From NCBI RefSeq assembly GCF_000218545.1, contig NC_015671.1, positions 806,001-870,000 of the forward strand: a stretch of DNA of 64,000 bases, given 5' to 3'. This stretch comes from Cellulomonas gilvus ATCC 13127 (GTDB lineage: Bacteria; Actinomycetota; Actinomycetes; Actinomycetales; Cellulomonadaceae). The position numbers and the translations under genes were made by a program. Shown here piece after piece: positions 1 to 64,000 of this stretch (its first letter is position 1; the number at the start of each line of letters is the position of its first letter). Below the pieces are notes generated by a model. It worked only from the letters and a program-made list of their open reading frames with translations, was not told where the DNA came from and made no database searches.

Positions 1-220
1 CATGAAGGACGACCTGGGCGGGTACTACACGCTCGGCCGGGTGTTCGTGAAGCTCATCGAGCACCCCGAGGTCATGCGCCTGTGCACGCGCTACGGCCTG
101 CCCCGGCCGCTGCTCATGAAGTTCGTGCTCAAGCTCCTGTCCGACTGCTACGAGCCGCACGGCGGCGACGTGGTGGACCGCACGATCGCGGGCCTGGCCC
201 GCCTGGCCCCGGCGGCGTGA
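1..220 (+). CDS. C-terminal end of geranylgeranyl reductase family FAD-dependent oxidoreductase (partial)
   Basis: Only the last 72 or so residues are inside the window; the reading frame is open to the left edge and stops at 218-220. The segment with GGYYTLGRVFVKLIEHPEVM and the closing RPLLMKFVLKLLSDCYEP resembles the C-terminal helices of geranylgeranyl reductase-like flavoproteins, which in many actinobacteria sit directly before nuoA and saturate isoprenoid double bonds, including in menaquinone tails. The FAD-binding part is outside the window, so the family call rests on this tail and on the position 45 bases before nuoA. The ATG at position 2 is an internal methionine, not a proven start. 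Confidence 0.7.
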   Translation, partial: MKDDLGGYYTLGRVFVKLIEHPEVMRLCTRYGLPRPLLMKFVLKLLSDCYEPHGGDVVDRTIAGLARLAPAA

Positions 221-265
221 CGACGCCGTGACCACTCGAACCTCAGTGCCGAGGAAGGACGCCTG

Positions 266-628
266 ATGAACAACCCGTACGTGCCGCTGCTGTGGCTCAT
301 GGGCATCGCCGCGGTCCTCGCGCTCGGCGGCGTCGGTGCGAGCGCGATCCTGGGCCCCAAGCGGTACAACCGCGCCAAGCTCGAGGCGTACGAGTGCGGC
401 ATCCAGCCCACGCCGCACGCGATCGGCGGCGGACGGTTCCCGATCAAGTACTACCTGGTGGCGATGACGTTCATCGTGTTCGACATCGAGGTGGTGTTCC
501 TCTACCCGTGGGCCGTGAGCTTCACCGAGCTCGCGCTGTTCGGGTTCGTCGCGATGATGGCGTTCCTGGTGCTCATCACGGTGCCGTTCGTCTACGAGTG
601 GCGGCGCGGGGGCTTCGAGTGGGACTGA
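266..628 (+). CDS. nuoA: NADH-quinone oxidoreductase subunit A
   Basis: Small membrane subunit of complex I, 120 residues, the usual size. It has three hydrophobic helices (about residues 8-29, 64-85 and 89-110) and the conserved loop with the motif YECG before the second helix. NuoA lies at the joint between the quinone-binding peripheral arm and the proton-pumping membrane arm. The ATG is preceded by a GAGGAAGGA ribosome binding site. First gene of a complete nuoA-N series; the next gene starts 63 bases downstream. Confidence 0.97.
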   Translation: MNNPYVPLLWLMGIAAVLALGGVGASAILGPKRYNRAKLEAYECGIQPTPHAIGGGRFPIKYYLVAMTFIVFDIEVVFLYPWAVSFTELALFGFVAMMAFLVLITVPFVYEWRRGGFEWD

Positions 629-691
629 CGGCGCGGCCGACCGGCACGAGCACGCACGGCACCAGCGGTACGACGACGAGGAGGGCCTGAG

Positions 692-1243
692 ATGGGGATC
701 GAGGAAGCACCCTCGGGTTTCCTGCTGACGACGATCGAGGACCTCGTCGGCTACTTCCGCAAGGGTTCGCTGTGGCCGGTCACGTTCGGCCTGGCGTGCT
801 GCGCGATCGAGATGATGTCCGCCGGCGCCCCGCGGTACGACCTGTCGCGCTTCGGCATGGAGGTCTTCCGCGCCTCGCCGCGCCAGGCTGACCTGATGAT
901 CGTCGCGGGTCGCGTGAGCCAGAAGATGGCGCCCGTGGTGCGGCAGGTCTACGACCAGATGTCCGAGCCCAAGTGGGTGCTCTCGATGGGCGTGTGCGCG
1001 TCGTCGGGCGGCATGTTCAACAACTACGCGATCGTGCAGGGCGTGGACCACATCGTGCCCGTGGACATCTACCTGCCGGGCTGTCCGCCGCGGCCCGAGA
1101 TGCTCATCAACGCGATCCTCACGCTGCACGACCAGATCCAGAACGAGCCGCTCGGCGTCAACCGCAAGGAGGCCGCCGCGGCGGCCGAGGCCGCGGCTCT
1201 CGCGGCGACGCCCACCTCGCACATGACGGGGCTGCTGCGATGA
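692..1243 (+). CDS. nuoB: NADH-quinone oxidoreductase subunit B
   Basis: Carries the terminal [4Fe-4S] cluster N2, which passes electrons to menaquinone. The cysteine ligands are visible: the CC pair at residues 36-37 (LACCAIEMM), C102 (GVCASSGG) and C131 (LPGCPPRPE). Length is 183 residues, normal for the family. An AGGAGGG ribosome binding site precedes the ATG. Its stop codon overlaps the nuoC start (ATGA at 1240-1243), indicating translational coupling. Confidence 0.98.
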
Positions 1244-2040
1244 CCGACGAGAAGAAGGACGCCGCGCAGGCGGTCAAGCCCGGCGAGGGCACCACCGCAG
1301 CGCAGCCCACCACCCAGGCCGCCGCGGAGGCGGGCTCGCAGAACGTCCCCGCGACGCAGGCCGACGCCCCGCGCACCCCGCTCGACCTGGTGGACGTGCG
1401 CACGGGTCTGTTCGGCGTGCACGGCTCGGGGGACACGAGCGGGTTCGGCGGGCTGGTCACCACGGTCCTCCTGCCCGGTCCGAGCGAGCGGCCCTACGGC
1501 GGCTGGTTCGACGAGGTCGTGGACGTGCTGGCCGAGCTGCTCGACGCGTCGGGCACCGGGTTCTCGGCCGCGGTCGAGGCCGTGGTGGTCGACCGTGGCG
1601 AGCTCACGCTGAACGTCGCGCGGGAGCACGTGGTCGAGGTCGCGCAGCACCTGCGCGACGACCAGGACCTGCGCTTCGAGCTCAGCCTGGGCGTGTCGGG
1701 CGTGCACTACCCGCATGACGTCGGCCGCGAGCTGCACGCGGTCTACCACCTCACGTCGGTGACGCACTCGCGCAGCCTGCGGCTCGAGGTCGCGGTGGGC
1801 GAGGCCGACCCGCACATCCCGTCGACGACGGGCGTGTACCCCGCCAACGACTGGCACGAGCGCGAGACGTTCGACTTCTTCGGCATCATCTTCGACGGCC
1901 ACCCCGGCCTCGCGCGCATCCAGATGCCCGACGACTGGCCGGGTCACCCGCAACGCAAGGACTACCCGTTGGGCGGCATCCCGGTCGAGTACAAGGGCGC
2001 GACCGTCCCGCCCGCGGACCAGCGGAGGTCCTACAGCTGA
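1240..2040 (+). CDS. nuoC: NADH-quinone oxidoreductase subunit C
   Basis: Peripheral-arm subunit of 266 residues, the 30-kDa subunit homologue. Start chosen at the ATG that overlaps the nuoB stop in ATGA; the frame is open further upstream but that part would lie inside nuoB. Residues 1-45 are a low-complexity Ala/Thr/Glu-rich extension. The core contains the family signature around [11 protein letters not shown] and ends with the typical [13 protein letters not shown]. Its stop overlaps the nuoD start, again as ATGA. Confidence 0.96.
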
Positions 2041-3419
2041 TGAGCACCGCACGCCCCGCCCCCCAGGCCGCCCCCCGGGCACAGACGCCGCACTCGACGG
2101 GCCACATCGTCGACGACGAGACGACGGGCATCCCGTCGTTCGAGGCGTCCGGCGGCGACTGGTCCGAGATCGCCGAGGAGGCCGCACGCCTCGGTGAGGA
2201 GCGGATCGTCGTCAACATGGGTCCGCAGCACCCGTCCACGCACGGCGTGCTGCGCCTCATGCTCGAGATCGACGGCGAGACCGTGACCGAGGCACGTGCC
2301 GGCATCGGATACCTGCACACGGGTATCGAGAAGAACATGGAGTTCCGCACCTGGACCCAGGGCGTGACGTTCTGCACGCGCATGGACTACGTGGCGCCGC
2401 TGTTCCAGGAGGCCGCGTACTGCCTCGCGGTCGAGAAGCTGCTGGGCATCACGGACGACGTGCCGGAGCGCGCGAACGTCATCCGCGTCCTGATGATGGA
2501 GCTCAACCGCATCACGTCGCACCTGGTGTGCATCGCCACCGGCGGCAACGAGCTGGGCGCCACGACGATCATGACGGTGGGCTTCACGGCCCGCGAGGAG
2601 CTGCTGCGGATCTTCGAGCTGATCTCCGGGCTGCGCATGAACCACGCCTACATCCGCCCCGGCGGCGTCGCGCAGGACGTACCCGCGGGTGCGGTCGAGG
2701 CCACGCGTGAGGCGCTGACCAACGTCGAGCACTACCTGCGTCAGCTCGAGGACCTCATGCTGGCCAACCCGATCCTGCACCTGCGGCTCAAGGACGTCGG
2801 CTACCTGGGCCTGTCGGGCTGCATGGCGCTCGGCATCACGGGACCCATGCTGCGCTCGGCCGGCCTGCCGTACGACGTGCGCAAGACCGCGCCGTACTGC
2901 GGCTACGAGACGTACGACTTCGACGTCCCGACCGCGCAGAGCGGCGACTCGTGGGGTCGCGTCGAGGTCCGCCTCGAGGAGATCTACCAGTCGATCAAGA
3001 TCGCCCGGCAGGCGCTGGACCGCCTCGAGCGGAACCCGGGCCCGGTCATGGTCGAGGACAAGAAGATCGCCTGGCCGGCCCAGCTCGCGATCGGCTCCGA
3101 CGGCATGGGCAACTCGCTCGCGCACATCAAGGAGATCATGGGCACCTCGATGGAAGCCCTGATCCACCACTTCAAGCTGGTCACCGAGGGCTTCCGCGTC
3201 CCCGCGGGCCAGGTGTGGCAGACCGTGGAGCACCCGCGTGGCGAGCTCGGCGTGCACCTCGTCTCGGACGGCGGGACGCGCCCGTACCGCGCGCACTTCC
3301 GCGACCCGAGCTTCAACAACCTGCAGGCCACGTCGATCGTGTGCGAGGGCGGCCAGGTGGCCGACGTCGTCGTCGCGGTGGCCTCGATCGACCCGGTGCT
3401 CGGAGGGGTGGACCGCTGA
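2040..3419 (+). CDS. nuoD: NADH-quinone oxidoreductase subunit D
   Basis: The 49-kDa subunit homologue, 459 residues, which forms the quinone-binding cavity together with NuoB. The family hallmark [14 protein letters not shown] is present near residues 59-72, and the C-terminus ends with the standard [10 protein letters not shown] roughly 50-residue low-complexity N-terminal extension precedes the core. Start and stop both overlap the neighbouring nuo genes by four bases. Confidence 0.98.
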
Positions 3420-4291
3420 TGTCCGTCGAAGAGCTCGTCCCGCGCGGCGAGGGCCAGGCGCACCGCACGGCGTACGACGACGAGACGCGTGCGCGGCTCG
3501 CGGCCGACGCCGCGCAGATCGTGGCGCGCTACCCGCAGGAGCGCTCGGCGCTGCTGCCGATGCTGCACCTGGTGCAGGCCGAGGACGGCTACGTGAGCCC
3601 GCGGGGCATCGCGTTCTGCGCGGCCACGCTCGGGCTGACCACGGCCGAGGTGTCCGCGGTCGCGACGTTCTACACGCAGTACAAGCGCCACCCCAACGGC
3701 GACTACACGGTCGGGGTGTGCACCAACACGCTGTGCGCCGTGATGGGCGGCGACGCCATCTGGGAGCACCTGTGCGAGCACACGGGTGTGGGCCACGACG
3801 AGACGACGCCCGACGGCAAGGTCACGCTCGAGCGCGTCGAGTGCAACGCGGCGTGCGACTACGCCCCCGTGGTGATGGTCAACTGGGAGTTCCTGGACAA
3901 CCAGACGCCGCAGTCGGCCGCAGCGGTCGTCGACGCGCTGCGCGCGGGCGAGAAGGTGGTCCCGACGCGAGGCGCCGACGAGGTGGTGACGTTCAAGGAG
4001 ATGTCCCGCGTGCTCGCGGGCTTCCTGGACGGCCGCGCCGACGAGGGCGTGGGCGCGGGGGAGGCCACGGTGCGCGGGACGGTGCTGGCACGCGAGAAGG
4101 GCTGGTCCGCGCCGGCCTTCCCGGGCGACGAGCCCGCCACGGGCACGGGGGCCCAGGCCGCGGCGGGCGCGGCGGTCCCGCGGCCGGGTGACGAGCAGTC
4201 GAGCGCCGAGCGCCCCGCGACCACGGCCCGCGACGTCTCCCCGGAGCAGCAGGAACGCAAGCAGGCCGCCTCCGACGCGAAGGAGCAGTGA
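3419..4291 (+). CDS. nuoE: NADH-quinone oxidoreductase subunit E
   Basis: Thioredoxin-fold [2Fe-2S] subunit (cluster N1a) of the NADH-oxidising module. The ligand cysteines are C101 and C106 (CTNTLC) and C142 and C146 (CNAAC). The ATG overlaps the nuoD stop. At 290 residues it is longer than common NuoE proteins (about 160-240) because of a C-terminal tail of about 100 residues rich in Ala, Gly, Glu and Thr with no recognisable domain. Confidence 0.97.
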   Translation: MSVEELVPRGEGQAHRTAYDDETRARLAADAAQIVARYPQERSALLPMLHLVQAEDGYVSPRGIAFCAATLGLTTAEVSAVATFYTQYKRHPNGDYTVGVCTNTLCAVMGGDAIWEHLCEHTGVGHDETTPDGKVTLERVECNAACDYAPVVMVNWEFLDNQTPQSAAAVVDALRAGEKVVPTRGADEVVTFKEMSRVLAGFLDGRADEGVGAGEATVRGTVLAREKGWSAPAFPGDEPATGTGAQAAAGAAVPRPGDEQSSAERPATTARDVSPEQQERKQAASDAKEQ

Positions 4292-5631
4292 TGGCGACGA
4301 CCCTGGCTCCCGTGCTGAGCGCCCACTGGGACGCCGAGCGCTCCTGGACCATGGAGACGTACGAGGCGCACGGCGGCTACCGCGGCCTGCGCCGCGCGCT
4401 GGACATGCAGCCCGCCGACCTGGTGACCATGGTCAAGGACTCGGGCCTGCGCGGCCGCGGCGGCGCGGGCTTCCCCACCGGCATGAAGTGGGGCTTCCTG
4501 CCCGCACCCGACGGCGGCCCGCGCTACCTGGTGGTCAACGCGGACGAGTCCGAGCCGGGCACGTGCAAGGACATCCCGCTGATGATGGCGAGCCCGCAGC
4601 ACCTCATCGAGGGCGTGATCATCACGTCCTTCGCGATCGGCTGCCACCACGCGTTCATTTACGTGCGGGGCGAGGTGGTGCACGTCTACCGCCGACTGCT
4701 GCGCGCGGTCGAGGAGGCCTACGCCAAGGGCTACCTGGGCAAGGACATCCTGGGCTCGGGCTACGACCTGGAGCTCACGGTGCACGCGGGTGCGGGCGCC
4801 TACATCTGCGGCGAGGAGACCGCGCTGCTCGACTCGCTCGAGGGCCTGCGCGGCCAGCCGCGGCTCAAGCCGCCGTTCCCGGCCGTCGCGGGGCTCTACG
4901 CGCGCCCGACCGTCGTCAACAACGTCGAGTCGGTCGCGTCGGTCCCCGGCATCGTCGTGGGCGGCGCGGACTGGTTCAAGCAGATGGGCACCGAGCGCTC
5001 GACCGGGCACGGCCTGTTCTCGCTGTCCGGTCACGTGACCCGGCCCGGCCAGTACGAGGCCCCGCTCGGCATCACGCTGCGCGAGCTGCTCGACATGGCG
5101 GGCGGCATGCGCGGCGGACGCGCGCTCAAGTTCTGGACCCCGGGCGGCTCGTCGACGCCGATCTTCACCGCGGAGCACCTCGACGTGCCGCTCGACTACG
5201 AGTCGGTGGGCGCCGCGGGCTCGATGCTCGGCACACGCGCGCTGCAGATCTTCGACGAGACCACGTCGGTGGTGCGCGCGGTGACGCGCTGGATCGAGTT
5301 CTACAAGCACGAGTCCTGCGGGAAGTGCACACCGTGCCGCGAGGGCACGTTCTGGCTCGCGCAGATCATGCAGCGCCTCGAGCGGGGCCAGGGCACGGCG
5401 GCGGACATCGACCTGCTGCTGGACCTGTGCGACAACATCCTGGGCCGGGCGTTCTGCGCGCTGGGTGACGGTGCGACCAGCCCCGTGACGAGTGCGATCC
5501 AGTACTTCCGGGAGGAGTTCGAGGCCGGCTGCCACACGCCGGCCGACGTGCTGTTCCCGCCCGAGCGCAGCGCGCTGTTCGACTACACGCCACGCCGCAC
5601 CGGTGCGGCTCTCGCGGGGGTGCACGCATGA
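4291..5631 (+). CDS. nuoF: NADH-quinone oxidoreductase subunit F
   Basis: The NADH- and FMN-binding subunit, 446 residues. The glycine-rich segment [10 protein letters not shown] near residue 50 belongs to the NADH/FMN site, and [11 protein letters not shown] plus a later Cys ([10 protein letters not shown]) supply the ligands of [4Fe-4S] cluster N3. The ATG at 4291 overlaps the nuoE stop by one base; a GTG one codon earlier is an alternative. Ends in an ATGA overlap with nuoG. Confidence 0.97.
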
Positions 5632-8228
5632 CCGTCACGTCCCAGGACGCCGCCCGCACGGGTGGCGCGCCGCTGGTCCCCGCGGCGGCGCCGCCCGCTC
5701 CCGCGGCACCCGAGCAGACCGTCACGTTCACGATCGACGGCATCGAGACCACCGTGCCCAAGGGGACGCTCGTGATCCGGGCCGCCGAGCAGCTGGGCAT
5801 CCAGATCCCGCGGTTCTGCGACCACCCGCTGCTCGCACCCGCGGGCGCGTGCCGGCAGTGCCTGGTCGAGGTGTGGGCACCGGGCCGCGACGGCGCCGTG
5901 GCGAAGATGCCCAAGCCGCAGGCCTCGTGCACGCTCGAGGCGGGCCCCGGCATGCAGGTCAAGACGCAGCACACGTCGCCCGAGGCGGACAAGGCGCAGC
6001 ACGGCGTGATGGAGCTGCTGCTCATCAACCACCCGCTCGACTGCCCGGTGTGCGACAAGGGCGGCGAGTGCCCGCTGCAGAACCAGGCGATGAGCAACGG
6101 CCGGCCCACCAGCCGGTTCGTCGACGTCAAGCGCACGTTCCCCAAGCCGATCTCGATCTCGACGCAGATCCTGCTGGACCGTGAGCGCTGCGTGCTGTGC
6201 CAGCGGTGCACGCGGTTCTCCGAGGAGATCGCCGGCGACGTGTTCATCGACCTGCAGAAGCGCGGCGCGCAGCAGCAGATCGGCACGTTCGACACCGACG
6301 TGCTCGGCTTCGCGGGCGAGACACCCGTGGGCGCGTCCGCGACCGACACGAGCGGGCGTCCGTTCGCCTCCTACTTCTCCGGCAACACCGTGCAGATCTG
6401 CCCCGTGGGCGCGCTGACCTCGGCCGCCTACCGGTTCCGCGCGCGGCCGTTCGACCTGGTCTCGACGCCGGGCGTCTCGGAGCACGATGCGCAGGGCTCG
6501 GCGATCCGCGTGGACCACCGCCGCGGCGTGGTCATGCGTCGGCTCGCGGGCGACGACCCCGCGGTCAACCAGGAGTGGATCACCGACAAGGACCGCTTCG
6601 CGTTCCGCTGGCAGTCCGCGGCGGACCGGATCACGACGCCGCTGGTGCGCGAGCGTCCGTCCGACGGCTCGCGCGGCGAGCTGCGACCCGCGAGCTGGGT
6701 CGAGGCGTTCGGCGCGGCCGCGGCGGGCCTGCGGGCCGCGATCGAGGCCGGCGGCGTGGGCGTGCTGCCGGGTGGCCGCGTGACGCTCGAGGACGCGTAC
6801 GCGTACGCCAAGCTCGCGCGCGTCGCGCTGGGCACCAACGACGTCGACCACCGCGCGCGTCCGCACTCCGACGAGGAGGCGCAGTTCCTGGCGCACCACG
6901 TCGCGGGTCGCACGCTCGACGTGACGTTCGCGGACCTGGACCGCGCGCCCGCGGTGCTCCTCGTCGGCCTCGAGGCCGAGGAGGAGGCGGGGATCCTGTT
7001 CCTGCGGCTCCGCCAGGCCGTGGTCCGCCACCGCACGCGCGTGCTGTCCGTCGCGGCGCTCGCGAGCCGCGGGCTCGAGCGGCTGTCCGGCACGCTGCTG
7101 ACCGCGGCTCCCGGCACCGAGGCCGAGGTGCTCGACGGCATCACCGCGGACGCCGAGCTCGACGAGCTCGTGCAGGCCGCGGAGCTGCTGGCGACGCCCG
7201 GTGCGGTGGTGCTGGTCGGCGAGCGCGCAGCGGTCTCGGCCGGTGCGCTCAGCGCCGCGGTGCGCCTCGCGCAGCGCTCGGGTGCGCGCCTGGCGTGGGT
7301 GCCGCGGCGTGCGGGCGAGCGCGGCGGCGTGGAGGCCGGCACGCTCCCGACGCTGCTCCCCGGTGGTCGGCCGGTCGCGGACGCCGGAGCACGCGTGGAC
7401 CTCGCCGCGGTGTGGGGCGTCGAGTCGCTGCCGGCGGCCCCGGGCCGCTCGACCGCGCAGATCATCGCCGCCGCACGCGACGGGAGCCTGGGCGGGCTCG
7501 TCGTCGGCGGCGTCGACCCGGCCGACCTGCCGGACCCCGCGCTCGCCCGTGACGCGCTCGAGAAGGTCGGGTTCCTGGTCTCGCTCGAGGTGCGTGCGTC
7601 GGAGGTGACCGAGCGCGCCGACGTGGTGCTGCCCGTCGCGCCCCCGGTCGAGAAGGCGGGCACGTTCGTCACGTGGGAGGGCCGTCCGCGGCCGTTCCCG
7701 CAGGCACTCGTCTCGCACGCGCTCGCGGACCACCGCGTGCTGCACGGCCTGGCCGACGCGCTCGGCGTGGACCTGGGCCTCGGCTCGCTCGCCGACGTGC
7801 ACGCCGAGCTCGACCAGCTCGGCGGCTGGGACGGTGCGCGTGCGCAGGCACCCGAAACCGACGCGGCCGAGCCGCCCGCGGTCCCCGCGGGTCACGCGGT
7901 CCTCGCGACGTGGCACCACCTGCTGGACGCGGGCCGGCTGCAGGACGGCGAGCCGCACCTGGCCGGCACGGCCAAGCGCCCGGTCGCGCGGGTCTCGGCA
8001 GGCACCGCGGCGGCGGTCGGCGTGGCCGACGGCGCGCCCCTGGCCGTGAGCGCCGACTCGGGCACGATCACGCTGCCCGTGCTGGTCACCGACATGCCGG
8101 ACTTCGTGGTCTGGCTGCCGACGAGCTCGCCCGGCTCGGCCGTGCGGGACACGCTGCACGCCGTGAGCGGCGACCTGGTGCGCCTGGCACCCGGCGCCGC
8201 CGACGGCGCGACCGACGGGGAGGCCTGA
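5628..8228 (+). CDS. nuoG: NADH-quinone oxidoreductase subunit G
   Basis: Large iron-sulfur subunit, 866 residues. From the N-terminus: a ferredoxin-like [2Fe-2S] domain ([20 protein letters not shown] and a following Cys in ASCTLE), a second set of cysteines in [15 protein letters not shown], then [10 protein letters not shown], followed by a molybdopterin-oxidoreductase-like C-terminal half that is degenerate in complex I. It relays electrons from NuoF/E towards NuoI. Overlaps nuoF by four bases; nuoH follows after one base. Confidence 0.97.
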
Positions 8229-8229
8229 G

Positions 8230-9609
8230 ATGCCCGTGCTGCCCGTGCAGCTGCTCACCGCGCCGCAGCCGGGGGTCGCCGCGGACTTCAGCGAGGACAC
8301 CTGGTGGATCTGGCTGATCAAGGCCGTCGCCATCATCGTGTTCCTGCTGACCAGCGTGCTGTTCGCGATCTGGTTCGAGCGCAAGGTCGTCGCGCGCATG
8401 CAGGTGCGGCCCGGCCCCAACGTGCACGGACCGTTCGGTCTGCTGCAGTCGCTCGCGGACGCCATGAAGCTCCTGTTCAAGGAGGACATGACGGTCAAGG
8501 CCGCGGACAAGGTGGTCTACATCGTCGCGCCGATGATCGCGGTGTTCTGCTCGCTGCTGACGTTCGCGGTCATCCCGCTCGGCCCGTCGGTCAACATCTT
8601 CGGCATCGAGACGCCGCTGCAGCTCACGGACTTCCCGGTGGCGGTGCTGTACATCCTGGCGTGCGCGTCCGTGGGCGTGTACGGGATCGTGCTCGGCGGC
8701 TGGTCGTCGAACTCGACCTACCCGCTGCTCGGCGGCGTGCGCTCGACGGCCCAGGTCATCAGCTACGAGCTCGCGATGGGGCTGTCGCTGGTCAGCGTGT
8801 TCGTCATGGCGGGCTCGATGTCGACGTCCGAGATCGTCTCCTCGCAGACGCGGCTGTGGTGGTTCCTGCCGCTGCTGCCCGCGTTCGTCATCTACGTCGT
8901 GTCGATGGTGGGCGAGACCAACCGCCTGCCGTTCGACCTGCCCGAGGCCGAGGGTGAGCTGGTCTCCGGCTACATGACGGAGTACTCGTCGATGAAGTTC
9001 GCCTGGTTCTTCCTGGCGGAGTACATCAACATGCTCAACGTCTCGGCGGTGGCCACGACGCTGTTCCTCGGGGGCTGGCGCGCGCCGTTCATCCCGGCGG
9101 ACCACTTCCTGCAGCAGGGCTGGTGGCCCGTGCTGTGGTTCCTGGCCAAGCTGTGGGCCGTGATGTTCTTCTTCGTCTGGGTCCGCGGCTCGGTGCTGCG
9201 CTTCCGGTACGACCAGTTCATGAAGCTCGGCTGGAAGGTGCTGGTCCCCGCCGCGCTCGTGTGGCTGGTGTGCGTCTCGGCCGTGCAGGGTCTGCGCACG
9301 TTCCCCGAGTTCGCCGACGTCGAGCTCACCACGGTGCTTCTCGTGCTCGCGGGCGTCGTCGTGCTGGGCGTGGTCGTCTCGATGTTCGTCCCCGAGAAGA
9401 CGACGCAGGAGCCGGCCGGGCCGCCGCAGGTGCTCGACGCCTTCGCGGACGGCTACCCGGTGCCGCCGCTGCCGGGCCAGGTGCTCCCGCCGTCGCCGCG
9501 TCGTGCGCGCGTCCCGGCCGGTGCGCCCGCGCCCGACGAGGCGGCGGACGTCCCCGCAGTGACCGCCGTCTCCGCCCCGACCGACCCGAAGGAGGTGCCC
9601 GGTGGCTGA
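8230..9609 (+). CDS. nuoH: NADH-quinone oxidoreductase subunit H
   Basis: Membrane subunit of 459 residues with eight or more hydrophobic helices, lying under the quinone site. The characteristic charged loop [15 protein letters not shown] near residue 50 and [18 protein letters not shown] in the middle are diagnostic. The last 60 or so residues form a Pro/Ala-rich soluble tail not needed for the fold. The end overlaps the nuoI GTG by eight bases. Confidence 0.98.
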
Positions 9610-10405
9610 GTCCGGCACCACGCCCCCGGCCCCGCAGCAGCCCGTAGCGCCGGGCGGCGCCGTGGCCCCGCAGCAGCGCGGCGGCGAGGTCGGCGCGCCC
9701 GCGCCCGCGCCGTACGAGTCGCTGATCCCGCAGTCGACCGGCCTGCGCGCGCTCCTCGCCCCCGTGGGCGGGTTCGGCGTCACGCTGTCCAACATGTTCC
9801 GCAAGACCGTCACCGAGCAGTACCCGCGCGAGACGGTCCCGACCAAGCCGCGCTACCACGGCCGCCACCAGCTCAACCGCTACGCGGACGGGCTCGAGAA
9901 GTGCATCGGCTGCGAGCTGTGCGCCTGGGCGTGCCCCGCCGACGCGATCTACGTCGAGGGCGCCGACAACACGCCCGAGGCGCAGTTCTCCCCGGGCGAG
10001 CGGTACGGCCGCGTCTACCAGATCAACTACCTGCGCTGCATCTTCTGCGGGCTCTGCATCGAAGCGTGCCCGACGCGCGCGCTCACGATGACCAACGAGT
10101 ACGAGCTCGCCGGTCCCACGCGCGCCGGGATGATCTACGAGAAGCAGGACCTGCTGGGCCCGCTGCGCGACGGCATGGTCGCGGGCCCGCACCCGATGGC
10201 CGAGGGCACCACGGCGACGCAGTACTACCGCGGCGAGGTGGGCGCGGCCACGGCCGAGCAGGTCGAGTGGGTGCGTGAGCACCGGCCCGACGACTCGACG
10301 CTGCCCGAGGGCGCAGGGCTCGCCGCGGCCAACGTGCCCGGCCCCACGGCCGCGCGCATGGCCGAGCACGTCGCGGGCGCGCACCGCCAGGGCGGTGCGC
10401 GGTGA
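9602..10405 (+). CDS. nuoI: NADH-quinone oxidoreductase subunit I
   Basis: Ferredoxin-like subunit with two [4Fe-4S] clusters (N6a and N6b): C101, C104, C107 and C111 ([12 protein letters not shown]), and C146, C149, C152 and C156 ([12 protein letters not shown]). At 267 residues it has a Pro/Ala-rich N-terminal extension of about 40 residues and a long C-terminal tail. GTG start with upstream GGAGGTGCCC. Stop overlaps the nuoJ start as GTGA. Confidence 0.97.
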
Positions 10406-11268
10406 CGGGGCTGACGCAGCTGCTGCCGCAGGCGGTCGACGCCGCGGGTGATGCGAGCACGGGCGAGGCCGTGCTGTTCTGGGTGCTCGCGCCCGTGATG
10501 GTGCTGGCCTCGCTGGGGCTGCTGTTCGCGCGCAAAGCGGTGCACGCCGCGCTCTCGGTCATCCTGGTGATGGTGTGCCTGGCGTTCCTGTACGTCGCGC
10601 AGGGCGCGGTCTTCCTGGGCGTGGTCCAGGTGGTCGTCTACACCGGCGCGATCATGATGCTGTTCCTGTTCGTGCTGATGCTCGTGGGCGTCGGCGCGGC
10701 CGACTCGCTCGTCGAGACCATCCGCGGTCAGCGTTGGATCGGCTGGCTCGCCGGGCTGGGGCTCGTGGTCGTGGTCGCGGGCGTCATCGGCACCGCCACC
10801 TACCCCGACCCCGCGGGCCTGGGCAGCGCCAACTCGGACACCAACACGCGCGGCATCGCGCACCTCATCTTCGGCGAGTACGTGTTCGCCATGGAGGTGG
10901 TGGGAGCGCTGCTGGTGACCGCCGCACTGGGTGCGCTGGTGCTCACGCACCGCCGCCGCCTCACGCCGCGCCTCGGTCAGCGCGAGCGCGCCGACGCGCG
11001 CGTCAAGGCCGGTGGCCATCTGGCGCCGCTGCCCGCACCGGGTGTCTACGCCAAGCACAACGCGATGGACGTGCCGGCGCTCGACCCGTACGGGCAGCCC
11101 ATCGAGTCCTCCGTGCCGCGCGTGCTGCGCGTGCGCGGACAGGAGGCCGACGCGGCGGAGTACGCCGCGCGCATCGACCGCGTGCTCGCCGGCGGCTCCG
11201 CCGGGGACCGCGCGCCGGTCGAGCCGCCGCCCGCAGCGGCTGCCGACGAGACGGAGGAGCCCCGGTGA
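10402..11268 (+). CDS. nuoJ: NADH-quinone oxidoreductase subunit J
   Basis: Five-helix membrane subunit of the proton-pumping arm, 288 residues. The typical block with [20 protein letters not shown] is present near residues 75-95, containing the pi-bulge helix found in NuoJ. The C-terminal 100 residues are soluble and charged, longer than in E. coli. GTG start in a GTGA overlap with nuoI; ends in a GTGA overlap with nuoK. Confidence 0.96.
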
Positions 11269-11564
11269 CGCTCACCCACTACCTGGTGCTCTCGGGGATC
11301 CTGTTCTCCGTCGGCGCCGCCACGGTGCTGCTGCGCCGGCAGGCGATCATCGCGTTCATGGGCATCGAGCTCATGCTCAACGCGACGAACCTCGCGCTCG
11401 TGACGTTCTCGCGCCTCCACGGCTCGCTCGAGGGCCAGGTCCTCGCGTTCTTCGTGATGGTCGTGGCCGCCGCCGAGGTCGTCGTGGGACTCGCGATCAT
11501 CGTGGCGATCTTCCGTACCCGCCGGTCGGCCTCGGTCGACGACGTGAACCTGCTGAAGAGCTGA
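11265..11564 (+). CDS. nuoK: NADH-quinone oxidoreductase subunit K
   Basis: Three-helix antiporter-like (MrpC-type) subunit, 99 residues, standard length. Contains [15 protein letters not shown] with the conserved buried Glu of helix 2 and a second acidic residue in helix 3 ([11 protein letters not shown]), both part of the proton path. GTG start overlapping the nuoJ stop; nuoL follows after ten bases with its own GAGGGAG ribosome binding site. Confidence 0.97.
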
Positions 11565-11574
11565 GGGAGCGCGC

Positions 11575-13557
11575 GTGCACACCCTGATCTCGCTCGGAGG
11601 GCTCCCCGCCGAGTCCCTCGAGCCCGCCGCCCAGGCGGTGTCCGGCGGCATCTTCGCCGCCGCGCCGCTCCTGGTCGGGCTGCCACTCGCATCCGCCGCG
11701 GTCCTGCTGCTGCTCGGCCGCCGCGCCGACCGCTGGGGTCACTGGCTGGGCGTCCTGGCCTCCGCCGGTGCGTTCGTCGTCGGGCTGCTGACGTTCCTGC
11801 GCGTCGTGAGCCGCCCCGCCGAGGACCGCGTGCTCGACGTGCACCTGGGCACCTGGCTCGACACGGGCTCGCTGCACGTCGACGCGGGGCTCCGGCTGGA
11901 CCCTCTGTCGCTGACGTTCGTGCTGCTCGTGACGTTCGTCGGCACGCTCATCCACGTGTACTCCGTGGCCTACATGGACCACGACCGGGACCGGCGGCGG
12001 TTCTTCGCCTACCTCAACCTGTTCGTCGCGGCGATGCTCGTGCTCGTCCTGGCCGACTCGTTCCTGCTGCTGTTCGTCGGCTGGGAGGGCGTGGGCCTCG
12101 CGTCCTACCTGCTGATCGGGTTCTGGAACCACCACACGCCGTACGCGGTCGCGGCCAAGAAGGCGTTCGTCGCGAACCGCGTGGGCGACGTGGGCCTGCT
12201 GGTCGCGATGGGGCTGATGTTCGCGCAGTTCGGCGCGCTCGACTTCGCGACCGTGCTCGCGGACCCGGGTGCGCACGCGAGCGAGGGCACGCTCACCGCG
12301 ATCGGGCTCATGCTGCTCCTGGCGGCGTGCGGCAAGTCGGCGCAGTTCCCGCTGCAGTCCTGGCTCGGTGACGCGATGGCCGGCCCGACGCCGGTCTCGG
12401 CGCTCATCCACGCCGCGACCATGGTCACCGCGGGCGTGTACCTGATCGTGCGCTCGGGCGGCGTGTTCGAGGCCGCACCCACCGCGCAGCTCGTCGTGGT
12501 GGTCGTCGGCGCGATCACGCTGCTGTTCGGGGCGATCGTGGGCTGCGCGAAGGACGACATCAAGAAGGCGCTCGCCGCGTCGACCATGTCGCAGATCGGC
12601 TACATGGTGCTCGCCGCCGGGCTCGGCCCGATCGGCTACGCGTTCGCGATCTTCCACCTGGTCACGCACGGCTTCTTCAAGGCCGGCATGTTCCTGGGCG
12701 CCGGCTCGGTGATGCACGGCATGGACGACCAGGTGGACATGCGCCGGTTCGGCGGGCTCGCGCGCTACATGAAGATCACCTGGCTGACGTTCATGATGGG
12801 CTGGCTCGCGATCCTGGGCGTGCCGCCGTTCGCCGGGTTCTTCTCCAAGGACAAGATCATCGAGGCCGCGTTCGTGCCGCTCGACGGGCAGGAGTGGCGC
12901 GCGTGGCTGTTCGGCACGGTCGCGCTGCTTGGTGCCGGCATCACGTCGTTCTACATGTCGCGGCTCTTCTTCATGACGTTCGAGGGCGAACGTCGCTGGT
13001 CGACGCGCAAGGACGGCTCCGAGCAGCACCCGCACGAGTCCCCGGCGCTCATGACCTGGCCGATGATCATCCTCGCGGTCGGCTCGGTCGGCCTCGGCCT
13101 GGTGCTCGCGATCGGCGACCGGTTCGTCGGCTGGCTCGAGCCCGTCACGGGGCACGCCGAGCACCACGAGCCCGTGCTCCCCGCGGGCGTCCTCATCGGT
13201 CTCACGCTCGCGGTCGTCGCGGCGGGCCTGGTGATCGCGTGGCGCCGCTACGCGGTCTCGACCGTGCCCGTGGTCCCGCCGCTCGGCACCGCGCTGACGC
13301 GTGCGGCACGCGTGGACCTGTACCAGGACGCCGTGAACGACGCCGCGCTCGTGGAGCCCGGCCGGCACCTGACGCGGTCGCTGGTCTACGCCGACCACGC
13401 GGTCGTCGACGGCGGCGCCAAGGGCCTCGCCCACACCACCGTCGGGCTCGGCAGCCTGCTGCGCCGCACGCAGACCGGCTACGTCCGCACCTACGCCGCG
13501 ACGATGCTCGGGGGACTCGTGGTCCTCCTCGTCGTCGTGCTGGCCCTGCAGAGCTGA
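11575..13557 (+). CDS. nuoL: NADH-quinone oxidoreductase subunit L
   Basis: Largest antiporter-like subunit, 660 residues, at the far end of the membrane arm; its C-terminal lateral helix runs along the arm. Diagnostic segments include [52 protein letters not shown] and [20 protein letters not shown]. The GTG start follows GAGGGAGC; seven bases separate its stop from the nuoM start. Confidence 0.97.
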
Positions 13558-13565
13558 GGAGAGCG

Positions 13566-15104
13566 ATGTCGCCCGACTTCCCCTGGCTGACCACGCTCAT
13601 CGCGTGGCCGGTGCTCGGCGCGCTGCTGCTGTGGTGCGCGCCGCGCGCGCTGCGCCCGCACGCACGCGTGATCGCGCTCGGTGTCGCGCTCGTCGAGCTC
13701 GTGCTCGGCGTGCTCGCGCTGACGGCGTTCGACACCGCCGACGCCGGCACGGTGCAGCTGGTCGAGACGCACCGGTGGATCCCCGCGATCGGCGCCTCCT
13801 ACGCGGTCGGCGTCGACGGCGTCGGTCTCGCGCTGATCCTCATGTCGGTGCTGCTGGTCCCGCTCGTGGTGCTCGCCGCGTGGCGTGAGCAGGGCTCGGC
13901 CACCGGGTCCTCCGACGCGCTGCGTCGGTACCTGGCGCTCGCGATCGTGCTCGAGGCGTTCATCGTCGCGGTGTTCGCCGCGCGGGACGTGTTCCTGTTC
14001 TACGTGCTGTTCGAGGCCATGCTCATCCCCGTCTACTTCATGATCGGCGGGTTCGGGGGAGCGGGCCGGCGCTACGCCGCGGTGAAGTTCCTGCTGTTCT
14101 CGCTCGCGGGCGGCCTGATCATGCTCGTCGGCGTGATCGCGCTGTACCTGCAGGGCCCCGGCGGCCCGGACGGCTTCCTCACGGCGAACCTCGTGGGCGC
14201 GGACCTGGCGCCCACCACCGAGAAGTGGCTGTTCCTGGCGTTCTTCGTCGCGTTCGCGATCAAGGCGCCCATGTTCCCGGTGCACACGTGGCTCCCCGAC
14301 GCCGCGGAGCAGGCTCCCGCGGGCACCTCCACGCTGCTGGTCGGCATCCTCGACAAGGTCGGCACGTTCGGCATGCTCACGCTGTGCCTGCCGCTGTTCC
14401 CGAACGCGTCGCGGTGGGCGGCTCCCGTGGTCATCGTGCTCGCGGTGGTCTCGATCCTGTACGGCGCCCTCCTGGCCATCGGCCAGAAGGACCTGATGCG
14501 GCTCATCGCCTACACGTCGGTGTCGCACTTCGGCTTCATCGTGCTGGGCATCTTCGCGTTCACGTCCACGTCGGTCGCGGGCTCGTCGTTCTACATGGTC
14601 AACCACGGCCTCTCCACCGGGGCGCTGTTCCTGGTGGCCGGGTTCCTGGTGGCGCGGCGCGGATCGCAGCAGATCGCCGACTTCGGCGGGCTGCAGCGCG
14701 TGGTGCCGGTGATCGCGGGGCTGTTCCTGGTCGCGGGTCTGTCGGCGCTGTCGCTGCCCGGCCTGTCGACGTTCGTCTCCGAGTTCATGGTCATCGTCGG
14801 GACGTTCGAGCGGCACACGGCCGCGGCCGTCGTCGCGACGCTCGGCGTGGTGCTCGCGGCGATCTACGTGCTGTGGACCTACCAGCGGATCTTCACGGGT
14901 CCGCCGCGCGACGAGCCGGCCGACCTGCCCGACGCGCGACCCACCGAGCGCTGGGCGGTCGCGCCGCTGATCGCCGCGATGCTCGTCCTCGGGTTCGTCC
15001 CCGGGCCCGCGCTCGACCTCGTCCGACCGCCCGCGGGCGTCACGCTCGAGCAGGTGGGCGTCGACGACGTGCCCGCGCTCGTCACCGAAGGGAGCGACCA
15101 GTGA
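13566..15104 (+). CDS. nuoM: NADH-quinone oxidoreductase subunit M
   Basis: Second antiporter-like subunit, 512 residues, about 14 hydrophobic helices. The family segment FLFYVLFEAMLIPVYFMIGG holds the conserved transmembrane Glu, and MFPVHTWLPDAAEQAPAGTS and GQKDLMRLIAYTSVSHFGF are typical of NuoM. Start chosen at the ATG after GAGGAGAGCG; the frame is open upstream but inside nuoL. Ends in a GTGA overlap with nuoN. Confidence 0.97.
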   Translation: MSPDFPWLTTLIAWPVLGALLLWCAPRALRPHARVIALGVALVELVLGVLALTAFDTADAGTVQLVETHRWIPAIGASYAVGVDGVGLALILMSVLLVPLVVLAAWREQGSATGSSDALRRYLALAIVLEAFIVAVFAARDVFLFYVLFEAMLIPVYFMIGGFGGAGRRYAAVKFLLFSLAGGLIMLVGVIALYLQGPGGPDGFLTANLVGADLAPTTEKWLFLAFFVAFAIKAPMFPVHTWLPDAAEQAPAGTSTLLVGILDKVGTFGMLTLCLPLFPNASRWAAPVVIVLAVVSILYGALLAIGQKDLMRLIAYTSVSHFGFIVLGIFAFTSTSVAGSSFYMVNHGLSTGALFLVAGFLVARRGSQQIADFGGLQRVVPVIAGLFLVAGLSALSLPGLSTFVSEFMVIVGTFERHTAAAVVATLGVVLAAIYVLWTYQRIFTGPPRDEPADLPDARPTERWAVAPLIAAMLVLGFVPGPALDLVRPPAGVTLEQVGVDDVPALVTEGSDQ

Positions 15105-16822
15105 GCTTCACGGCACCCGAGATCGCCTGGGGCGCGCTGACCCCCGTCGTCGTCATGCTCGGCGCCGCGGTGCTCGGCGTCCTGGTCGAGGCGTTCGTGC
15201 CCGAGCGGGCGCGGCGCGGCACGCAGCTGGTGCTCGCGTTCGCTGCGCCCGTCGGTGCGATCATCGCGGTCGCGGCACTGTGGTCCGGCGTCGCCGAGGA
15301 CGGTGGCACCGACGTGCTGGGCGGCTCGCTCGTCGTCGACGGCCCGACGCTCGTGCTGCAGGGCGTGATCGCGGTGCTGACGCTCCTGTCCGTGCTGGTC
15401 ATCGCCGACCGCACCGCGACGGGGGAGGACGCGTTCGCGCCCACGGCCGCCTCGGTCCCCGGCTCGGACTACGAGGAGGTCGCGCGCCGCCGCGGGCTCA
15501 CGCAGACGGAGGTCTACCCGCTGGTGCTGTTCGCCGCGGGCGGCATGCTCATCTTCCCGGCGACCGCGGACCTGCTCACGCTGTTCGTCGCGCTCGAGGT
15601 GCTCTCGCTGCCGCTGTACCTGCTCACGGGCATGGCGCGGCGCAGGCGGCTCCTGTCGCAGGAGGCCTCGCTCAAGTACTTCCTGCTCGGGGCGTTCGCC
15701 TCGGCGCTCATGATCTTCGGGGTCGCGCTCGTCTACGGGTACAGCGGGTCGCTGCGCTTCTCGGAGATCGCGCAGGCCACGGCCACGCCGTCGGGCCTGG
15801 ACTCGCTGCTGCTGGTCGGCACGGTCCTGGTGCTCGCGGGTCTGCTGTTCAAGGTCGGCGCGGTCCCGTTCCACATGTGGACGCCCGACGTCTACCAGGG
15901 CGCGCCGACCCCCATCACGGGGTTCATGGCCGCGTGCACCAAGGTCGCGGCGTTCGGCGCGCTGCTGCGCTTCTACTACACCGTCGTCCCGGGCCTGCAG
16001 TGGGACCTCGACGCGGTCATGTGGACCGTCGCGATCGCGACCATGGTGGTCGGCACGGTCGTCGCGCTCGTCCAGACGGACATCAAGCGCGTGCTCGCGT
16101 ACTCCTCGATCGCGCACGCGGGGTTCGTGCTCACGGGCATCGTCGCGCTCGAGGGCTCGGGCATCAGCGCCGTGCTGTTCTACCTGCTGGTCTACGGCGT
16201 GGCGACGGTCGGCGCGTTCGGCGTCGTGTGGCTCGTCCGCGAGCGTTCGGGCGCCGACGACGACGACCCGCGCACGTCGGTGCTGGGGGAGGCGACGCAC
16301 CTGTCGCAGTGGGCCGGGCTGGGCCGTACCCACCCCGGGCTCGCCGCGGTCTTCGCGCTGTTCCTGCTGTCCTTCGCGGGCATCCCGCTCACCGCGGGGT
16401 TCATCGGCAAGTTCGCGGTGTTCTCCGCAGCCGTCGACGGCGGCGCGTGGCCGCTCGCGCTCGTCGGCGTGCTGAGCTCGGCCGCGGCCGCGTTCTTCTA
16501 CGTGCGCATCATCGTCCTGATGTACTTCACGGACCCGGCCGAGGCGCCCGCGGTGACGGCGGCCGACGACGAGGCGGCCGGCGCGTCGCCGGCCGAGCCG
16601 GTCTCGCCGGTCGAGGAGATCGACGTGGCGGTCGCACCCGACGGCTCGGCGGTCGCGACGCTCGTCGCGGTGCCCGCGCCGACCACCACGACGACGGTCG
16701 TCCCGTCCGAGGGGCTCGCGGTCGTCGCGATCGGCGTGTGCGCGATCCTCACGGTCGTCCTCGGCGTGTTCCCCACGCCGGTGCTCGACCTCATCGGCGA
16801 CGTCGCGCAGTTCCTGCCGTGA
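15101..16822 (+). CDS. nuoN: NADH-quinone oxidoreductase subunit N
   Basis: Third antiporter-like subunit and last gene of the operon, 573 residues. VGAVPFHMWTPDVYQGAPTP and the following ITGFMAACTKVAAF are NuoN signatures. An acidic, Ala/Val/Thr-rich insert of about 60 residues lies between the penultimate and last helices (around residues 485-540), which makes the protein longer than typical 480-500-residue homologues. GTG start overlapping nuoM. A perfect hairpin starts one base past the stop codon. Confidence 0.96.
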   Translation: MSFTAPEIAWGALTPVVVMLGAAVLGVLVEAFVPERARRGTQLVLAFAAPVGAIIAVAALWSGVAEDGGTDVLGGSLVVDGPTLVLQGVIAVLTLLSVLVIADRTATGEDAFAPTAASVPGSDYEEVARRRGLTQTEVYPLVLFAAGGMLIFPATADLLTLFVALEVLSLPLYLLTGMARRRRLLSQEASLKYFLLGAFASALMIFGVALVYGYSGSLRFSEIAQATATPSGLDSLLLVGTVLVLAGLLFKVGAVPFHMWTPDVYQGAPTPITGFMAACTKVAAFGALLRFYYTVVPGLQWDLDAVMWTVAIATMVVGTVVALVQTDIKRVLAYSSIAHAGFVLTGIVALEGSGISAVLFYLLVYGVATVGAFGVVWLVRERSGADDDDPRTSVLGEATHLSQWAGLGRTHPGLAAVFALFLLSFAGIPLTAGFIGKFAVFSAAVDGGAWPLALVGVLSSAAAAFFYVRIIVLMYFTDPAEAPAVTAADDEAAGASPAEPVSPVEEIDVAVAPDGSAVATLVAVPAPTTTTTVVPSEGLAVVAIGVCAILTVVLGVFPTPVLDLIGDVAQFLP

Positions 16823-16855
16823 CCGGTGCGCGCCGGCCGGCTCGGCGCGCACCGG
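16823..16855 (+). terminator. Hairpin terminator of the nuo operon
   Basis: CCGGTGCGCGCCG and its exact reverse complement enclose a 7-base loop, giving a perfect 13-bp stem that begins one base past the nuoN stop. No T tract follows, as is common for GC-rich actinobacterial terminators. Confidence 0.7.
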
Positions 16856-16907
16856 CGCCGCGGTCCGCGTCACACCGGCACGTGCGGTGGCAGCGTGCGC
16901 GTCGGGA

Positions 16908-16913
16908 TAGGTT
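16908..16913 (+). promoter_or_regulatory. Candidate leaderless -10 element before polyprenyl synthase
   Basis: TAGGTT fits the actinobacterial -10 pattern TANNNT and ends six bases before the GTG start codon, the spacing expected if transcription begins at the start codon itself. There is no ribosome binding site between them. Inferred from pattern only. Confidence 0.45.
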
Positions 16914-16919
16914 CGTCCC

Positions 16920-17927
16920 GTGACTTCGACCGCGGCCATCCCCCTGGCCGACCACGCCCTCTCCGAGCGGCTGACCGCGCGCCTGTCCCTCGTGGAGGAG
17001 GCGCTGCGCGACGCCGTGGCCCACGCGGACGCGCTCGCCGACGACGCGTCGCGGCACCTCGTGAACGCGGGCGGCAAGCGACTGCGCCCGATGCTCGCGC
17101 TGCTCGTCGCCGAGCTGGGCGACGGAGCCCGGCGTGAGGTGATCGACGCCGCGGTGGTGGTCGAGCTGACCCACCTGGCGACGCTCTACCACGACGACGT
17201 GATGGACTCGGCGCCGCTGCGCCGCGGTGCGCCCTCGGCGCACGAGGTGTGGGGCAACTCGGTCGCGATCCTCACGGGCGACCTGCTGTTCGCGCGGGCG
17301 TCCACCACCGTGGCCGGTCTCGGCCCCGAGGCGGTGCGGATCCAGGCCCGGACGTTCGAGCGCCTGTGCCTGGGCCAGCTGCACGAGACGGTGGGCCCGC
17401 AGCCCGGCGACGACGCCGTGGAGCACTACCTCCAGGTGCTCGCGGACAAGACCGCGTCCCTGATCGCGACGTCCGCGCGCCTCGGTGCGATGTTCGCCGG
17501 CTGCCCGCCCCGCACGGTCGACGTCGTGACGGCGTTCGGCGAGCGCATCGGCGTGGCGTTCCAGCTCGCCGACGACGTCATCGACCTGACCTCGGACGGT
17601 TCGCTCACCGGCAAGACCACGGGCACGGACCTGCGCGAGCACGTGCCGACGATGCCCACGCTGCTGCTGCGCGCGCGCTGCGCCGGCCCGGACGCGACCC
17701 CCGCGGACCACGCGCTGCTCGCGCGGCTCGACGGGGACCTGTCCTCGGACGCGGACCTGGCGGACGTGGTCGCCGAGCTGCGCGCGCACGTCGTCGTCGA
17801 GCAGACCCGCGCGCGCGCCGTGGACCTGGCGCGCACCGCGGTCGCCGAGCTCGCGCCGCTGCCGGACGGCCCGGTCAAGGATGCGCTCGTGTCGTTCGCC
17901 GACGCGCTGGTCGACCGCGCGACCTGA
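16920..17927 (+). CDS. Polyprenyl diphosphate synthase (trans-isoprenyl chain elongation)
   Basis: 335 residues, class I all-trans prenyltransferase. The first aspartate-rich motif is in LYHDDVMDSAPLRRG (about residues 92-106), the second in FQLADDVIDLT (about residues 215-225); both bind magnesium-diphosphate. Such enzymes condense isopentenyl diphosphate units to make the long side chain of menaquinone; chain length cannot be read from the sequence. Placement directly after nuoN and opposite the geranylgeranyl reductase before nuoA suggests supply of the quinone used by complex I. GTG start with no Shine-Dalgarno sequence, consistent with leaderless translation. Confidence 0.92.
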   Translation: MTSTAAIPLADHALSERLTARLSLVEEALRDAVAHADALADDASRHLVNAGGKRLRPMLALLVAELGDGARREVIDAAVVVELTHLATLYHDDVMDSAPLRRGAPSAHEVWGNSVAILTGDLLFARASTTVAGLGPEAVRIQARTFERLCLGQLHETVGPQPGDDAVEHYLQVLADKTASLIATSARLGAMFAGCPPRTVDVVTAFGERIGVAFQLADDVIDLTSDGSLTGKTTGTDLREHVPTMPTLLLRARCAGPDATPADHALLARLDGDLSSDADLADVVAELRAHVVVEQTRARAVDLARTAVAELAPLPDGPVKDALVSFADALVDRAT

Positions 17928-18081
17928 GCCCGCGCGGTCGCCGCCCGCGTGTCGTCGGCGTGTCATGCAGGTCACGGACGATCCGCTGGCCCTGACGGGT
18001 GAACGCGCGACGGCGACCGGGTGCACGTCTGGCACGATTCAGGCCAGTGACCGCGGCCGTCGGCGCGAGGGAGGGGTACCG

Positions 18082-20019
18082 GTGGGCGCAAGGACGTGCA
18101 GCACGTGCGGGGCGGAGCTCGAGGTCGGTGCGATGTTCTGCGCCGAGTGCGGCGCGCGTGCCTCGCAGACCGGACCCGTGCCGCCGCCCGGTGCAATCTC
18201 CTCGTCGCCCCCGCTGCCGGGCACCACATCGGCGCCGCTCCCCGCGGGCGTCGCGCCCCAGCCGCCCGCGCCGTTCGTCCCCGCGGTGCCCGCGCACCTC
18301 GCGTCCGCTCCGCCGTCCGCACCGTCCGTGCCGTCCGTGCCGGGCGCCGACGACCAGGCCGCCCCGGCGGTCGCGCACGAGCCCGACGGCCCGGGGCTGG
18401 CACCGCCGCCCCCGCCCTCGCCGCCCGCCGTGCACGCCGACGTCCCGCCCGTGTTCGCGGCACCCGTGCGGCCGGCCGACACGTTCCCGGTGGTGCCGGG
18501 CCGCGTCGCCCCGGTCGGGACGCGCGTCGGTGCGTTCGCGATCGACGTGGTCGCCCTCGCGCTCGTCGCGGGCCTGGGCGTGCTGATCGCCTCCCTCACC
18601 GTGGGCACGCCCGCGCCCGGTGACGTGTCGGCGACCGCGGGGATCGTCTCGTTCCTGCCTGCCGCGCTCGGCGGGCTCGGTGGGCTCGCGCTGTGGATCA
18701 GCGAGGCGCGTACGGGCGCGACGCTCGGCGGGTGGCTGCTGGGCATCCGCACGGTGTCCGTGCGCACGGGCCGCCCCGCGGGCTTCCTGGCGATCTTCCT
18801 GCGGCAGCTGATCGTGGGGCTCGGCGCCGTCGCGTGCTACGTCGGCCAGTGGGTCGTCGTCGCCTCGGGCGCGTTCGACAAGACGCCCGCGCAGCGCGGC
18901 TGGCACGACCGCGTCGCGGGCACGCTCGTGCTGCGGGCGGGGGCCACGGGCGTCGCACGCAGCGCGGACCCGGACGCCGCGTGGGACCACGCCGTCGCGC
19001 GCGCCGTGGGCGGCGCCGTGCCGCCCGCCCCGCTGCCGCCCGCTCCCGTCCCGCCCGCTCCCGTCCCGCCCGCTCCCGTTTCGCCCGCCCCGGTGCCGCC
19101 CGCCCCGGTGCCGCCCGCCCCGGTCCCGCCCGCGCCCGTGCCGCCCGCCCCGGCGCCGGTACCGCCCGCGCCGGCGCCCGCCGTCCCGGTCCCGCCCGCG
19201 CCCGGGACGCCCCTGGGTGCCGCACCCGGGAGCGCCGTCCCGCCGCCGCCCGCGCCGCCGGTGCCCGCCCTCGCGCCCGCGCCGCCCGTGCCCCCGGCAC
19301 CCGCCGCCGAGCCCCGGGCCCGCACCGGCGCTGTCGCCGACGCGCCGCCCTCGGAGCCGGTCGTGACCGCGCCCCTGCCTGCCGCACCCGTCATCAGCCT
19401 GGTGCCCCTGCCGCCCGGCGTCGGCACGGGCCGGCCCACGGGCCCCGCCGCACCCGACGCGCGACTCATCACCGGCTTCCCCGGCTCGGGTGGGGCGCCG
19501 ACGGGTGGTGCCCTCGCGGGTGCGGGTGACGTGCCCGCGCCGTCCGACGTCGTCGGGGAGCCGCGCCTCACCTCCGGACCCGTGACGCCGCCGGCGCCGC
19601 CCGTGCGCCGGGACCTCGTCGAGGACCTCGACGAGCTCGAGCTGACGCGCATGCGCGAGCCCGAGACGCTCGACGCCCAGCCGGGCGTGCGCGGGCTGCG
19701 GCTCGTGTTCGACACGGGCGAGCGCGTCGACGTCGTCGGTGAGGGTGTCGTCGGCCGGGCGCCGCAGGCGGCCCCCGGCATCGACCACGTCGTCGCGATC
19801 GACGACCCCGCGCGGTCGGTGTCCAAGGTGCACCTGGCGTTCGGTCCGACGGATCACCCCGACGAGCTGTGGGTCATCGACCGTGGCTCGACCAACGGCT
19901 CGGTGGTGGTGCGGCCCGACGGCAGCGCCGCGACGCTCCCTGCGGGTGCGCGCGCCACGGTCGGCCCGGGCTGGTCGGTGCGCTTCGGCGACCGCACGGT
20001 CGTCGTCGAACGCCGCTGA
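18082..20019 (+). CDS. Zinc-ribbon / RDD membrane / FHA domain protein (copy A, long proline linker)
   Basis: 645 residues from the GTG behind GAGGGAGGGG; the open frame extends upstream but without domain content. Order: a CxxC...CxxC zinc ribbon (CSTCGAELEVGAMFCAEC, residues 6-23), a Pro-rich stretch, an RDD-type membrane domain of about 140-285 with the conserved Arg and Asp in its first helix, a long PPAPV repeat region of about 310-480, and a C-terminal FHA domain of about 535-640. The FHA phosphothreonine-pocket motifs are intact: GRAP, SVSKVHLAF and DRGSTNGS. The same architecture recurs in copy B at 25,719. Likely a membrane adaptor that binds a phosphorylated partner; its role in secretion is inferred from context only. 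Confidence 0.85.
   Translation: MGARTCSTCGAELEVGAMFCAECGARASQTGPVPPPGAISSSPPLPGTTSAPLPAGVAPQPPAPFVPAVPAHLASAPPSAPSVPSVPGADDQAAPAVAHEPDGPGLAPPPPPSPPAVHADVPPVFAAPVRPADTFPVVPGRVAPVGTRVGAFAIDVVALALVAGLGVLIASLTVGTPAPGDVSATAGIVSFLPAALGGLGGLALWISEARTGATLGGWLLGIRTVSVRTGRPAGFLAIFLRQLIVGLGAVACYVGQWVVVASGAFDKTPAQRGWHDRVAGTLVLRAGATGVARSADPDAAWDHAVARAVGGAVPPAPLPPAPVPPAPVPPAPVSPAPVPPAPVPPAPVPPAPVPPAPAPVPPAPAPAVPVPPAPGTPLGAAPGSAVPPPPAPPVPALAPAPPVPPAPAAEPRARTGAVADAPPSEPVVTAPLPAAPVISLVPLPPGVGTGRPTGPAAPDARLITGFPGSGGAPTGGALAGAGDVPAPSDVVGEPRLTSGPVTPPAPPVRRDLVEDLDELELTRMREPETLDAQPGVRGLRLVFDTGERVDVVGEGVVGRAPQAAPGIDHVVAIDDPARSVSKVHLAFGPTDHPDELWVIDRGSTNGSVVVRPDGSAATLPAGARATVGPGWSVRFGDRTVVVERR
19021..19200 (+). repeat. 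PPAPV-coding tandem repeat
   Basis: About 12 imperfect units of roughly 15 bases of the type CCGCCCGCTCCCGTC encode a run of PPAPV/PPAPA pentapeptides linking the membrane and FHA domains of the protein starting at 18,082. It is a likely site of length variation by slippage. Confidence 0.75.
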
Positions 20020-20136
20020 CGCGCACGGTCGCGCCGGCAGACCGCCGCTCCGACGCGCGGGCAGGCCGCACGCTGCCCGCGACGTCGTCGTCCGTGCGCC
20101 CGTGCTGCGCGACGGGACCGGCGGCCCGGTGACGGG

Positions 20137-23100
20137 TCAGGTCGTGGGCGGGGTCCAGGCCATCTGCACCACCTGCACGCCGGCGTCGCGCGTGACGAGG
20201 CGAGCACGGCCCGGTACGGCGGGAGCGGGCCGGACGCCACCGACCAGCGCACCCTCGTCGGGGCTGCCGGACATGACCAGACCGGGTGCGGCGAGGTCCC
20301 GCAGGCCCTGCAGCACCGGGTCGAACATCGCGCGTGAGGCGCCACCCGTGCGTCGCGTCAGGACCAGGTGCAGGCCGACGTCGCCGGCCTGGGCGAGCAG
20401 CGGGACGAGTGCGGTCATGGGGTTGCCCGAGGACGTCGCGACCAGGTCGTAGTCGTCGACCAGGACGTAGACGTCGGCTCCCGACCACCACGAGCGGGCG
20501 CGCAGCTGGTCCGGTGTGACGTCCGGGCCGGGCATGCGTCCCCGCAGGTAGGTCGCCAGGTCGGCGAGCTCGGCCGTCGCCTGCTCCTGCGTCGTGAGGT
20601 AGCTGGTGAGGTACTCCTCGGGGATCTCGCCCAGCAGCGCGCGACGGAAGTCCACGGCGATGATCTGCGCCTGCTGCGGCGTGTGACGCCGCTGCACCTC
20701 GGCGGCCACCAGGCGCAGCAGCGCGGACTTGCCCGCGCCCGAGTCGCCGTAGGCGTACAGGTGGTTCTCCTCGGTGAGGTCGAGCACCACGGGTGCGAGC
20801 GCGGACTCGTCGATGCCCAGGAGCACGCCCGGGGCGTCGGGCACCCGCTCGCGCAGCGACGCGAGCGTGACCTCCTCGGGCAGCAGCCGCAGCTTGGGCG
20901 GCGGCGCACCGCGCCACGCCTGCGTCACGGCCTGCACCAGGTGCGCGACGCCGGCGCCGAGCGTGTCCGCCGAGCCGTCGCCGTCCACGCGGGGCAGCGC
21001 GGTCAGGACGTGGTGCTTGGTGACGGCCAGACCGCGGCCCGGGCGCTCGCGCGGGACGGCCGCGGCGACCTTGCGGTCGAACTCGGAGTCGGTCGGGTCG
21101 CCGAGCCGCATCTCCAGGCGCGTGCCGAACAGGTCCTTGATCTGCGTGCGGAAGTCCATCCACCGGCTCGCGGCGGCCATGAGGTGGATGCCGAACGTCA
21201 GACCGCGGCCCGCGAGGGCCTGCAGGCGGGGCTCGAGCTCGTCGAACTCCGCGCGCACCGTCGACCAGCCGTCGACGACGAGGAACACGTCCCCGTAGCC
21301 GTCGTCGACCCGGCCCTCGGCGCGCCGCGTGCGGTACGTCTCGATCGAGTCGATGCCGTGCGCGCGGAAGTACCGCTCACGCGCGTCGACGATGCCTTCG
21401 ACCTCGGCCACGACGCGGCGCACCACGTCGGGCTCGGCACGCGTCGCGACGCCCGCGACGTGCGGCAGGTCGACGAGCGGCGTGAACGTGCCACCGCCGA
21501 AGTCGAGCACGTAGAACTGGGTCTCGAGCGGCGTCCGCGTCAGCGCGAGGCCCGTGACCACCGACCGCAGCACGGTGGACTTGCCCGAGCGCGGCCCGCC
21601 CACCACGGCCAGGTGGCCGCCCGCACCCGCGAGCGACATGGTGAGGTGCTCGCGGCGCTGCTCGAGCGGCCGGTCGACGATGCCGAGCGGGAACGTGAGC
21701 GGGCCGGCGGCGCGCCAGCCGGGGGAGACCAGGCCGAGCGCGGGGTCCACCGCGAGGTCGGGCATGAGGGTGTCGAACGTCTCGGGCACCACGAGCGGCG
21801 GCAGCCACACCTGGTGCGCGGCGGGGCCCTGACCCTTCATGCGCTCGACCGCGAGGTCGAACGTCGCGCGCTTCTCGCCGTCGTCGACGGTCTCGGGCTC
21901 GTCGGGCTCGTCGCGCCCCGGGGTCAGCCCCAGGACCGGTGCCGCGGTGAACGACTCGAGGCGCGCCCGGCCGGTCGCCACGGCGGCAGGACCCGCCGTG
22001 GAACGGCGGCGCGCACGCGGCGGGCCGGAGACGTAGGACGCGCGGAACTGCACCATCGTCGTCGGGTCGGGCTTGAGGTACCCCACGCCGGGGATCGGCG
22101 GCAGCTCATAGGCGTCCGGCACGCCCAGCACGGTGCGGGACTCGGCGGCCGAGAACGTCCGCAGACCGATCCGGTAGGACAGGTGCGACTCGAGGCCGCG
22201 CAGGCGGCCCTCCTCGAGGCGCTGGCTGGACAGCAGCAGGTGCATCTGCAGCGAGCGGCCCAGCCGTCCGATCGCGACGAACAGGTCGACGAACTCGGGC
22301 TTGGCGGCCAGCAGCTCGGAGAACTCGTCGGCGACGATGAGCAGCGCCGGCAGCGGGGCGAGGTCGGGGCGGTCGGTGCGCCGCGCCTTCTCGTAGTCCG
22401 CCACGTTGGCGAAGTTGCCCGCCGCGCGCAGCAGCTCCTGGCGGCGCACCATCTCGCCCTGCAGCGCGTCCTGCATGCGGTCGACGAGCGTGAGCTCCTC
22501 GCCGAGGTTGGTGATGATCGCGGACACGTGGGGCATGTCGGCCATCCCCGCGAACGTCGCCCCGCCCTTGAAGTCGACGAGGACGAAGTTGAGGTCCTCG
22601 GACGAGTGCGTCAGCGCGAGCGCGAGCACGAGCGTGCGCAGCACCTCGGACTTGCCCGAGCCGGTCGCGCCGATGATGAGCCCGTGCGGGCCCATGCCCT
22701 GCTGCGCGGACTCCTTGATGTCCAGCGAGACCGGCTGACCCTGCGGGGTCAGGCCGATCGGGACGCGGAGGCGGTCGCGCGGCAGCCGCGGCTTCCAGGC
22801 CTGGGCCAGGTCGAGGTCCCGCACGTCGCCCAGCCCCAGCAGGTCGACGAGCTCGGAGGAGACCTGCCCCTCCTCGCGCTGCGGACCCGCGTCCACGAAC
22901 AGCGGCAGCAGGCGCCGCGCGGCAGCCTCGGCCTCGGGGATCGAGAGCTGGTCGCCACGCAGGCGGGTGGGCTCGAGGCCGACGCGCAGCACCTCGACGG
23001 GGACGCCGCCGTCGGGCAGCGCCGCACCCAGCAGGAAGCGCAGCACGTGCGGGTCCTCGAGGTCCTCCCAGTGCTCCGGAAGCTCGAGAACGGTGATGCC

Positions 23101-24105
23101 CAGCACCCCGTCGGGCGTGACGATCCCGTTGCCGACCGGGACGTGCCCGCCGTCGACGACGACGAGCACGTGCGGGGTGGGTGCGTTGAGCGCGGCGCGG
23201 CCGAAGCGCGGCCGGTCGGCCAGGCCCTCGGGCAGCAGCCCCTCGACGTCCGCGAGCGCGGTGCCGATCATGCGCGCCGGGCCGACCGCGTCGCGCTCGC
23301 GCGTCGAGTGCGCGTGCGGCAGCCACTTGACCCAGTCCCACGCGGGCAGCGCACGGTCGCTCGCGAGGACCGCGATCTGCAGCTGGTCGGGCGAGTGGAA
23401 CGCCGCGAGCTGCGCGACCATCGCACGGGCCAGGCCGCGCGCCTCCTGCTCGGTGCCCGCGACCTCGATGCGCGACGCGCTGCGCACGTCGACGGACAGC
23501 GGGATGCCCTGCTGCACGCGGTGCGTGACCAGGAACCGGTGCGCGGCCGACGCGGCCACCGGGTCCAGCTGCGCGAGCGGCGGCGTCTGCGGCGCCTCGA
23601 GCTGCAGCGCGAGCATCTGCGGACCCGTGCCGATGCGGGCACGGAGGAACTCGGGGTGGTCGGGCGTGCGCTCCCAGGCGCGTGACCGCTCCTCGACGAG
23701 CGCGGCGAGCGCACCCGGCTCGGGTGCGTACCAGTGCGCGGCACGGCGCTGCGCGCGCCCCGCCTGGCGCACCGTCCGCCGCAGGTCCGCCAGGTAGGCG
23801 AGGTACTCCCGGCGGGCGCCGATCACCGAGGCCTGGTGCTGTGCGCGCTGCCGCCAGCCGTTCACGACGACGAACCCGAGCGAGGCGACCAGGAACATGC
23901 CGCCCGCGACCATGCCCTTGCCGCCCGGCTGCGCGAGCGCGATGAACACGATCGACCCGACCGAGCCGAGCATCGGGACCATGTTCGACAGCACGCCGCT
24001 CATGCCGTCCGACGGCTGGAGCTCGGGCGGCGGCTGCATGACGACCTGACCGGTCGGGACCGGGGGCGGGCCGGCGGGCTCGCGGCGGTCGGCGGCGATC
24101 GACAT
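20137..24105 (-). CDS. eccC: Type VII secretion ATPase EccC (FtsK/SpoIIIE family, three ATPase domains)
   Basis: 1,322 residues, the motor and substrate-recognition subunit of ESX-type secretion. Two N-terminal transmembrane helices (about 42-59 and 66-83) are followed by three FtsK/SpoIIIE ATPase domains, each with a Walker A motif: GATGSGKS (Lys485), GGPRSGKS (Lys842) and GDSGAGKS (Lys1126). Walker B is VADEF in domain 1 but VVDGW in domain 2 and LVDDYD in domain 3, so the later domains look degenerate, as in known EccC proteins where the last domain binds the WXG100 substrate. Single-chain form, not split. The ATG follows GGAGGCCC at ideal spacing; any upstream extension would run antisense through eccD. 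Divergent from eccD with 142 bases between them. Confidence 0.95.
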   Translation of the reverse strand: MSIAADRREPAGPPPVPTGQVVMQPPPELQPSDGMSGVLSNMVPMLGSVGSIVFIALAQPGGKGMVAGGMFLVASLGFVVVNGWRQRAQHQASVIGARREYLAYLADLRRTVRQAGRAQRRAAHWYAPEPGALAALVEERSRAWERTPDHPEFLRARIGTGPQMLALQLEAPQTPPLAQLDPVAASAAHRFLVTHRVQQGIPLSVDVRSASRIEVAGTEQEARGLARAMVAQLAAFHSPDQLQIAVLASDRALPAWDWVKWLPHAHSTRERDAVGPARMIGTALADVEGLLPEGLADRPRFGRAALNAPTPHVLVVVDGGHVPVGNGIVTPDGVLGITVLELPEHWEDLEDPHVLRFLLGAALPDGGVPVEVLRVGLEPTRLRGDQLSIPEAEAAARRLLPLFVDAGPQREEGQVSSELVDLLGLGDVRDLDLAQAWKPRLPRDRLRVPIGLTPQGQPVSLDIKESAQQGMGPHGLIIGATGSGKSEVLRTLVLALALTHSSEDLNFVLVDFKGGATFAGMADMPHVSAIITNLGEELTLVDRMQDALQGEMVRRQELLRAAGNFANVADYEKARRTDRPDLAPLPALLIVADEFSELLAAKPEFVDLFVAIGRLGRSLQMHLLLSSQRLEEGRLRGLESHLSYRIGLRTFSAAESRTVLGVPDAYELPPIPGVGYLKPDPTTMVQFRASYVSGPPRARRRSTAGPAAVATGRARLESFTAAPVLGLTPGRDEPDEPETVDDGEKRATFDLAVERMKGQGPAAHQVWLPPLVVPETFDTLMPDLAVDPALGLVSPGWRAAGPLTFPLGIVDRPLEQRREHLTMSLAGAGGHLAVVGGPRSGKSTVLRSVVTGLALTRTPLETQFYVLDFGGGTFTPLVDLPHVAGVATRAEPDVVRRVVAEVEGIVDARERYFRAHGIDSIETYRTRRAEGRVDDGYGDVFLVVDGWSTVRAEFDELEPRLQALAGRGLTFGIHLMAAASRWMDFRTQIKDLFGTRLEMRLGDPTDSEFDRKVAAAVPRERPGRGLAVTKHHVLTALPRVDGDGSADTLGAGVAHLVQAVTQAWRGAPPPKLRLLPEEVTLASLRERVPDAPGVLLGIDESALAPVVLDLTEENHLYAYGDSGAGKSALLRLVAAEVQRRHTPQQAQIIAVDFRRALLGEIPEEYLTSYLTTQEQATAELADLATYLRGRMPGPDVTPDQLRARSWWSGADVYVLVDDYDLVATSSGNPMTALVPLLAQAGDVGLHLVLTRRTGGASRAMFDPVLQGLRDLAAPGLVMSGSPDEGALVGGVRPAPAVPGRARLVTRDAGVQVVQMAWTPPTT

Positions 24106-24247
24106 GGGCCTCCTCGGTGGCTCGTCGCGACGGGCGGCGGCGGCCCGACGACGCCGCAACGGTACCCGGACCGGCCGCGACCTGGACGATCCGGACCCGT
24201 AGCATGTGGCCGTTCCTGGACGCCGTCGACGCAGGGGAGGGCGAGAC

Positions 24248-25663
24248 GTGACCACCACGGCCGCACCCCGCGTCCGGCACGCGCAGGTGCGCCTGGTCGT
24301 CGGCGTCGGTCCGGACCAGCGCCACGTGGCGCTGCGCGGTGACGTCGCGCTCGCCGACGCGCTGCGTGCGGCGCTCGTCCCGCTCGACGCACCGGGCACC
24401 GCTGTCCTCGACTCCGCGGGCCGACGCCTCGACCTCGCGCTGCCGGTGGGCGCCCAGCTCGACGACGGCGCCGCGGTGCACGTGGTGCGGCCCGCGCCCG
24501 CGCCGCGCGGTCGGCGGGACCCGGCGGCCGACGCCGAGGCGCTCGCCCGCCGTCCGCGGCCGCGTGCGGCGCTGCTCGCGCTCGCGGGCGCGCTGGGCCT
24601 CGTGCTGCTGACGCTCGCGCTGACGGGGGCGCCCGCGGTCGCGCTGGCCGGCTGGGACGCGGACCTCGCGCCCGTGCTGCCCGCCGCGCTCGTCGTGGCG
24701 CTCGTGGCCGCGTCGCTCGTCGTGGCCGGGACGGGGCGTCGGCGGGGCGGTGCCACGCCGACGGCCGTCGCCGCGGCCGCGACGTTCGCCGCGCCCGCAC
24801 TGGCCGCCGCAGCGGGTGCGTGGGCCGTGCTGCCCGACGACGCGGCGACCGTGCGCCTGGCCGGGACGGTCGCGCTCGTGGCCGCGACGACGGCCTCGGC
24901 CGTGCGCGCGGTGATCGCCCGTGCCGCACGCATCGGTGACGACGAGGCGCTCGTGGTCCTCGCCGCGCTCGTCGTGGTCGGGTCGACCACGACCGCGGCG
25001 CTCCTGCTGGAGCTGCCCGGGACCGCAGCCGCAGCGTTCCTGCTCGGCCTGACGCCCGTGGTGCTGCGCGTCGCGCCGCGGCTCGCGCTCGCGGTCCCCG
25101 ACGAGCAGCTGGTCGACGTCTCGCGCGTGTCCCGGACCGCCGACTCGGTGCGGCACCCGCGCCCGCGCGCGCTGGGTCGCGTGAGCGAGCGCCTGGTCGC
25201 CCGCACGGTCGCGGGCGCCGAGCGGCGCGTCACCACCGCGGTCGTGGTCGCCACGGGTCTCGCCGTGGCGCTCGTGCCCCTGGTCGTCGGCGCCCGCGAG
25301 CCGGGGACCATGGCCGGCATCGCCGCGATCGTGCTGGTCGCGGCGGTCGTCGTCGCGTTCGTGCTGGTCCCGCGCGTGGCGCGCGACCCGGCGACGCGGT
25401 GGCTCCCCAGGCTCGCGGCCGGGCTCGTGCTCGTGGCGGCGTCGGTCGCGGTGCCCGCGGGTGCGCGGGTCGCTGTCGCGGCCGGTGCGATCCTGCTGGC
25501 GCTGGTCGTCACCGCGGTCGGTGCGGCGCTCGGGCGCGGCTGGCACTCCGTGGTCGCGTCGCGCGCGGCGGATGCGTGCGAGGGGCTCGCGGTCGTGCTC
25601 GCGCTGCCCGCGGCGGTCGTCGCCGCCGACCTGGTCGAGTCGATCCGGCAGGCCGTCTCGTGA
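24248..25663 (+). CDS. eccD: EccD-like type VII secretion channel protein (first copy)
   Basis: 471 residues. An N-terminal ubiquitin-like (YukD-type) cytosolic domain of about 1-85 is followed by about eleven hydrophobic helices to the C-terminus, the EccD architecture. EccD forms the membrane channel of ESX systems and is present as a dimer in each protomer of the known structures. The GTG start follows GGGGAGGGCGAGAC. Sequence is clearly diverged from the second EccD at 31,870, although both share a motif like PRLALAVPDEQLV between helices. It is transcribed away from eccC and followed 55 bases later by a zinc-ribbon/RDD/FHA gene. Confidence 0.88.
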   Translation: MTTTAAPRVRHAQVRLVVGVGPDQRHVALRGDVALADALRAALVPLDAPGTAVLDSAGRRLDLALPVGAQLDDGAAVHVVRPAPAPRGRRDPAADAEALARRPRPRAALLALAGALGLVLLTLALTGAPAVALAGWDADLAPVLPAALVVALVAASLVVAGTGRRRGGATPTAVAAAATFAAPALAAAAGAWAVLPDDAATVRLAGTVALVAATTASAVRAVIARAARIGDDEALVVLAALVVVGSTTTAALLLELPGTAAAAFLLGLTPVVLRVAPRLALAVPDEQLVDVSRVSRTADSVRHPRPRALGRVSERLVARTVAGAERRVTTAVVVATGLAVALVPLVVGAREPGTMAGIAAIVLVAAVVVAFVLVPRVARDPATRWLPRLAAGLVLVAASVAVPAGARVAVAAGAILLALVVTAVGAALGRGWHSVVASRAADACEGLAVVLALPAAVVAADLVESIRQAVS

Positions 25664-25718
25664 CGGTCCACGGCCCCGTGCCGTGCTCCGCACGGTCCCA
25701 GCGAGAGGAGGCGCGCCC

Positions 25719-26855
25719 GTGAGCTCGCCGACGCCCTGCACCACCTGTGGGCAGCCCCTGCGCGAGGGTGCGCGGTTCTGCACCGCGTGCGGCGCGCCCG
25801 TGACACCCGTGCTCGTCGTGGAGGCGCAGCCCTCCCGCCGTTCGCGCGCGGCCACCGGACGGGCCAGCGGCCGACCCCGCCCCGCGCCCCCGGTCCCCGC
25901 CCCCGCGCCCGCGCTGGGCGCCGCGTTCGACGGCGCCCCGACCGTCGGCGTCGGACGGCGCCTGCTCGCCTACCTGATCGACGCGGCCGTGGTCGCGGCC
26001 GTGGCCGGCGGTGTGCTCGTGGCCACCGGTCACGTCTTCTACGGCGCGCTCGCCGCTGCCGAGCTGGCCCTCGGCATCGTGGTGTGGGAGGCCCGCACAG
26101 GACGCACGTTCGGCAACCTCGCGCTCGGGCTGCGTGCCGCGCGTGCCGAGTCGCCGTACGCACCCGGGCTGGGCCGCGGCGCGGCCCGTTCGCTCGTGAT
26201 GCTCGCCGGTCACGCCGTGGGCGGCGTCGGTCAGCTGGTCGTGGTGGGTTCGGTCGGGTTCGACCGCGGACCGTTGCGCCAGGGCTGGCACGACCGCGCG
26301 GGGCGGGCCGTCGTCGTCGACGTGCGCGCGCCGCGTGGGGGAGCGGGCGCTGCGGTCGCACCGCACGTCCAGGGTGTACCCGCACCGTTCATCCCGACCG
26401 GCCCGCAGCCGTCCGCCGTGGCGGCACCGGCCGTGGCACCGGCCGTGGCGCCGCCCCCGCCGCCCGCCGGCGCCCCCGTCCCGGCGACCACCCAGGCGCC
26501 CGCCCCGGCCGTCGCGCGGACCTACGTGCTGACGCTCGACACGGGCGAGGCCATGACCGTCAGCGGTCCTGGCGTGATCGGGCGCGCGCCCCGGCCGCGG
26601 CCGGGGGAGCGGTGCGACCACGTCGTCGTGGTCGACGACCCCGAGCGCTCCCTGTCCCGCACGCACGCGAGGTTCGGTGTGGACGGACGCGGGTTCTGGG
26701 TCGCGGACGCGGGCTCGGGCAACGGGACGCTCGTGGTCCTGCCGACCGGTCAGACCCTCGTGGTCGCCGAGGACCGGCCGACGCCCGTCCCCGCGGGGGC
26801 GACCGTGCGCATCGGCGACCGTTCGGTCCTCGTCGACCCGCTGCCCGGCTCCTGA
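25719..26855 (+). CDS. Zinc-ribbon / RDD membrane / FHA domain protein (copy B)
   Basis: 378 residues from the GTG behind GAGAGGAGG. Zinc ribbon at residues 7-25 (CTTCGQPLREGARFCTAC), RDD membrane domain about 72-205, Pro/Ala linker about 215-265, FHA domain about 270-375 with IGRAP, SLSRTHARF and DAGSGNGT. A shorter paralogue of the gene at 18,082, so the EccC-EccD pair is bracketed by two such genes. RDD domains are membrane modules of uncertain function; FHA domains bind phosphothreonine. Probably cotranscribed with eccD. Confidence 0.85.
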   Translation: MSSPTPCTTCGQPLREGARFCTACGAPVTPVLVVEAQPSRRSRAATGRASGRPRPAPPVPAPAPALGAAFDGAPTVGVGRRLLAYLIDAAVVAAVAGGVLVATGHVFYGALAAAELALGIVVWEARTGRTFGNLALGLRAARAESPYAPGLGRGAARSLVMLAGHAVGGVGQLVVVGSVGFDRGPLRQGWHDRAGRAVVVDVRAPRGGAGAAVAPHVQGVPAPFIPTGPQPSAVAAPAVAPAVAPPPPPAGAPVPATTQAPAPAVARTYVLTLDTGEAMTVSGPGVIGRAPRPRPGERCDHVVVVDDPERSLSRTHARFGVDGRGFWVADAGSGNGTLVVLPTGQTLVVAEDRPTPVPAGATVRIGDRSVLVDPLPGS

Positions 26856-26940
26856 CGCCTGGAGGACGCACACCGCGGCGTGCACCGCGCGGTGCGGTCT
26901 CGCCCGCTCACGGCCCCGCCTCGCGCGACCTGCGGGCATG

Positions 26941-26975
26941 CCACCGGGCCGCGGCGGTCCGCCGCGGCCCGGTGG
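26941..26975. terminator. 17-bp perfect palindrome, bidirectional terminator
   Basis: CCACCGGGCCGCGGCGG and its exact reverse complement are separated by a single T. It lies between the convergent ends of the FHA gene (stop 26,855) and the WXG100 gene (stop 26,980), so it can stop transcription from both sides. Most of it is inside the 749-bp direct repeat. Confidence 0.65.
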
Positions 26976-26979
26976 GTGG

Positions 26980-27264
26980 TCACCAGCGTGCGGCGTTGGC
27001 GCGCTCGGTGGCCTGGTAGTCCTCGTTGGACGTGGTGACCGCCTGGCCGATCTGGGCCAGCAGGGCCTTCATGTCGGTGATGGCGGTGGTCCACTTGGCG
27101 CGGGCTGCCTCGTAGGAGGTCGAGGCCTCACCGGACCAGTTCGCGCGCAGGGGCGCCAGCGACTGGTCCATGTCGTTGAGGCGGCTCTCGATGTTGCCGG
27201 CGCCGGGCTGGATGTCAGCGGCGGCCGTGGCCAGTCCGCCGAAGTTGACCTTCAGGTCGCTCAT
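26980..27264 (-). CDS. WXG100 (ESAT-6-like) secreted protein, 94 residues, copy 1
   Basis: Helical hairpin protein with the WXG turn at W43-S-G45 and a C-terminal type VII export motif YxxxE at Y83-E87 (YQATE). Proteins of this family are exported as dimers through ESX systems and carry partner proteins. The ATG follows AGAAGGGGAA. Thirteen bases downstream of the 103-residue WXG100 gene on the same strand, so the two likely form a co-expressed pair. Differs from copy 2 only at residue 20 (Pro here, Ser there). Confidence 0.93.
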   Translation of the reverse strand: MSDLKVNFGGLATAAADIQPGAGNIESRLNDMDQSLAPLRANWSGEASTSYEAARAKWTTAITDMKALLAQIGQAVTTSNEDYQATERANAARW

Positions 27265-27277
27265 CGGGTTCCCCTTC

Positions 27278-27589
27278 TCAGCCCAGACGCCCGGACAGTC
27301 GCGTGAACGCGGACTGCTGGGTGTCGTCGGACGCGGTGTAGGTCGACTGCGACTGCAGCAGGTTGGACTCGAACTCGTTGAGCGCCGAGACGATCTTGTT
27401 CGCGTCCTCACGCCAGCGGACCATCAGCTGGTTGAACGCGACCGCGCCCTGGCCCTGCCAGTGCGACCCGATCCCGGCCAGCTTGCCCTCGAGTGCGGAC
27501 AGCTCGCGCTGCAGCTCGCCGCGCGTGCGTGCGACGACGTCGGCTCCCTGCTTGATCGCACCATCTGCTGCGGAGACCTCTGTTGCCAT
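27278..27589 (-). CDS. WXG100 (CFP-10/ESAT-6-like) secreted protein, 103 residues, copy 1
   Basis: First gene of the WXG100 pair. WXG turn at W44-Q-G46 between two predicted helices, and a C-terminal YxxxD export motif at Y84-D88 (YTASD). The ATG follows a strong GGGGGAGG ribosome binding site; the open frame extends further upstream but has no family homology there. The protein is identical to that at 31,289-31,600. Both members of this pair carry an export motif, whereas in the mycobacterial EsxA-EsxB pair it is recognised on EsxB. Confidence 0.93.
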   Translation of the reverse strand: MATEVSAADGAIKQGADVVARTRGELQRELSALEGKLAGIGSHWQGQGAVAFNQLMVRWREDANKIVSALNEFESNLLQSQSTYTASDDTQQSAFTRLSGRLG

Positions 27590-27763
27590 GACACCTCCCC
27601 CGTGCCCGACCCGTGCGGGCCGATGCCTCACCCGCCCCGGACGGGACGCGCCAGTCCCGGCGAAACGCCGCGAAACCGACGGAACCATAACGCGACGCCG
27701 GGGGACCGCGTGGGGTGGTGCCGTCGGCTGTGGATGCGCGTGCCGGGCGTCGGGCCCGGATGG

Positions 27764-27801
27764 CACGGGCCCCGCCGCGCGGGTGCGCAGCGGGGCCCGT
27801 G
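27764..27801 (-). terminator. Hairpin downstream of the proline/glycine-rich gene
   Basis: CACGGGCCCCGC and its exact reverse complement surround a 14-base loop, 20 bases past the stop of the minus-strand gene ending at 27,821. It would separate that gene from the downstream WXG100 pair. Confidence 0.6.
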
Positions 27802-27820
27802 GACGTGGTTCAGCCGACGG

Positions 27821-29149
27821 TCACCAGGTCTCGTCGTCCTCCGTGCTCACCGCGGTGACGGCCGGGCCGTCCTCCCGGGAGCCGCGGCGGAGCCCGGCGG
27901 CGCGGTCGGCCGCGGTCGCCTCCTCCTCGAGCTCCGGGGCGAGGTAGCCGAGCGCACCCGTGCGGCGCTTCTTCTTCGACGCGCCCCCGGCGGCACCACC
28001 GCCGGGAGCCATAGCGCCACCCGCGGCACCGCGGGCCCCGGCACCGCCGGCGGCACCTGCGGCTCCGGGTCCGCCGAGCGCACCCGCGACCATGGGTGTG
28101 CCACCCAGCTGCCCGGACACGGCGCCGAGACCGGCCATGCCCAGCCGGGCGTTGCCCACGGCCCCGAGAGCCGCGCCGCCCACGGCGACACCGCCGGCGA
28201 GCGCCCCGCCGAACACGCCACCGGGGGGCGTCGGCGCGCCCAGACCGGGGGTGGTGCCGGTGGGCGGCTGCCCGGTCTGGGGGCCGCCGACGGGTCCGCC
28301 GATCGGCCCGGGGTCCCCGGGCCGGGGCGTGCCGAAGTCGATGCGGTCGTCGCCCGTCGTGTCCTCCGGGGGCGTCGGGTCCGTCGGGTCCTCGGGCCAC
28401 GGCGGCTGCGGCGGCACGGGCGGCTCCGGCGGCTCCGGGGGCTCCGGCGGCGGCCACTCCGGCGGCAGCGGCGGGGGCGGGGGCGTGGGGGGCTGCGGCG
28501 TCGGGGTGGGCTCGTCCACGGGCCCGCCGACGGGCGGCTGGTAGAGCACCGCCGTCCCACCGGGACCACCGGGGCCGCTCCCGAACGTGGGCGCGTTGCG
28601 CGGCGGCCGGCCGCCGCCGGGGTCGGAGCCGCCCGGACCCGGGACGTCGTCGCGGTCCTGGTCGTCGCGTGCGGCCGTCAGCTCGTCGGCGAGCGCCATG
28701 AGCTGGGTGTCCATCGCGGTGACGGCCTCCTGCGCGACGCGCTCACGCTCGAGCGCACGCGCCTGCTCGATGTACGGCAGGCCCGCCGACGCGCCGTTGT
28801 CGATGTACTTCTGCCGCTCGGCGCTGCTCAGGGTGCCCGAGGGCAGGTCCCAGTACTGCGTGCGGGCGGTGCGGACGACGTCCGCCGCGCGCACCGCGAT
28901 GCCCGCCATCGCGTTGAGCGCGTCGACCTCGTGCAGCATCGCGCGGGCGACCTGCGCGATGCTCTCCTGGGCGGCCGTGGCGGCCAGGCCCTCCATGCCG
29001 AGGTCGCTCGACATGCGGCGCAGCGTCGCGCTGATCTCCGTCAGCGGCGTGCACAGCTCCTCGAGGACGCCGGCGTCGCTCTCGACACCGGGCAGGTCGG
29101 CGCTGAGCGTCTTGGCGAGCTCGAGTGCAGCCTTGTTCTCCATGGTCAC
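27821..29149 (-). CDS. Proline/glycine-rich candidate type VII substrate (PPE-like architecture)
   Basis: 442 residues. The N-terminal 165 or so residues are helical and charged with no membrane segment; residues about 170-400 are very rich in Pro and Gly; the last 45 residues are charged and end in STEDDETW. Not assignable to a named family, but a helical head plus Pro/Gly tail with an acidic ETW-type ending resembles actinobacterial PPE-type proteins near ESX genes (from memory). The GTG start overlaps the mycosin stop as GTGA; an ATG two codons later has better ribosome binding site spacing. Last gene of the unit with the mycosin and the 130-residue WXG-like gene. Confidence 0.6.
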   Translation of the reverse strand: MTMENKAALELAKTLSADLPGVESDAGVLEELCTPLTEISATLRRMSSDLGMEGLAATAAQESIAQVARAMLHEVDALNAMAGIAVRAADVVRTARTQYWDLPSGTLSSAERQKYIDNGASAGLPYIEQARALERERVAQEAVTAMDTQLMALADELTAARDDQDRDDVPGPGGSDPGGGRPPRNAPTFGSGPGGPGGTAVLYQPPVGGPVDEPTPTPQPPTPPPPPLPPEWPPPEPPEPPEPPVPPQPPWPEDPTDPTPPEDTTGDDRIDFGTPRPGDPGPIGGPVGGPQTGQPPTGTTPGLGAPTPPGGVFGGALAGGVAVGGAALGAVGNARLGMAGLGAVSGQLGGTPMVAGALGGPGAAGAAGGAGARGAAGGAMAPGGGAAGGASKKKRRTGALGYLAPELEEEATAADRAAGLRRGSREDGPAVTAVSTEDDETW

Positions 29150-30492
29150 TCTTCCCCTGGGTGCGGTCGCGGGTCAGGCGGTGCTGCGGATGACGGGTGG
29201 GTCGACGCGGTCGCGGGCGTCGCGCTGCGACGTCGGACCAGGACGACGGCGGTGGCGGCGAGGGCTGCCGTGAGCAGGCCGCCCGCGCCCAGCGCGGCGA
29301 CCGGGACGCCTGCCCCGTCATCGGCCGAGGGTGCGGGTGCCGCGGTCGCGGATGCGCTCGGCACCGCCGGGGCGGGCTCCGTCGCCGGGGCCGCCGGGGT
29401 CGGGGTGGGCTCGGGCGAGGCGCTCGCACCCGGCGCGGGCGGCGGGTCCTGCACCTCGTCGTACGTGGGCACGCTCAGCTCGCGACGGTCCAGCAGCGGG
29501 TTCTCGTCGGGGTAGCGCGTCGGGTCCTTCTCGAGCATGTGCCGCACGTTGACCCGGCCGTGCCCGTACTCCGGGTCGCGGAACAGCTCGTGGTCCTCGC
29601 TCTCGGTGTTGCGGACCAGCGTCTGCAGGATCTGGTCGGCCGTCGCGTCGGGGTAGGCCGACCACACGAGCGCGAGGGCCGCCGCCGTGTAGGCCGTGGC
29701 GCTCGACGAGCCGTTCTTCTCCTCGGCGCCCCGCAGGTCCTCGGTGATGTGCCGGATGCCCTCGCCGGGCGCGACGACGTCGGCGCCGGGAGGCGCACCG
29801 TCCCACAGCTTCCCGTCGGGTCCCACGGAGTTCACGGCGACCACGCCGTTGTGCGCCGCGGGGTAGCCTCGACCGCCGTCGGGCTCGACCGCGGCGACGA
29901 CGATCACGCCGGCGTGCAGCGCACGTGCGATCGCGTCGCCGTCGCCGGGGGACTCGGTGCTGAGCGAGATCGAGATGATGTCCGCCCCGTCGGCCACGGC
30001 CTGGTCGATCGCGGCCGCGTACACGGTCCCCCCGTACGCCGTCGTCTCGGGGTAGCACTTCCCCTCGGGCGCGCCCGCGGGCGCGGTGAGCGCCGAGTAG
30101 AAGGAGACGGACGCATCGGGCGCCACGCCACGGATGCCGACTCCCTCGCCGGTGCCGATCACGAGCGAGGTCATCGTCGTGCCGTGCGCGGCGTCCGAGG
30201 AGTCCGTCACGGCGGGCATCGCCGTGCCCAGCGGCTCGTCGGCGCAGAACGACGGCTCGTGCACGGTGAGGTCGGTCCCGACGAGGTCGCCGACGTCCGT
30301 CTGGATCGCGGTGTCGATCACCGCGACCCGGACACCCTCGCCCGTGGCCTCGCGGTGCAGACGCTCCATACCGGTCTTCGTGAAGTACCACAGGCCGTCG
30401 TCGGTGTCCGTGGCGGCCTGCGCCGGCGCCGCGAGCGACGCACCCAGCACCGACGCGAGCGCGCCGACGAGAAGGGTGCGAGGTCGCGTCAT
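29146..30492 (-). CDS. mycP: Mycosin-like subtilase (S8 family), first copy, atypical active site
   Basis: 448 residues with a signal peptide (about 1-27, ending AQAA), a subtilisin fold and a C-terminal transmembrane anchor (about 408-430) after a Pro/Ala-rich stalk: the mycosin layout. Catalytic Asp60 (VAVIDTAIQ), His103 (AAHGTTMT) and Ser263 (SSSATAYTAA) are present. The oxyanion-hole Asn is not: where subtilases have AAGN, this protein has AAVEPDGG around residues 200-207. The second mycosin at 34,608 keeps SAGN. Activity may therefore be reduced or altered. Both ends overlap neighbours by four bases (ATGA, GTGA). Confidence 0.88.
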   Translation of the reverse strand: MTRPRTLLVGALASVLGASLAAPAQAATDTDDGLWYFTKTGMERLHREATGEGVRVAVIDTAIQTDVGDLVGTDLTVHEPSFCADEPLGTAMPAVTDSSDAAHGTTMTSLVIGTGEGVGIRGVAPDASVSFYSALTAPAGAPEGKCYPETTAYGGTVYAAAIDQAVADGADIISISLSTESPGDGDAIARALHAGVIVVAAVEPDGGRGYPAAHNGVVAVNSVGPDGKLWDGAPPGADVVAPGEGIRHITEDLRGAEEKNGSSSATAYTAAALALVWSAYPDATADQILQTLVRNTESEDHELFRDPEYGHGRVNVRHMLEKDPTRYPDENPLLDRRELSVPTYDEVQDPPPAPGASASPEPTPTPAAPATEPAPAVPSASATAAPAPSADDGAGVPVAALGAGGLLTAALAATAVVLVRRRSATPATASTHPSSAAPPDPRPHPGEE

Positions 30493-30881
30493 GCCATGCC
30501 CATGCCGCCCGGCACCCGGTGGCCGGGGGCGTACGGCCCGTACATCGGCAGGGGGTCGAGGCGCGCGGCGAGCCGGGCGAACAGCGCCTGGATGTCCTCG
30601 TCGGTCGCCTTGGTGTTCGCGACCATCTTGTCCAGCTCGTCGCGCATGGTCTCCACGCGCGTCCGCAGCTCGGCGAGCTTCTCGGAGAACACCGCGAGCT
30701 GGCTCGCGTAGGTCTGCGCGAAGTACGTGGGGGAGGACGCCCTCGACCAGGTGTCGGCCGTCTGGTTGCTCTCGACCCGCGCGGCGCGCGTGCGCACGCT
30801 CTCGAGCTGGTCGAACAGCTCGAGCAGCGCGTTCAGCTGCTGCTTGACGAGGTCGGCATCGATGCTGACGCCGCTGCTCAT
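30489..30881 (-). CDS. WXG100-like helical protein without the glycine, 130 residues
   Basis: Two amphipathic helices joined at TADTWSRASS, where the WXG turn would be W45-S-R47, so the Trp is kept and the Gly is lost. A coiled helix from about residue 55 to 108 is followed by a flexible Pro/Gly/Met-rich tail (residues 109-130). No YxxxD/E motif. The ATG follows a GGGGGAG ribosome binding site. Its stop overlaps the mycosin start as ATGA. Probably a diverged WXG100-superfamily substrate or chaperone specific to this mycosin and PPE-like gene. Confidence 0.75.
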   Translation of the reverse strand: MSSGVSIDADLVKQQLNALLELFDQLESVRTRAARVESNQTADTWSRASSPTYFAQTYASQLAVFSEKLAELRTRVETMRDELDKMVANTKATDEDIQALFARLAARLDPLPMYGPYAPGHRVPGGMGMA

Positions 30882-30953
30882 GGGGCTCCCCCTGGAGTCG
30901 TGGTGATGCGTCGTTCGCCACCCGTTCCGGGTGACCTGAGCCGGAGGTGCGGT

Positions 30954-30984
30954 ACCGGGCCGCGGCGGTTCGCCGCGGCCCGGT
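30954..30984 (-). terminator. 14-bp hairpin after WXG100 pair copy 2
   Basis: ACCGGGCCGCGGCG and its exact reverse complement with a GTT loop, seven bases past the stop of the WXG100 gene at 30,991. It is the counterpart of the longer palindrome at 26,941. It lies between this pair and the downstream WXG-like/mycosin genes on the same strand, so it may reduce read-through and keep the small proteins in excess. Confidence 0.55.
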
Positions 30985-30990
30985 GGGTGG

Positions 30991-31275
30991 TCACCAGCGT
31001 GCGGCGTTGGCGCGCTCGGTGGCCTGGTAGTCCTCGTTGGACGTGGTGACCGCCTGGCCGATCTGGGCCAGCAGGGCCTTCATGTCGGTGATGGCGGTGG
31101 TCCACTTGGCGCGGGCTGCCTCGTAGGAGGTCGAGGCCTCACCGGACCAGTTCGCGCGCAGGGGCGCCAGGGACTGGTCCATGTCGTTGAGGCGGCTCTC
31201 GATGTTGCCGGCGCCGGACTGGATGTCAGCGGCGGCCGTGGCCAGTCCGCCGAAGTTGACCTTCAGGTCGCTCAT
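30991..31275 (-). CDS. WXG100 (ESAT-6-like) secreted protein, 94 residues, copy 2
   Basis: Same as the protein at 26,980-27,264 except Ser20 instead of Pro20. WXG turn W43-S-G45, export motif YQATE at residues 83-87, same AGAAGGGGAA ribosome binding site. The gene heads towards the WXG-like, mycosin and PPE-like genes on the minus strand, with the hairpin at 30,954 in between. Confidence 0.93.
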   Translation of the reverse strand: MSDLKVNFGGLATAAADIQSGAGNIESRLNDMDQSLAPLRANWSGEASTSYEAARAKWTTAITDMKALLAQIGQAVTTSNEDYQATERANAARW

Positions 31276-31288
31276 CGGGTTCCCCTTC

Positions 31289-31600
31289 TCAGCCCAGACG
31301 CCCGGACAGTCGCGTGAACGCGGACTGCTGGGTGTCGTCGGACGCGGTGTAGGTCGACTGCGACTGCAGCAGGTTGGACTCGAACTCGTTGAGCGCCGAG
31401 ACGATCTTGTTCGCGTCCTCACGCCAGCGGACCATCAGCTGGTTGAACGCGACCGCGCCCTGGCCCTGCCAGTGCGACCCGATCCCGGCCAGCTTGCCCT
31501 CGAGTGCGGACAGCTCGCGCTGCAGCTCGCCGCGCGTGCGTGCGACGACGTCGGCTCCCTGCTTGATCGCACCATCTGCTGCGGAGACCTCTGTTGCCAT
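31289..31600 (-). CDS. WXG100 (CFP-10/ESAT-6-like) secreted protein, 103 residues, copy 2
   Basis: Protein identical to that at 27,278-27,589: WXG turn W44-Q-G46 and YTASD export motif at residues 84-88. Starts at the ATG behind GGGGGAGG. First gene of the minus-strand unit and divergent from the second EccD gene, with about 270 bases between start codons. Confidence 0.93.
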   Translation of the reverse strand: MATEVSAADGAIKQGADVVARTRGELQRELSALEGKLAGIGSHWQGQGAVAFNQLMVRWREDANKIVSALNEFESNLLQSQSTYTASDDTQQSAFTRLSGRLG

Positions 31601-31815
31601 GACACCTCCCCCGTGCCCGACCCGTGCGGGCCGATGCCTCACCCGCCCCGGACGGGACGCGCCAGTCCCGGCGAAACGCCGCGAAACCGACGGAACCATA
31701 ACCGACGGGGTGGGGCTTCGTCCTGCCGGGCAACCGTCCTGGGCCCCATCCGGGGCCACTCTCCCCCGATCGGCGGACGCCGCAGGTCGGGACGCACCGC
31801 CCGATCGGGCGTGAC

Positions 31816-31821
31816 TATGCT
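31816..31821 (+). promoter_or_regulatory. Candidate -10 element for the eccD2-eccB-mycP unit
   Basis: TATGCT lies 48 bases before the GTG of the second eccD in the divergent region, preceded by a GTGAC stretch. No convincing -35 element is visible at the usual distance, so this is a weak call. Confidence 0.3.
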
Positions 31822-31869
31822 GACCGACGTCCTGCGCACCCCGACCACGGGCGATCGTGCGGGCACGAC

Positions 31870-33255
31870 GTGACCGACGACCAGCCGACGAGCCAGCCGA
31901 GGACGCCGATGACCGATCCGAGCACGCCGACCCCGGTCGGCACCCTGCTGCGGATCTCCGTGTCGAGCGCCGACCGGCGGATCGACCTGGGCGCACCGGG
32001 CAACGTCGCGGTCGTCGAGATCGTCCCGGGCCTCGCCCGCGCGCTGGGGGTGCTCGACGCGGGGTCGGTCTACGGCGGGTACCACCTGGTCACCGCGGCG
32101 GGCGTGCCGCTCGACCCGGCGCGCAGCCTCCTGGCCTCGGGTGTCGAGGACGGCGAGGTGCTGACGCTCGAGGTCGGTGCCGCGCGCCCGGAGCCGCGTG
32201 TGTACGACGACGTCGTCGAGGCCGTCGCGGACGCGGTCGAGACCCGGTTCCGCCCCTGGACGCCGCACGACAGCGCGCTGGGTGCGGCGTGGGGAGCGGC
32301 CGCGCTGCTCGCCGCGACGGGTCTGCTGCTGCTCGGCGCGGCGTCCGACGAGCCGCTGCCGCCCGTGGTCGCGGCCGTCGGTGCGTTGCTCGCGGTGGTG
32401 GCCGGTGCGGTCGTCGCCCGGGTCGGGCGCGATGCGGCCGCGGCACGCGTGCTGGTCCTGTCCGGCGGTCTGCTGGGCGCGGTCGCGGGGCTCACCCTCG
32501 GTGAGACCGCACCGTCCTGGGGGTGGCCCGCGGCTGCGGCCGGCGCGGGGCTCGCGGTGGCCGCGGTGCTCGCCGCCGCGGCGCTGCCGGACGCGCGCGA
32601 GGTCGCGGTGGGCCCGGGGGCGCTGGGTCTCGCGCTCGGCGTCGTGGGGGCGACGGTCGAGCTCGCGCCGGCCGAACCCGCGCACGTGCTCGCGGTGCTC
32701 GTCGCCGTGGTGCTGACCGCGAGCATCGGGGTTCCGTGGCTCGCGCTGGCGACCACGCCGCTGCGTGTGGTCTCGCCGCGCAGCGACGCGGAGATCCTGC
32801 TCGACCCCGTCGCGGTCGACGCCGACCGCGTGCAGCGCCAGCTGGACACGGGCTACCGCGTCCAGCTCTCGCTGCGGGTGTGCGTCGGGCTGCTGACGAT
32901 CGTCGCGACACCGACGCTCGTCGCGTCCGGCGTCCCCGCGACGCTCCTGGTCGTCGTGGGCTGGGTGGGCGTGCTGCTCGCGACCCGGCAGTCGTACGCG
33001 CGTGCCGACGTCTTCGTCGTGGTCGCGCTCGGGGTCGCGGGGCTGGCGCTGACGCTCGTCGTCGCCGCGCTGGTCCACCCCACCTGGCGGACCGGGCTCG
33101 TCGTCGCGGCAGGCGTCGCGGTGGCGGCGCTCGTCGCGCTGGGGCTCGTCGCGCCGCGTCGCCGCGTGGGCCTGGCGCGCGCGGGTGACGTGCTCGAGAT
33201 GACCGGCCTCGCCGTCCTGCTGCCGCTCGGCGTGGCCGCAGCCGGGCTGGTCTGA
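31870..33255 (+). CDS. eccD: EccD-like type VII secretion channel protein (second copy)
   Basis: 461 residues: a disordered Thr/Pro-rich start of about 25 residues, a ubiquitin-like domain of about 28-110, then about eleven hydrophobic helices. Same architecture as the EccD at 24,248 but strongly diverged. GTG start; an ATG at 31,909 is a possible alternative. It leads a tight unit with eccB (15-base gap), a mycosin and a PP2C phosphatase. Whether the two EccD proteins act as a heterodimer or belong to two alternative machines cannot be decided from sequence. Confidence 0.88.
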   Translation: MTDDQPTSQPRTPMTDPSTPTPVGTLLRISVSSADRRIDLGAPGNVAVVEIVPGLARALGVLDAGSVYGGYHLVTAAGVPLDPARSLLASGVEDGEVLTLEVGAARPEPRVYDDVVEAVADAVETRFRPWTPHDSALGAAWGAAALLAATGLLLLGAASDEPLPPVVAAVGALLAVVAGAVVARVGRDAAAARVLVLSGGLLGAVAGLTLGETAPSWGWPAAAAGAGLAVAAVLAAAALPDAREVAVGPGALGLALGVVGATVELAPAEPAHVLAVLVAVVLTASIGVPWLALATTPLRVVSPRSDAEILLDPVAVDADRVQRQLDTGYRVQLSLRVCVGLLTIVATPTLVASGVPATLLVVVGWVGVLLATRQSYARADVFVVVALGVAGLALTLVVAALVHPTWRTGLVVAAGVAVAALVALGLVAPRRRVGLARAGDVLEMTGLAVLLPLGVAAAGLV

Positions 33256-33270
33256 CGCGGCCCGCGCTCG

Positions 33271-34611
33271 ATGGCGACCAAGCGTGACCTCGTCGAGGCG
33301 CAGGCGTTCTCCCGCCGCCGCCTGCTGACCGCGTTCGTCAGCGGGGCCCCGGGCGGCCAGGAGCTCGAGCCCACCAAGCCGATGCGCGGCGTGGTCGCGG
33401 GCGTGGTGCTGAGCGTGCTCGTCGTGATCGGCTCGGTGGGCTGGGGGCTGCTGCAGCCCAAGCCGAACGACTGGCAGGACGACCGGCTGGTCGTCGTCAA
33501 GGACTCCGGAGCGCGGTACGTGTCACAGGGCGGCACGCTGTACCCGGTGCTCAACACGACGAGCGCGCGCCTGGCGATCGAGGCGGGCTCGTTCGACGTC
33601 ATCGTCGTCTCGCCCGACGTCATCGCGGACGCGCCGCGCGGGCGCACGGTCGGCATCGAGGGTGCGCCCGACTCGCCGCCCGCGCAGAGCGCGCTCGTGG
33701 GCACGGGCTGGACGGCGTGCGTCGCCGAGGACGGGATCGCCACGCACGTCGGCGTCCCTCTGGAGACCGAGGCGGCCCAGGCCGTGGTCGTCCAGGTCGC
33801 GGGCGAGACGTACGTGGTCGCGGACGGCGTGCGGCACCACGTGCCCGCCACGGACGCGCCCGCGGTGCTGCGGTCGCTGCAGCTCGACACCGCGACCCCG
33901 GTGGAGGCGAGGGCGGCCTGGCTCAACCTGTTCCCCGCGGGCAGCGACCTGGCCCCGCTGGAGGTCGAGGGCGCGGGCAGCCCAGCTCCGCCGGGTGCGG
34001 GGCTGGACGGGCTCGAGGTCGGGACGGTCGTGCGCGTCGGCGCCGTCGGCGTGACCAGTCGGACGTTCGTGGTGCTGGAGGACGGCGCGCTCGCGAGCCT
34101 GAGCGAGTTCGCCGGGGCCCTGTACGCGCTCGGCTCCGGCGCGCTGGGAGCCCAGGTCGAGGTCGCGCCAGCGGACATCCGCGGGGCCGCGTCCGCGGAC
34201 CCGCTCGGCGCCGACGACTGGCCGCAGGAGCTGGTCGAGCCGATGCCGGCCGAGCGTGCGCCGTGCGCGGTGCTGAGCACGGGGACGGCGCCCGGCGTGT
34301 CGCTGGTCTCGGCCGAGCCGCCCGCGGCCGCGGGCGTGGACGTGGTGCCAGGAGGCGGGGCGGTCTTCGTCGCACGCACGCAGGAGGGTGCGGCGGGTGC
34401 CTACGGGCTGCTCGACGAGACCGGCCGACGGTTCGGGCTGCCGGGCGCGACGTCCGACACGCTGCTGCGGCTCGGCTACACCGAGGACGACGTGGTCAGC
34501 GTCCCGCCCGCGTGGGCCGAGCTGTTCGCGCCGGGGCCGGAGCTGACACCCGAGGCAGCCTTCCCGGCCGAGGTGGCGGCGTCGGCGACCCCGACCGCCG
34601 GGACCCCGTGA
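33271..34611 (+). CDS. eccB: Type VII secretion protein EccB
   Basis: 446 residues. A short cytosolic N-terminus with MATKRDLVEAQAFSRRRL, typical of EccB, one transmembrane helix of about residues 40-60, then a large extracytoplasmic domain with the repeated-fold features of the family (for example WTACVAEDG and, later, PCAVLS, offering a cysteine pair). EccB caps the ESX membrane complex on the outer side and contacts the mycosin. The only EccB in the window, so it must serve either EccD. Stop overlaps the mycosin start as GTGA. Confidence 0.93.
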   Translation: MATKRDLVEAQAFSRRRLLTAFVSGAPGGQELEPTKPMRGVVAGVVLSVLVVIGSVGWGLLQPKPNDWQDDRLVVVKDSGARYVSQGGTLYPVLNTTSARLAIEAGSFDVIVVSPDVIADAPRGRTVGIEGAPDSPPAQSALVGTGWTACVAEDGIATHVGVPLETEAAQAVVVQVAGETYVVADGVRHHVPATDAPAVLRSLQLDTATPVEARAAWLNLFPAGSDLAPLEVEGAGSPAPPGAGLDGLEVGTVVRVGAVGVTSRTFVVLEDGALASLSEFAGALYALGSGALGAQVEVAPADIRGAASADPLGADDWPQELVEPMPAERAPCAVLSTGTAPGVSLVSAEPPAAAGVDVVPGGGAVFVARTQEGAAGAYGLLDETGRRFGLPGATSDTLLRLGYTEDDVVSVPPAWAELFAPGPELTPEAAFPAEVAASATPTAGTP

Positions 34612-35867
34612 GCGCCCGCGGGCGCCGCCGGGCCCCGCTGGCGCTGCTCGTGGCGGGTGGGCTGCTGGGCGGTGCCGTGCTGACGGGCGTGCCGGCCGGG
34701 CCGGCGGTCGCGGCGAGCCCGTGCCTGGAGCAGCCCGCGACGCCCATCCGGGACCGCGCGCCCGCGGAGAGGAGCCTGTCCGCGCAACGTGCCTGGCAGA
34801 CCGCGACGGGGGTGGGCGTCCTGGTCGCGGTCGTCGACTCGGGCGTCGACACGCGCAACCCGCACCTGACGCGCGCGGTGCGCCCGGGCACGGACCTGGT
34901 GGGCGGCGCGGGTGGTGCACCCGGGACCACCGACGTGTGGGGGCACGGGACCGCGCTGGCGGGCATCATCGCGGCCCGCAAGATCGAGGGCTCGGGCCTC
35001 GTGGGGCTCGCGAAGCAGGCCGACATCCTGCCCGTGCGCGTGTTCGTCGCCGACGACGCGCAGGCGGCGGATGCGGGCACGGGACCGTCCGCGCAGCGCA
35101 TCGCCGAGGGGATCCGCTGGGCGGCCGGGCACGGAGCGCAGATCATCAACGTCTCGCAGTCCACCAACGTGGACACGCCCGCGCTGCGCGACGCCGTGCG
35201 CGCCGCGACGGCAGCCGGAGCGCTGGTCGTGGCGAGCGCGGGCAACCGCGACACGGCCGAGAACAAGGAGGACCACGTCCGCTACCCGGCCGCGTACCCC
35301 GAGGTGCTCGGCGTCGCGGCCGTCGACGCGGACCTGCAGCCCACCACCGCCTCGATCCACGGCCCGCAGGTCGACGTGGCCGCGCCGGGCGCGTCGGTGC
35401 TCGCACCGAGGCCCGGCGGCGGCGACTGCGTGCTCGGGGACACGGCGCCCTCGTCGAGCTATGCGACCGCGTACGCGAGCGCGGCGGCGGCGCTGCTCGC
35501 GGAGCGCTTCCCGGACGAGACGCCGGCGCAGTGGAAGCACCGCCTCGAGGTCACCGCGGCCCGCGCGGGCGCGGACGTCCGGACCGACGAGACCGGCTGG
35601 GGCGTGATCCGGCCCGACGAGGCGCTCGCGTTCGTCGACGACGGCTCCGCGGTGGGGCCGACCAGCCCGGCGTTCCCCGAGGCCCCGCGCGCGACACCGA
35701 CCCCGGCGCCGATCGTCGTCGCGCACGAGGCCGACCCGCTCGCACCGGTGCGCGCCCAGGCGGTCTGGTGGGCGCTCGCGGGAGCGGCCGTGATCGCGTT
35801 CGGCGCGTTGGCGTGGCGGCTGGTCACGGCGGGGGCCGGGAGGTCCGCCCGGCGGGGACCGGGATGA
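34608..35867 (+). CDS. mycP: Mycosin (membrane-anchored subtilisin-like protease), second copy
   Basis: 419 residues with signal peptide (about 1-36), subtilase domain and C-terminal transmembrane helix (about 388-408). The full active site is present: Asp77 (VAVVDSGVD), His113 (WGHGTALAG), oxyanion Asn213 (ASAGNRD) and Ser284 (SSSYATAYA). Cys39 and Cys274 could form the disulfide seen in mycosins. Mycosins stabilise the ESX membrane complex and cleave some substrates. Start GTG overlaps the eccB stop; stop overlaps the PP2C start as ATGA. Confidence 0.93.
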   Translation: MSARGRRRAPLALLVAGGLLGGAVLTGVPAGPAVAASPCLEQPATPIRDRAPAERSLSAQRAWQTATGVGVLVAVVDSGVDTRNPHLTRAVRPGTDLVGGAGGAPGTTDVWGHGTALAGIIAARKIEGSGLVGLAKQADILPVRVFVADDAQAADAGTGPSAQRIAEGIRWAAGHGAQIINVSQSTNVDTPALRDAVRAATAAGALVVASAGNRDTAENKEDHVRYPAAYPEVLGVAAVDADLQPTTASIHGPQVDVAAPGASVLAPRPGGGDCVLGDTAPSSSYATAYASAAAALLAERFPDETPAQWKHRLEVTAARAGADVRTDETGWGVIRPDEALAFVDDGSAVGPTSPAFPEAPRATPTPAPIVVAHEADPLAPVRAQAVWWALAGAAVIAFGALAWRLVTAGAGRSARRGPG

Positions 35868-36604
35868 GCGCGCGCGTGCCACGGCTGCGCTGGGGCGCCG
35901 CGACCTCGCCCGGCGGACGCGCGGAGAACGAGGACGCGCTGCTGGCCGACCGCGACGTGTTCGTGGTCGCGGACGGCATGGGCGGGCACGACGCGGGTGA
36001 GGTCGCGAGCGCGGCCGCGGTCGCGACGCTGCGACCGCTGGCGGGGACCGCTCCCGGGCCGGACCGCGTCCGTGCGGCTGTCGTCGCGGCGCACGAGGCG
36101 GTGCGGGCCGTCCCGTCCGAGTCGTCGCGACGCCCGGGGACGACGTTGACCGGAGTGGTCGCGTGCGTGCACGAGGGTGTGCCGTGCTGGGTGGTGCTCA
36201 ACGTCGGGGACTCGCGGACGTACCGCATGGCGGGAGCCGTGCTCGAGCAGGTCACGGTGGACCACTCGGAGGTCGCCGAGCTCGTCGCCGGCGGCCTGCT
36301 GCCACCCGACGACGCGGCGCACCACCCGTGGCGGCACGTGGTCACGCGCGCGCTCGGGGGCGGGGCCACCACGGTCGAGCCGGACCTGTTCGTGATGGCG
36401 ATCAGCCCGGGCGACCGCATGCTCGCCTGCACCGACGGCCTGACCGACACGTTGCCCGACGCGCGCATCGAGGCCGAGCTCAAGGCGGCGCACGACCCGC
36501 AGGCCGCGGCCGACCGCCTGGTCGCCGCGGCGGTGGCCGCGGGTGCGGGGGACAACGTGACGGCGGTCGTGGTCGACGCGCTGCCACGGGCACGCGTGCG
36601 CTGA
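35864..36604 (+). CDS. PPM/PP2C-family serine/threonine protein phosphatase
   Basis: 246 residues, a complete PP2C domain without a membrane helix. Metal-binding and catalytic motifs: RAENEDALL, VADGMGGHDAGE, VLNVGDSRTYR, CTDGLTDTLPD and GDNVTAVVV. It removes phosphate from serine or threonine residues and is translationally coupled to the mycosin. With two FHA proteins in the same locus it points to control by phosphorylation, but no Ser/Thr kinase gene lies in the window, so the kinase must be elsewhere. Confidence 0.93.
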   Translation: MSARVPRLRWGAATSPGGRAENEDALLADRDVFVVADGMGGHDAGEVASAAAVATLRPLAGTAPGPDRVRAAVVAAHEAVRAVPSESSRRPGTTLTGVVACVHEGVPCWVVLNVGDSRTYRMAGAVLEQVTVDHSEVAELVAGGLLPPDDAAHHPWRHVVTRALGGGATTVEPDLFVMAISPGDRMLACTDGLTDTLPDARIEAELKAAHDPQAAADRLVAAAVAAGAGDNVTAVVVDALPRARVR

Positions 36605-36622
36605 GCCGCCGCGGACGAGGTG

Positions 36623-36651
36623 TTGACGCCGCGCGGCGTCGCCCCTACTGT
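36623..36651 (+). promoter_or_regulatory. Sigma70-type promoter of the alpha-amylase gene
   Basis: TTGACG at 36,623-36,628 and TACTGT at 36,646-36,651 are separated by 17 bases, close to the housekeeping consensus. The expected transcription start falls near 36,658, at the edge of the operator-like repeats. Confidence 0.7.
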
Positions 36652-36655
36652 CCGT

Positions 36656-36697
36656 TTGCAGCAAGTTGCTGTCGATGTTGCGGCACTCTTGCAGCAC
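36656..36697 (+). promoter_or_regulatory. Operator-like repeats (MalR/LacI type) at the amylase promoter
   Basis: TTGCAGCA occurs at 36,656 and again at 36,689, 33 bases apart (about three helical turns). The first copy is part of a perfect inverted repeat, CAGCAAGTTGCTG, at 36,659-36,671. Position at the expected transcription start suggests repressor binding; TTGCAG-type repeats are known before Streptomyces amylase genes controlled by the maltose regulator MalR. Confidence 0.6.
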
Positions 36698-36873
36698 CGG
36701 GGGACGCGCACCCGGGCGACGGCTCCGCAGGCCGTCGCCCGGCCCACCTCCTCCTCGCCCTCCCGGGCGTGGCGCCCCCCGTGTGAGCCGGTCCGCCGGC
36801 GCACGGTCGTCGCGACGAGGCGACGGCCGGGACCGGTCCGACGACGACGTCGGGCCCGACCAGAGGAGAGCAC

Positions 36874-38703
36874 GTGCGCACCACCTCGCACCCGAACCCC
36901 ACGGCGGGAGCGCCCGACCGCGCGCGTCGCCGGCTGCGCGCACTGGCCGCGCTGGTCGTCGGCGGGCTCGCGCTCGCCGGCGTCCTGAGCGCGGTCGCGC
37001 CGTCGGCGAGCGCGGCACCCGCGGGCAGTCGCACCGTCGGCGTCAACCTCTTCCAGTGGACGTGGAACTCGATCGCGGCCGAGTGCACCGACCACCTGGG
37101 GCCCGACGGGTACGCGTGGGTCCAGACCTCCCCGCCGCAGGAGCGCCCGGTGCTCGGCGGGCAGTGGTGGACCTCCTACCAGCCCGTCAGCTACCGCATC
37201 GAGTCCAAGCTCGGCACGCGCGCGGAGTACCGCGCGATGGTCGACACGTGCCGCGCGGCAGGTGTGCAGGTCATCGCGGACGTGGTGATCAACCACATGT
37301 CGGGCCAGACCTCGGGAACGGGCTGGGCGGGCACGCCGTTCAGCGAGGAGCGCTACCCCGGCCCGGCGGGCGGGTACGGCCCGCAGGACTTCCATGCGTG
37401 CCGGACGAACATCGCGAGCTATGCCGACCGGTACCAGGTGCAGAGCTGCCGACTGGTGGGGCTGCAGGACCTCGACACGGGCAGCGACTACGTGCGCCAG
37501 GAGATCGCCGACTACCTCAACGACCTGATCTCGCTCGGGGTGCGCGGGTTCCGGGTGGACGCGGCCAAGCACATCGCCGCGGCCGACCTGGCGGCGATCC
37601 GGGCGCGGCTCACGGACCAGAGCGTGTACGTCGTGCAGGAGGTCATCGGCGCCCCGGGTGAGCCGATCCAGCCGGGGGAGTACCTGGGCGTGGGCGACTC
37701 GCACGAGTTCTCCTACGCGCGTCATCTCAAGAGCGCGTTCAGCGGCGGCGGCCTGGCGTCGCTCGGCGGCCTCGACTCCGCGTCGTGGCTGCTCCCGTCG
37801 GACAAGGCGGGCGTGTTCGTGGACAACCACGACACCGAGCGCAACGGCGAGACGCTGTCCTACAAGAACGGCAGCGCGTACCGGCTCGCGAACGTCTTCA
37901 TGCTGGCACACCCGTACGGCTGGCCGACGGTGTACTCGGGCTACGCGTTCTCGAACAACGACGCGGGCGCGCCGCAGAGTGCGAACGGCGAGGTCGACGA
38001 CGCGCGGTGCGGCCAGGGCACGTTCACGTGCGCGCACCGGTGGAACGAGACCGCGCACATGGTCGGTTTCCGCAACGCGGTCGCGGGCACCGGACTCGTG
38101 GGCTGGTGGGCCGACGGAGACCGCCTCGCGTTCGGTCGGGGCGACAAGGGCTACGTCGCGCTCAACCGGACGGGCAGCCCGCTGACCCGGACGTTCACGA
38201 CGAGCCTGCCGGCCGGGCAGTACTGCGACGTGATCAGCGGTGGTGCGGGCGCCACGTGCTCGGGCACCACCGTGACGGTGGGTGCGGGCGGCGCGGCGAC
38301 GTTCACGGTCCCGGCCGACGGCGCTGTCGCGCTCCACGTGGGGGCGCGGCCCGGCACGACGACGTCGCCCAGCCCGACGACGAGCCCCACGCCGAGTCCG
38401 ACGAGCTCGGCGGCCGCGGTCGCGTTCGGGGTCAGCGCGACGACCGTCTGGGGTCAGAACATCTTCGTCGTCGGTGACGTGCCCGCGCTCGGCGGGTGGG
38501 ACCCGGCCCGGGCCGTGCCGCTGTCGGCGGCGACCTACCCGGTCTGGCGCGCGACCGTCTCGCTCCCCGCGGGATCGGCCGTCCAGTACAAGTACGTGCG
38601 CAAGGACGCCTCGGGATCGGTCACCTGGGAGAGCGGGGTCAACCGGACGCTCACCGTCCCGTCCGGCGGGACCCTGAGCGTGGCCGACACCTGGCGGAGC
38701 TGA
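36874..38703 (+). CDS. Secreted alpha-amylase (GH13) with C-terminal CBM20 starch-binding domain
   Basis: 609 residues. Signal peptide of about 1-48 (two Arg-rich clusters, then AVAPSASAAPA), GH13 barrel, then a Ser/Thr/Pro linker (about 495-512) and a CBM20 domain (about 513-608). Catalytic residues: nucleophile Asp229 (FRVDAAKH), acid/base Glu256 (VVQEVIG) and Asp320 (VDNHDTER); DVVINH at 136-141 is conserved region I. It hydrolyses internal alpha-1,4 bonds of starch outside the cell. The GTG start follows AGAGGAGAG. It stands alone with its own promoter, operator repeats and downstream hairpin. Confidence 0.95.
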   Translation: MRTTSHPNPTAGAPDRARRRLRALAALVVGGLALAGVLSAVAPSASAAPAGSRTVGVNLFQWTWNSIAAECTDHLGPDGYAWVQTSPPQERPVLGGQWWTSYQPVSYRIESKLGTRAEYRAMVDTCRAAGVQVIADVVINHMSGQTSGTGWAGTPFSEERYPGPAGGYGPQDFHACRTNIASYADRYQVQSCRLVGLQDLDTGSDYVRQEIADYLNDLISLGVRGFRVDAAKHIAAADLAAIRARLTDQSVYVVQEVIGAPGEPIQPGEYLGVGDSHEFSYARHLKSAFSGGGLASLGGLDSASWLLPSDKAGVFVDNHDTERNGETLSYKNGSAYRLANVFMLAHPYGWPTVYSGYAFSNNDAGAPQSANGEVDDARCGQGTFTCAHRWNETAHMVGFRNAVAGTGLVGWWADGDRLAFGRGDKGYVALNRTGSPLTRTFTTSLPAGQYCDVISGGAGATCSGTTVTVGAGGAATFTVPADGAVALHVGARPGTTTSPSPTTSPTPSPTSSAAAVAFGVSATTVWGQNIFVVGDVPALGGWDPARAVPLSAATYPVWRATVSLPAGSAVQYKYVRKDASGSVTWESGVNRTLTVPSGGTLSVADTWRS

Positions 38704-38709
38704 AGCCGG

Positions 38710-38740
38710 CCGGGCCCGCACGCCTGCGCTGCGGGCCCGG
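38710..38740 (+). terminator. Hairpin terminator after the alpha-amylase gene
   Basis: CCGGGCCCGCA, a 9-base loop and TGCGGGCCCGG form a perfect 11-bp stem starting 7 bases past the stop codon. No T tract. Confidence 0.7.
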
Positions 38741-38901
38741 TCCCGGGCGGGTGGTGCGCGCGCGTGGAGGTGCGCGTGCCACCCGTCCACCCCGCGCGGT
38801 CAGCCGTGGCCCCCGCACGATCGGTGCGTGGCGCGCAGCCCGCCGGGAGATCGCGACCCCTCCCGCGCGCGGATGCGGCACCACGGCGCGCTCGTCGTGC
38901 G

Positions 38902-38907
38902 TACGCT
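38902..38907 (+). promoter_or_regulatory. Candidate leaderless -10 element of the Lrp/AsnC gene
   Basis: TACGCT ends seven bases before the ATG at 38,915, with no ribosome binding site in between, matching a leaderless transcript that begins at the start codon. It supports choosing this start over upstream in-frame ones. Confidence 0.45.
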
Positions 38908-38914
38908 CGGGCGG

Positions 38915-39346
38915 ATGGACGGGACGGACGCTCGCATCATCGACCTGCTGCGCGCGGACGGCCGCGCGCCCTACGGCCGGATCGGCGAGGAGGTCGGGCT
39001 CTCGGCGTCCGCGGTGAAGCGGCGCGTCGACCGTCTGCTCGCGCAGGGCGCCCTGCAGGGCTTCACGATCCGCGGCGGCCGGCCGGCCGCCGACACCGAG
39101 ATCCAGGCGTACGTCGAGATCTTCTGCACCGGGAACGTCGCGACCGCGTCGCTGCGGCGGATCCTGGAGGACATCCCCGAGGTGCGTCGCGCGGGGACGG
39201 TCTCGGGTGACGCGGACGCGATCGTGCACATGGTCGCGCCGACGATCGCGCGGCTCGAGGCCGCGATCGAGCGCATCCGCGAGGCCCCCCACATCGACCA
39301 CACCGTGAGCGCGATCGTCCTGACGGACATGTTCGACCGCTCGTGA
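38915..39346 (+). CDS. Lrp/AsnC-family transcriptional regulator
   Basis: 143 residues, the normal size for the family from this start. An N-terminal helix-turn-helix (residues 4-55; DARIIDLLRADGRAPYGRIG and LSASAVKRRVDRL) is followed by a RAM-type ligand and oligomerisation domain with VSGDADAIVHMVAP. Such proteins sense amino acids and form octamers. In-frame starts further upstream (38,828, 38,873) would add an unconserved Arg-rich tail. Next gene on the same strand is the secreted carboxypeptidase, a possible target, but nothing in the sequence proves the link. Confidence 0.9.
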   Translation: MDGTDARIIDLLRADGRAPYGRIGEEVGLSASAVKRRVDRLLAQGALQGFTIRGGRPAADTEIQAYVEIFCTGNVATASLRRILEDIPEVRRAGTVSGDADAIVHMVAPTIARLEAAIERIREAPHIDHTVSAIVLTDMFDRS

Positions 39347-39363
39347 GCCGTCACGCGGCGGAA

Positions 39364-39384
39364 ACCCGGGTGTGACGCCCGGGT
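39364..39384 (+). terminator. Short hairpin after the Lrp/AsnC gene
   Basis: ACCCGGG, a 7-base loop and CCCGGGT, 17 bases past the stop codon. Weak but perfectly paired. Confidence 0.4.
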
Positions 39385-39440
39385 CATGCCGCGCGCCTAG
39401 CCTGCCGCCGCGCACGATTCGTGTGCACGGGTCGGCCATG

Positions 39441-39457
39441 CTGCACATTCCGTGCAG
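39441..39457 (+). promoter_or_regulatory. Inverted repeat upstream of the M14 peptidase gene
   Basis: CTGCAC and GTGCAG flank five bases, about 50 bases before the peptidase start. A TAGCCT -10-like element lies upstream at 39,398-39,403. The repeat could be an operator for the neighbouring Lrp/AsnC regulator or another protein; speculative. Confidence 0.3.
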
Positions 39458-39504
39458 ATGGGGGAGGTCGGCGCAACAGTTCACGACCGACTGAACGGGC
39501 GCAC

Positions 39505-42500
39505 GTGTCAGCTCGAGCGCGTCACGCCGCCACCACGGGTGCGGCCCTGGTCCTGACGATGCTGGTGGTCCCACCGTCGCAGGCAGCACCACCGCAGGCC
39601 GTGCCCCTGAGCACCTCGGTGGCGGGATCGGCGATCGACTTCCCGGCCAGCTATCCCTTCCAGCCCGTCCTGGAGACGGTGCCCGACAACCCCGCCGACG
39701 CGTCGATCGCGCGCGGCGCCCTCCCGTACGACGAGATCGCCCCCACGCTCAACGGCTTCATGGCCGAGACGGACGTCGTCTCGGCGCAGGTCGTGGGCGA
39801 GTCCGCGAACGGGTGGGACATCCACCTCGTCACCGTCACGGCCCCCGAGACCGCGCAGGAGACCGCGCAGCAGGCGCGGTGGCGCGACGAGGTCAAGCAC
39901 GACGCCGCGGCGGCCGCCGACGACGAGGAGCTGCAGGCCGGCTACAAGCGCCCCATCTGGTTCAACGGCAACATCCACGGCAACGAGTGGGAGGGCACGG
40001 ACGCGAGCCTGAACTACATCGAGTGGCTCGTGGAGAACGAGAACACCCCGTACGTGCAGGACCTGCTGGAGCACTACCGCCTCTACTTCACGGTGTCGAA
40101 CAACCCGGACGGGCGCATCGTCGGCACGCGCGCGAACGGCCAGAACCTCGACCTCAACCGCGACTTCGTCACCAACCAGGCGGCCGAGACGCGGATCGTG
40201 CGCGACCTGACGGCGTTCATCCAGCCGATCTTCTTCATCGACCTGCACGGGTACACCGGCGTGCTGCAGATCGAGCCGTGCGGCCCGCCGCACGGTGAGA
40301 ACTACGACTACGACCTGTTCATCGGGCACGCCTACGCGGCGGCGCTGCAGATCGAGCAGGACGTCGTGGCCGCCGAGATCCCGGGCAACACCTACCGGGA
40401 CTCGGTGACGGGCGCGACGAGCACGACGAAGACGGACACGAGCGGCATCATCATCCCGTTCCGGGACACCCCGGACGGCTGGGACGACTGGCCGCCCGTG
40501 TTCACCGCGCAGTACGTGGCCTACCAGGGGGCGATCTCCTACACGGCCGAGCTGCCGCTGGGCCGCGTGTCGAACCCCGAGACCAACAAGGCCAACTCGG
40601 CGGTCGACACCGCGGTGGGCTTCCAGGTGATCGACTCGACGATGGACTACGTGGTCGAGAACGGTGACGCGATCCTCGCCAACCAGATCGAGATCTTCCG
40701 CCGCGGGGCCGCGGGTGAGCCGCTGCGCACGCTCGAGGTGGGCCTCGACGCGGCCACGATCGACGGACCGACGCAGTGGGTCGAGCTCTGGGACCAGGGC
40801 GACGCCAACGGTCACGACCTCCTCACGGGTGCGCGGTTCCCGCGCGGCTACGTGATCCCGGTCGGCGACGGCCAGCGGTCGGACTCCGACGCGGCGCACC
40901 TGGTCGACTTCCTGGTGACGCACGGCATCGAGGTCTCGCGGGCGACCGCCGCGTTCACGTCCGACGGGGTCACCCACCCCGCGGGCTCGTACGTCGTGGA
41001 CATGCACCAGCCGCTGCGCGGGCTCGCGAACGCCCTGCTCGCCGCCGGCTCCGACATCTCGTCCTGGGTGCCGTCGATGTACGACATCTCGGCGTGGAGC
41101 CACGGCTACCTGTGGGGCGCCACGGTGACGCCGGTCGGCTCGACCACCGACGCCGAGCTCCCGGTCCCGACCGTCGCGGTGAGCGGTGCGACGCCCACGG
41201 GCGGGCTGCCCGGCGCGGGCGGCTACCTCACGTTCGAGCTGGACGGCGTGGACGACTTCGCGGGCCTGAACGCGCTGCTCGTCGACGACGTGCCGGCGAG
41301 CCTCGTCGGCACCGGCACCGTGGTGCTCGGCAACGACACGGCCACGTACGCGGCCGCGCAGGAGGTGGCCGACGAGTACGGCGTCGCGTTCCGCACGACG
41401 AGCGGGACCGAGCTCACGGGGGCTGACGTCAAGCCGCTCGACGAGCTGCAGGTCGCGTACACCGGCACGCAGGACGACCGGCTCACGCTGTCGGCGCTGG
41501 GCTTCGCGCCCGAGCAGCTGACGCTGGTCAGCGGGGCCACGCTGCAGTCCGCCGCGGTCACGCTGGACGACGCGGACGTGCTGTGGATCGGCTCCGCGCT
41601 CACGGTCAGCCCGACGACCCAGCCGGTCGCGTACGCCGAGGTCAGCGACTTCGTCGCGGCGGGCAAGGGCGTCGCGGGCCGGGGTGCGGCGGCCAGCACG
41701 TTCGCGACGACGTGGTACGACGCGCAGGCCACGGCCGTGACGGGCAACGGCTCGGGCAACGGCGTCGTGCGGCTCGACACGGTCGCGGACGGCGTGCTCG
41801 GCGCTCTCGGCACCGAGTACGGCTTCGTGTACCCGGCGGTCTCGTTCGCGCTCGCGGAGTCCGGGCACGGCCGCGTCGAGCAGACCTACGGGACGGACCC
41901 GCTCGTGTCCGGCCACTGGCGCGAGACCACGGCGACCAACGGGCCGTCGTACGCCGCGGGCCGGGCCTCGGTGTACTCCGCCGAGCTCGACTCCGGCGCG
42001 CGCGCGGTGGTGTTCGGCACCGCCGTCGCGTTCCGCGGGCACCCGCGCGGTCACTTCTCCGAGGTGGCCACCGCGCTGTACTGGACGGCCCCGGCGGCGA
42101 CGCAGGACGTCCTGACGGCACCCGTCGCGACGACGACGACGCTCGCGCTCACCGCGGGCTCGGCGGTCCACGGCGGGACGCCCGCGGGTGCGGTGGTCAA
42201 GGTGACCGCGGCGTCCGGCACCGCGTCGCGGCGCGGGACGGTCGAGATCCGGGAGGACGGCCGGCTCGTCGCGACCGGCGCGGTCAACGCGTACGGCAAC
42301 GCGAAGGTCGCGCTGCCCGCCGACCTCGCGGTCGGTGAGCACGCGCTCGTGGCCACGTACCTGCCGGCTCCTGGTGCGGCGCTCGTGCCGTCGAGCTCGG
42401 GTGCCGTGACGTACACCGTGACCGCGGCGCCGGCCACGGTCACCGCGACGGTGACGGGGAGCACGTACGGCACGCCCGCGAAGGTCGCCGTGCGCGTGAC

Positions 42501-43011
42501 CAGCCCGGCCGGCACGCCCACCGGCACCGTGCGCGTCACGGTCGGCTCGTCCGCACCGATCACCGCGACGCTCGTCGGTGGTGCGGTCACGGTCGCGCTG
42601 CCCGCGACGCTCGCCGTCCGGACGCACGCGGTCACGGTCGCCTACGCGGGTGACGCGGTCACGGCGCCCGCACAGGCCTCGACGTCCGTGACGGTCGTGC
42701 GTGCCGCGACGACGACGGGCCTGGCGCTCTCGCGGGCCAAGGTCGCCCGGGGAGGTGCCGTCACCGCGACCGCGGTGGTCCGGGTGCCGTCGGCGAGCGG
42801 CGTCGCACCGGTCGGCGTGGTCAAGCTCCGCGTCGACGGCACGGTCGTCGCCACGCGCACGCTCACCGCGGCGGACCGGGGCAGGGTGACCTTCACGCTG
42901 CCGAAGGGCGCCACGAGCAAGCGGGGTGCGCGCGCGGTGACCGTGTCGTTCGCGGGCAGCTCCACGCTGCTGTCGTCGGTCTCGGCGGCGCGCACGCTCA
43001 CGGTCGTGTGA
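39505..43011 (+). CDS. Secreted M14-family zinc carboxypeptidase with C-terminal Ig-like repeats
   Basis: 1,168 residues. Signal peptide of about 1-29 (ending PSQAAP), catalytic M14 domain of about 75-370, a middle region of about 400-880, and three bacterial Ig-like domains of about 100 residues each at the C-terminus. Zinc ligands His158, Glu161 (NIHGNE) and His248 (IDLHGY); substrate-binding Arg219 (DLNRDF); catalytic Glu349 (YTAELPLGR). It removes C-terminal amino acids from peptides outside the cell; the substrate is unknown. The GTG chosen begins a proper signal peptide; an earlier in-frame GTG at 39,421 does not. Confidence 0.9.
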   Translation: MSARARHAATTGAALVLTMLVVPPSQAAPPQAVPLSTSVAGSAIDFPASYPFQPVLETVPDNPADASIARGALPYDEIAPTLNGFMAETDVVSAQVVGESANGWDIHLVTVTAPETAQETAQQARWRDEVKHDAAAAADDEELQAGYKRPIWFNGNIHGNEWEGTDASLNYIEWLVENENTPYVQDLLEHYRLYFTVSNNPDGRIVGTRANGQNLDLNRDFVTNQAAETRIVRDLTAFIQPIFFIDLHGYTGVLQIEPCGPPHGENYDYDLFIGHAYAAALQIEQDVVAAEIPGNTYRDSVTGATSTTKTDTSGIIIPFRDTPDGWDDWPPVFTAQYVAYQGAISYTAELPLGRVSNPETNKANSAVDTAVGFQVIDSTMDYVVENGDAILANQIEIFRRGAAGEPLRTLEVGLDAATIDGPTQWVELWDQGDANGHDLLTGARFPRGYVIPVGDGQRSDSDAAHLVDFLVTHGIEVSRATAAFTSDGVTHPAGSYVVDMHQPLRGLANALLAAGSDISSWVPSMYDISAWSHGYLWGATVTPVGSTTDAELPVPTVAVSGATPTGGLPGAGGYLTFELDGVDDFAGLNALLVDDVPASLVGTGTVVLGNDTATYAAAQEVADEYGVAFRTTSGTELTGADVKPLDELQVAYTGTQDDRLTLSALGFAPEQLTLVSGATLQSAAVTLDDADVLWIGSALTVSPTTQPVAYAEVSDFVAAGKGVAGRGAAASTFATTWYDAQATAVTGNGSGNGVVRLDTVADGVLGALGTEYGFVYPAVSFALAESGHGRVEQTYGTDPLVSGHWRETTATNGPSYAAGRASVYSAELDSGARAVVFGTAVAFRGHPRGHFSEVATALYWTAPAATQDVLTAPVATTTTLALTAGSAVHGGTPAGAVVKVTAASGTASRRGTVEIREDGRLVATGAVNAYGNAKVALPADLAVGEHALVATYLPAPGAALVPSSSGAVTYTVTAAPATVTATVTGSTYGTPAKVAVRVTSPAGTPTGTVRVTVGSSAPITATLVGGAVTVALPATLAVRTHAVTVAYAGDAVTAPAQASTSVTVVRAATTTGLALSRAKVARGGAVTATAVVRVPSASGVAPVGVVKLRVDGTVVATRTLTAADRGRVTFTLPKGATSKRGARAVTVSFAGSSTLLSSVSAARTLTVV

Positions 43012-43024
43012 CATGACGGTCGCT

Positions 43025-43052
43025 GGCCCCGTCCGCTCCTGCGGGCGGGGCC
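43025..43052 (+). terminator. Hairpin terminator after the M14 peptidase gene
   Basis: GGCCCCGTCCGC and GCGGGCGGGGCC pair over 12 bp with one G-U wobble around a four-base loop, 13 bases past the stop codon. Confidence 0.65.
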
Positions 43053-43120
43053 GGCGCCGTGCGTGGGCGGACCCGGCTCGCACGCGGTCCGCGGGTGTCC
43101 GCATGCTGGCCTCGGGGCGT

Positions 43121-43147
43121 CTCACGGACGTGAGGTGGTCCTAAACT
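43121..43147 (+). promoter_or_regulatory. Candidate promoter/operator of the ferredoxin reductase gene
   Basis: CTCACG-GA-CGTGAG is a perfect inverted repeat at 43,121-43,134, followed by TAAACT (43,142-43,147), a plausible -10 element. The repeat lies where a -35 element would be. The start codon is 115 bases downstream. Confidence 0.35.
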
Positions 43148-43262
43148 GACCGCCAGCACGCCCCACCCGTCGCGCCCGCTCCAGCGAGCACGCCCCGAGG
43201 CGGGCGCCCCCGGGCGCCACCGAGGAACGGCGGGGCCTGGTCCCGAACCGGAAGGTCCGCCC

Positions 43263-44645
43263 GTGAGCACCCCGACCCTGCGCGTCGCCGTCGTCGGCGC
43301 CGGTCCCGCCGGCATCTACGCCTCGGACATCCTGTCCAAGACCGACCTCGACGTCAGCATCGACCTGTACGAGCGCCTGCCCGCACCGTTCGGCCTGGTG
43401 CGGTACGGTGTCGCGCCCGACCACCCGCGCATCAAGCAGATCATCGTCGCGCTGCACAAGGTGCTCGAGCGCGGGGACATCCGCCTGCTCGCGAACGTGG
43501 ACTACGGCACCGACCTCAAGCTCGACGACCTGCGCCAGTTCTACGACGCCGTGATCTTCTCCACGGGGTCCATCCGCGACGCCGCGCTGCCGATCCCGGG
43601 CATCGACCTGGAGGGCTCCTACGGCGCCGCCGACTTCGTGTCCTGGTACGACGGGCACCCGGACGTGCCGCGCACGTGGCCCCTGCAGCACCAGCAGGTC
43701 GCGGTCATCGGCGCGGGCAACGTCGCGCTCGACGTCGCGCGCATCCTGGCCAAGCACGCCGACGACCTCCTGCCCACCGAGGTCCCGGGCAACGTGTACG
43801 ACATCCTCAAGGCGAACCCGATCACGGACGTGCACGTGTTCGCGCGCCGCGGCCCCGCCCAGGTGAAGTTCTCGCCGCTCGAGCTGCGCGAGCTCGGCCA
43901 CGTGCCGGACGTCGACGTGATCGTCTACCCCGAGGACTTCGAGTTCGACGAGGGCTCGATGGCCGCTATCCACTCGTCGAACCAGACCAAGCAGGTCGTC
44001 AAGACGCTCACGGACTGGACGCTGCGCGAGCCCGAGGAGCTCACCGCGTCGCGGCGCATCCACCTGCACTTCCTGCACAAGCCGGCCGAGGTGCTGGGCG
44101 AGGACGGCAAGGTCGTCGGGCTGCGCACCGAGCGCACCGCGCTCAACGGCGACGGCAACGCCACGGGCACCGGTCAGCTGCACGACTGGCCCGTGCAGGC
44201 GGTCTACCGTGCCGTCGGGTACTTCGGCTCGCCGCTGGTGGACATCCCGTTCGACGACGTCGCGGGCGTGATCCCCAACCGCGAGGGCCGCGTGGTCGAC
44301 GTCGACGGCGACCAGCTCGCGGGCGTGTACTGCACCGGCTGGATCAAGCGCGGGCCGGTGGGTCTGATCGGCCACACCAAGTCCGACGCGTCGGAGACCA
44401 TCCGCCACCTGGCCGAGGACGTCGCCGCGGGCGGTGAGGCGTTCTACACCGCGACCGACCGCGACCCCGCGGCGGTCACGGACTTCCTGTCCGCGCGCGG
44501 CGTGGACGTGATCGAGTGGAGCGGCTGGGAGCTGCTCGACGCGTACGAGCGCTCGCTGGGCGAGCCGCACGGCCGCGAGCGCATCAAGGTGGTCCCGCGC
44601 GAGCAGATGACCGACATCGCACTGGGGCGGACGCCCGCCGTCTGA
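43263..44645 (+). CDS. fprA: FprA-type ferredoxin/ferredoxin-NADP reductase (adrenodoxin reductase family)
   Basis: 460 residues, FAD and NADP dependent. The FAD-binding Rossmann motif VVGAGPAGIYASDIL is near residue 10 and the NADP-binding motif AVIGAGNVALDVARIL near residue 150; CTGWIKRGPVGLIGH near residue 360 is characteristic of the adrenodoxin-reductase family. It transfers electrons between NADPH and ferredoxin. GTG start behind CGGAAGG. Monocistronic: a strong hairpin follows. No ferredoxin gene is next to it. Confidence 0.94.
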   Translation: MSTPTLRVAVVGAGPAGIYASDILSKTDLDVSIDLYERLPAPFGLVRYGVAPDHPRIKQIIVALHKVLERGDIRLLANVDYGTDLKLDDLRQFYDAVIFSTGSIRDAALPIPGIDLEGSYGAADFVSWYDGHPDVPRTWPLQHQQVAVIGAGNVALDVARILAKHADDLLPTEVPGNVYDILKANPITDVHVFARRGPAQVKFSPLELRELGHVPDVDVIVYPEDFEFDEGSMAAIHSSNQTKQVVKTLTDWTLREPEELTASRRIHLHFLHKPAEVLGEDGKVVGLRTERTALNGDGNATGTGQLHDWPVQAVYRAVGYFGSPLVDIPFDDVAGVIPNREGRVVDVDGDQLAGVYCTGWIKRGPVGLIGHTKSDASETIRHLAEDVAAGGEAFYTATDRDPAAVTDFLSARGVDVIEWSGWELLDAYERSLGEPHGRERIKVVPREQMTDIALGRTPAV

Positions 44646-44671
44646 GCCGCCGCGCACCGCGCGCCACGGGA

Positions 44672-44707
44672 ACGTCCCCCTGCCGACACGCGTTGGCAGG
44701 GGGACGT
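44672..44707 (+). terminator. 13-bp perfect hairpin terminator after fprA
   Basis: ACGTCCCCCTGCC and its exact reverse complement enclose a 10-base loop, followed by ACCGTTTCTC, one of the few hairpins here with a T-containing tail. Confidence 0.75.
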
Positions 44708-44756
44708 ACCGTTTCTCGAGGGCGGCCGCGCCGGCCCGAGTACAGGCAGGACGAGG

Positions 44757-45635
44757 ATGACGAGCAGGCAGCACTTCAACGGGGTCAAGACGGCCGCGCT
44801 CTTCGGGGTGATGTGGGCCGTCCTGCTGGGCATCGGCTGGGCCATCGGCGGCGGCCGCTACCTGTGGCTGTTCGCGGGGCTCGGCCTGATCGGCACCGCG
44901 GTGAGCTACTGGAACTCGGACAAGATCGCCATCCGCACCATGCAGGCGGTCCCGGTCACCGAGGCCGAGCAGCCCGCGATGTACCGGATCGTGCGCGAGC
45001 TCTCGACGCGCGCGCGCCAGCCCATGCCGCGCCTGTACGTCTCACCCACCATGGCGCCCAACGCGTTCGCCACGGGCCGCAACCCGCGCAACGCGGCCGT
45101 GTGCTGCACGTCGGGCATCCTGGCGCTGCTCGACGAGCGCGAGCTGCGCGGCGTGCTCGGGCACGAGCTGCAGCACGTCTACAACCGGGACATCCTCACG
45201 TCGTCGGTCGCGGCCGCGATCGCGGGCGTCATCACGTCGGTCGCGCAGATGGCGTTCTTCTTCGGCGGCGGGGACCGCCGCGACGGCGGCAACCCGATCG
45301 CGGGGCTGCTGCTCCTGCTGCTGGCCCCGCTCGCGGCGACCATGATCCAGCTCGCGATCAGCCGCACGCGCGAGTTCGACGCGGACGAGGACGGCGCGAG
45401 CCTCACGGGCGACCCGCTCGCGCTCGCCTCGGCGCTGCGCAAGCTCGAGCAGGGCACCGCGGCGCGTCCGCTGCCCCAGGACCAGCGGCTCGAGAACGTC
45501 TCGCACCTCATGATCGCCAACCCGTTCCGGGGCGCCGGCATGGCCCGGCTGTTCGCGACGCACCCGCCGATGGCCGAGCGCATCGCGCGGCTCGAGTCGC
45601 AGGCGGGCTCGCTCGGCGGCATCACGCGCTACTGA
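44757..45635 (+). CDS. htpX: Membrane zinc metalloprotease HtpX (M48 family)
   Basis: 292 residues. Two N-terminal transmembrane helices of about 15-55, the zinc motif HELQH (in VLGHELQHVYNRDIL, about residues 136-150), two further hydrophobic segments (about 155-175 and 184-202), and the third ligand Glu in SRTREFDADEDGA. HtpX degrades damaged membrane proteins. ATG behind CAGGACGAGG. Convergent with yajQ, with a shared hairpin between them. Confidence 0.96.
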   Translation: MTSRQHFNGVKTAALFGVMWAVLLGIGWAIGGGRYLWLFAGLGLIGTAVSYWNSDKIAIRTMQAVPVTEAEQPAMYRIVRELSTRARQPMPRLYVSPTMAPNAFATGRNPRNAAVCCTSGILALLDERELRGVLGHELQHVYNRDILTSSVAAAIAGVITSVAQMAFFFGGGDRRDGGNPIAGLLLLLLAPLAATMIQLAISRTREFDADEDGASLTGDPLALASALRKLEQGTAARPLPQDQRLENVSHLMIANPFRGAGMARLFATHPPMAERIARLESQAGSLGGITRY

Positions 45636-45647
45636 CGCGACGCGCGC

Positions 45648-45678
45648 GGGGGCGCCGCCGGTCCTCGGCGACGCCCCC
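45648..45678. terminator. Bidirectional hairpin between htpX and yajQ
   Basis: GGGGGCG pairs with CGCCCCC and GCCG with CGGC across a two-base internal mismatch, in the 58-base gap between convergent genes. Confidence 0.55.
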
Positions 45679-45693
45679 CACGTGCGTGCCGGG

Positions 45694-46191
45694 TCAGCGG
45701 TAGTTGACGAACTGGAGCGCGGCGTCGACGTCCGCGCCCTTGAGCAGCGCGATCGCGGTCTGCAGGTCGTCACGGCTCTTGCTCGTCACGCGCAGCTCGT
45801 CGCCCTGGATCTGCGTCTTGACGCCCTTGGGGCCCTCGTCGCGCAGGATCTTGGCGAGCTGCTTGGCGATCTCCGTGGACAGCCCCTCCTTGATGCTGGC
45901 CGCGAGCCGGTACTCCTTGCCCGAGGGCTTGGGCTCGCCGTCGCCCGTGTCGAGCGACTTGAGCGAGATGCCGCGCTTGATCAGCTTCGACTGGAACACG
46001 TCGAGGACCGCGAGCACGCGGTCGGACGAGTTCGCGACCATGAGGATCGACTCACCGCTCCACGCGATGGATGCGCCCACGCCCTTGAAGTCGTAGCGCT
46101 GCGCGATCTCCTTGACCGCCTGGTTCAGCGCGTTGTCGACCTCCTGCCGGTCGACCTTGCTGACGACGTCGAACGACGAGTCGCTCGCCAT
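45694..46191 (-). CDS. yajQ: YajQ-family nucleotide-binding protein
   Basis: 165 residues, the standard length of this family, beginning with [18 protein letters not shown] and ending with the typical QFVNYR. Two ferredoxin-like folds; some homologues bind cyclic-di-GMP (for example XC_3703 of Xanthomonas), others nucleotides or tRNA. The ATG follows AAGGGGTGGC. Monocistronic, convergent with htpX. Confidence 0.95.
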
Positions 46192-46412
46192 GTGCCACCC
46201 CTTCGGATCCGTTGCCCACCGGTGCGCCGGCGCCGCCCGGGTCTCCCGGTGCGCGCGCGGTGCGTGCGGGCTGGTCGCCCGCCCGGCCGTCCACCCCGTG
46301 CCCGCCGTTTTCTCGACTGGCCACGAGTGTTGCTATCCTTCCACGGCACGCTGCGCGAGCGGCGGTCGGGGTCCTGGTGACCCGGGCCGCGGGTCGGCGG
46401 CGGCACCACCCT

Positions 46413-46494
46413 GGCGGGTTACCCGAGCGGCCAAAGGGGGCTGACTGTAAATCAGCTGGCACAGCCTACGGGGGTTCGAATCCCTCACCCGCCA
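46413..46494 (+). tRNA. tRNA-Tyr (anticodon GTA)
   Basis: 82 bases. Acceptor GGCGGGT pairs with ACCCGCC, discriminator A; anticodon arm GCTGA-CTGTAAA-TCAGC with GTA at 46,447-46,449; T arm GGTTCGAATCC. It has the long variable arm of class II tRNAs, as expected for bacterial tRNA-Tyr. The CCA end is not encoded. A TATCCT -10-like element lies at 46,334. Confidence 0.97.
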
Positions 46495-46505
46495 CGCATG
46501 TCGAC

Positions 46506-46531
46506 GGGGCGTTCCTCACGGGGAGCGCCCC
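46506..46531 (+). terminator. Hairpin after tRNA-Tyr
   Basis: GGGGCGTTCCT and GGGAGCGCCCC pair over 11 bp with two G-U wobbles around CACG, 11 bases past the tRNA, followed by CTTCGTCGTC. Confidence 0.6.
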
Positions 46532-46707
46532 TTCGTCGTCCCACGTGGACCCCCTCACCGCGACGCGCACCGGGACCGAGGTCCGTCGTCGCGGGGCTCC
46601 GCCGGGCGTAGGCCGGGAGGTGAGACGCGTCACGACCGGCGCACGTCCGGGCGCCGGAGCATCGGGCGCCGACGGCCCGGCACGCGTGCCGGGGGAGGGG
46701 AGTCGTC

Positions 46708-47466
46708 ATGACCACCACCAGCACGAGCGGGCGCGCGGGTCGGCTCGAGGGCAAGGTCGCGATCGTCACCGGCGCGGCGCGCGGCATGGGGGAGGCGGAT
46801 GCGCGACGCCTCGTCGCGGAGGGTGCGCACGTCGTCGTGGCGGACGTGCTGGACGACGAAGGACGGCAGGTCGCGGACGCGCTGGGCGACGCGGCCGTCT
46901 ACGTGCACCTGGACGTGGCCGACGAGACGTCGTGGGAGCACGCGATGTCCGTCGCGCACGAGCGGTTCGGACCCGTGGACGTGCTCGTCAACAACGCGGG
47001 CATCCTGGCGCAGGGGCCGGTCGACCAGACCGACCCGGCGACGTTCCGGCACGTCCTCGACGTCAACCTGACCGGCGTGTTCCTGGGCATCCGGGCGGTC
47101 GTGCCGGACATGCGGGAGCGCGGCGGCTCGATCGTCAACATCTCGTCCGCCGCGGGGCTGGTGGGGATGCAGGGGCTGGGTGCGTACGCGTCGTCGAAGT
47201 GGGGCGTCCGCGGTCTGACCAAGTGCGCGGCGCTCGACCTGGGCCGCCACGGCATCCGGGTCAACTCGATCCACCCGGGTGCCATCCGCACGCCGATGGC
47301 CGCGGGGGTCACCGACGCGGACCTCGCGCACCAGGCGCTGCCGCGGGTGGGCGAGCCCGACGAGATCGCGGCCGTGGTCGCGTTCCTCGCGAGCGACGAC
47401 GCGTCCGACATGACGGGCGCCGAGCTCGCCGTCGACGGGGGGATGGTGCTGGGCGCCACGGCCTGA
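46708..47466 (+). CDS. Short-chain dehydrogenase/reductase (SDR)
   Basis: 252 residues, classical SDR. The cofactor motif TGAARGMG is near residue 21, NNAG near residue 93, catalytic Ser in NISSAAG and YASSK as the YxxxK motif. Asp in VVADVL after the second strand suggests preference for NAD over NADP. Closest by eye to 3-alpha/20-beta-hydroxysteroid dehydrogenase-like SDRs, but the substrate cannot be assigned. The ATG follows GGGGGAGGGG. A stand-alone gene between tRNA-Tyr and tRNA-Thr. Confidence 0.9.
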   Translation: MTTTSTSGRAGRLEGKVAIVTGAARGMGEADARRLVAEGAHVVVADVLDDEGRQVADALGDAAVYVHLDVADETSWEHAMSVAHERFGPVDVLVNNAGILAQGPVDQTDPATFRHVLDVNLTGVFLGIRAVVPDMRERGGSIVNISSAAGLVGMQGLGAYASSKWGVRGLTKCAALDLGRHGIRVNSIHPGAIRTPMAAGVTDADLAHQALPRVGEPDEIAAVVAFLASDDASDMTGAELAVDGGMVLGATA

Positions 47467-47582
47467 CCGGGGCGGCGCACCGCGGCCGGAGCCTCCGGGG
47501 CGGGTGCGGCGCGCGGTCGCGCGGGGCGTCGGCGGACCCGATTTCGCAGGCGCCCCGGTGGCCGTGTAGCCTGTTCCGCGCT

Positions 47583-47655
47583 GCCCCGATAGCTCAGTCG
47601 GCAGAGCGTCTCCATGGTAAGGAGAAGGTCAAGGGTTCGATTCCCTTTCGGGGCT
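47583..47655 (+). tRNA. tRNA-Thr (anticodon GGT)
   Basis: 73 bases. Acceptor GCCCCGA pairs with TCGGGGC, discriminator T; anticodon arm TCTCC-ATGGTAA-GGAGA with GGT at 47,616-47,618; T arm AGGGTTCGATTCCCT. TAGCCT at 47,567 is a plausible -10 element 10 bases upstream. CCA not encoded. Confidence 0.96.
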
Positions 47656-47665
47656 CTGTGGTGTG

Positions 47666-47697
47666 TCTCGGGGTGCGGCTGCGGTCGCACCCCGAGA
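47666..47697 (+). terminator. 12-bp hairpin between tRNA-Thr and tRNA-Met
   Basis: TCTCGGGGTGCG and its exact reverse complement surround an 8-base loop, between the two tRNA genes. It may terminate the tRNA-Thr transcript or serve as a processing signal. Confidence 0.55.
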
Positions 47698-47705
47698 TCG
47701 CCCGA

Positions 47706-47779
47706 GGCGGGGTAGCTCAGTTGGTGAGAGCGCACGACTCATAATCGTGAGGTCGCGGGTTCGAACCCCGCTCCCGCTA
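47706..47779 (+). tRNA. tRNA-Met (anticodon CAT, elongator type)
   Basis: 74 bases. Acceptor GGCGGGG against TCCCGCT with G-U pairs at both ends, discriminator A; anticodon arm CACGA-CTCATAA-TCGTG with CAT at 47,740-47,742; T arm GCGGGTTCGAACCCCGC. It lacks the three G-C pairs at the base of the anticodon stem that mark initiator tRNA, so it is read as elongator. It precedes rpmG, a common actinobacterial arrangement. Confidence 0.93.
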
Positions 47780-47864
47780 CAGCCTGTATTTCCTGGCGTG
47801 CGTCGGCCGGCGCACCGCTGATCACATTCGCTAGCGCCGTGGTGGCGCGAGAGGTGGCAAGACC

Positions 47865-48035
47865 ATGGCCAGCAAGAGCTCGGACGTTCGCCCCAAGATC
47901 ACGCTCGCCTGCACGGAGTGCAAGGAGCGGAACTACATCACCAAGAAGAACCGTCGGAACGACCCCGACCGTCTCGAGATGAAGAAGTTCTGCCCGCGCG
48001 AGAACCGCCACACGCTGCACCGCGAGACCCGCTGA
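47865..48035 (+). CDS. rpmG: 50S ribosomal protein L33
   Basis: 56 residues, complete. Starts [16 protein letters not shown] and ends RHTLHRETR, typical for actinobacterial L33. The first zinc pair CTEC is present, but the second reads FCPRENRH, so the second Cys of the usual CPxC pair is missing and only three of four zinc ligands remain. The ATG follows GAGAGGTGGC. Between tRNA-Met and a MaoC-type dehydratase gene that starts eight bases after its stop. Confidence 0.95.
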
Positions 48036-48043
48036 CCCTGGCG

Positions 48044-48493
48044 ATGCCGGTCGACACCGGGTACGCGGGGCGGCAGTACCCGCCCACGGCGGCGTTCGAG
48101 GTCGGACGCGAGCACCTGCGGTCGTTCGCGGCCGCGGTCGGCGCCCAGCACCCCGCGCACACCGACCTCGAGGCAGCCCGGGCGCTGGGTCACGCGGACG
48201 TCGTCGCGCCCCCCACGTTCGCCGTGGTCGTGGCGCAGCGCGCCGAGGCGCAGCTGTTCGAGGACCCTGCCGCGGGCATCGACTTCAGCCGCGTCGTCCA
48301 CGCCGACGAGCGGTTCACGCACCACCGCCCGATCCATGCGGGTGACCGGCTGGTCACGGTGCTGCACGTCGACGCGATCGTCGAGCGTGCGGGAATGGCG
48401 ATGATCACCACGCGCGCGGAGATCGCGGCCGAGGGCGGCGAGGCCGTCGCGACGGTCGTCTCGACCCTCGCGGTCCGCCCGGAGGAGGCCTGA
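48044..48493 (+). CDS. MaoC-like hot-dog dehydratase, HadA-type (N-terminal half)
   Basis: 149 residues, FAS1-type dehydratase N-terminal-like domain. The region VGAQHPAHTDLEAARALGHADVVAPPTF and GIDFSRVVHADERFTHHRPIHAGDRL match the non-catalytic subunit that pairs with a HadB-like partner. In mycobacteria the HadAB dimer dehydrates 3-hydroxyacyl-ACP in mycolic acid synthesis; in organisms without mycolates the substrate is less clear. Start ATG is eight bases after rpmG; the stop TGA overlaps the next ATG by one base. Confidence 0.85.
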   Translation: MPVDTGYAGRQYPPTAAFEVGREHLRSFAAAVGAQHPAHTDLEAARALGHADVVAPPTFAVVVAQRAEAQLFEDPAAGIDFSRVVHADERFTHHRPIHAGDRLVTVLHVDAIVERAGMAMITTRAEIAAEGGEAVATVVSTLAVRPEEA

Positions 48494-48915
48494 TGGCCCC
48501 GCGTCTCGCCGACCTCGAGGTCGGCCAGGAGATCGCCCGTGCCGAGGTCGTCGTCGACCGTGCCCGGCTCGTCCGCTACGCCGCCGCGTCGGGCGACTTC
48601 AACCCGATCCACTGGAACGACCGCGTCGCCGTGGCCGTGGGCCTGCCCGGCGTCATCGCGCACGGCATGTGGACCATGGGCGCCGCGATCGGCCCCGTCG
48701 TCGAGTGGCTGGGTGACCCCGGCCTCGTCACGGACTACCAGGTGCGCTTCACGCGTCCCGTCCCCGTGCCGGATCCCGGCGCCGCGACGGTCGAGGTCGT
48801 CGCGGTGATCGGCGTGCTCGACGAGGCTGCGGGCACCGCGCGTGTGGACCTGACGGTGACGGTCGAGGGGCAGCGCGTGCTCGGCAAGGCGCAGGCGGTC
48901 GTCCGCCTGCACTGA
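48493..48915 (+). CDS. MaoC-like (R)-hydratase/dehydratase, HadB-type catalytic subunit
   Basis: 140 residues, hot-dog fold. The catalytic hydratase motif is intact: SGDFNPIHWND with its Asp and His, followed by GLPGVIAHGMWTMG. It should form the active site in a heterodimer with the preceding protein. TGATG junction with the upstream gene implies coupled translation. Synteny rpmG-hadA-hadB is as in Mycobacterium, but the following tRNA-Trp-secE part is displaced by 13.5 kb. Confidence 0.87.
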   Translation: MAPRLADLEVGQEIARAEVVVDRARLVRYAAASGDFNPIHWNDRVAVAVGLPGVIAHGMWTMGAAIGPVVEWLGDPGLVTDYQVRFTRPVPVPDPGAATVEVVAVIGVLDEAAGTARVDLTVTVEGQRVLGKAQAVVRLH

Positions 48916-48939
48916 CCGGGGCCCGGACGGACCCGTCGG

Positions 48940-50022
48940 TCAGGCGGGCGCCGGGCCGGTCGTCGTCCCCACCCGTAGCTCCACGGGCATGACCACGGGC
49001 GGGGGATAGGTGCCCTCGAGCAGGCGCGCCACGGACCGGCCCACCTCGGCACCCTTCTCGGCCAGCGGCTGCGCGACCGTGGTCAGCACGTCCGGTGCGA
49101 GCCACGGCAGGTCCAGGCCGTCGAAGCCCGCGACCGAGACGTCCCCCGGCACGGCCAGGCCGAGCTCGCGGGCCGCGAGCACCACACCCGACGCCAGCAG
49201 GTCCGACTGGCAGAGCACCGCCGTGGGGCGGTCCGCGCCGGACAGCAGCGCGCGGCCCGCGGCCGCACCGTGCTCGACGAGCGACGCGGGCGTCTCGTAG
49301 ACCGCCACGGGCTGCACACCCGCGTCGTACATGCCGTCCAGCCGCCGCCGCGTGATCTGCCACTGCACCTGCGCCAGGCGCTCCGCGTCGACGACACCCT
49401 CACCGCGCGTGCGGTCGAACGGGAGCGCGACGCACGCGATGCGCCGGTGCCCGAGGTCCACCAGGTGCTGGGCGACCTGCGCGATGCCCTGGCGGTCCTC
49501 GATGCCGACCGTCGCCACGTCCGGCTCGGGGATCCCCTCGACCACCACGGTCGGGACGCCCCGCCGGCGCAGGGCCGCGAGCACCGGGTCGGCGCTGCCG
49601 CTGGCCCACAGGAGCACCGCGACGTCCATCGCGGCGGACAGGACGAGCGGGTCGACGGGCGGCTCGCTCGGGTCGGTCGGGCCGGGGATCAGGAGCACGC
49701 CGAGGTTCATCTCGCCGAGCGTGCCCACGAGCCCGTCGAGCATCTGCACGGACACCGGGTCGCGGAACGACCGGCGCAGCGCGTCGCCCACGACGACGCC
49801 GACGATGCCCGAACGGCCGCTGCGCAGCTGCCGGCCGAGCGGGTTGGGACCCGAGTAGTCGAGCTCGGCGGCGGCGGCCAGGACACGCTCACGCGTCGCT
49901 GCGGCGATGGGGCCGGCGCCCGAGAAGGCGAGGGACGCTGTGGAGACCGAGACGCCGGCGGCCGCGGCGACGTCGGCGAGCGTCGTGCGCTGCGACAGCG
50001 GACACCTCCGGGTCGGGAGCAT
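48940..50022 (-). CDS. LacI-family transcriptional repressor
   Basis: 360 residues. N-terminal helix-turn-helix TLADVAAAAGVSVSTASLAF, hinge region with LGRQLRSGRSG, then a periplasmic-binding-protein-like sensor domain (GIVGVVVGDALRRSF, SVAGFDGLDLPWLAPDVLTTV). Divergent from an MFS transporter gene, with two perfect CGAATCGATTCG palindromes in between, so it most likely represses the transporters and itself in the absence of an unknown small ligand. Convergent end with the HadB-type gene. Confidence 0.93.
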   Translation of the reverse strand: MLPTRRCPLSQRTTLADVAAAAGVSVSTASLAFSGAGPIAAATRERVLAAAAELDYSGPNPLGRQLRSGRSGIVGVVVGDALRRSFRDPVSVQMLDGLVGTLGEMNLGVLLIPGPTDPSEPPVDPLVLSAAMDVAVLLWASGSADPVLAALRRRGVPTVVVEGIPEPDVATVGIEDRQGIAQVAQHLVDLGHRRIACVALPFDRTRGEGVVDAERLAQVQWQITRRRLDGMYDAGVQPVAVYETPASLVEHGAAAGRALLSGADRPTAVLCQSDLLASGVVLAARELGLAVPGDVSVAGFDGLDLPWLAPDVLTTVAQPLAEKGAEVGRSVARLLEGTYPPPVVMPVELRVGTTTGPAPA

Positions 50023-50098
50023 CGGGTGAGTTTCCCGGCGGTCGTTGCCGGGCGGTTGACGCGGTGGCCAGCGTACCCGCAGAATGTCGGGCGGTCCC

Positions 50099-50110
50099 CG
50101 AATCGATTCG
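50099..50110. promoter_or_regulatory. LacI-type operator palindrome 1
   Basis: CGAATCGATTCG, a perfect 12-bp palindrome with the central CG typical of LacI-family operators, in the divergent region between the LacI gene and the first MFS gene. Confidence 0.75.
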
Positions 50111-50131
50111 ACCGTACGTCCTGCATCGGGA

Positions 50132-50145
50132 TCGAATCGATTCGA
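50132..50145. promoter_or_regulatory. LacI-type operator palindrome 2
   Basis: TCGAATCGATTCGA, a perfect 14-bp palindrome containing the same 12-bp core as operator 1, with centres 34 bases apart (about three helical turns), which would allow both sites to be bound on one face of the helix. Confidence 0.75.
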
Positions 50146-50208
50146 CCTCGCCGATCGGCCCGCCCGCCCCGCCCTCCCGGCCCTCTCGTCCCGTTCGGAG
50201 CCCTGCCC

Positions 50209-51588
50209 GTGAACCACCGCGACCACCCCGGCCGCACCGCCCGGCCCACGCCGCCCGTCGCCGTCGTGCGGGCGCGCCTGCTCCTGCTCGGCCTGTTCGC
50301 GCTCGCCGGCATCGTGTTCTCGAGCTGGCTCGCCCGTCTGCCCACCGTGCGGGACGCGCTCGACCTGTCCACGAGCGCGCTCGGCGGGATCCTGCTCATC
50401 GGGTCGGTCGGTGCGCTCATGACCGTGACGGTCGCGGGCGTGGTCGTGCAGCGGTGGGGCAGCCGGTGGGCGCTGCTCGCGTCCACGGCGCTGCTGGCCG
50501 TCGGCTACGTGCTCATGGGCGTGGGCCCGGCGGTCGGCTCGGTGCTGGTCCTGTCCGTGGGCGTGTTCGTCAACGGCGTCTCGATCGCGCTGGGCAACGT
50601 CCCGATCAACGTCGAGTCCGCGCGCATCGAGCGCGCCCTGGGCCGCACCGTGATCCCGCAGTTCCACGCGGCGTTCTCGATCGGTGCGGTCGCGGGCTCC
50701 GCGCTCGGCGCGCTGGCCTCGCGCCACGGTCTGCCGATCGCGGTGCAGTTCAGCGCCGTGGCCGCGGTGGCGGTGGTGTGGCGGCTCGCCTCGCTGCGCG
50801 GCGTCGTGCTCCCGCCCGGCCCGTCCGACCTCCCGCGCGTCGTCGCCGCGGCCCCCACCCCGACGCCCACTGCCACGCGCACCGCCCGCGCGCGACGGCT
50901 CGGCTCGTCGCTCGACGCGTGGCGTGAGCCGCGGACGTTGCTGATCGGCGTCGTCATCATGGCCGCCGCGCTCTCCGAGGGTTCGGCCAACGACTGGCTC
51001 GCGCTCGCCGTGGTCGACGGGTTCGACCGCTCCGAGGCGGTCGGTGGTGTCGTGCTCGCGGTGTTCGTCGCCGCCATGACGGTGGTCCGGCTCGCGGGCA
51101 CGCGCCTGATCGACCGGTTCGGCCGCGTCGCGGTGCTGCGCGTCTCGGGCGTGGTCTCGGTCCTGGGCCTGCTGCTGTTCGGGTTCGCGCCCGACCTGAC
51201 GACGGCGTCGGTCGGCGTGGTCGCCTGGGGCTTCGGTGCGGCGCTGGCCGTGCCGATCGGGGTCGCTGCGGCGTCGGACGAGCCGGTGCGGGCCGCGGGC
51301 CGCGTCGCCGTCGTCTCGGCGTTCGCGTCGGTCGCGTCGATCGCGGCACCGCCGCTGCTGGGCATCGCCGCGCAGTCCATGGGCGCACGGCACGCGCTCG
51401 TGCTCATCGCGGTCGCCATGGTGGTCAGCGTGCTGCTGGCGGCCCAGGTCGCGCCGCGCACGCTGACCGACGAGCCCACCGGCCCGGTCCACGACGACGA
51501 GCCCGCCCCCGCGGCCGGCCCGGTCGCGGCCACGACCGGCCGCGACCTCGTCGGGGCGTCGGCCGCACCCGAGAGCCGCGTACCGTGA
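50209..51588 (+). CDS. MFS transporter (first of a tandem pair)
   Basis: 459 residues with about 12 hydrophobic helices and a hydrophilic central loop of about 210-240. Helix 1 segment FSSWLARLPTVRDALDLS and the middle motif GSANDWLALAVVDGF are shared with the next gene and are typical of YbjJ-like MFS proteins. Substrate unknown. GTG start; longer frames upstream would cover the operators. A charged Pro/Ala-rich tail ends the protein. The stop overlaps the second MFS gene as GTGA. Confidence 0.88.
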   Translation: MNHRDHPGRTARPTPPVAVVRARLLLLGLFALAGIVFSSWLARLPTVRDALDLSTSALGGILLIGSVGALMTVTVAGVVVQRWGSRWALLASTALLAVGYVLMGVGPAVGSVLVLSVGVFVNGVSIALGNVPINVESARIERALGRTVIPQFHAAFSIGAVAGSALGALASRHGLPIAVQFSAVAAVAVVWRLASLRGVVLPPGPSDLPRVVAAAPTPTPTATRTARARRLGSSLDAWREPRTLLIGVVIMAAALSEGSANDWLALAVVDGFDRSEAVGGVVLAVFVAAMTVVRLAGTRLIDRFGRVAVLRVSGVVSVLGLLLFGFAPDLTTASVGVVAWGFGAALAVPIGVAAASDEPVRAAGRVAVVSAFASVASIAAPPLLGIAAQSMGARHALVLIAVAMVVSVLLAAQVAPRTLTDEPTGPVHDDEPAPAAGPVAATTGRDLVGASAAPESRVP

Positions 51589-52886
51589 GCACGCCCGACC
51601 GTGACGACACCGTCCTGCAGGGAGCGCAGGTGACCGACCCCACCCCCGTCCAGCCACGCCACGGCGTGGTCACGCGAGCGTCGTTCGCGGTGTTCGCCGT
51701 GTTCTTCCTCAGCGGCTTCAACTTCGCCAGCTGGGCGTCGCGGCTGCCCGCGGTCCGGGACGGCCTCGACCTGTCGGCCGCGAGCGTCGGCATCCTGCTG
51801 CTCGTCGGCTCGGCCGGTTCGCTCGTCGCGCTGCCGCTGTCCGGCAGCATCATCGAGCGGATCGGTGCGCGCCGGACCGTGCTGTGGTTCGCGGCGCTCA
51901 ACGCGGGCGGTCTGACGCTCGCGGCGATCGGCGTCACGGTGGGCCACGTCGTCGTCACCGGTGCGGGTCTGGTCGTGTACGGCGTCGGCACCGCGGTGTG
52001 GGACGCCGCCATGAACGTCGAGGGTGCCGTGGTCGAGCAGCGGCTCGGCAGGACGGTGATGCCGCGCTACCACGCCGGATTCTCGCTGGGGACGGTCGCG
52101 GCGGCAGGCGTCGCGGCGCTCGCGGCCTGGCTGCACCTGCCGGTCGGCATCCACCTGCCCGTGGCGCTCGGCCTGTCGATCGTCGCGGTCGCCGTCGCGG
52201 TGCGCTCGTTCCTCCCGGACACGCATGCGGCCGTGCCGTCCACGCACGACGAGGACGCGGTGCCGCGCGGCGGCGGCGCACGGCGCGCGATCGCCGCGTG
52301 GCTCGAGCCCCGCACGCTGCTCATCGGGCTGGCGGTGCTCGCCGCGGCGCTGACCGAGGGTGCCGCGAACGACTGGGTGAGCCTGGCGGTCGTCGACGGC
52401 TTCGACACCCCGCACGCGGTCGGCGCCATGGCGCTGGGTCTGTTCCTCGCGTCCATGACCGGCATGCGCTGGTTCGGGACGACGCTGCTGGACCGGTACG
52501 GCCGGGTCGTCGTGCTGCGGCTGTGCGCGGCGCTCGCGCTCGTCGGGCTCGCGGTGTTCGGTCTGGCGCCCACCATGTGGCTCGCGCTGGTCGGCATCGT
52601 CGCGTGGGGTGCGGGCGCGGCGCTCGGGTTCCCCGTGGGCATGAGCGCGGCGGCGGACGACCCGCTGCGCGCCGCCGCGCGCGTGAGCGTCGTCTCGACC
52701 ATCGGCTACTCGGCGTTCCTCGCCGGCCCGCCGCTGCTCGGCCTGCTCGCCGAGCACGTGGGCTACCGGCACGCGCTGCTCGCCATCCTGGTCCCGGTCG
52801 CGCTGGGCATCCTGGTCTCGGGTGCGGCGGCCCCGCTCAAGACGGCCGGGCCCGTGCACGACGAGACCACCGCCGACCGCCCGTAG
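51585..52886 (+). CDS. MFS transporter (second of a tandem pair)
   Basis: 433 residues, about 12 helices, paralogue of the preceding gene (FASWASRLPAVRDGLDLS; GAANDWVSLAVVDGF). GTG start within the previous stop, so the pair is translationally coupled and both should answer to the LacI repressor. They could act as separate transporters or as a pair; the sequence does not tell. Ends 10 bases before murB. Confidence 0.88.
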   Translation: MSTPDRDDTVLQGAQVTDPTPVQPRHGVVTRASFAVFAVFFLSGFNFASWASRLPAVRDGLDLSAASVGILLLVGSAGSLVALPLSGSIIERIGARRTVLWFAALNAGGLTLAAIGVTVGHVVVTGAGLVVYGVGTAVWDAAMNVEGAVVEQRLGRTVMPRYHAGFSLGTVAAAGVAALAAWLHLPVGIHLPVALGLSIVAVAVAVRSFLPDTHAAVPSTHDEDAVPRGGGARRAIAAWLEPRTLLIGLAVLAAALTEGAANDWVSLAVVDGFDTPHAVGAMALGLFLASMTGMRWFGTTLLDRYGRVVVLRLCAALALVGLAVFGLAPTMWLALVGIVAWGAGAALGFPVGMSAAADDPLRAAARVSVVSTIGYSAFLAGPPLLGLLAEHVGYRHALLAILVPVALGILVSGAAAPLKTAGPVHDETTADRP

Positions 52887-52889
52887 CCT
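52884..52889 (+). promoter_or_regulatory. Candidate leaderless -10 element of murB
   Basis: TAGCCT ends seven bases before the murB ATG, with no ribosome binding site between, fitting leaderless transcription. It would let murB be expressed independently of the sugar-type LacI/MFS unit upstream. Confidence 0.45.
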
Positions 52890-52896
52890 GGACCGC

Positions 52897-54009
52897 ATGG
52901 ACGTGCGCACCTCGGGCCGGCTGGCCGACCTCACCACGCTGGGCGTCGGCGGGCCCGCGGCCCGCTACGTCGAGACGAGCACCGAGGCCGAGCTGATCGA
53001 CGCGGTCCGCACGGCGGACGAGGCGGGCGAGGCGCTGCTCGTCGTCGGGGGCGGGTCGAACCTGCTGGTGTCCGACGAGGGCTTCGACGGCGTCGTCGTG
53101 CGGGACGTGCGGACGGGGATCGAGGTGCCGGACCACTCGGCGTGCGCGGGCGTGACGTACACGGTCCCCGCGGGCACGCCGTGGGACGACGTCGTGGCGG
53201 AGGCCACGAGCCACCGCCTGTACGGCATCGAGGCGCTCTCGGGCATCCCGGGTTCGACCGGCGCGACACCCGTGCAGAACGTCGGTGCGTACGGCCAGGA
53301 GGTCGCGCAGAGCATCGCGACGGTGCGCGTGTGGGACCGCGCGCGCTCACGCGTGCGCACGCTCCCGGTGGTGGACCTGCGGTTCGGCTATCGCTCGTCG
53401 CTCCTCAAGCGCTCGATGCAGCCGGTCACGGGGACCACGGCGGACCCGCGCGACCCGGCCGACGACCGTGCGCCCTGGGGCCCGACCCCGCGGTACGTCG
53501 TGCTCGACGTGACGCTGCAGCTCCGGCAGGGCACGCTGTCGGCACCCGTCGCGTACGCCGAGCTCGCGCGCACGCTCGGGATCGCGGTCGGGGAGCGCGC
53601 GCCGCTGCCGGACGTGCGCGCCGCGGTGCTCGCGCTGCGCGCGGGCAAGGGCATGGTGCTGGACGCCGCGGACCCGGACACCCGCAGCGCGGGGTCGTTC
53701 TTCACCAACCCGATCCTCGACGCGGCCGCCGCGGCAACGCTGCCCGAGGGGGCTCCGCGGTTCCCCGCCGCGGACGGCCGCGTCAAGACGAGTGCGGCGT
53801 GGCTGATCGAGCACGCGGGCTTCGGCCGGGGCTTCGGTCTGCCGGGCCCCGCCGCGCTGTCCACCAAGCACACGCTGGCCCTGACCAACCGGGGCGCGGC
53901 GACGGCGCAGGACCTGCTCGCGCTCGCGCGCGAGGTGCGCACGGGCGTGCACGCGGCGTTCGGCGTCGAGCTCGAGCCGGAGCCGGTGCTCGTCGGCGTC
54001 ACGCTGTAG
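52897..54009 (+). CDS. murB: UDP-N-acetylenolpyruvoylglucosamine reductase
   Basis: 370 residues. FAD-binding motifs LLVVGGGSNLLVSD (about 46-59) and GIPGSTGATPVQNVGAYGQE (about 114-133), the catalytic Ser in AGSFFTNPIL and a C-terminal Glu-containing region. It reduces the enolpyruvyl group to form UDP-N-acetylmuramic acid, the second step of peptidoglycan synthesis, in the cytoplasm. Start chosen at the ATG behind TAGCCT; it gives the conserved SGRLADLTTLGVGGPA at the N-terminus. Confidence 0.95.
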   Translation: MDVRTSGRLADLTTLGVGGPAARYVETSTEAELIDAVRTADEAGEALLVVGGGSNLLVSDEGFDGVVVRDVRTGIEVPDHSACAGVTYTVPAGTPWDDVVAEATSHRLYGIEALSGIPGSTGATPVQNVGAYGQEVAQSIATVRVWDRARSRVRTLPVVDLRFGYRSSLLKRSMQPVTGTTADPRDPADDRAPWGPTPRYVVLDVTLQLRQGTLSAPVAYAELARTLGIAVGERAPLPDVRAAVLALRAGKGMVLDAADPDTRSAGSFFTNPILDAAAAATLPEGAPRFPAADGRVKTSAAWLIEHAGFGRGFGLPGPAALSTKHTLALTNRGAATAQDLLALAREVRTGVHAAFGVELEPEPVLVGVTL

Positions 54010-54017
54010 GCGCGCGG

Positions 54018-55040
54018 TCAGGCCGGGCGGGCGATCCAGTCGTCGACGCCCGCGAGCAGGCGGCGCCGCACGTCGTCCCGGGCCCGGCTCGCGCGGATCG
54101 ACGCGCGGGCCAGGTCCGCGAGCGCGGCGTCGTCGAACCCGTGCTCGTCGCGAGCGGTGCGGTACTGCTCGACCAGGCGGGACCGGAACAGCAGCGGGTC
54201 GTCGGCCCCGAGCGCCACGAGCGCTCCCGCGTCGACCAGCGCCCGCAGCGGCACCTGGCCGGCGTGCGCGTACACGCCCAGCGACACGTTGGACGCGGGG
54301 CAGACCTCGAGCGCGGTGCCCGCCTCGGCGAGCCGCGCGAGCAGCGCCGGGTCCTCCGCGGCGCGCACGCCGTGCCCCAGGCGGTCCGGTCGCAGGTGCT
54401 CGACGACGTCGTGCACGTGGCCAGGGCCGAGCAGCTCACCGCCGTGCGGGACCGCGGCCAGACCCGCGCGGCGGGCGATCGCGAACGCGGGCTCGAACGC
54501 GGCCGTGTCACCGCGCCGCTCGTCGTTCGAGAGCCCGAACCCGACGACGTCGCCGGGACCGTCACCCGCGTGGCGCGCGGCGAGCCGGGCCAGCGTGCGC
54601 GCCTCGAGCTCGTGCCGCATGCGCGAGGCCGCGACGACCACGCCCACGTCGACGCCCTCGCGGGCGCTCGCCGCGCGGGCCTCGTCCAGGACGATCTCGA
54701 GCGCCGGGGTGATGCCGCCGACGAACGGCGCGTACGACGTGGGGTCCACCTGGATCTCGAGGCGTCCCGAGCCCTCGGCCGCGTCGTCGGCGACCGCCTC
54801 CGCGATGATGCGGCGCATGTCCGCCTCGCCGCGCACGCACGCGCGTGCCGCGTCGTACAGGCGCTGGAACCGGAACCAGCCGCGCTCGTCGGCCGGGACC
54901 TTGAGCGGGTCGGCGTCCAGGAGCGCCGCCGGCAGACGGATGCCGTGCCGCTGCGCGAGCTCGGCCAACGTGCTCACGCGCATCGACCCGGTGAAGTGCA
55001 GGTGCAGGTGCGCCTTGGGCAACTGGGTGAGATCGCGCAC
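54018..55040 (-). CDS. Adenosine deaminase-family amidohydrolase
   Basis: 340 residues from the GTG, matching the family length. Zinc ligands His13 and His15 in KAHLHLHFTGS, then PHGGE, RLGHG, ASNVSLG and the active-site pair in GADDPL. The usual HxHLDG is HLHFTG here, so the Asp that contacts the nucleoside sugar is Thr17; substrate preference may differ from classic adenosine deaminase. Convergent with murB and divergent from the repeat-containing membrane protein. Upstream in-frame codons exist but add no conserved sequence. Confidence 0.82.
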   Translation of the reverse strand: MRDLTQLPKAHLHLHFTGSMRVSTLAELAQRHGIRLPAALLDADPLKVPADERGWFRFQRLYDAARACVRGEADMRRIIAEAVADDAAEGSGRLEIQVDPTSYAPFVGGITPALEIVLDEARAASAREGVDVGVVVAASRMRHELEARTLARLAARHAGDGPGDVVGFGLSNDERRGDTAAFEPAFAIARRAGLAAVPHGGELLGPGHVHDVVEHLRPDRLGHGVRAAEDPALLARLAEAGTALEVCPASNVSLGVYAHAGQVPLRALVDAGALVALGADDPLLFRSRLVEQYRTARDEHGFDDAALADLARASIRASRARDDVRRRLLAGVDDWIARPA

Positions 55041-55190
55041 GCGGGTCAGTGTGCCAGCAGGCCGCGGCGCCTCGGACGGGTGAACTGCACGTGTCCGATG
55101 TGGATGGGCGAAGCGCCTGGAGTGTCCGGGTCCGTAGGATGACCCGGCCCGTACCACGGGAACCCATCGTCTGCTCAGGGGAGCCGTTAC

Positions 55191-57227
55191 ATGCACCAGG
55201 ACCCGCTCGCCGCGCTCGTCGCGGATCCGTCGACGCCACCGGCGCAGCTGGCGCGCATCGCCACCGAGCGGCCGGACCTGCGTGTCCAGGTCGCGCAGCA
55301 CCCGGCGGCCTACCCCGCTCTGCTGGACTGGCTCCGCGGTCAGGGCGACCCCGCGGTCGTCGCGGCGGTCGCCCAGCGCGCCGCGCAGGCGGCTCCGGCC
55401 GCCCCGGCTGCCCCCGCCGCGCCGCCGGCCGCGCCCGCACCCGTCGCGCAGTCCGCCGGCTCGGCGCAGCCGACGGTCCCCACGGCCCAGGAGGGCGGCG
55501 AGGCGTGGGAGCCCAAGCCGATCGTGCCCGCCCCGTGGCAGCCCCAGCAGGCGCAGCCGGGCACGGCGCCCGACGGGACGTACGCGGCTGCCGCCGGCTA
55601 CGCGCAGCCCGGGATGACGCTCGTGGGCGACGGGACCCCGGCGGCTCCGCGCCGCCGTCGCGGTCTGATCATCGGCGTGGCCGCGGGTGTGGTGCTGCTG
55701 CTCGGCGGTGGTGCGTACGCGGCGTGGACGATGTTCTTCGACAAGATCAACGGCGCACCGTCGGCCCAGGCCGCCGTGACGCAGCTGATCGAGGGTGTCG
55801 CGGACAAGGACGGCGTGGCCATCTACGGCGCGATGTCGCCGTCCGAGGTCGCGGCGTTCCGGGACGCGTACGAGTCGGTCGCGGACCTGGGCGAGACCGA
55901 CGAGTCGGCGACGGAGAAGCTGCAGGCCGTGCTGGACGCGGTCGAGGTCGACCTCGAGGGCCTCGAGGTCGAGGTCGAGGAGGTCGACGAGGGCCTCGCG
56001 AAGGTCTCCGTGACCGGTGGCTCGCTCAAGGTCGACGCCGACGCGGACAAGCTGTTCGACGCCATGATCGACCTCTACAGCGTCAGCCCCGGGGGCGAGC
56101 AGACCGCGGAGATGCTCGAGTCCAGCCGGGACGACGCGGTCGACGCGCTCCAGGACGAGCTGCCCTGGAAGGTGACCGCCGACGAGCTGGAGATGACGCT
56201 CGACTCCGAGGAGCAGCAGCCCTTCCTCATGGCGGTCGAGGAGGGCGGCAAGTGGTACGTCAGCCCGATGATGACGATCGGCGAGTACGCCACCGTCGCC
56301 ACGGGTGGCACGCGCGGCACCATGCCCACACAGGACGCCGCCGACCTGGACTCGCCCGAGGCCGCCGGCGAGGCCTTCCTCGCCGCGCTGCCCGCGATCG
56401 CCACGGGCGACCTCACGGAGGTCGCCGACACGATGCCCACGGCCGAGCGCCGCTTCCTGACCGTGTACGCGCAGGCGTGGGTCGACGCCGCGGACCTCGG
56501 CGGCTCCGAGGCCCCGTTCGAGATCGACGGCGGGCTCTCCTCCGAGGCGGCCGGCGACGGCCGGGCGCGCCTGCAGCCCAGCGACCTCTCGGTCACCGCG
56601 GACGGCGAGACCGTGGTGTTCGACGGCGTGTGCGCGACCGCCGAGGGCGAGACCCGCTGCCTCGACGACTACCCGTGGGCGGTCGAGCTCGGCATGACGG
56701 ACCTCGGGCTCCTCGCGGTCGAGGAGGGCGGCGGCTGGCGCGTCTCGCTGCTGGGCACGCTCGCGGACATCTCGGCCACCACCGGCAAGAACGTGGTCAG
56801 GCTGCAGGACGAGGGCAAGCTCGACGACGAGCAGTGGGTGGCCGACACGTTCGGCGACCTCGGCATGGGCACCGGGCTGGGCAGCCTGCTCGGTGGCGGC
56901 CTGCCGACCGACCTCGACGGGCTCGACCAGGGCCTCGGCCTGGACGACGGGCTGGGCACCGACGACGGCCTGGGCACCGACGACGGGCTCGGCACCGACG
57001 ACGGCCTGGGCACGGACGACGGGCTCGGCACGGACGACGGCCTTGACGAGCTCGAGCCGACCATGCTCGGCGACTACACGCTCGAGCTCGACGGCACGCT
57101 GACCGGCCCGAACGGCGAGAAGATCCAGGACTGGACGTTCGACGGCCAGGGCCGTCTGGTGGACGGCGACGGCAAGGTCCTCGAGGAGGACCCGTGGGGC
57201 CTGGCGGAGTTCGGCACGGGTGAGTGA
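55191..57227 (+). CDS. Single-pass membrane protein with LRV-like N-terminus and C-terminal LGTDDG repeats
   Basis: 678 residues, no functional name. Residues 1-55 resemble the leucine-rich-repeat-variant motif found at the start of several actinobacterial membrane proteins (DPLAALVADPSTPPAQLARI). A Pro/Ala linker of about 60-155 follows, then one transmembrane helix (about 162-182, RRRRGLIIGVAAGVVLLLGG) and an acidic extracellular part. Near 587-616 five perfect GLGTDD hexapeptides occur; the protein ends in a small domain with DYTLELDGTLTGPNGEKI. ATG behind AGGGGAG. The outside part may bind calcium through its Asp-rich repeats, which is only a guess. Confidence 0.8.
   Translation: MHQDPLAALVADPSTPPAQLARIATERPDLRVQVAQHPAAYPALLDWLRGQGDPAVVAAVAQRAAQAAPAAPAAPAAPPAAPAPVAQSAGSAQPTVPTAQEGGEAWEPKPIVPAPWQPQQAQPGTAPDGTYAAAAGYAQPGMTLVGDGTPAAPRRRRGLIIGVAAGVVLLLGGGAYAAWTMFFDKINGAPSAQAAVTQLIEGVADKDGVAIYGAMSPSEVAAFRDAYESVADLGETDESATEKLQAVLDAVEVDLEGLEVEVEEVDEGLAKVSVTGGSLKVDADADKLFDAMIDLYSVSPGGEQTAEMLESSRDDAVDALQDELPWKVTADELEMTLDSEEQQPFLMAVEEGGKWYVSPMMTIGEYATVATGGTRGTMPTQDAADLDSPEAAGEAFLAALPAIATGDLTEVADTMPTAERRFLTVYAQAWVDAADLGGSEAPFEIDGGLSSEAAGDGRARLQPSDLSVTADGETVVFDGVCATAEGETRCLDDYPWAVELGMTDLGLLAVEEGGGWRVSLLGTLADISATTGKNVVRLQDEGKLDDEQWVADTFGDLGMGTGLGSLLGGGLPTDLDGLDQGLGLDDGLGTDDGLGTDDGLGTDDGLGTDDGLGTDDGLDELEPTMLGDYTLELDGTLTGPNGEKIQDWTFDGQGRLVDGDGKVLEEDPWGLAEFGTGE
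56949..57038 (+). repeat. Five 18-bp tandem repeats coding for GLGTDD
   Basis: Five consecutive in-frame units of the type GGGCTGGGCACCGACGAC, differing only at third codon positions. The alternating GGG/GGC codons suggest that a 36-bp double unit was also duplicated. Confidence 0.92.
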
Positions 57228-57272
57228 CGCGACGGCGGGTCGGACGGCCCGCTGAGCGGCCGCGGTCCTGCC

Positions 57273-57308
57273 GACCGGCCCGGCTCCCGGCACGTCCGGG
57301 GGCCGGTC
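57273..57308. terminator. Hairpin between convergent genes at 57.3 kb
   Basis: GACCGGCCC and GGGCCGGTC pair perfectly over 9 bp between the stop at 57,227 and the stop of the response regulator, whose stop codon it touches. Confidence 0.45.
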
Positions 57309-57936
57309 AGCCGGTCGGCAGGATCCCGCGCTCCATGGCGGCCGTCACGGCGCGCGTGCGGTCGTCGACGCCGAGCTTGGCGAAGACGCGCAGCAGATGC
57401 GTCTTGACGGTCGCCTCCGCGATGAACAGCTCCTGACCGATCGCGGCGTTCGAGAGCCCGCGCGCCACCCCGGCGAGCACCTGAGTCTCGCGTGCGGTGA
57501 GGCGCTCGTCGTGACCCCCGCGGACCTGCTGCACCAGACGCCGGGCGACCGACGGCGAGAGCGCGGCCTCGCCGCGCGCCGCGGCCCGCACACCCGCCAC
57601 GAGCTCGGCACGTGGCGTGTCCTTGAGCAGGTACCCGGTCGCGCCCGCCTCGACGGCACGCAGGATGTCCGCATCGGTCTCGTACGTGGTCAGCACCAGC
57701 ACACGCGTGCCGGGCACCTCGGCCACGATGCGGGCGGTCGCGGCGGCGCCGTCCAGCCGCGGCATCCGCAGGTCCATGAGCACCAGGTCCGGGCGCAGCG
57801 CGCGCGCGAGCGTCACGGCGTGCTCGCCGTCCGCGGCCTCCCCGACCACCTCGACGTCGGTCTCGACGGCCAGCAGGCCGGCCAGCCCCGACCGGACCAC
57901 GGGATGGTCGTCGGCCAGCAGCACGCGGATGGTCAT
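57307..57936 (-). CDS. NarL/LuxR-family response regulator
   Basis: 209 residues. Receiver domain with the acidic pair Asp9/Asp10, phosphorylation site Asp55 (LVLMDLRMP) and the conserved Lys in GYLLKDTP, then a LuxR-type helix-turn-helix of about 145-205 (LTARETQVLAGVARGLSNAAIG). It overlaps the histidine kinase stop as ATGA and should be its partner. Last gene of a four-gene unit with an ABC exporter, which it probably controls. Confidence 0.94.
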   Translation of the reverse strand: MTIRVLLADDHPVVRSGLAGLLAVETDVEVVGEAADGEHAVTLARALRPDLVLMDLRMPRLDGAAATARIVAEVPGTRVLVLTTYETDADILRAVEAGATGYLLKDTPRAELVAGVRAAARGEAALSPSVARRLVQQVRGGHDERLTARETQVLAGVARGLSNAAIGQELFIAEATVKTHLLRVFAKLGVDDRTRAVTAAMERGILPTG

Positions 57937-59180
57937 CGTGTCCCTCCCAGCGGCAGGCGCAGGAGCACACGCGTACCCCGGCCCACCGATCCGACGAGCG
58001 CGAGCTCGCCCCCGCCCGCACGTGCGCGATCGCGCAGCCCGCGCACGCCGTTGCCCTCCAGGTCGTCGTCGCGCAGCCCGCGCCCGTCGTCGGTGACCTC
58101 GAGCTCCACGTCGTCGTCCACGCGCGCGAACCGCAGGTGGACGTGCGTCGCGCCCGCGTGCCGCCGCACGTTGGCCAGCGACTCCTGGGCGGCGCGCAGC
58201 AGCGCGACCGCCACGTCCTGCGGGACGTCGGCGACGTCGTCGACCGCGACGTCCACCGCGGTCCCGGTCTCGGCGGCGAACCGGGCACCCAGGCGCCGCA
58301 GCGCCGCGGGCAGGTCGCCGTCCTCGAGCGCGGGCGGCGCGAACGCGGCGACGAGCGCGCGCGCCTCGGCGAGGTTGTCGCGGGCGACCGCCTCGATCTG
58401 CTCGACCCGCTCGCGCGCGCTGCCGGTGTGCTCCCGCTCGAGCTCGGCGGCCGCGGTCTGGGCCAGCATGACGATCGACGTGTAGCCCTGCGCGAGCGTG
58501 TCGTGGATCTCCTGCGCGAGCCGCGCGCGCTCGGCGAGCACACCCTCGGCATGATGGCTCGCGGCGAGGGCCGCCTGGGTCTCGCGCAGGCCGTCGAGCA
58601 GGTACGCGCGTTCCTCGCTCTGCTCCGCGACGTACGTGACCCACAGGCCCAGGCCGATCGAGAACACGAGGCCGAGCGTCGCCTGGCCGGCGATCTCGGG
58701 CAGGTCGCCGGGATCGGCCTCGACGCGCAGTGCGGTCGCCACGATGATCCCGAGCGTCAGCGCCACGGTCCACATGACGCCGCGCACGCGGTCGACCGCG
58801 AAGAACCAGATCTGGGAGTAGGAGACGAACAGCAGCACGATGCCCAGCTCGACCAGCCACGCCTCGGTGGACGTCACGACCACGAGCACGACGAGGTACG
58901 CCTGGGTGAGCCGCGTGTCGTCGGCCCGCGCGCCGCGCCGGCCGAGCAGGTGGTAGGCCACGACGAGCGTGACGTACCCCGCCAGGGCGGCCGAGCCGCG
59001 CGCCACCGACGGCGCGGTCGGCACCGAGAAGGCCGCGGTGATCGCGACCATGATCCAGAACGCGATGTCCCACGCGCGCATGGAGCGGCGCCAGAACTCC
59101 CCTCGGCCCCCGGCGATCTCCGTCACGGGAGCCCAGCCTGCCACCGCGGGCGCCGGTGGCAGGCCGGACAGCGTCGCCAC
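57933..59180 (-). CDS. Sensor histidine kinase (HisKA_3 type)
   Basis: 415 residues. Five or six N-terminal hydrophobic helices (about 36-185) without a large outside domain, a dimerisation and phosphoacceptor segment with His226 (LAQEIHDTLAQGYTS), and a HATPase domain with NVRRHAGATHV, VTDDGRGL and GNGVRGLRDRA. Such intramembrane-sensing kinases next to ABC-2 exporters often respond to drugs or cell-envelope stress. GTG start one base after the permease stop; ATGA overlap with the response regulator. Confidence 0.92.
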   Translation of the reverse strand: MATLSGLPPAPAVAGWAPVTEIAGGRGEFWRRSMRAWDIAFWIMVAITAAFSVPTAPSVARGSAALAGYVTLVVAYHLLGRRGARADDTRLTQAYLVVLVVVTSTEAWLVELGIVLLFVSYSQIWFFAVDRVRGVMWTVALTLGIIVATALRVEADPGDLPEIAGQATLGLVFSIGLGLWVTYVAEQSEERAYLLDGLRETQAALAASHHAEGVLAERARLAQEIHDTLAQGYTSIVMLAQTAAAELEREHTGSARERVEQIEAVARDNLAEARALVAAFAPPALEDGDLPAALRRLGARFAAETGTAVDVAVDDVADVPQDVAVALLRAAQESLANVRRHAGATHVHLRFARVDDDVELEVTDDGRGLRDDDLEGNGVRGLRDRARAGGGELALVGSVGRGTRVLLRLPLGGTR

Positions 59181-59181
59181 G

Positions 59182-60048
59182 TCAGCCGTCGTCGCGCCGG
59201 CGCCAGCGGAACGTGCGCACCCCCACGACGAGGCCGACCACGAGCCAGGCCCCGAGCACGGCCGCGGTCATGCCGTGCTGCCACGTGCCGTCGACCTCGA
59301 GCACGGCGGCCTCGTCGGGCAGGAACACCGAGCGCATGCCCTGCGCCATCCACTTGAGCGGGAAGACCGAGGCGAGCTGCTGCATCCAGGACGGCAGCTC
59401 GTCGAACCGGAAGAACACCCCGGAGATGAACTGCAGGACCAGCACGATGGGTGTCACCACGGCGCTCGCGGAACGGCCCGAGCGCGGCAGCGAGGAGAAC
59501 GCGACGCCGCACACCGCGCCCGTCGTCGTGCCCAGCAGGAACACCCACGCGAACGTGCCCCAGCCCGCCGCGTCGTCGGGCAGCGGCACGTCGAACGCCA
59601 GCGCGGCGACGGCCAGCAGGATCGCCATCTGCAGCAGGCAGTTGACCAGGACCTGCCCGATCTTGCCGAGGAAGTACGACGACGCGGGCATCGGGGTGGC
59701 ACGCAGGCGCTTGAGCCCTCCCTCGTCGCGCTCGACCGCGATGGAGATCGCGATGTTCTGGAAGCTCGTGAGCATCACGCCGGTCGCGACCATGCCCGGC
59801 AGGAAGTACTGCGGGAAGCTCACGGCCAGGCCGCCGAAGTCGATGTCGGAGCCGTCCTGCCCGAACACCGTGGCGAAGATCGCGAGCATGATCACGGGGT
59901 AGGCGAAGATGAAGATCACGGCGTCCCGCTCGCGGAAGAACGTCCGCACCTCGTACCGCGTGCGTGCGACGCCGAGCCGCAGGGCGCCCGGCAGGGGAGC
60001 GGTCCGGCGGGTCTGCCCGGTGGGGGCCGCCGTGGTCGTCGCGGTCAT
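59182..60048 (-). CDS. ABC-2 type transporter permease
   Basis: 288 residues with about six hydrophobic helices and the ABC-2 signature region SIAVERDEGGLKRLRATPMP, followed by a conserved segment of the membrane domain around FISGVFFRFDELPSWM. It pairs with the ATPase encoded just upstream (ATGA overlap) to form an exporter of an unknown compound, probably a lipophilic drug or lipid. The ATG at 60,048 is supported by that overlap. Confidence 0.92.
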   Translation of the reverse strand: MTATTTAAPTGQTRRTAPLPGALRLGVARTRYEVRTFFRERDAVIFIFAYPVIMLAIFATVFGQDGSDIDFGGLAVSFPQYFLPGMVATGVMLTSFQNIAISIAVERDEGGLKRLRATPMPASSYFLGKIGQVLVNCLLQMAILLAVAALAFDVPLPDDAAGWGTFAWVFLLGTTTGAVCGVAFSSLPRSGRSASAVVTPIVLVLQFISGVFFRFDELPSWMQQLASVFPLKWMAQGMRSVFLPDEAAVLEVDGTWQHGMTAAVLGAWLVVGLVVGVRTFRWRRRDDG

Positions 60049-60932
60049 CGTGCTGCCTCCGTCGGCTGCTCGTGCGTGGCGCCCGCGGGTGCGGCGGGCG
60101 TGATCAGGCTGAGGTACACGTCCTCGAGCGTCGGGCGCAGCACCTGCAGCCCGGGGATCTCCCCGAGCTGTGCAGCGAGGTCGGCCACGACAGCCGTCGG
60201 GGTGTCGGTGCGCACCTCGCGGGGCCCGTCGGCGGTCGTCCACCGCACGACCGCCTGCCGCGCGGTCCGTCCGCCGAGGTCCTGCGGGCTGCCCTGCGCG
60301 ACGACGGTGCCGGAGCTGACGACGACCACGCGGTCGGCCAGGTGCTCGGCCTCCTCGAGGTAGTGCGTGGTCAGCAGGATCGTCGCGCCGTCGTCCCGCA
60401 GCGAGGTGATGAGGTCCCAGAAGTCCCGACGCGCCTGCGGGTCGAACCCGGTGGTCGGCTCGTCGAGGAACACGAGCTCGGGCCGCCCGACGATGCCGAG
60501 CGCGACGTCCACGCGGCGGCGCTGACCGCCGGACAGCTGGCGCGTACGCGTGTTCACCTTCTCGCGCAGGCCGACCGCGTCGATGACCTCCTCGGGGTCG
60601 CGCGGGTCCGGGTAGAACCGTGCGAAGTGCCGGACCAGCTCGCCGACCGTCGCCTCGGCGAGGTCGTCCGTGCTCTGCAGCACGACTCCGAGCCGCGACC
60701 GCCAGGCGCGGCCCGCGTGAGCGGGGTCCTCGCCCAGCACGCGCACGTCGCCCGCGTCGCGCTCACGGAAGCCCTCGAGGATCTCGACCGTCGTGGTCTT
60801 GCCCGCGCCGTTGGGCCCGAGGACCGCGAGGATCTCGCCCCGCTCGACGACGAGGTCGAGCCCGTCGACCGCCTTCTTGGTGCCGTAGGTCTTGCGGAGC
60901 CCGCCGACCTCGATCGCTGGTGCTGGTGCCAT
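60045..60932 (-). CDS. ABC transporter ATP-binding protein (drug/lipid exporter type)
   Basis: 295 residues. Walker A GPNGAGKTT (about 40-48), Q-loop, ABC signature LSGGQRRRVDVALGI and Walker B ELVFLDEPTTGFD, with a C-terminal extension of about 75 residues typical of DrrA-like exporters. Start chosen at the ATG directly behind CTGGAGGC; the frame is open upstream without homology. First gene of the exporter/two-component unit. Confidence 0.94.
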   Translation of the reverse strand: MAPAPAIEVGGLRKTYGTKKAVDGLDLVVERGEILAVLGPNGAGKTTTVEILEGFRERDAGDVRVLGEDPAHAGRAWRSRLGVVLQSTDDLAEATVGELVRHFARFYPDPRDPEEVIDAVGLREKVNTRTRQLSGGQRRRVDVALGIVGRPELVFLDEPTTGFDPQARRDFWDLITSLRDDGATILLTTHYLEEAEHLADRVVVVSSGTVVAQGSPQDLGGRTARQAVVRWTTADGPREVRTDTPTAVVADLAAQLGEIPGLQVLRPTLEDVYLSLITPAAPAGATHEQPTEAAR

Positions 60933-61040
60933 GCCTCCAGCCTGCTCGCCAGGCCGTCGCCGCGGCAGGGTCGGACGACGGGACCGGGGGTCCACCGATC
61001 GGTGGACCCCCGGGTGCGCCGGAGCGTGGAGCGGGCGGGT

Positions 61041-62255
61041 CTAGCCCTCGGCGAGCAGCCGCTGGATGCGCGTGACGCCCTCGACCAGGTCGTCGTCGCC
61101 GAGCGCGTAGGACAGCCGCAGGAACCCCGACGGCCCGAACGCCTCGCCCGGGACCACCGCGACCTCGACCTCGTCGAGGATCAGCGCGGCGAGCTCGGCC
61201 GACGTGGTCGGCGTGACGCCCCGGAACGTGCGGCCCAGCAGACCCTCGACCGACGGGTAGGCGTAGAACGCGCCCTGAGGCGTGGGGACCGTGACGCCGT
61301 CGATCGTCGCGAGCATCTCGACCATGGTCCGGCGGCGCCGGTCGAACGCGGCGCGCATCTCGTGCACCGCGGTGAGGTCGCCCGTGAGCGCGGTGATCGC
61401 GGCGCGCTGCGAGACGTTGGCGACGTTCGAGGTGAGGTGGCTCTGGAAGTTGGTCGCGGCCTTGATCACGTCTGCGGGGCCGATCATCCAGCCCACGCGC
61501 CAGCCCGTCATGGCGTACGTCTTGGCCACGCCGTTGAGCACGATCGACGTGTCGACCAGCTCGGGCACCACGCGCTGGATGGGCGTGAACACCGCGTCGT
61601 CGTACGTGAGGTGCTCGTAGATCTCGTCGGTGATGACCCAGATGCCGTGCTCGAGCGCCCAGCGCCCGATCTGCTCGGTCTGCTCGGGGGAGTACACCGC
61701 GCCCGTCGGGTTCGAGGGCGAGCAGAACAGCAGCGCCTTGGTGCGCGGCGTGCGCGCGGCCTCGAGCTGCTCGACCGTGACCAGGTAGCCCTGGTCGGCG
61801 CCCGCGAACACCTCGACCGGCTCGCCACCGGCCAGCCGGATGGCCTCCGGGTAGGTCGTCCAGTACGGCGCAGGCAGGAGCACCTCGTCACCCGGGTCCA
61901 CCACGGCCGCGAACGCCTGGAACACGGCCTGCTTGCCGCCGTTGGTCACCAGCACGTCCTGCGGGCGCACCGCGTAGCCCGAGTCGCGCAGCGTCTTGGC
62001 CGCGATCGCCTCGCGGAGCGCGGGCAGGCCCGCGGCAGGCGTGTACCGGTGGTTGACGGGGTCGAGGCACGCGGCGACCGCGGAGTCGACGATCGCCTGC
62101 GGGGTCGGGAAGTCCGGCTCGCCCGCCCCGAACCCGATGACGGGCCGGCCGGCCGCCTTGAGGGCCTTCGCCTTCCCGTCGACGGCGAGGGTGGCCGACT
62201 CGGCGATGGCGGCGAGGCGGCGGGAGACACGGGGGCGCGACGTCTGCTGGCTCAC
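61041..62255 (-). CDS. Pyridoxal-phosphate aminotransferase, aspartate aminotransferase type (class I)
   Basis: 404 residues, fold type I. SNPTG at 181-185, [12 protein letters not shown] and the PLP-binding Lys245 in [15 protein letters not shown]; the substrate-binding Arg lies in GFLRLSYAL near the end. It belongs to the subgroup that includes bacterial aspartate/prephenate aminotransferases, so aspartate plus 2-oxoglutarate is the likeliest reaction, prephenate a possibility. GTG start; upstream in-frame codons carry no homology. Divergent from tRNA-Trp. Confidence 0.93.
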
Positions 62256-62329
62256 CGGGCCATAGTGGCAGAGGTCACGCCGTGCGGGTGCCGCGATCCC
62301 ACGCCGTCCGGCTCGGCGGCACGGGCGGG

Positions 62330-62358
62330 TTCGACCCTGGGCGCGACGTCCCGTACAG
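62330..62358 (+). promoter_or_regulatory. Candidate promoter upstream of tRNA-Trp/secE
   Basis: TTCGAC and TACAGT are separated by 17 bases. A second -35-like TTGACG lies at 62,373 without a clear -10 partner. Either could start the tRNA-Trp-secE-nusG transcript. Confidence 0.35.
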
Positions 62359-62452
62359 TGGTCCACCGGCGGTTGACGTTCGCCAAGATGACCTGTGCCC
62401 GCAGCGCCTCACGGCGGCGGGCGGGGGATCCTTGGCGGGCACCGATCGTCGT

Positions 62453-62525
62453 AGGGCAGTGGCGCAAGTGGTAGCGCAGCGGTCTCCAAAACCGCAGGTT
62501 GCAGGTTCGAGTCCTGTCTGCCCTG
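62453..62525 (+). tRNA. tRNA-Trp (anticodon CCA)
   Basis: 73 bases. Acceptor AGGGCAG pairs with CTGCCCT, discriminator G; anticodon arm GCGGT-CTCCAAA-ACCGC with CCA at 62,486-62,488; T arm CAGGTTCGAGTCCTG. CCA end not encoded. It precedes secE, the usual arrangement in actinobacteria and many other bacteria. Confidence 0.97.
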
Positions 62526-62592
62526 CGCAGTTCCGTGTTCCCGGATCGTCTGGTCCGGCCTTCCATGTACCGACGAGACGCAGAGGCATGAC

Positions 62593-62889
62593 GTGAGCGA
62601 AACAGCAGCCTCCGCGGCGTCCGGCGCCGAGGACTCGGCTCCGCGCACGTCCGCGCCGAAGGCCTCGGGCACGCCCGCTCGACCGGGTGAGCGCCGCGGG
62701 CTGTTCGCGCGCATCGCGCTGTTCGTCCGTCAGGTCGTCGCGGAGCTCAAGAAGGTCGTGCGGCCGACCAGGTCCGACCTCGTCACCTACACGAGCGTCG
62801 TGCTGGTGTTCGTCGCCGTGGTCATGGCGTTCGTCACCGTGCTCGACCTCGGCCTCGGCAAGGTCACCTTCTGGGTCTTCGGGGGCTGA
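62593..62889 (+). CDS. secE: Preprotein translocase subunit SecE
   Basis: 98 residues. A disordered, Ala/Ser-rich N-terminal 35 residues, an amphipathic helix with FVRQVVAELKKVVRPTRSDL and one transmembrane helix (about 66-92), the minimal SecE form. It clamps SecY in the translocation channel. GTG start. Located between tRNA-Trp and nusG as in most actinobacteria. Confidence 0.96.
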   Translation: MSETAASAASGAEDSAPRTSAPKASGTPARPGERRGLFARIALFVRQVVAELKKVVRPTRSDLVTYTSVVLVFVAVVMAFVTVLDLGLGKVTFWVFGG

Positions 62890-62961
62890 CCCCTCGGGGC
62901 CGTCGTCGGCCCGCCGCTCGCCCGTACCGGGCCGCCCCATCGTCGAAGAAAGCAGGATCGC

Positions 62962-63780
62962 GTGTCGCACGAGTCGTCTGAGCCCACGTCGGCCGAGCTC
63001 GAGCTCGAGGACGCCCTCGAGTCGGTCGAAGGCGTCGAGGCGTCCGTCGACGAGCCCGCCGACACCGACGAGGCCGCGCCTGCCGCGGACGAGGCCGCGC
63101 CCGTCGCGTCCGACGAGGCACCGGAGTCCGACGAGGCCGATGAGGCCTCGGCCGAGGACGCGGACGAGATCGACCCCGACGAGGACCCCGTCGCGGCGTT
63201 CAAGTCGAAGCTGCGCAGCCTGCCGGGCGACTGGTTCGTCATCCACTCCTACGCGGGTTACGAGAACCGCGTGAAGGCGAACCTCGAGAACCGCACGCAG
63301 AGCCTCAACATGGAGGACTTCATCTACCAGGTGGAGGTCCCCATGGAGGAGGTCGTCGAGATCAAGAACGCGCAGCGCAAGGTCGTCAAGCGCGTGCGCA
63401 TCCCCGGCTACGTCCTGGTCCGCATGGACCTGACCGACGAGTCGTGGGGTGCCGTGCGGCACACGCCCGGCGTGACGGGCTTCGTCGGCCACACGCACCA
63501 GCCGGTGCCGCTGACGCTCGACGAGGTGTTCTCGATGCTCGCCCCGACGCTCGAGGTCAAGTCGGCGTCCGCGCCGGCCGCCGCGGCCAAGGCCGCCGCG
63601 AAGATCCAGGTGGACTTCACGGTCGGCGAGTCGGTCACCGTCACCGACGGCCCCTTCGACACGCTGCCCGCCACGATCTCGGAGATCAACGCGGAGAACC
63701 AGAAGCTCAAGGTGCTCGTCTCCATCTTCGGCCGGGAGACCCCGGTCGAGCTGTCGTTCAGCCAGGTCGCCAAGATCTGA
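62962..63780 (+). CDS. nusG: Transcription termination/antitermination protein NusG
   Basis: 272 residues. An acidic, Ala-rich N-terminal extension of about 80 residues (rich in DEAAP repeats) precedes the NGN domain, which begins at [15 protein letters not shown] (about 89-103), and the KOW domain lies at about 212-270 ([15 protein letters not shown]). It binds RNA polymerase and couples transcription to Rho or ribosomes. The long acidic extension is common in actinobacterial NusG. GTG start behind AAGAAAGCAGGA. Confidence 0.97.
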
Positions 63781-63875
63781 CGGCACGGCATCGCGGGCGG
63801 CGCCGGTCGGCGTCGCCCACTGCAACCGGGTCATCGCCCACGGCGTAGGCCCACGAGAAGGAAAGGGACGGCGTC

Positions 63876-64000
63876 ATGCCCCCCAAGAAGAAGGTCACCG
63901 GCCTCATCAAGCTCCAGATCAACGCCGGTGCGGCCACGCCCGCCCCGCCGATCGGCCCCGCGCTCGGTCAGCACGGCGTGAACATCATGGAGTTCTGCAA
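63876..64000 (+). CDS. rplK: 50S ribosomal protein L11 (partial, N-terminal part)
   Basis: The first 41 residues are in the window; the gene runs off the right edge. It begins [18 protein letters not shown] and continues with [20 protein letters not shown], unmistakable for L11. The ATG follows AGAAGGAAAGGG. Next in the standard secE-nusG-rplK-rplA order. Confidence 0.97.

Follow-up and report, generated by a model that had tools for sequence, protein, structure and literature searches.

Among the described type VII systems, the mycobacterial ESX-3 and ESX-5 machines (T7SSa) comprise EccB, EccC, EccD (a Ubl domain followed by 11 TM segments), a mycosin and a WXG100 pair, all of which are also present in the locus described here. 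In the ESX-3 and ESX-5 structures, each protomer contains two EccD chains that are identical but occupy different positions. The N-terminus of EccB in ESX-5 is buttressed by the linker helix of the outer EccD together with loop 307-315 of the inner EccD, and sits in a pocket that the inner EccD of the adjacent protomer forms with its TMH8, 10 and 11 (excerpt of PMC8131196); it is also said to hook the TMH10-11 loop of the pore-proximal EccD (excerpt of PMC8232910). Charge swaps at residues 109-115 of EccD3 cause loss of function, which the authors explain via the bent copy (excerpt of PMC11370616).

The ESX-4 and ESX-4-like systems of non-mycobacterial actinomycetes also share EccB, EccC, EccD, MycP and a WXG pair with the present locus and have no EccA; an excerpt of PMC4791881 names their EccD singly and lists Propionibacteriales and Kineosporiales, but not Micrococcales, among the carriers. 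Some ESX-4 variants lack EccE (excerpt of PMC11217815). According to the same excerpt, T7SSd and T7SSe have an FHA domain on the ATPase and a kinase, neither of which is seen here, and use different membrane components where the present locus has EccB and EccD; T7SSe shares with the present locus a phosphatase and a stand-alone FHA protein. T7SSd (Actinomycetota) is recognized by a kinase in the cluster, whereas all seven Ser/Thr kinase matches in the genome analysed here lie outside the window, that is, the whole stretch of 64,000 nucleotides that was analysed.

The locus at 18.08-36.60 kb of this window apparently represents an undescribed branch of type VII (ESX) secretion machines. Unlike ESX-3 and ESX-5, it encodes two EccD proteins rather than one and no EccE; EccA is not found among the 15 locus proteins scanned, and its EccC forms a branch of its own relative to the sampled one-EccD loci, a sample without mycobacteria.

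Gene content and genomic setting

All genes named in the original prediction were found again (Table 1), and its inventory of a single EccC and a single EccB with two EccD and a PP2C phosphatase is borne out by profile matches, while the two mycosins match the subtilase family; the WXG100 pair by which T7SSa is recognized is present as well. The start that it gave for RDD1 is preferable to the gene-caller start at 18133 because it completes the zinc ribbon (cut-off 25 bits for PF13240). The C-terminal FHA domain of this protein is weak (PF00498, 17.4 bits against a cut-off of 20.7) but retains the phosphothreonine-binding motif. EccC has no FHA match at E 1e-3, and neither does the WXG-like small protein match WXG100 at this threshold. 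A YukD match is found in EccDb, not in EccDa. Both EccD proteins fall short of the NCBI EccD model (TIGR03920; 74.5 and 18.9 bits, cut-off 94.95), and both mycosins, which are subtilases with a D-H-S triad, are below the cut-off of TIGR03921 (259.6 bits for MycPb and 141.3 for MycPa against 278.75), so that automatic annotation may miss all four.

Table 1. Features of the type VII secretion locus, in window positions
Feature	Position	Strand	Evidence
RDD1 (accessory)	18082..20019	+	Zinc ribbon PF13240, 25.9 bits; RDD membrane domain PF06271, 58.4 bits
EccC, motor ATPase, EccCa and EccCb fused, 1322 aa	20137..24105	-	TIGR03924, 915.6 bits; TIGR03925, 851.6 bits; both above cut-off
EccDa, second EccD paralogue	24248..25663	+	PF19053, 31.3 bits (cut-off 30)
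RDD2-FHA: zinc ribbon, RDD, FHA (accessory)	25719..26855	+	PF13240, PF06271, PF00498; phosphothreonine motif at residue 288
EsxA copy 2 (WXG100)	26980..27264	-	PF06013, 73.7 bits
EsxB copy 2 (WXG100)	27278..27589	-	PF06013, 58.9 bits
Direct repeat holding esxBA copy 2	26943..27690		Outer edge approximate; partner copy at about 30954-31700
Candidate substrate	27821..29143	-	No Pfam or NCBIfam match; presumed EspB-like
MycPa, second mycosin, cassette-linked	29146..30492	-	PF00082, 88.4 bits; D-H-S triad kept
WXG-like small protein, candidate partner of substrate	30489..30881	-	Position conserved in relatives
EsxA copy 1	30991..31275	-	PF06013, 74.9 bits
EsxB copy 1	31289..31600	-	PF06013, 58.9 bits
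EccDb, EccD with Ubl domain and linker hinge YDDVVEA	31909..33255	+	PF19053, 87.1 bits; PF08817, 59.2 bits
EccB	33271..34611	+	PF05108, 230.8 bits; TIGR03919, 214 bits (cut-off 154)
MycPb, core mycosin	34608..35867	+	PF00082, 136.7 bits
PP2C-type phosphatase (accessory)	35864..36604	+	PF13672, 35.2 bits

Profile searches of the whole 3.53-Mb genome yield a single EccB, a single full-length EccC (2421 bits) and two EccD, both inside the window, with no match to EccE (PF11203) at E 1e-3. The other EccC-profile match (72.6 bits, model positions 474-706 only) is presumably FtsK. On the strength of these searches we reject a second ESX locus or an EccE encoded elsewhere in the genome; the gene set has the appearance of a single ESX (T7SSa) machine. 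Matches to the EccE model in 9 of 60 genomes of the host genus, probably Cellulomonas, are taken as unrelated because eight of these genomes have no EccB match and in the ninth EccB lies 2.6 Mb away on the contig. In the PDB, the EccC and EccB families match chains of ESX-5 and ESX-3; the strongest match of the EccC family is to 4nh0, a Thermomonospora EccC.

The EccD paralogues and the distribution of EccE

EccDa, EccDb and the EccD of one-EccD loci form three separate groups on the tree, which shows the former two to be old paralogues inherited together across genera; the deep placement of EccDa is uncertain because this protein evolves fast. Both paralogues are present in loci of seven named families, and EccDb is never missing where EccC, EccB and EccDa are all in view. 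The EccC tree places every one of the 38 EccDa-bearing loci sampled, 33 of which have EccDb in view too, on the same side of one branch (support 100), and the EccDa loci remain a single group (15/15) when EssC and EccB-less EccC are added; these trees come from quick searches with SH-aLRT support only, and two rows of family f26 (L102 and L104) are labelled as having neither EccDa nor EccE even though EccE is found in the adjacent pieces (L101 and L103). Within the host genus, EccDa is present in 31 of the 32 EccB-positive genomes, the exception being a marginal 22-bit EccB match. The proposed marks of the two-EccD subtype, namely EccDa without the linker hinge, EccDb with it and EccC within the EccDa group, are all found at the present locus.

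With the single branch on the EccC tree, a gene set conserved among the carriers and no second ESX locus in the genome, the original suggestion of a distinct ESX subtype holds up; neither of the findings that it named as refuting, a second ESX locus or a gene set not conserved in relatives, was made. Its other suggestion, two fused systems sharing one motor, finds no support, given the whole-genome searches, the joint inheritance of the EccDa and EccDb groups across genera, including the host genus, and the lack in EccDa of the hinge used by the outer copy. Orphan EccD matches in one-EccD genomes were considered as possible EccDa, but none of the 10 regions examined is EccDa by profile; EccC is in view in 8 of the 10, with no convincing EccB. 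In one genome of this set, G117, the EccDa profile finds a weak match (43.5 bits). Separately, a genome of the mycobacteria-like family f11 (G456) has two EccD matches 0.67 Mb apart and no EccE.

EccDa and EccE were not found together. After merging of five near-duplicate pairs, EccE is found in none of the 57 non-redundant complete loci with EccDa and in 28 of the 42 loci without it; the corresponding Fisher p value of 1.5e-14 treats the loci as independent and ignores the single origin of EccDa on the tree, so that the exclusion amounts to one evolutionary contrast, not 57. Furthermore, EccE loss does not require two EccD because the remaining 14 of the 42 EccDa-less loci also lack EccE. The one-EccD loci without EccE in view (L090, L093-L097, L099, L100, L106, L108 and, in Actinomadura, L154-L157) resemble the present locus in this respect, and some have a second mycosin, but they encode a single EccD with the hinge intact except in L090. 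At the whole-genome level, in a chosen sample of 62 EccB-positive genomes (70 picked by hand from the 146 EccB-positive among 394, less eight of family f11, from which no loci were taken either), 23 have EccDa (198 bits or more) and show no EccE above 23.8 bits and none near the locus; EccE above 50 bits is found in 17 of the 39 EccDa-less genomes. A protein with 2 TM segments encoded between EccDb and EccB in seven loci was considered as an EccE stand-in, given its place and TM count. The three tested have no Pfam match and the one compared with NCBIfam matches an LPXTG anchor model; a wall-anchored protein rich in Pro and Thr is more likely.

A predicted inner/outer EccD pair

The linker hinge is absent from all 74 EccDa copies and present in 122 of 123 other EccD, a count that pools EccDb with the EccD of one-EccD loci and includes near-duplicate loci. 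A looser search finds it in two of the 74 EccDa ORFs (L125 and L126); both matches lie in long read-through frames, more than 1,300 residues upstream of the domain. The EccDb hinge aligns with residues V109-A115 of EccD3. When conservation is ranked within each protein over 56 matched loci, with segments delimited by hand and with four near-duplicate loci and too-short EccD pieces set aside, the hinge is at the 99.8th percentile within EccDb. The TM6-7 loop, compared after invariant columns had been seen in EccDa, is at the 96th-99.8th percentile in EccDa against the 52nd-62nd in EccDb; the TM10-11 loop, sought in the literature after its conservation peak had been seen, is at the 98th against the 51st. 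Conservation of TM11 and of the TM1-2 and TM9-10 dimer faces does not separate the two paralogues.

We consider it reasonably probable that the locus encodes an EccE-less T7SSa subtype with an EccDa/EccDb heterodimer, both the pairing and its orientation being predicted from sequence. The two EccD positions would be filled by two gene products instead of one. EccDb would occupy the outer ('bent') position, its linker helix contacting both the N-terminus of EccB and the stalk of EccC. The inner, pore-proximal ('extended') position would go to EccDa, with its TM6-7 and TM10-11 loops holding the EccB N-terminus; the linker, which touches EccE in the extended ESX-3 copy, would have been lost from EccDa in parallel with the absence of EccE. 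Somewhat less firmly, it may well be that, in a T7SSa lineage spanning seven or more actinomycete families, the asymmetric EccD homodimer has given way to an obligate heterodimer of inner and outer EccD through complementary loss of interface elements, and that this lineage does without EccE.

It is rather doubtful that EccDa instead lies outside the barrel, as an accessory membrane protein replacing EccE at the edge of the complex. Such a role would fit the mutual exclusion of EccDa and EccE and the weak conservation of the EccDa Ubl domain (37th percentile); however, EccDa has about 11 TM segments, and its family profile, which matches EccD5, EccD3 and EccD1-Ubl in the PDB, has EccD5 and EccD3 as its best relatives over both the Ubl and TM parts. 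Moreover, two of its most conserved parts are the loops that meet EccB in ESX-5, and EccE can be absent without EccDa, as in the 14 of 42 loci above.

Separate EccDa and EccDb homodimers sharing EccB and EccC, in two secretons or states, are what the doubling of EccD and mycosin next to a single EccB and a single EccC might suggest. This arrangement appears unlikely: lacking the hinge, an EccDa homodimer would miss the contacts of the outer copy, EccDb always accompanies EccDa where EccC and EccB are also in view, and the occurrence of the second mycosin does not follow that of the second EccD, the former being in view at 41 of 78 EccDa loci (in views of at most 24 kb, hence a lower bound) and at some one-EccD loci. 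That the doubling is neutral redundancy within an otherwise ordinary ESX-4-like system, as the recent esxBA duplication at this locus might suggest, is highly improbable given that both paralogues persist in seven named families and differ in their conserved parts.

Candidate substrates, accessory genes and possible implications

The predicted exports of the machine with the EccDa/EccDb pair are EsxA/EsxB and the EspB-like protein. Of the two mycosins, MycPb would be the core one and MycPa the protease belonging to the substrate cassette. The two predicted WXG100 pairs are indeed present but are not diverged: two segments of roughly 750 bp, near 26.94-27.69 and 30.95-31.70 kb, share about 99% identity (99% over 300 nt; between 26950 and about 27699, each block has at least 47 of 50 positions identical), the EsxB copies are identical and the EsxA copies differ by one residue. 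The candidate substrate, described originally as PPE-like, has no Pfam match to bear this out; we liken it to EspB. A WxG motif is found near the N-terminus in three of four aligned relatives, with MxG in the window protein and the fourth relative; a Gly-rich tail is found in the window protein and in all four, and in the window protein this tail is Pro/Gly-rich with an acidic end. MycPa forms its own group on the mycosin tree, into which the second mycosins of several one-EccD loci also fall. The second mycosin is a companion of the substrate cassette, not unique to the two-EccD subtype, and the doubled mycosin loses the distinctive, diagnostic value once attached to it. A loose motif search raised the possibility that MycPa is a pseudo-protease; the alignment, with D-H-S in 53 of 55, rejects this.

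RDD/FHA proteins are in view at 34 and PP2C at 8 of the 78 EccDa loci (lower bounds, from views of at most 24 kb), and neither is in view in any of the 18 named Nocardioides loci. These genes are patchy accessories, and the FHA and PP2C proteins would act as regulators specific to certain lineages. Phosphothreonine binding by FHA is plausible because 40 of 48 matched ORFs retain the binding motif. The proposal that phosphorylation gates export is accordingly an option for some lineages; as a general mechanism it is weakly supported because the genes are patchy, and no kinase is found in the window.

In the ESX machines whose structures are solved, a single EccD protein fills both structural roles, and genetics therefore cannot separate them. 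If the predicted EccDa/EccDb arrangement is correct, each EccD position has its own gene, and evolution reveals the residues that belong to each; either position can then be labelled, mutated and tracked on its own, something that a single-gene EccD does not permit, and the lopsided build of the ESX machine becomes testable. The system would add a subtype within T7SSa, and there are indications that a T7SSa machine has been maintained in several families in the absence of EccE.

Composition of the two-EccD locus

The T7SSa/ESX genes form a single locus of 15 genes that is bordered in the window by genes for a polyprenyl synthase and an alpha-amylase. The gene order is RDD1-FHA, EccC, EccDa (the second EccD paralogue), RDD2-FHA, EsxA2, EsxB2, an EspB-like candidate substrate, MycPa (the second mycosin), a small WXG-like protein, EsxA1, EsxB1, EccDb (the EccD with a linker hinge), EccB, MycPb (the core mycosin) and PP2C. 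Apart from corrections, this is the gene list of the original prediction, which placed the start of RDD1 at 18082, better than the start chosen by the gene caller. The whole genome (3.53 Mb, one contig) encodes one full EccC, one EccB and two EccD, both within the window; a profile search of the 3.53-Mb genome gave no EccE match, and the seven Ser/Thr kinase matches all lie outside the window. The available part of one source lists ESX-4 for Propionibacteriales and names EccD singly (PMC4791881), in contrast to the two EccD of this locus; the available part of another describes T7SSc-j and leaves T7SSa unsplit (PMC11217815). Among the literature matches listed, covered as titles and abstract openings and drawn from outside subscription journals and bioRxiv itself, none described an ESX locus with a pair of EccD genes.

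Phylogeny and distribution of the two-EccD systems

The EccC trees contained no mycobacterial EccC; in the 64-row tree, the 38 loci with EccDa, 33 of which also have EccDb in view, all fall on one side of a single branch (SH-aLRT 100). The EccDa state is a single event on the tree, and shuffled labels require 20.5 changes on average. When a Bacillota EssC and six EccC from loci without EccB are added, the 15 EccDa rows of that tree remain one group, so that the EccDa-bearing EccC form a clade if the EssC outgroup, with its very long branch, is right. In the EccD tree, EccDa (26 rows), EccDb (27 rows) and EccD of the loci with a single EccD (21 rows) are three separate groups; this tree is unrooted, with fast-evolving EccDa branches, and does not place the duplication relative to the one-EccD systems. 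The separation of EccDa and EccDb, together with the EccC grouping, indicates that both genes have been passed on as a pair ever since the subtype originated. Thus, of the two origins originally proposed, a distinct ESX subtype is favored by the one-sided EccC grouping, and a fusion of two systems is disfavored by the joint inheritance of EccDa and EccDb.

A further locus in families f24 and f26 (L189-L193, L195, L197, L198) encodes EccC and a weakly matching EccD, but the part in view shows no convincing EccB, mycosin or EccE. In the tree, six of their EccC are placed outside the systems that carry EccB, and these loci are possibly another T7SS variant.

Among the 150 fetched loci, 104 show EccC, EccB and EccD, and 99 are left after merging near-duplicates: 57 have EccDa without EccE, 28 EccE without EccDa, 14 neither and none both. 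In a whole-genome search of 62 chosen EccB-positive genomes from families other than the mycobacteria-like f11, EccDa was found in 23 (198 bits or more), where EccE is either absent or scores at most 23.8 bits at a distance from the locus (G393, G467, G092). EccE exceeds 50 bits in 17 of the 39 genomes without EccDa and does not in the other 22, so that EccDa alone does not explain the loss of EccE. Seven of eight f11 genomes have an EccE match; the eighth, G456, has none, and its two EccD matches are far apart.

Within the genus, EccB (a marginal 22-bit match in G042 included) and EccDa are each present in 32 of 81 genomes. Both occur in 31, with EccDa alone in G075 (67% complete) and EccB alone in G042; hence the locus is patchy, yet the two genes co-occur. 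Named loci that show both EccD come from Cellulomonas, Phycicoccus, Knoellia, Nostocoides, Leifsonia, Microbacterium, Demequina, Nocardioides, Aeromicrobium, Actinomyces oris, Flaviflexus and an uncultured Propionibacterium, and EccDa alone can be seen in Gulosibacter and one Propionibacteriaceae bin. In the fetched loci, EccDa is mostly close to EccC, EccDb-EccB-MycPb are consecutive, and the accessories vary. Of the 18 named Nocardioides loci, 16 extend to EccB, and 15 of these consist only of EccC (in opposite orientation), EccDa, EsxB, EsxA, EccDb, EccB and MycPb, the sixteenth, L115, having two more genes; this seven-gene set is probably the core of the two-EccD locus.

Mycosins, substrate cassette and accessory proteins

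The catalytic triad is kept in 53 of 55 MycPa and 57 of 64 MycPb from loci of the two-EccD type, the window included. Among 78 EccDa loci, MycPb is in view in 61, next to EccB, and MycPa in 41, next to the WXG-like and EspB-like genes. MycPa is in view in none of the 18 named Nocardioides loci and clusters with the second mycosins of certain loci that have one EccD. MycPa is the proposed protease of the substrate cassette. Two or three MycPa copies lie beside variable genes in Cellulomonas loci L047, L051, L053 and L056.

The near-identical esxBA copies of the window are direct repeats on either side of the substrate/mycosin cassette, and doubled esxBA with identical matched protein regions also occur in L039 and L043 (adjacent copies) and in L075, where they flank a cassette. 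Such doubling points to recent duplication or gene conversion and is perhaps a route of cassette exchange.

Of 48 ORFs with an FHA domain, 40 keep the phosphothreonine motif. Among 78 EccDa loci, however, RDD-FHA is in view in 34 and PP2C in 8, and phospho-signalling seems to be an accessory function present in certain lineages. In family f4, a 4-TM protein follows EccDa where the genus of the window has RDD-FHA; the one in L069 has no Pfam match. In seven loci, the protein encoded between EccDb and EccB begins with a signal-peptide-like segment, continues through a low-complexity region that is often Pro/Thr-rich, and carries a C-terminal TM. Several end in an LPxTG/LAxTG-like motif, and the L075 protein matches the LPXTG anchor model (20.9 bits); a wall-anchored component may be part of these machines.

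Coordinates of the EccD genes, esxBA repeats and accessory genes
Feature	Locus	Coordinates	Strand
EccDa	window	24248-25663	+
EccDb	window	31909-33255	+
esxBA repeat	window	26943-27690	
esxBA repeat	window	30954-31700	
4-TM protein	L069	6379-7149	
4-TM protein	L070	13154-13870	
EccDb-EccB interposed protein	L069	15193-15999	
EccDb-EccB interposed protein	L070	3712-4638	
EccDb-EccB interposed protein	L075	13885-14571	
EccDb-EccB interposed protein	L077	13603-14343	
EccDb-EccB interposed protein	L085	13962-15056	
EccDb-EccB interposed protein	L088	13400-14230	
EccDb-EccB interposed protein	L089	13548-14438	

Complementary conservation of EccDa and EccDb

According to the available parts of the structural papers, the ESX-3 protomer contains two EccD3 chains, bent and extended, whose linkers following the Ubl domain differ (PMC6986878), and ESX-5, in which an inner and an outer EccD are distinguished, has an EccB:C:D:E:MycP stoichiometry of 6:6:12:6:3 (PMC8131196). 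Linker helix 119-130 of the outer EccD and loop 307-315 of the inner EccD buttress the EccB N-terminus, which occupies a pocket formed by TMH8, 10 and 11 in the adjacent protomer's inner EccD (PMC8131196) and hooks onto the TMH10-11 loop in the EccD copy nearest the pore (PMC8232910). The available part of a preprint reports high conservation of linker E110-A115 of EccD3 and a strong functional loss upon introduction of positive charge; by contrast, it also describes D114 as tolerant of every substitution (PMC11370616). The hinge of the window EccDb, Y99-D-D-V-V-E-A105, aligns with V109-A115 of EccD3. Of 123 pooled EccDb and one-EccD EccD proteins, 122 have this hinge, L090 being the exception; none of the 74 EccDa rows aligned has it.

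Segment conservation was ranked inside each protein over 56 loci with both EccDa and EccDb. The hinge, absent from EccDa, is at the 99.8th percentile in EccDb and the 96th in one-EccD proteins, and the TM6-7 loop at the 96th-99.8th in EccDa (depending on the limits chosen), the 52nd-62nd in EccDb and the 69th-77th in one-EccD proteins, EccDa exceeding EccDb in all 200 bootstraps over loci; both elements were in the papers before conservation was computed, though the invariant columns of EccDa had already been seen. The TM10-11 loop ranks at the 98th percentile in EccDa, the 51st in EccDb and the 64th in one-EccD proteins, its literature having been looked up after the conservation peak. The Ubl domain ranks at the 98th percentile in EccDb, the 99th in one-EccD proteins and the 37th in EccDa. 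Two results count against a split: TM11 is similar in all three (85th-86th), and the ranking gave no clear difference at the dimer faces TM1-2 and TM9-10. Nevertheless, with the outer-copy element kept in EccDb and two inner-copy elements kept in EccDa, sequence conservation provides a strong, though post hoc, lead that these systems would assemble a heterodimer of inner EccDa and outer EccDb.
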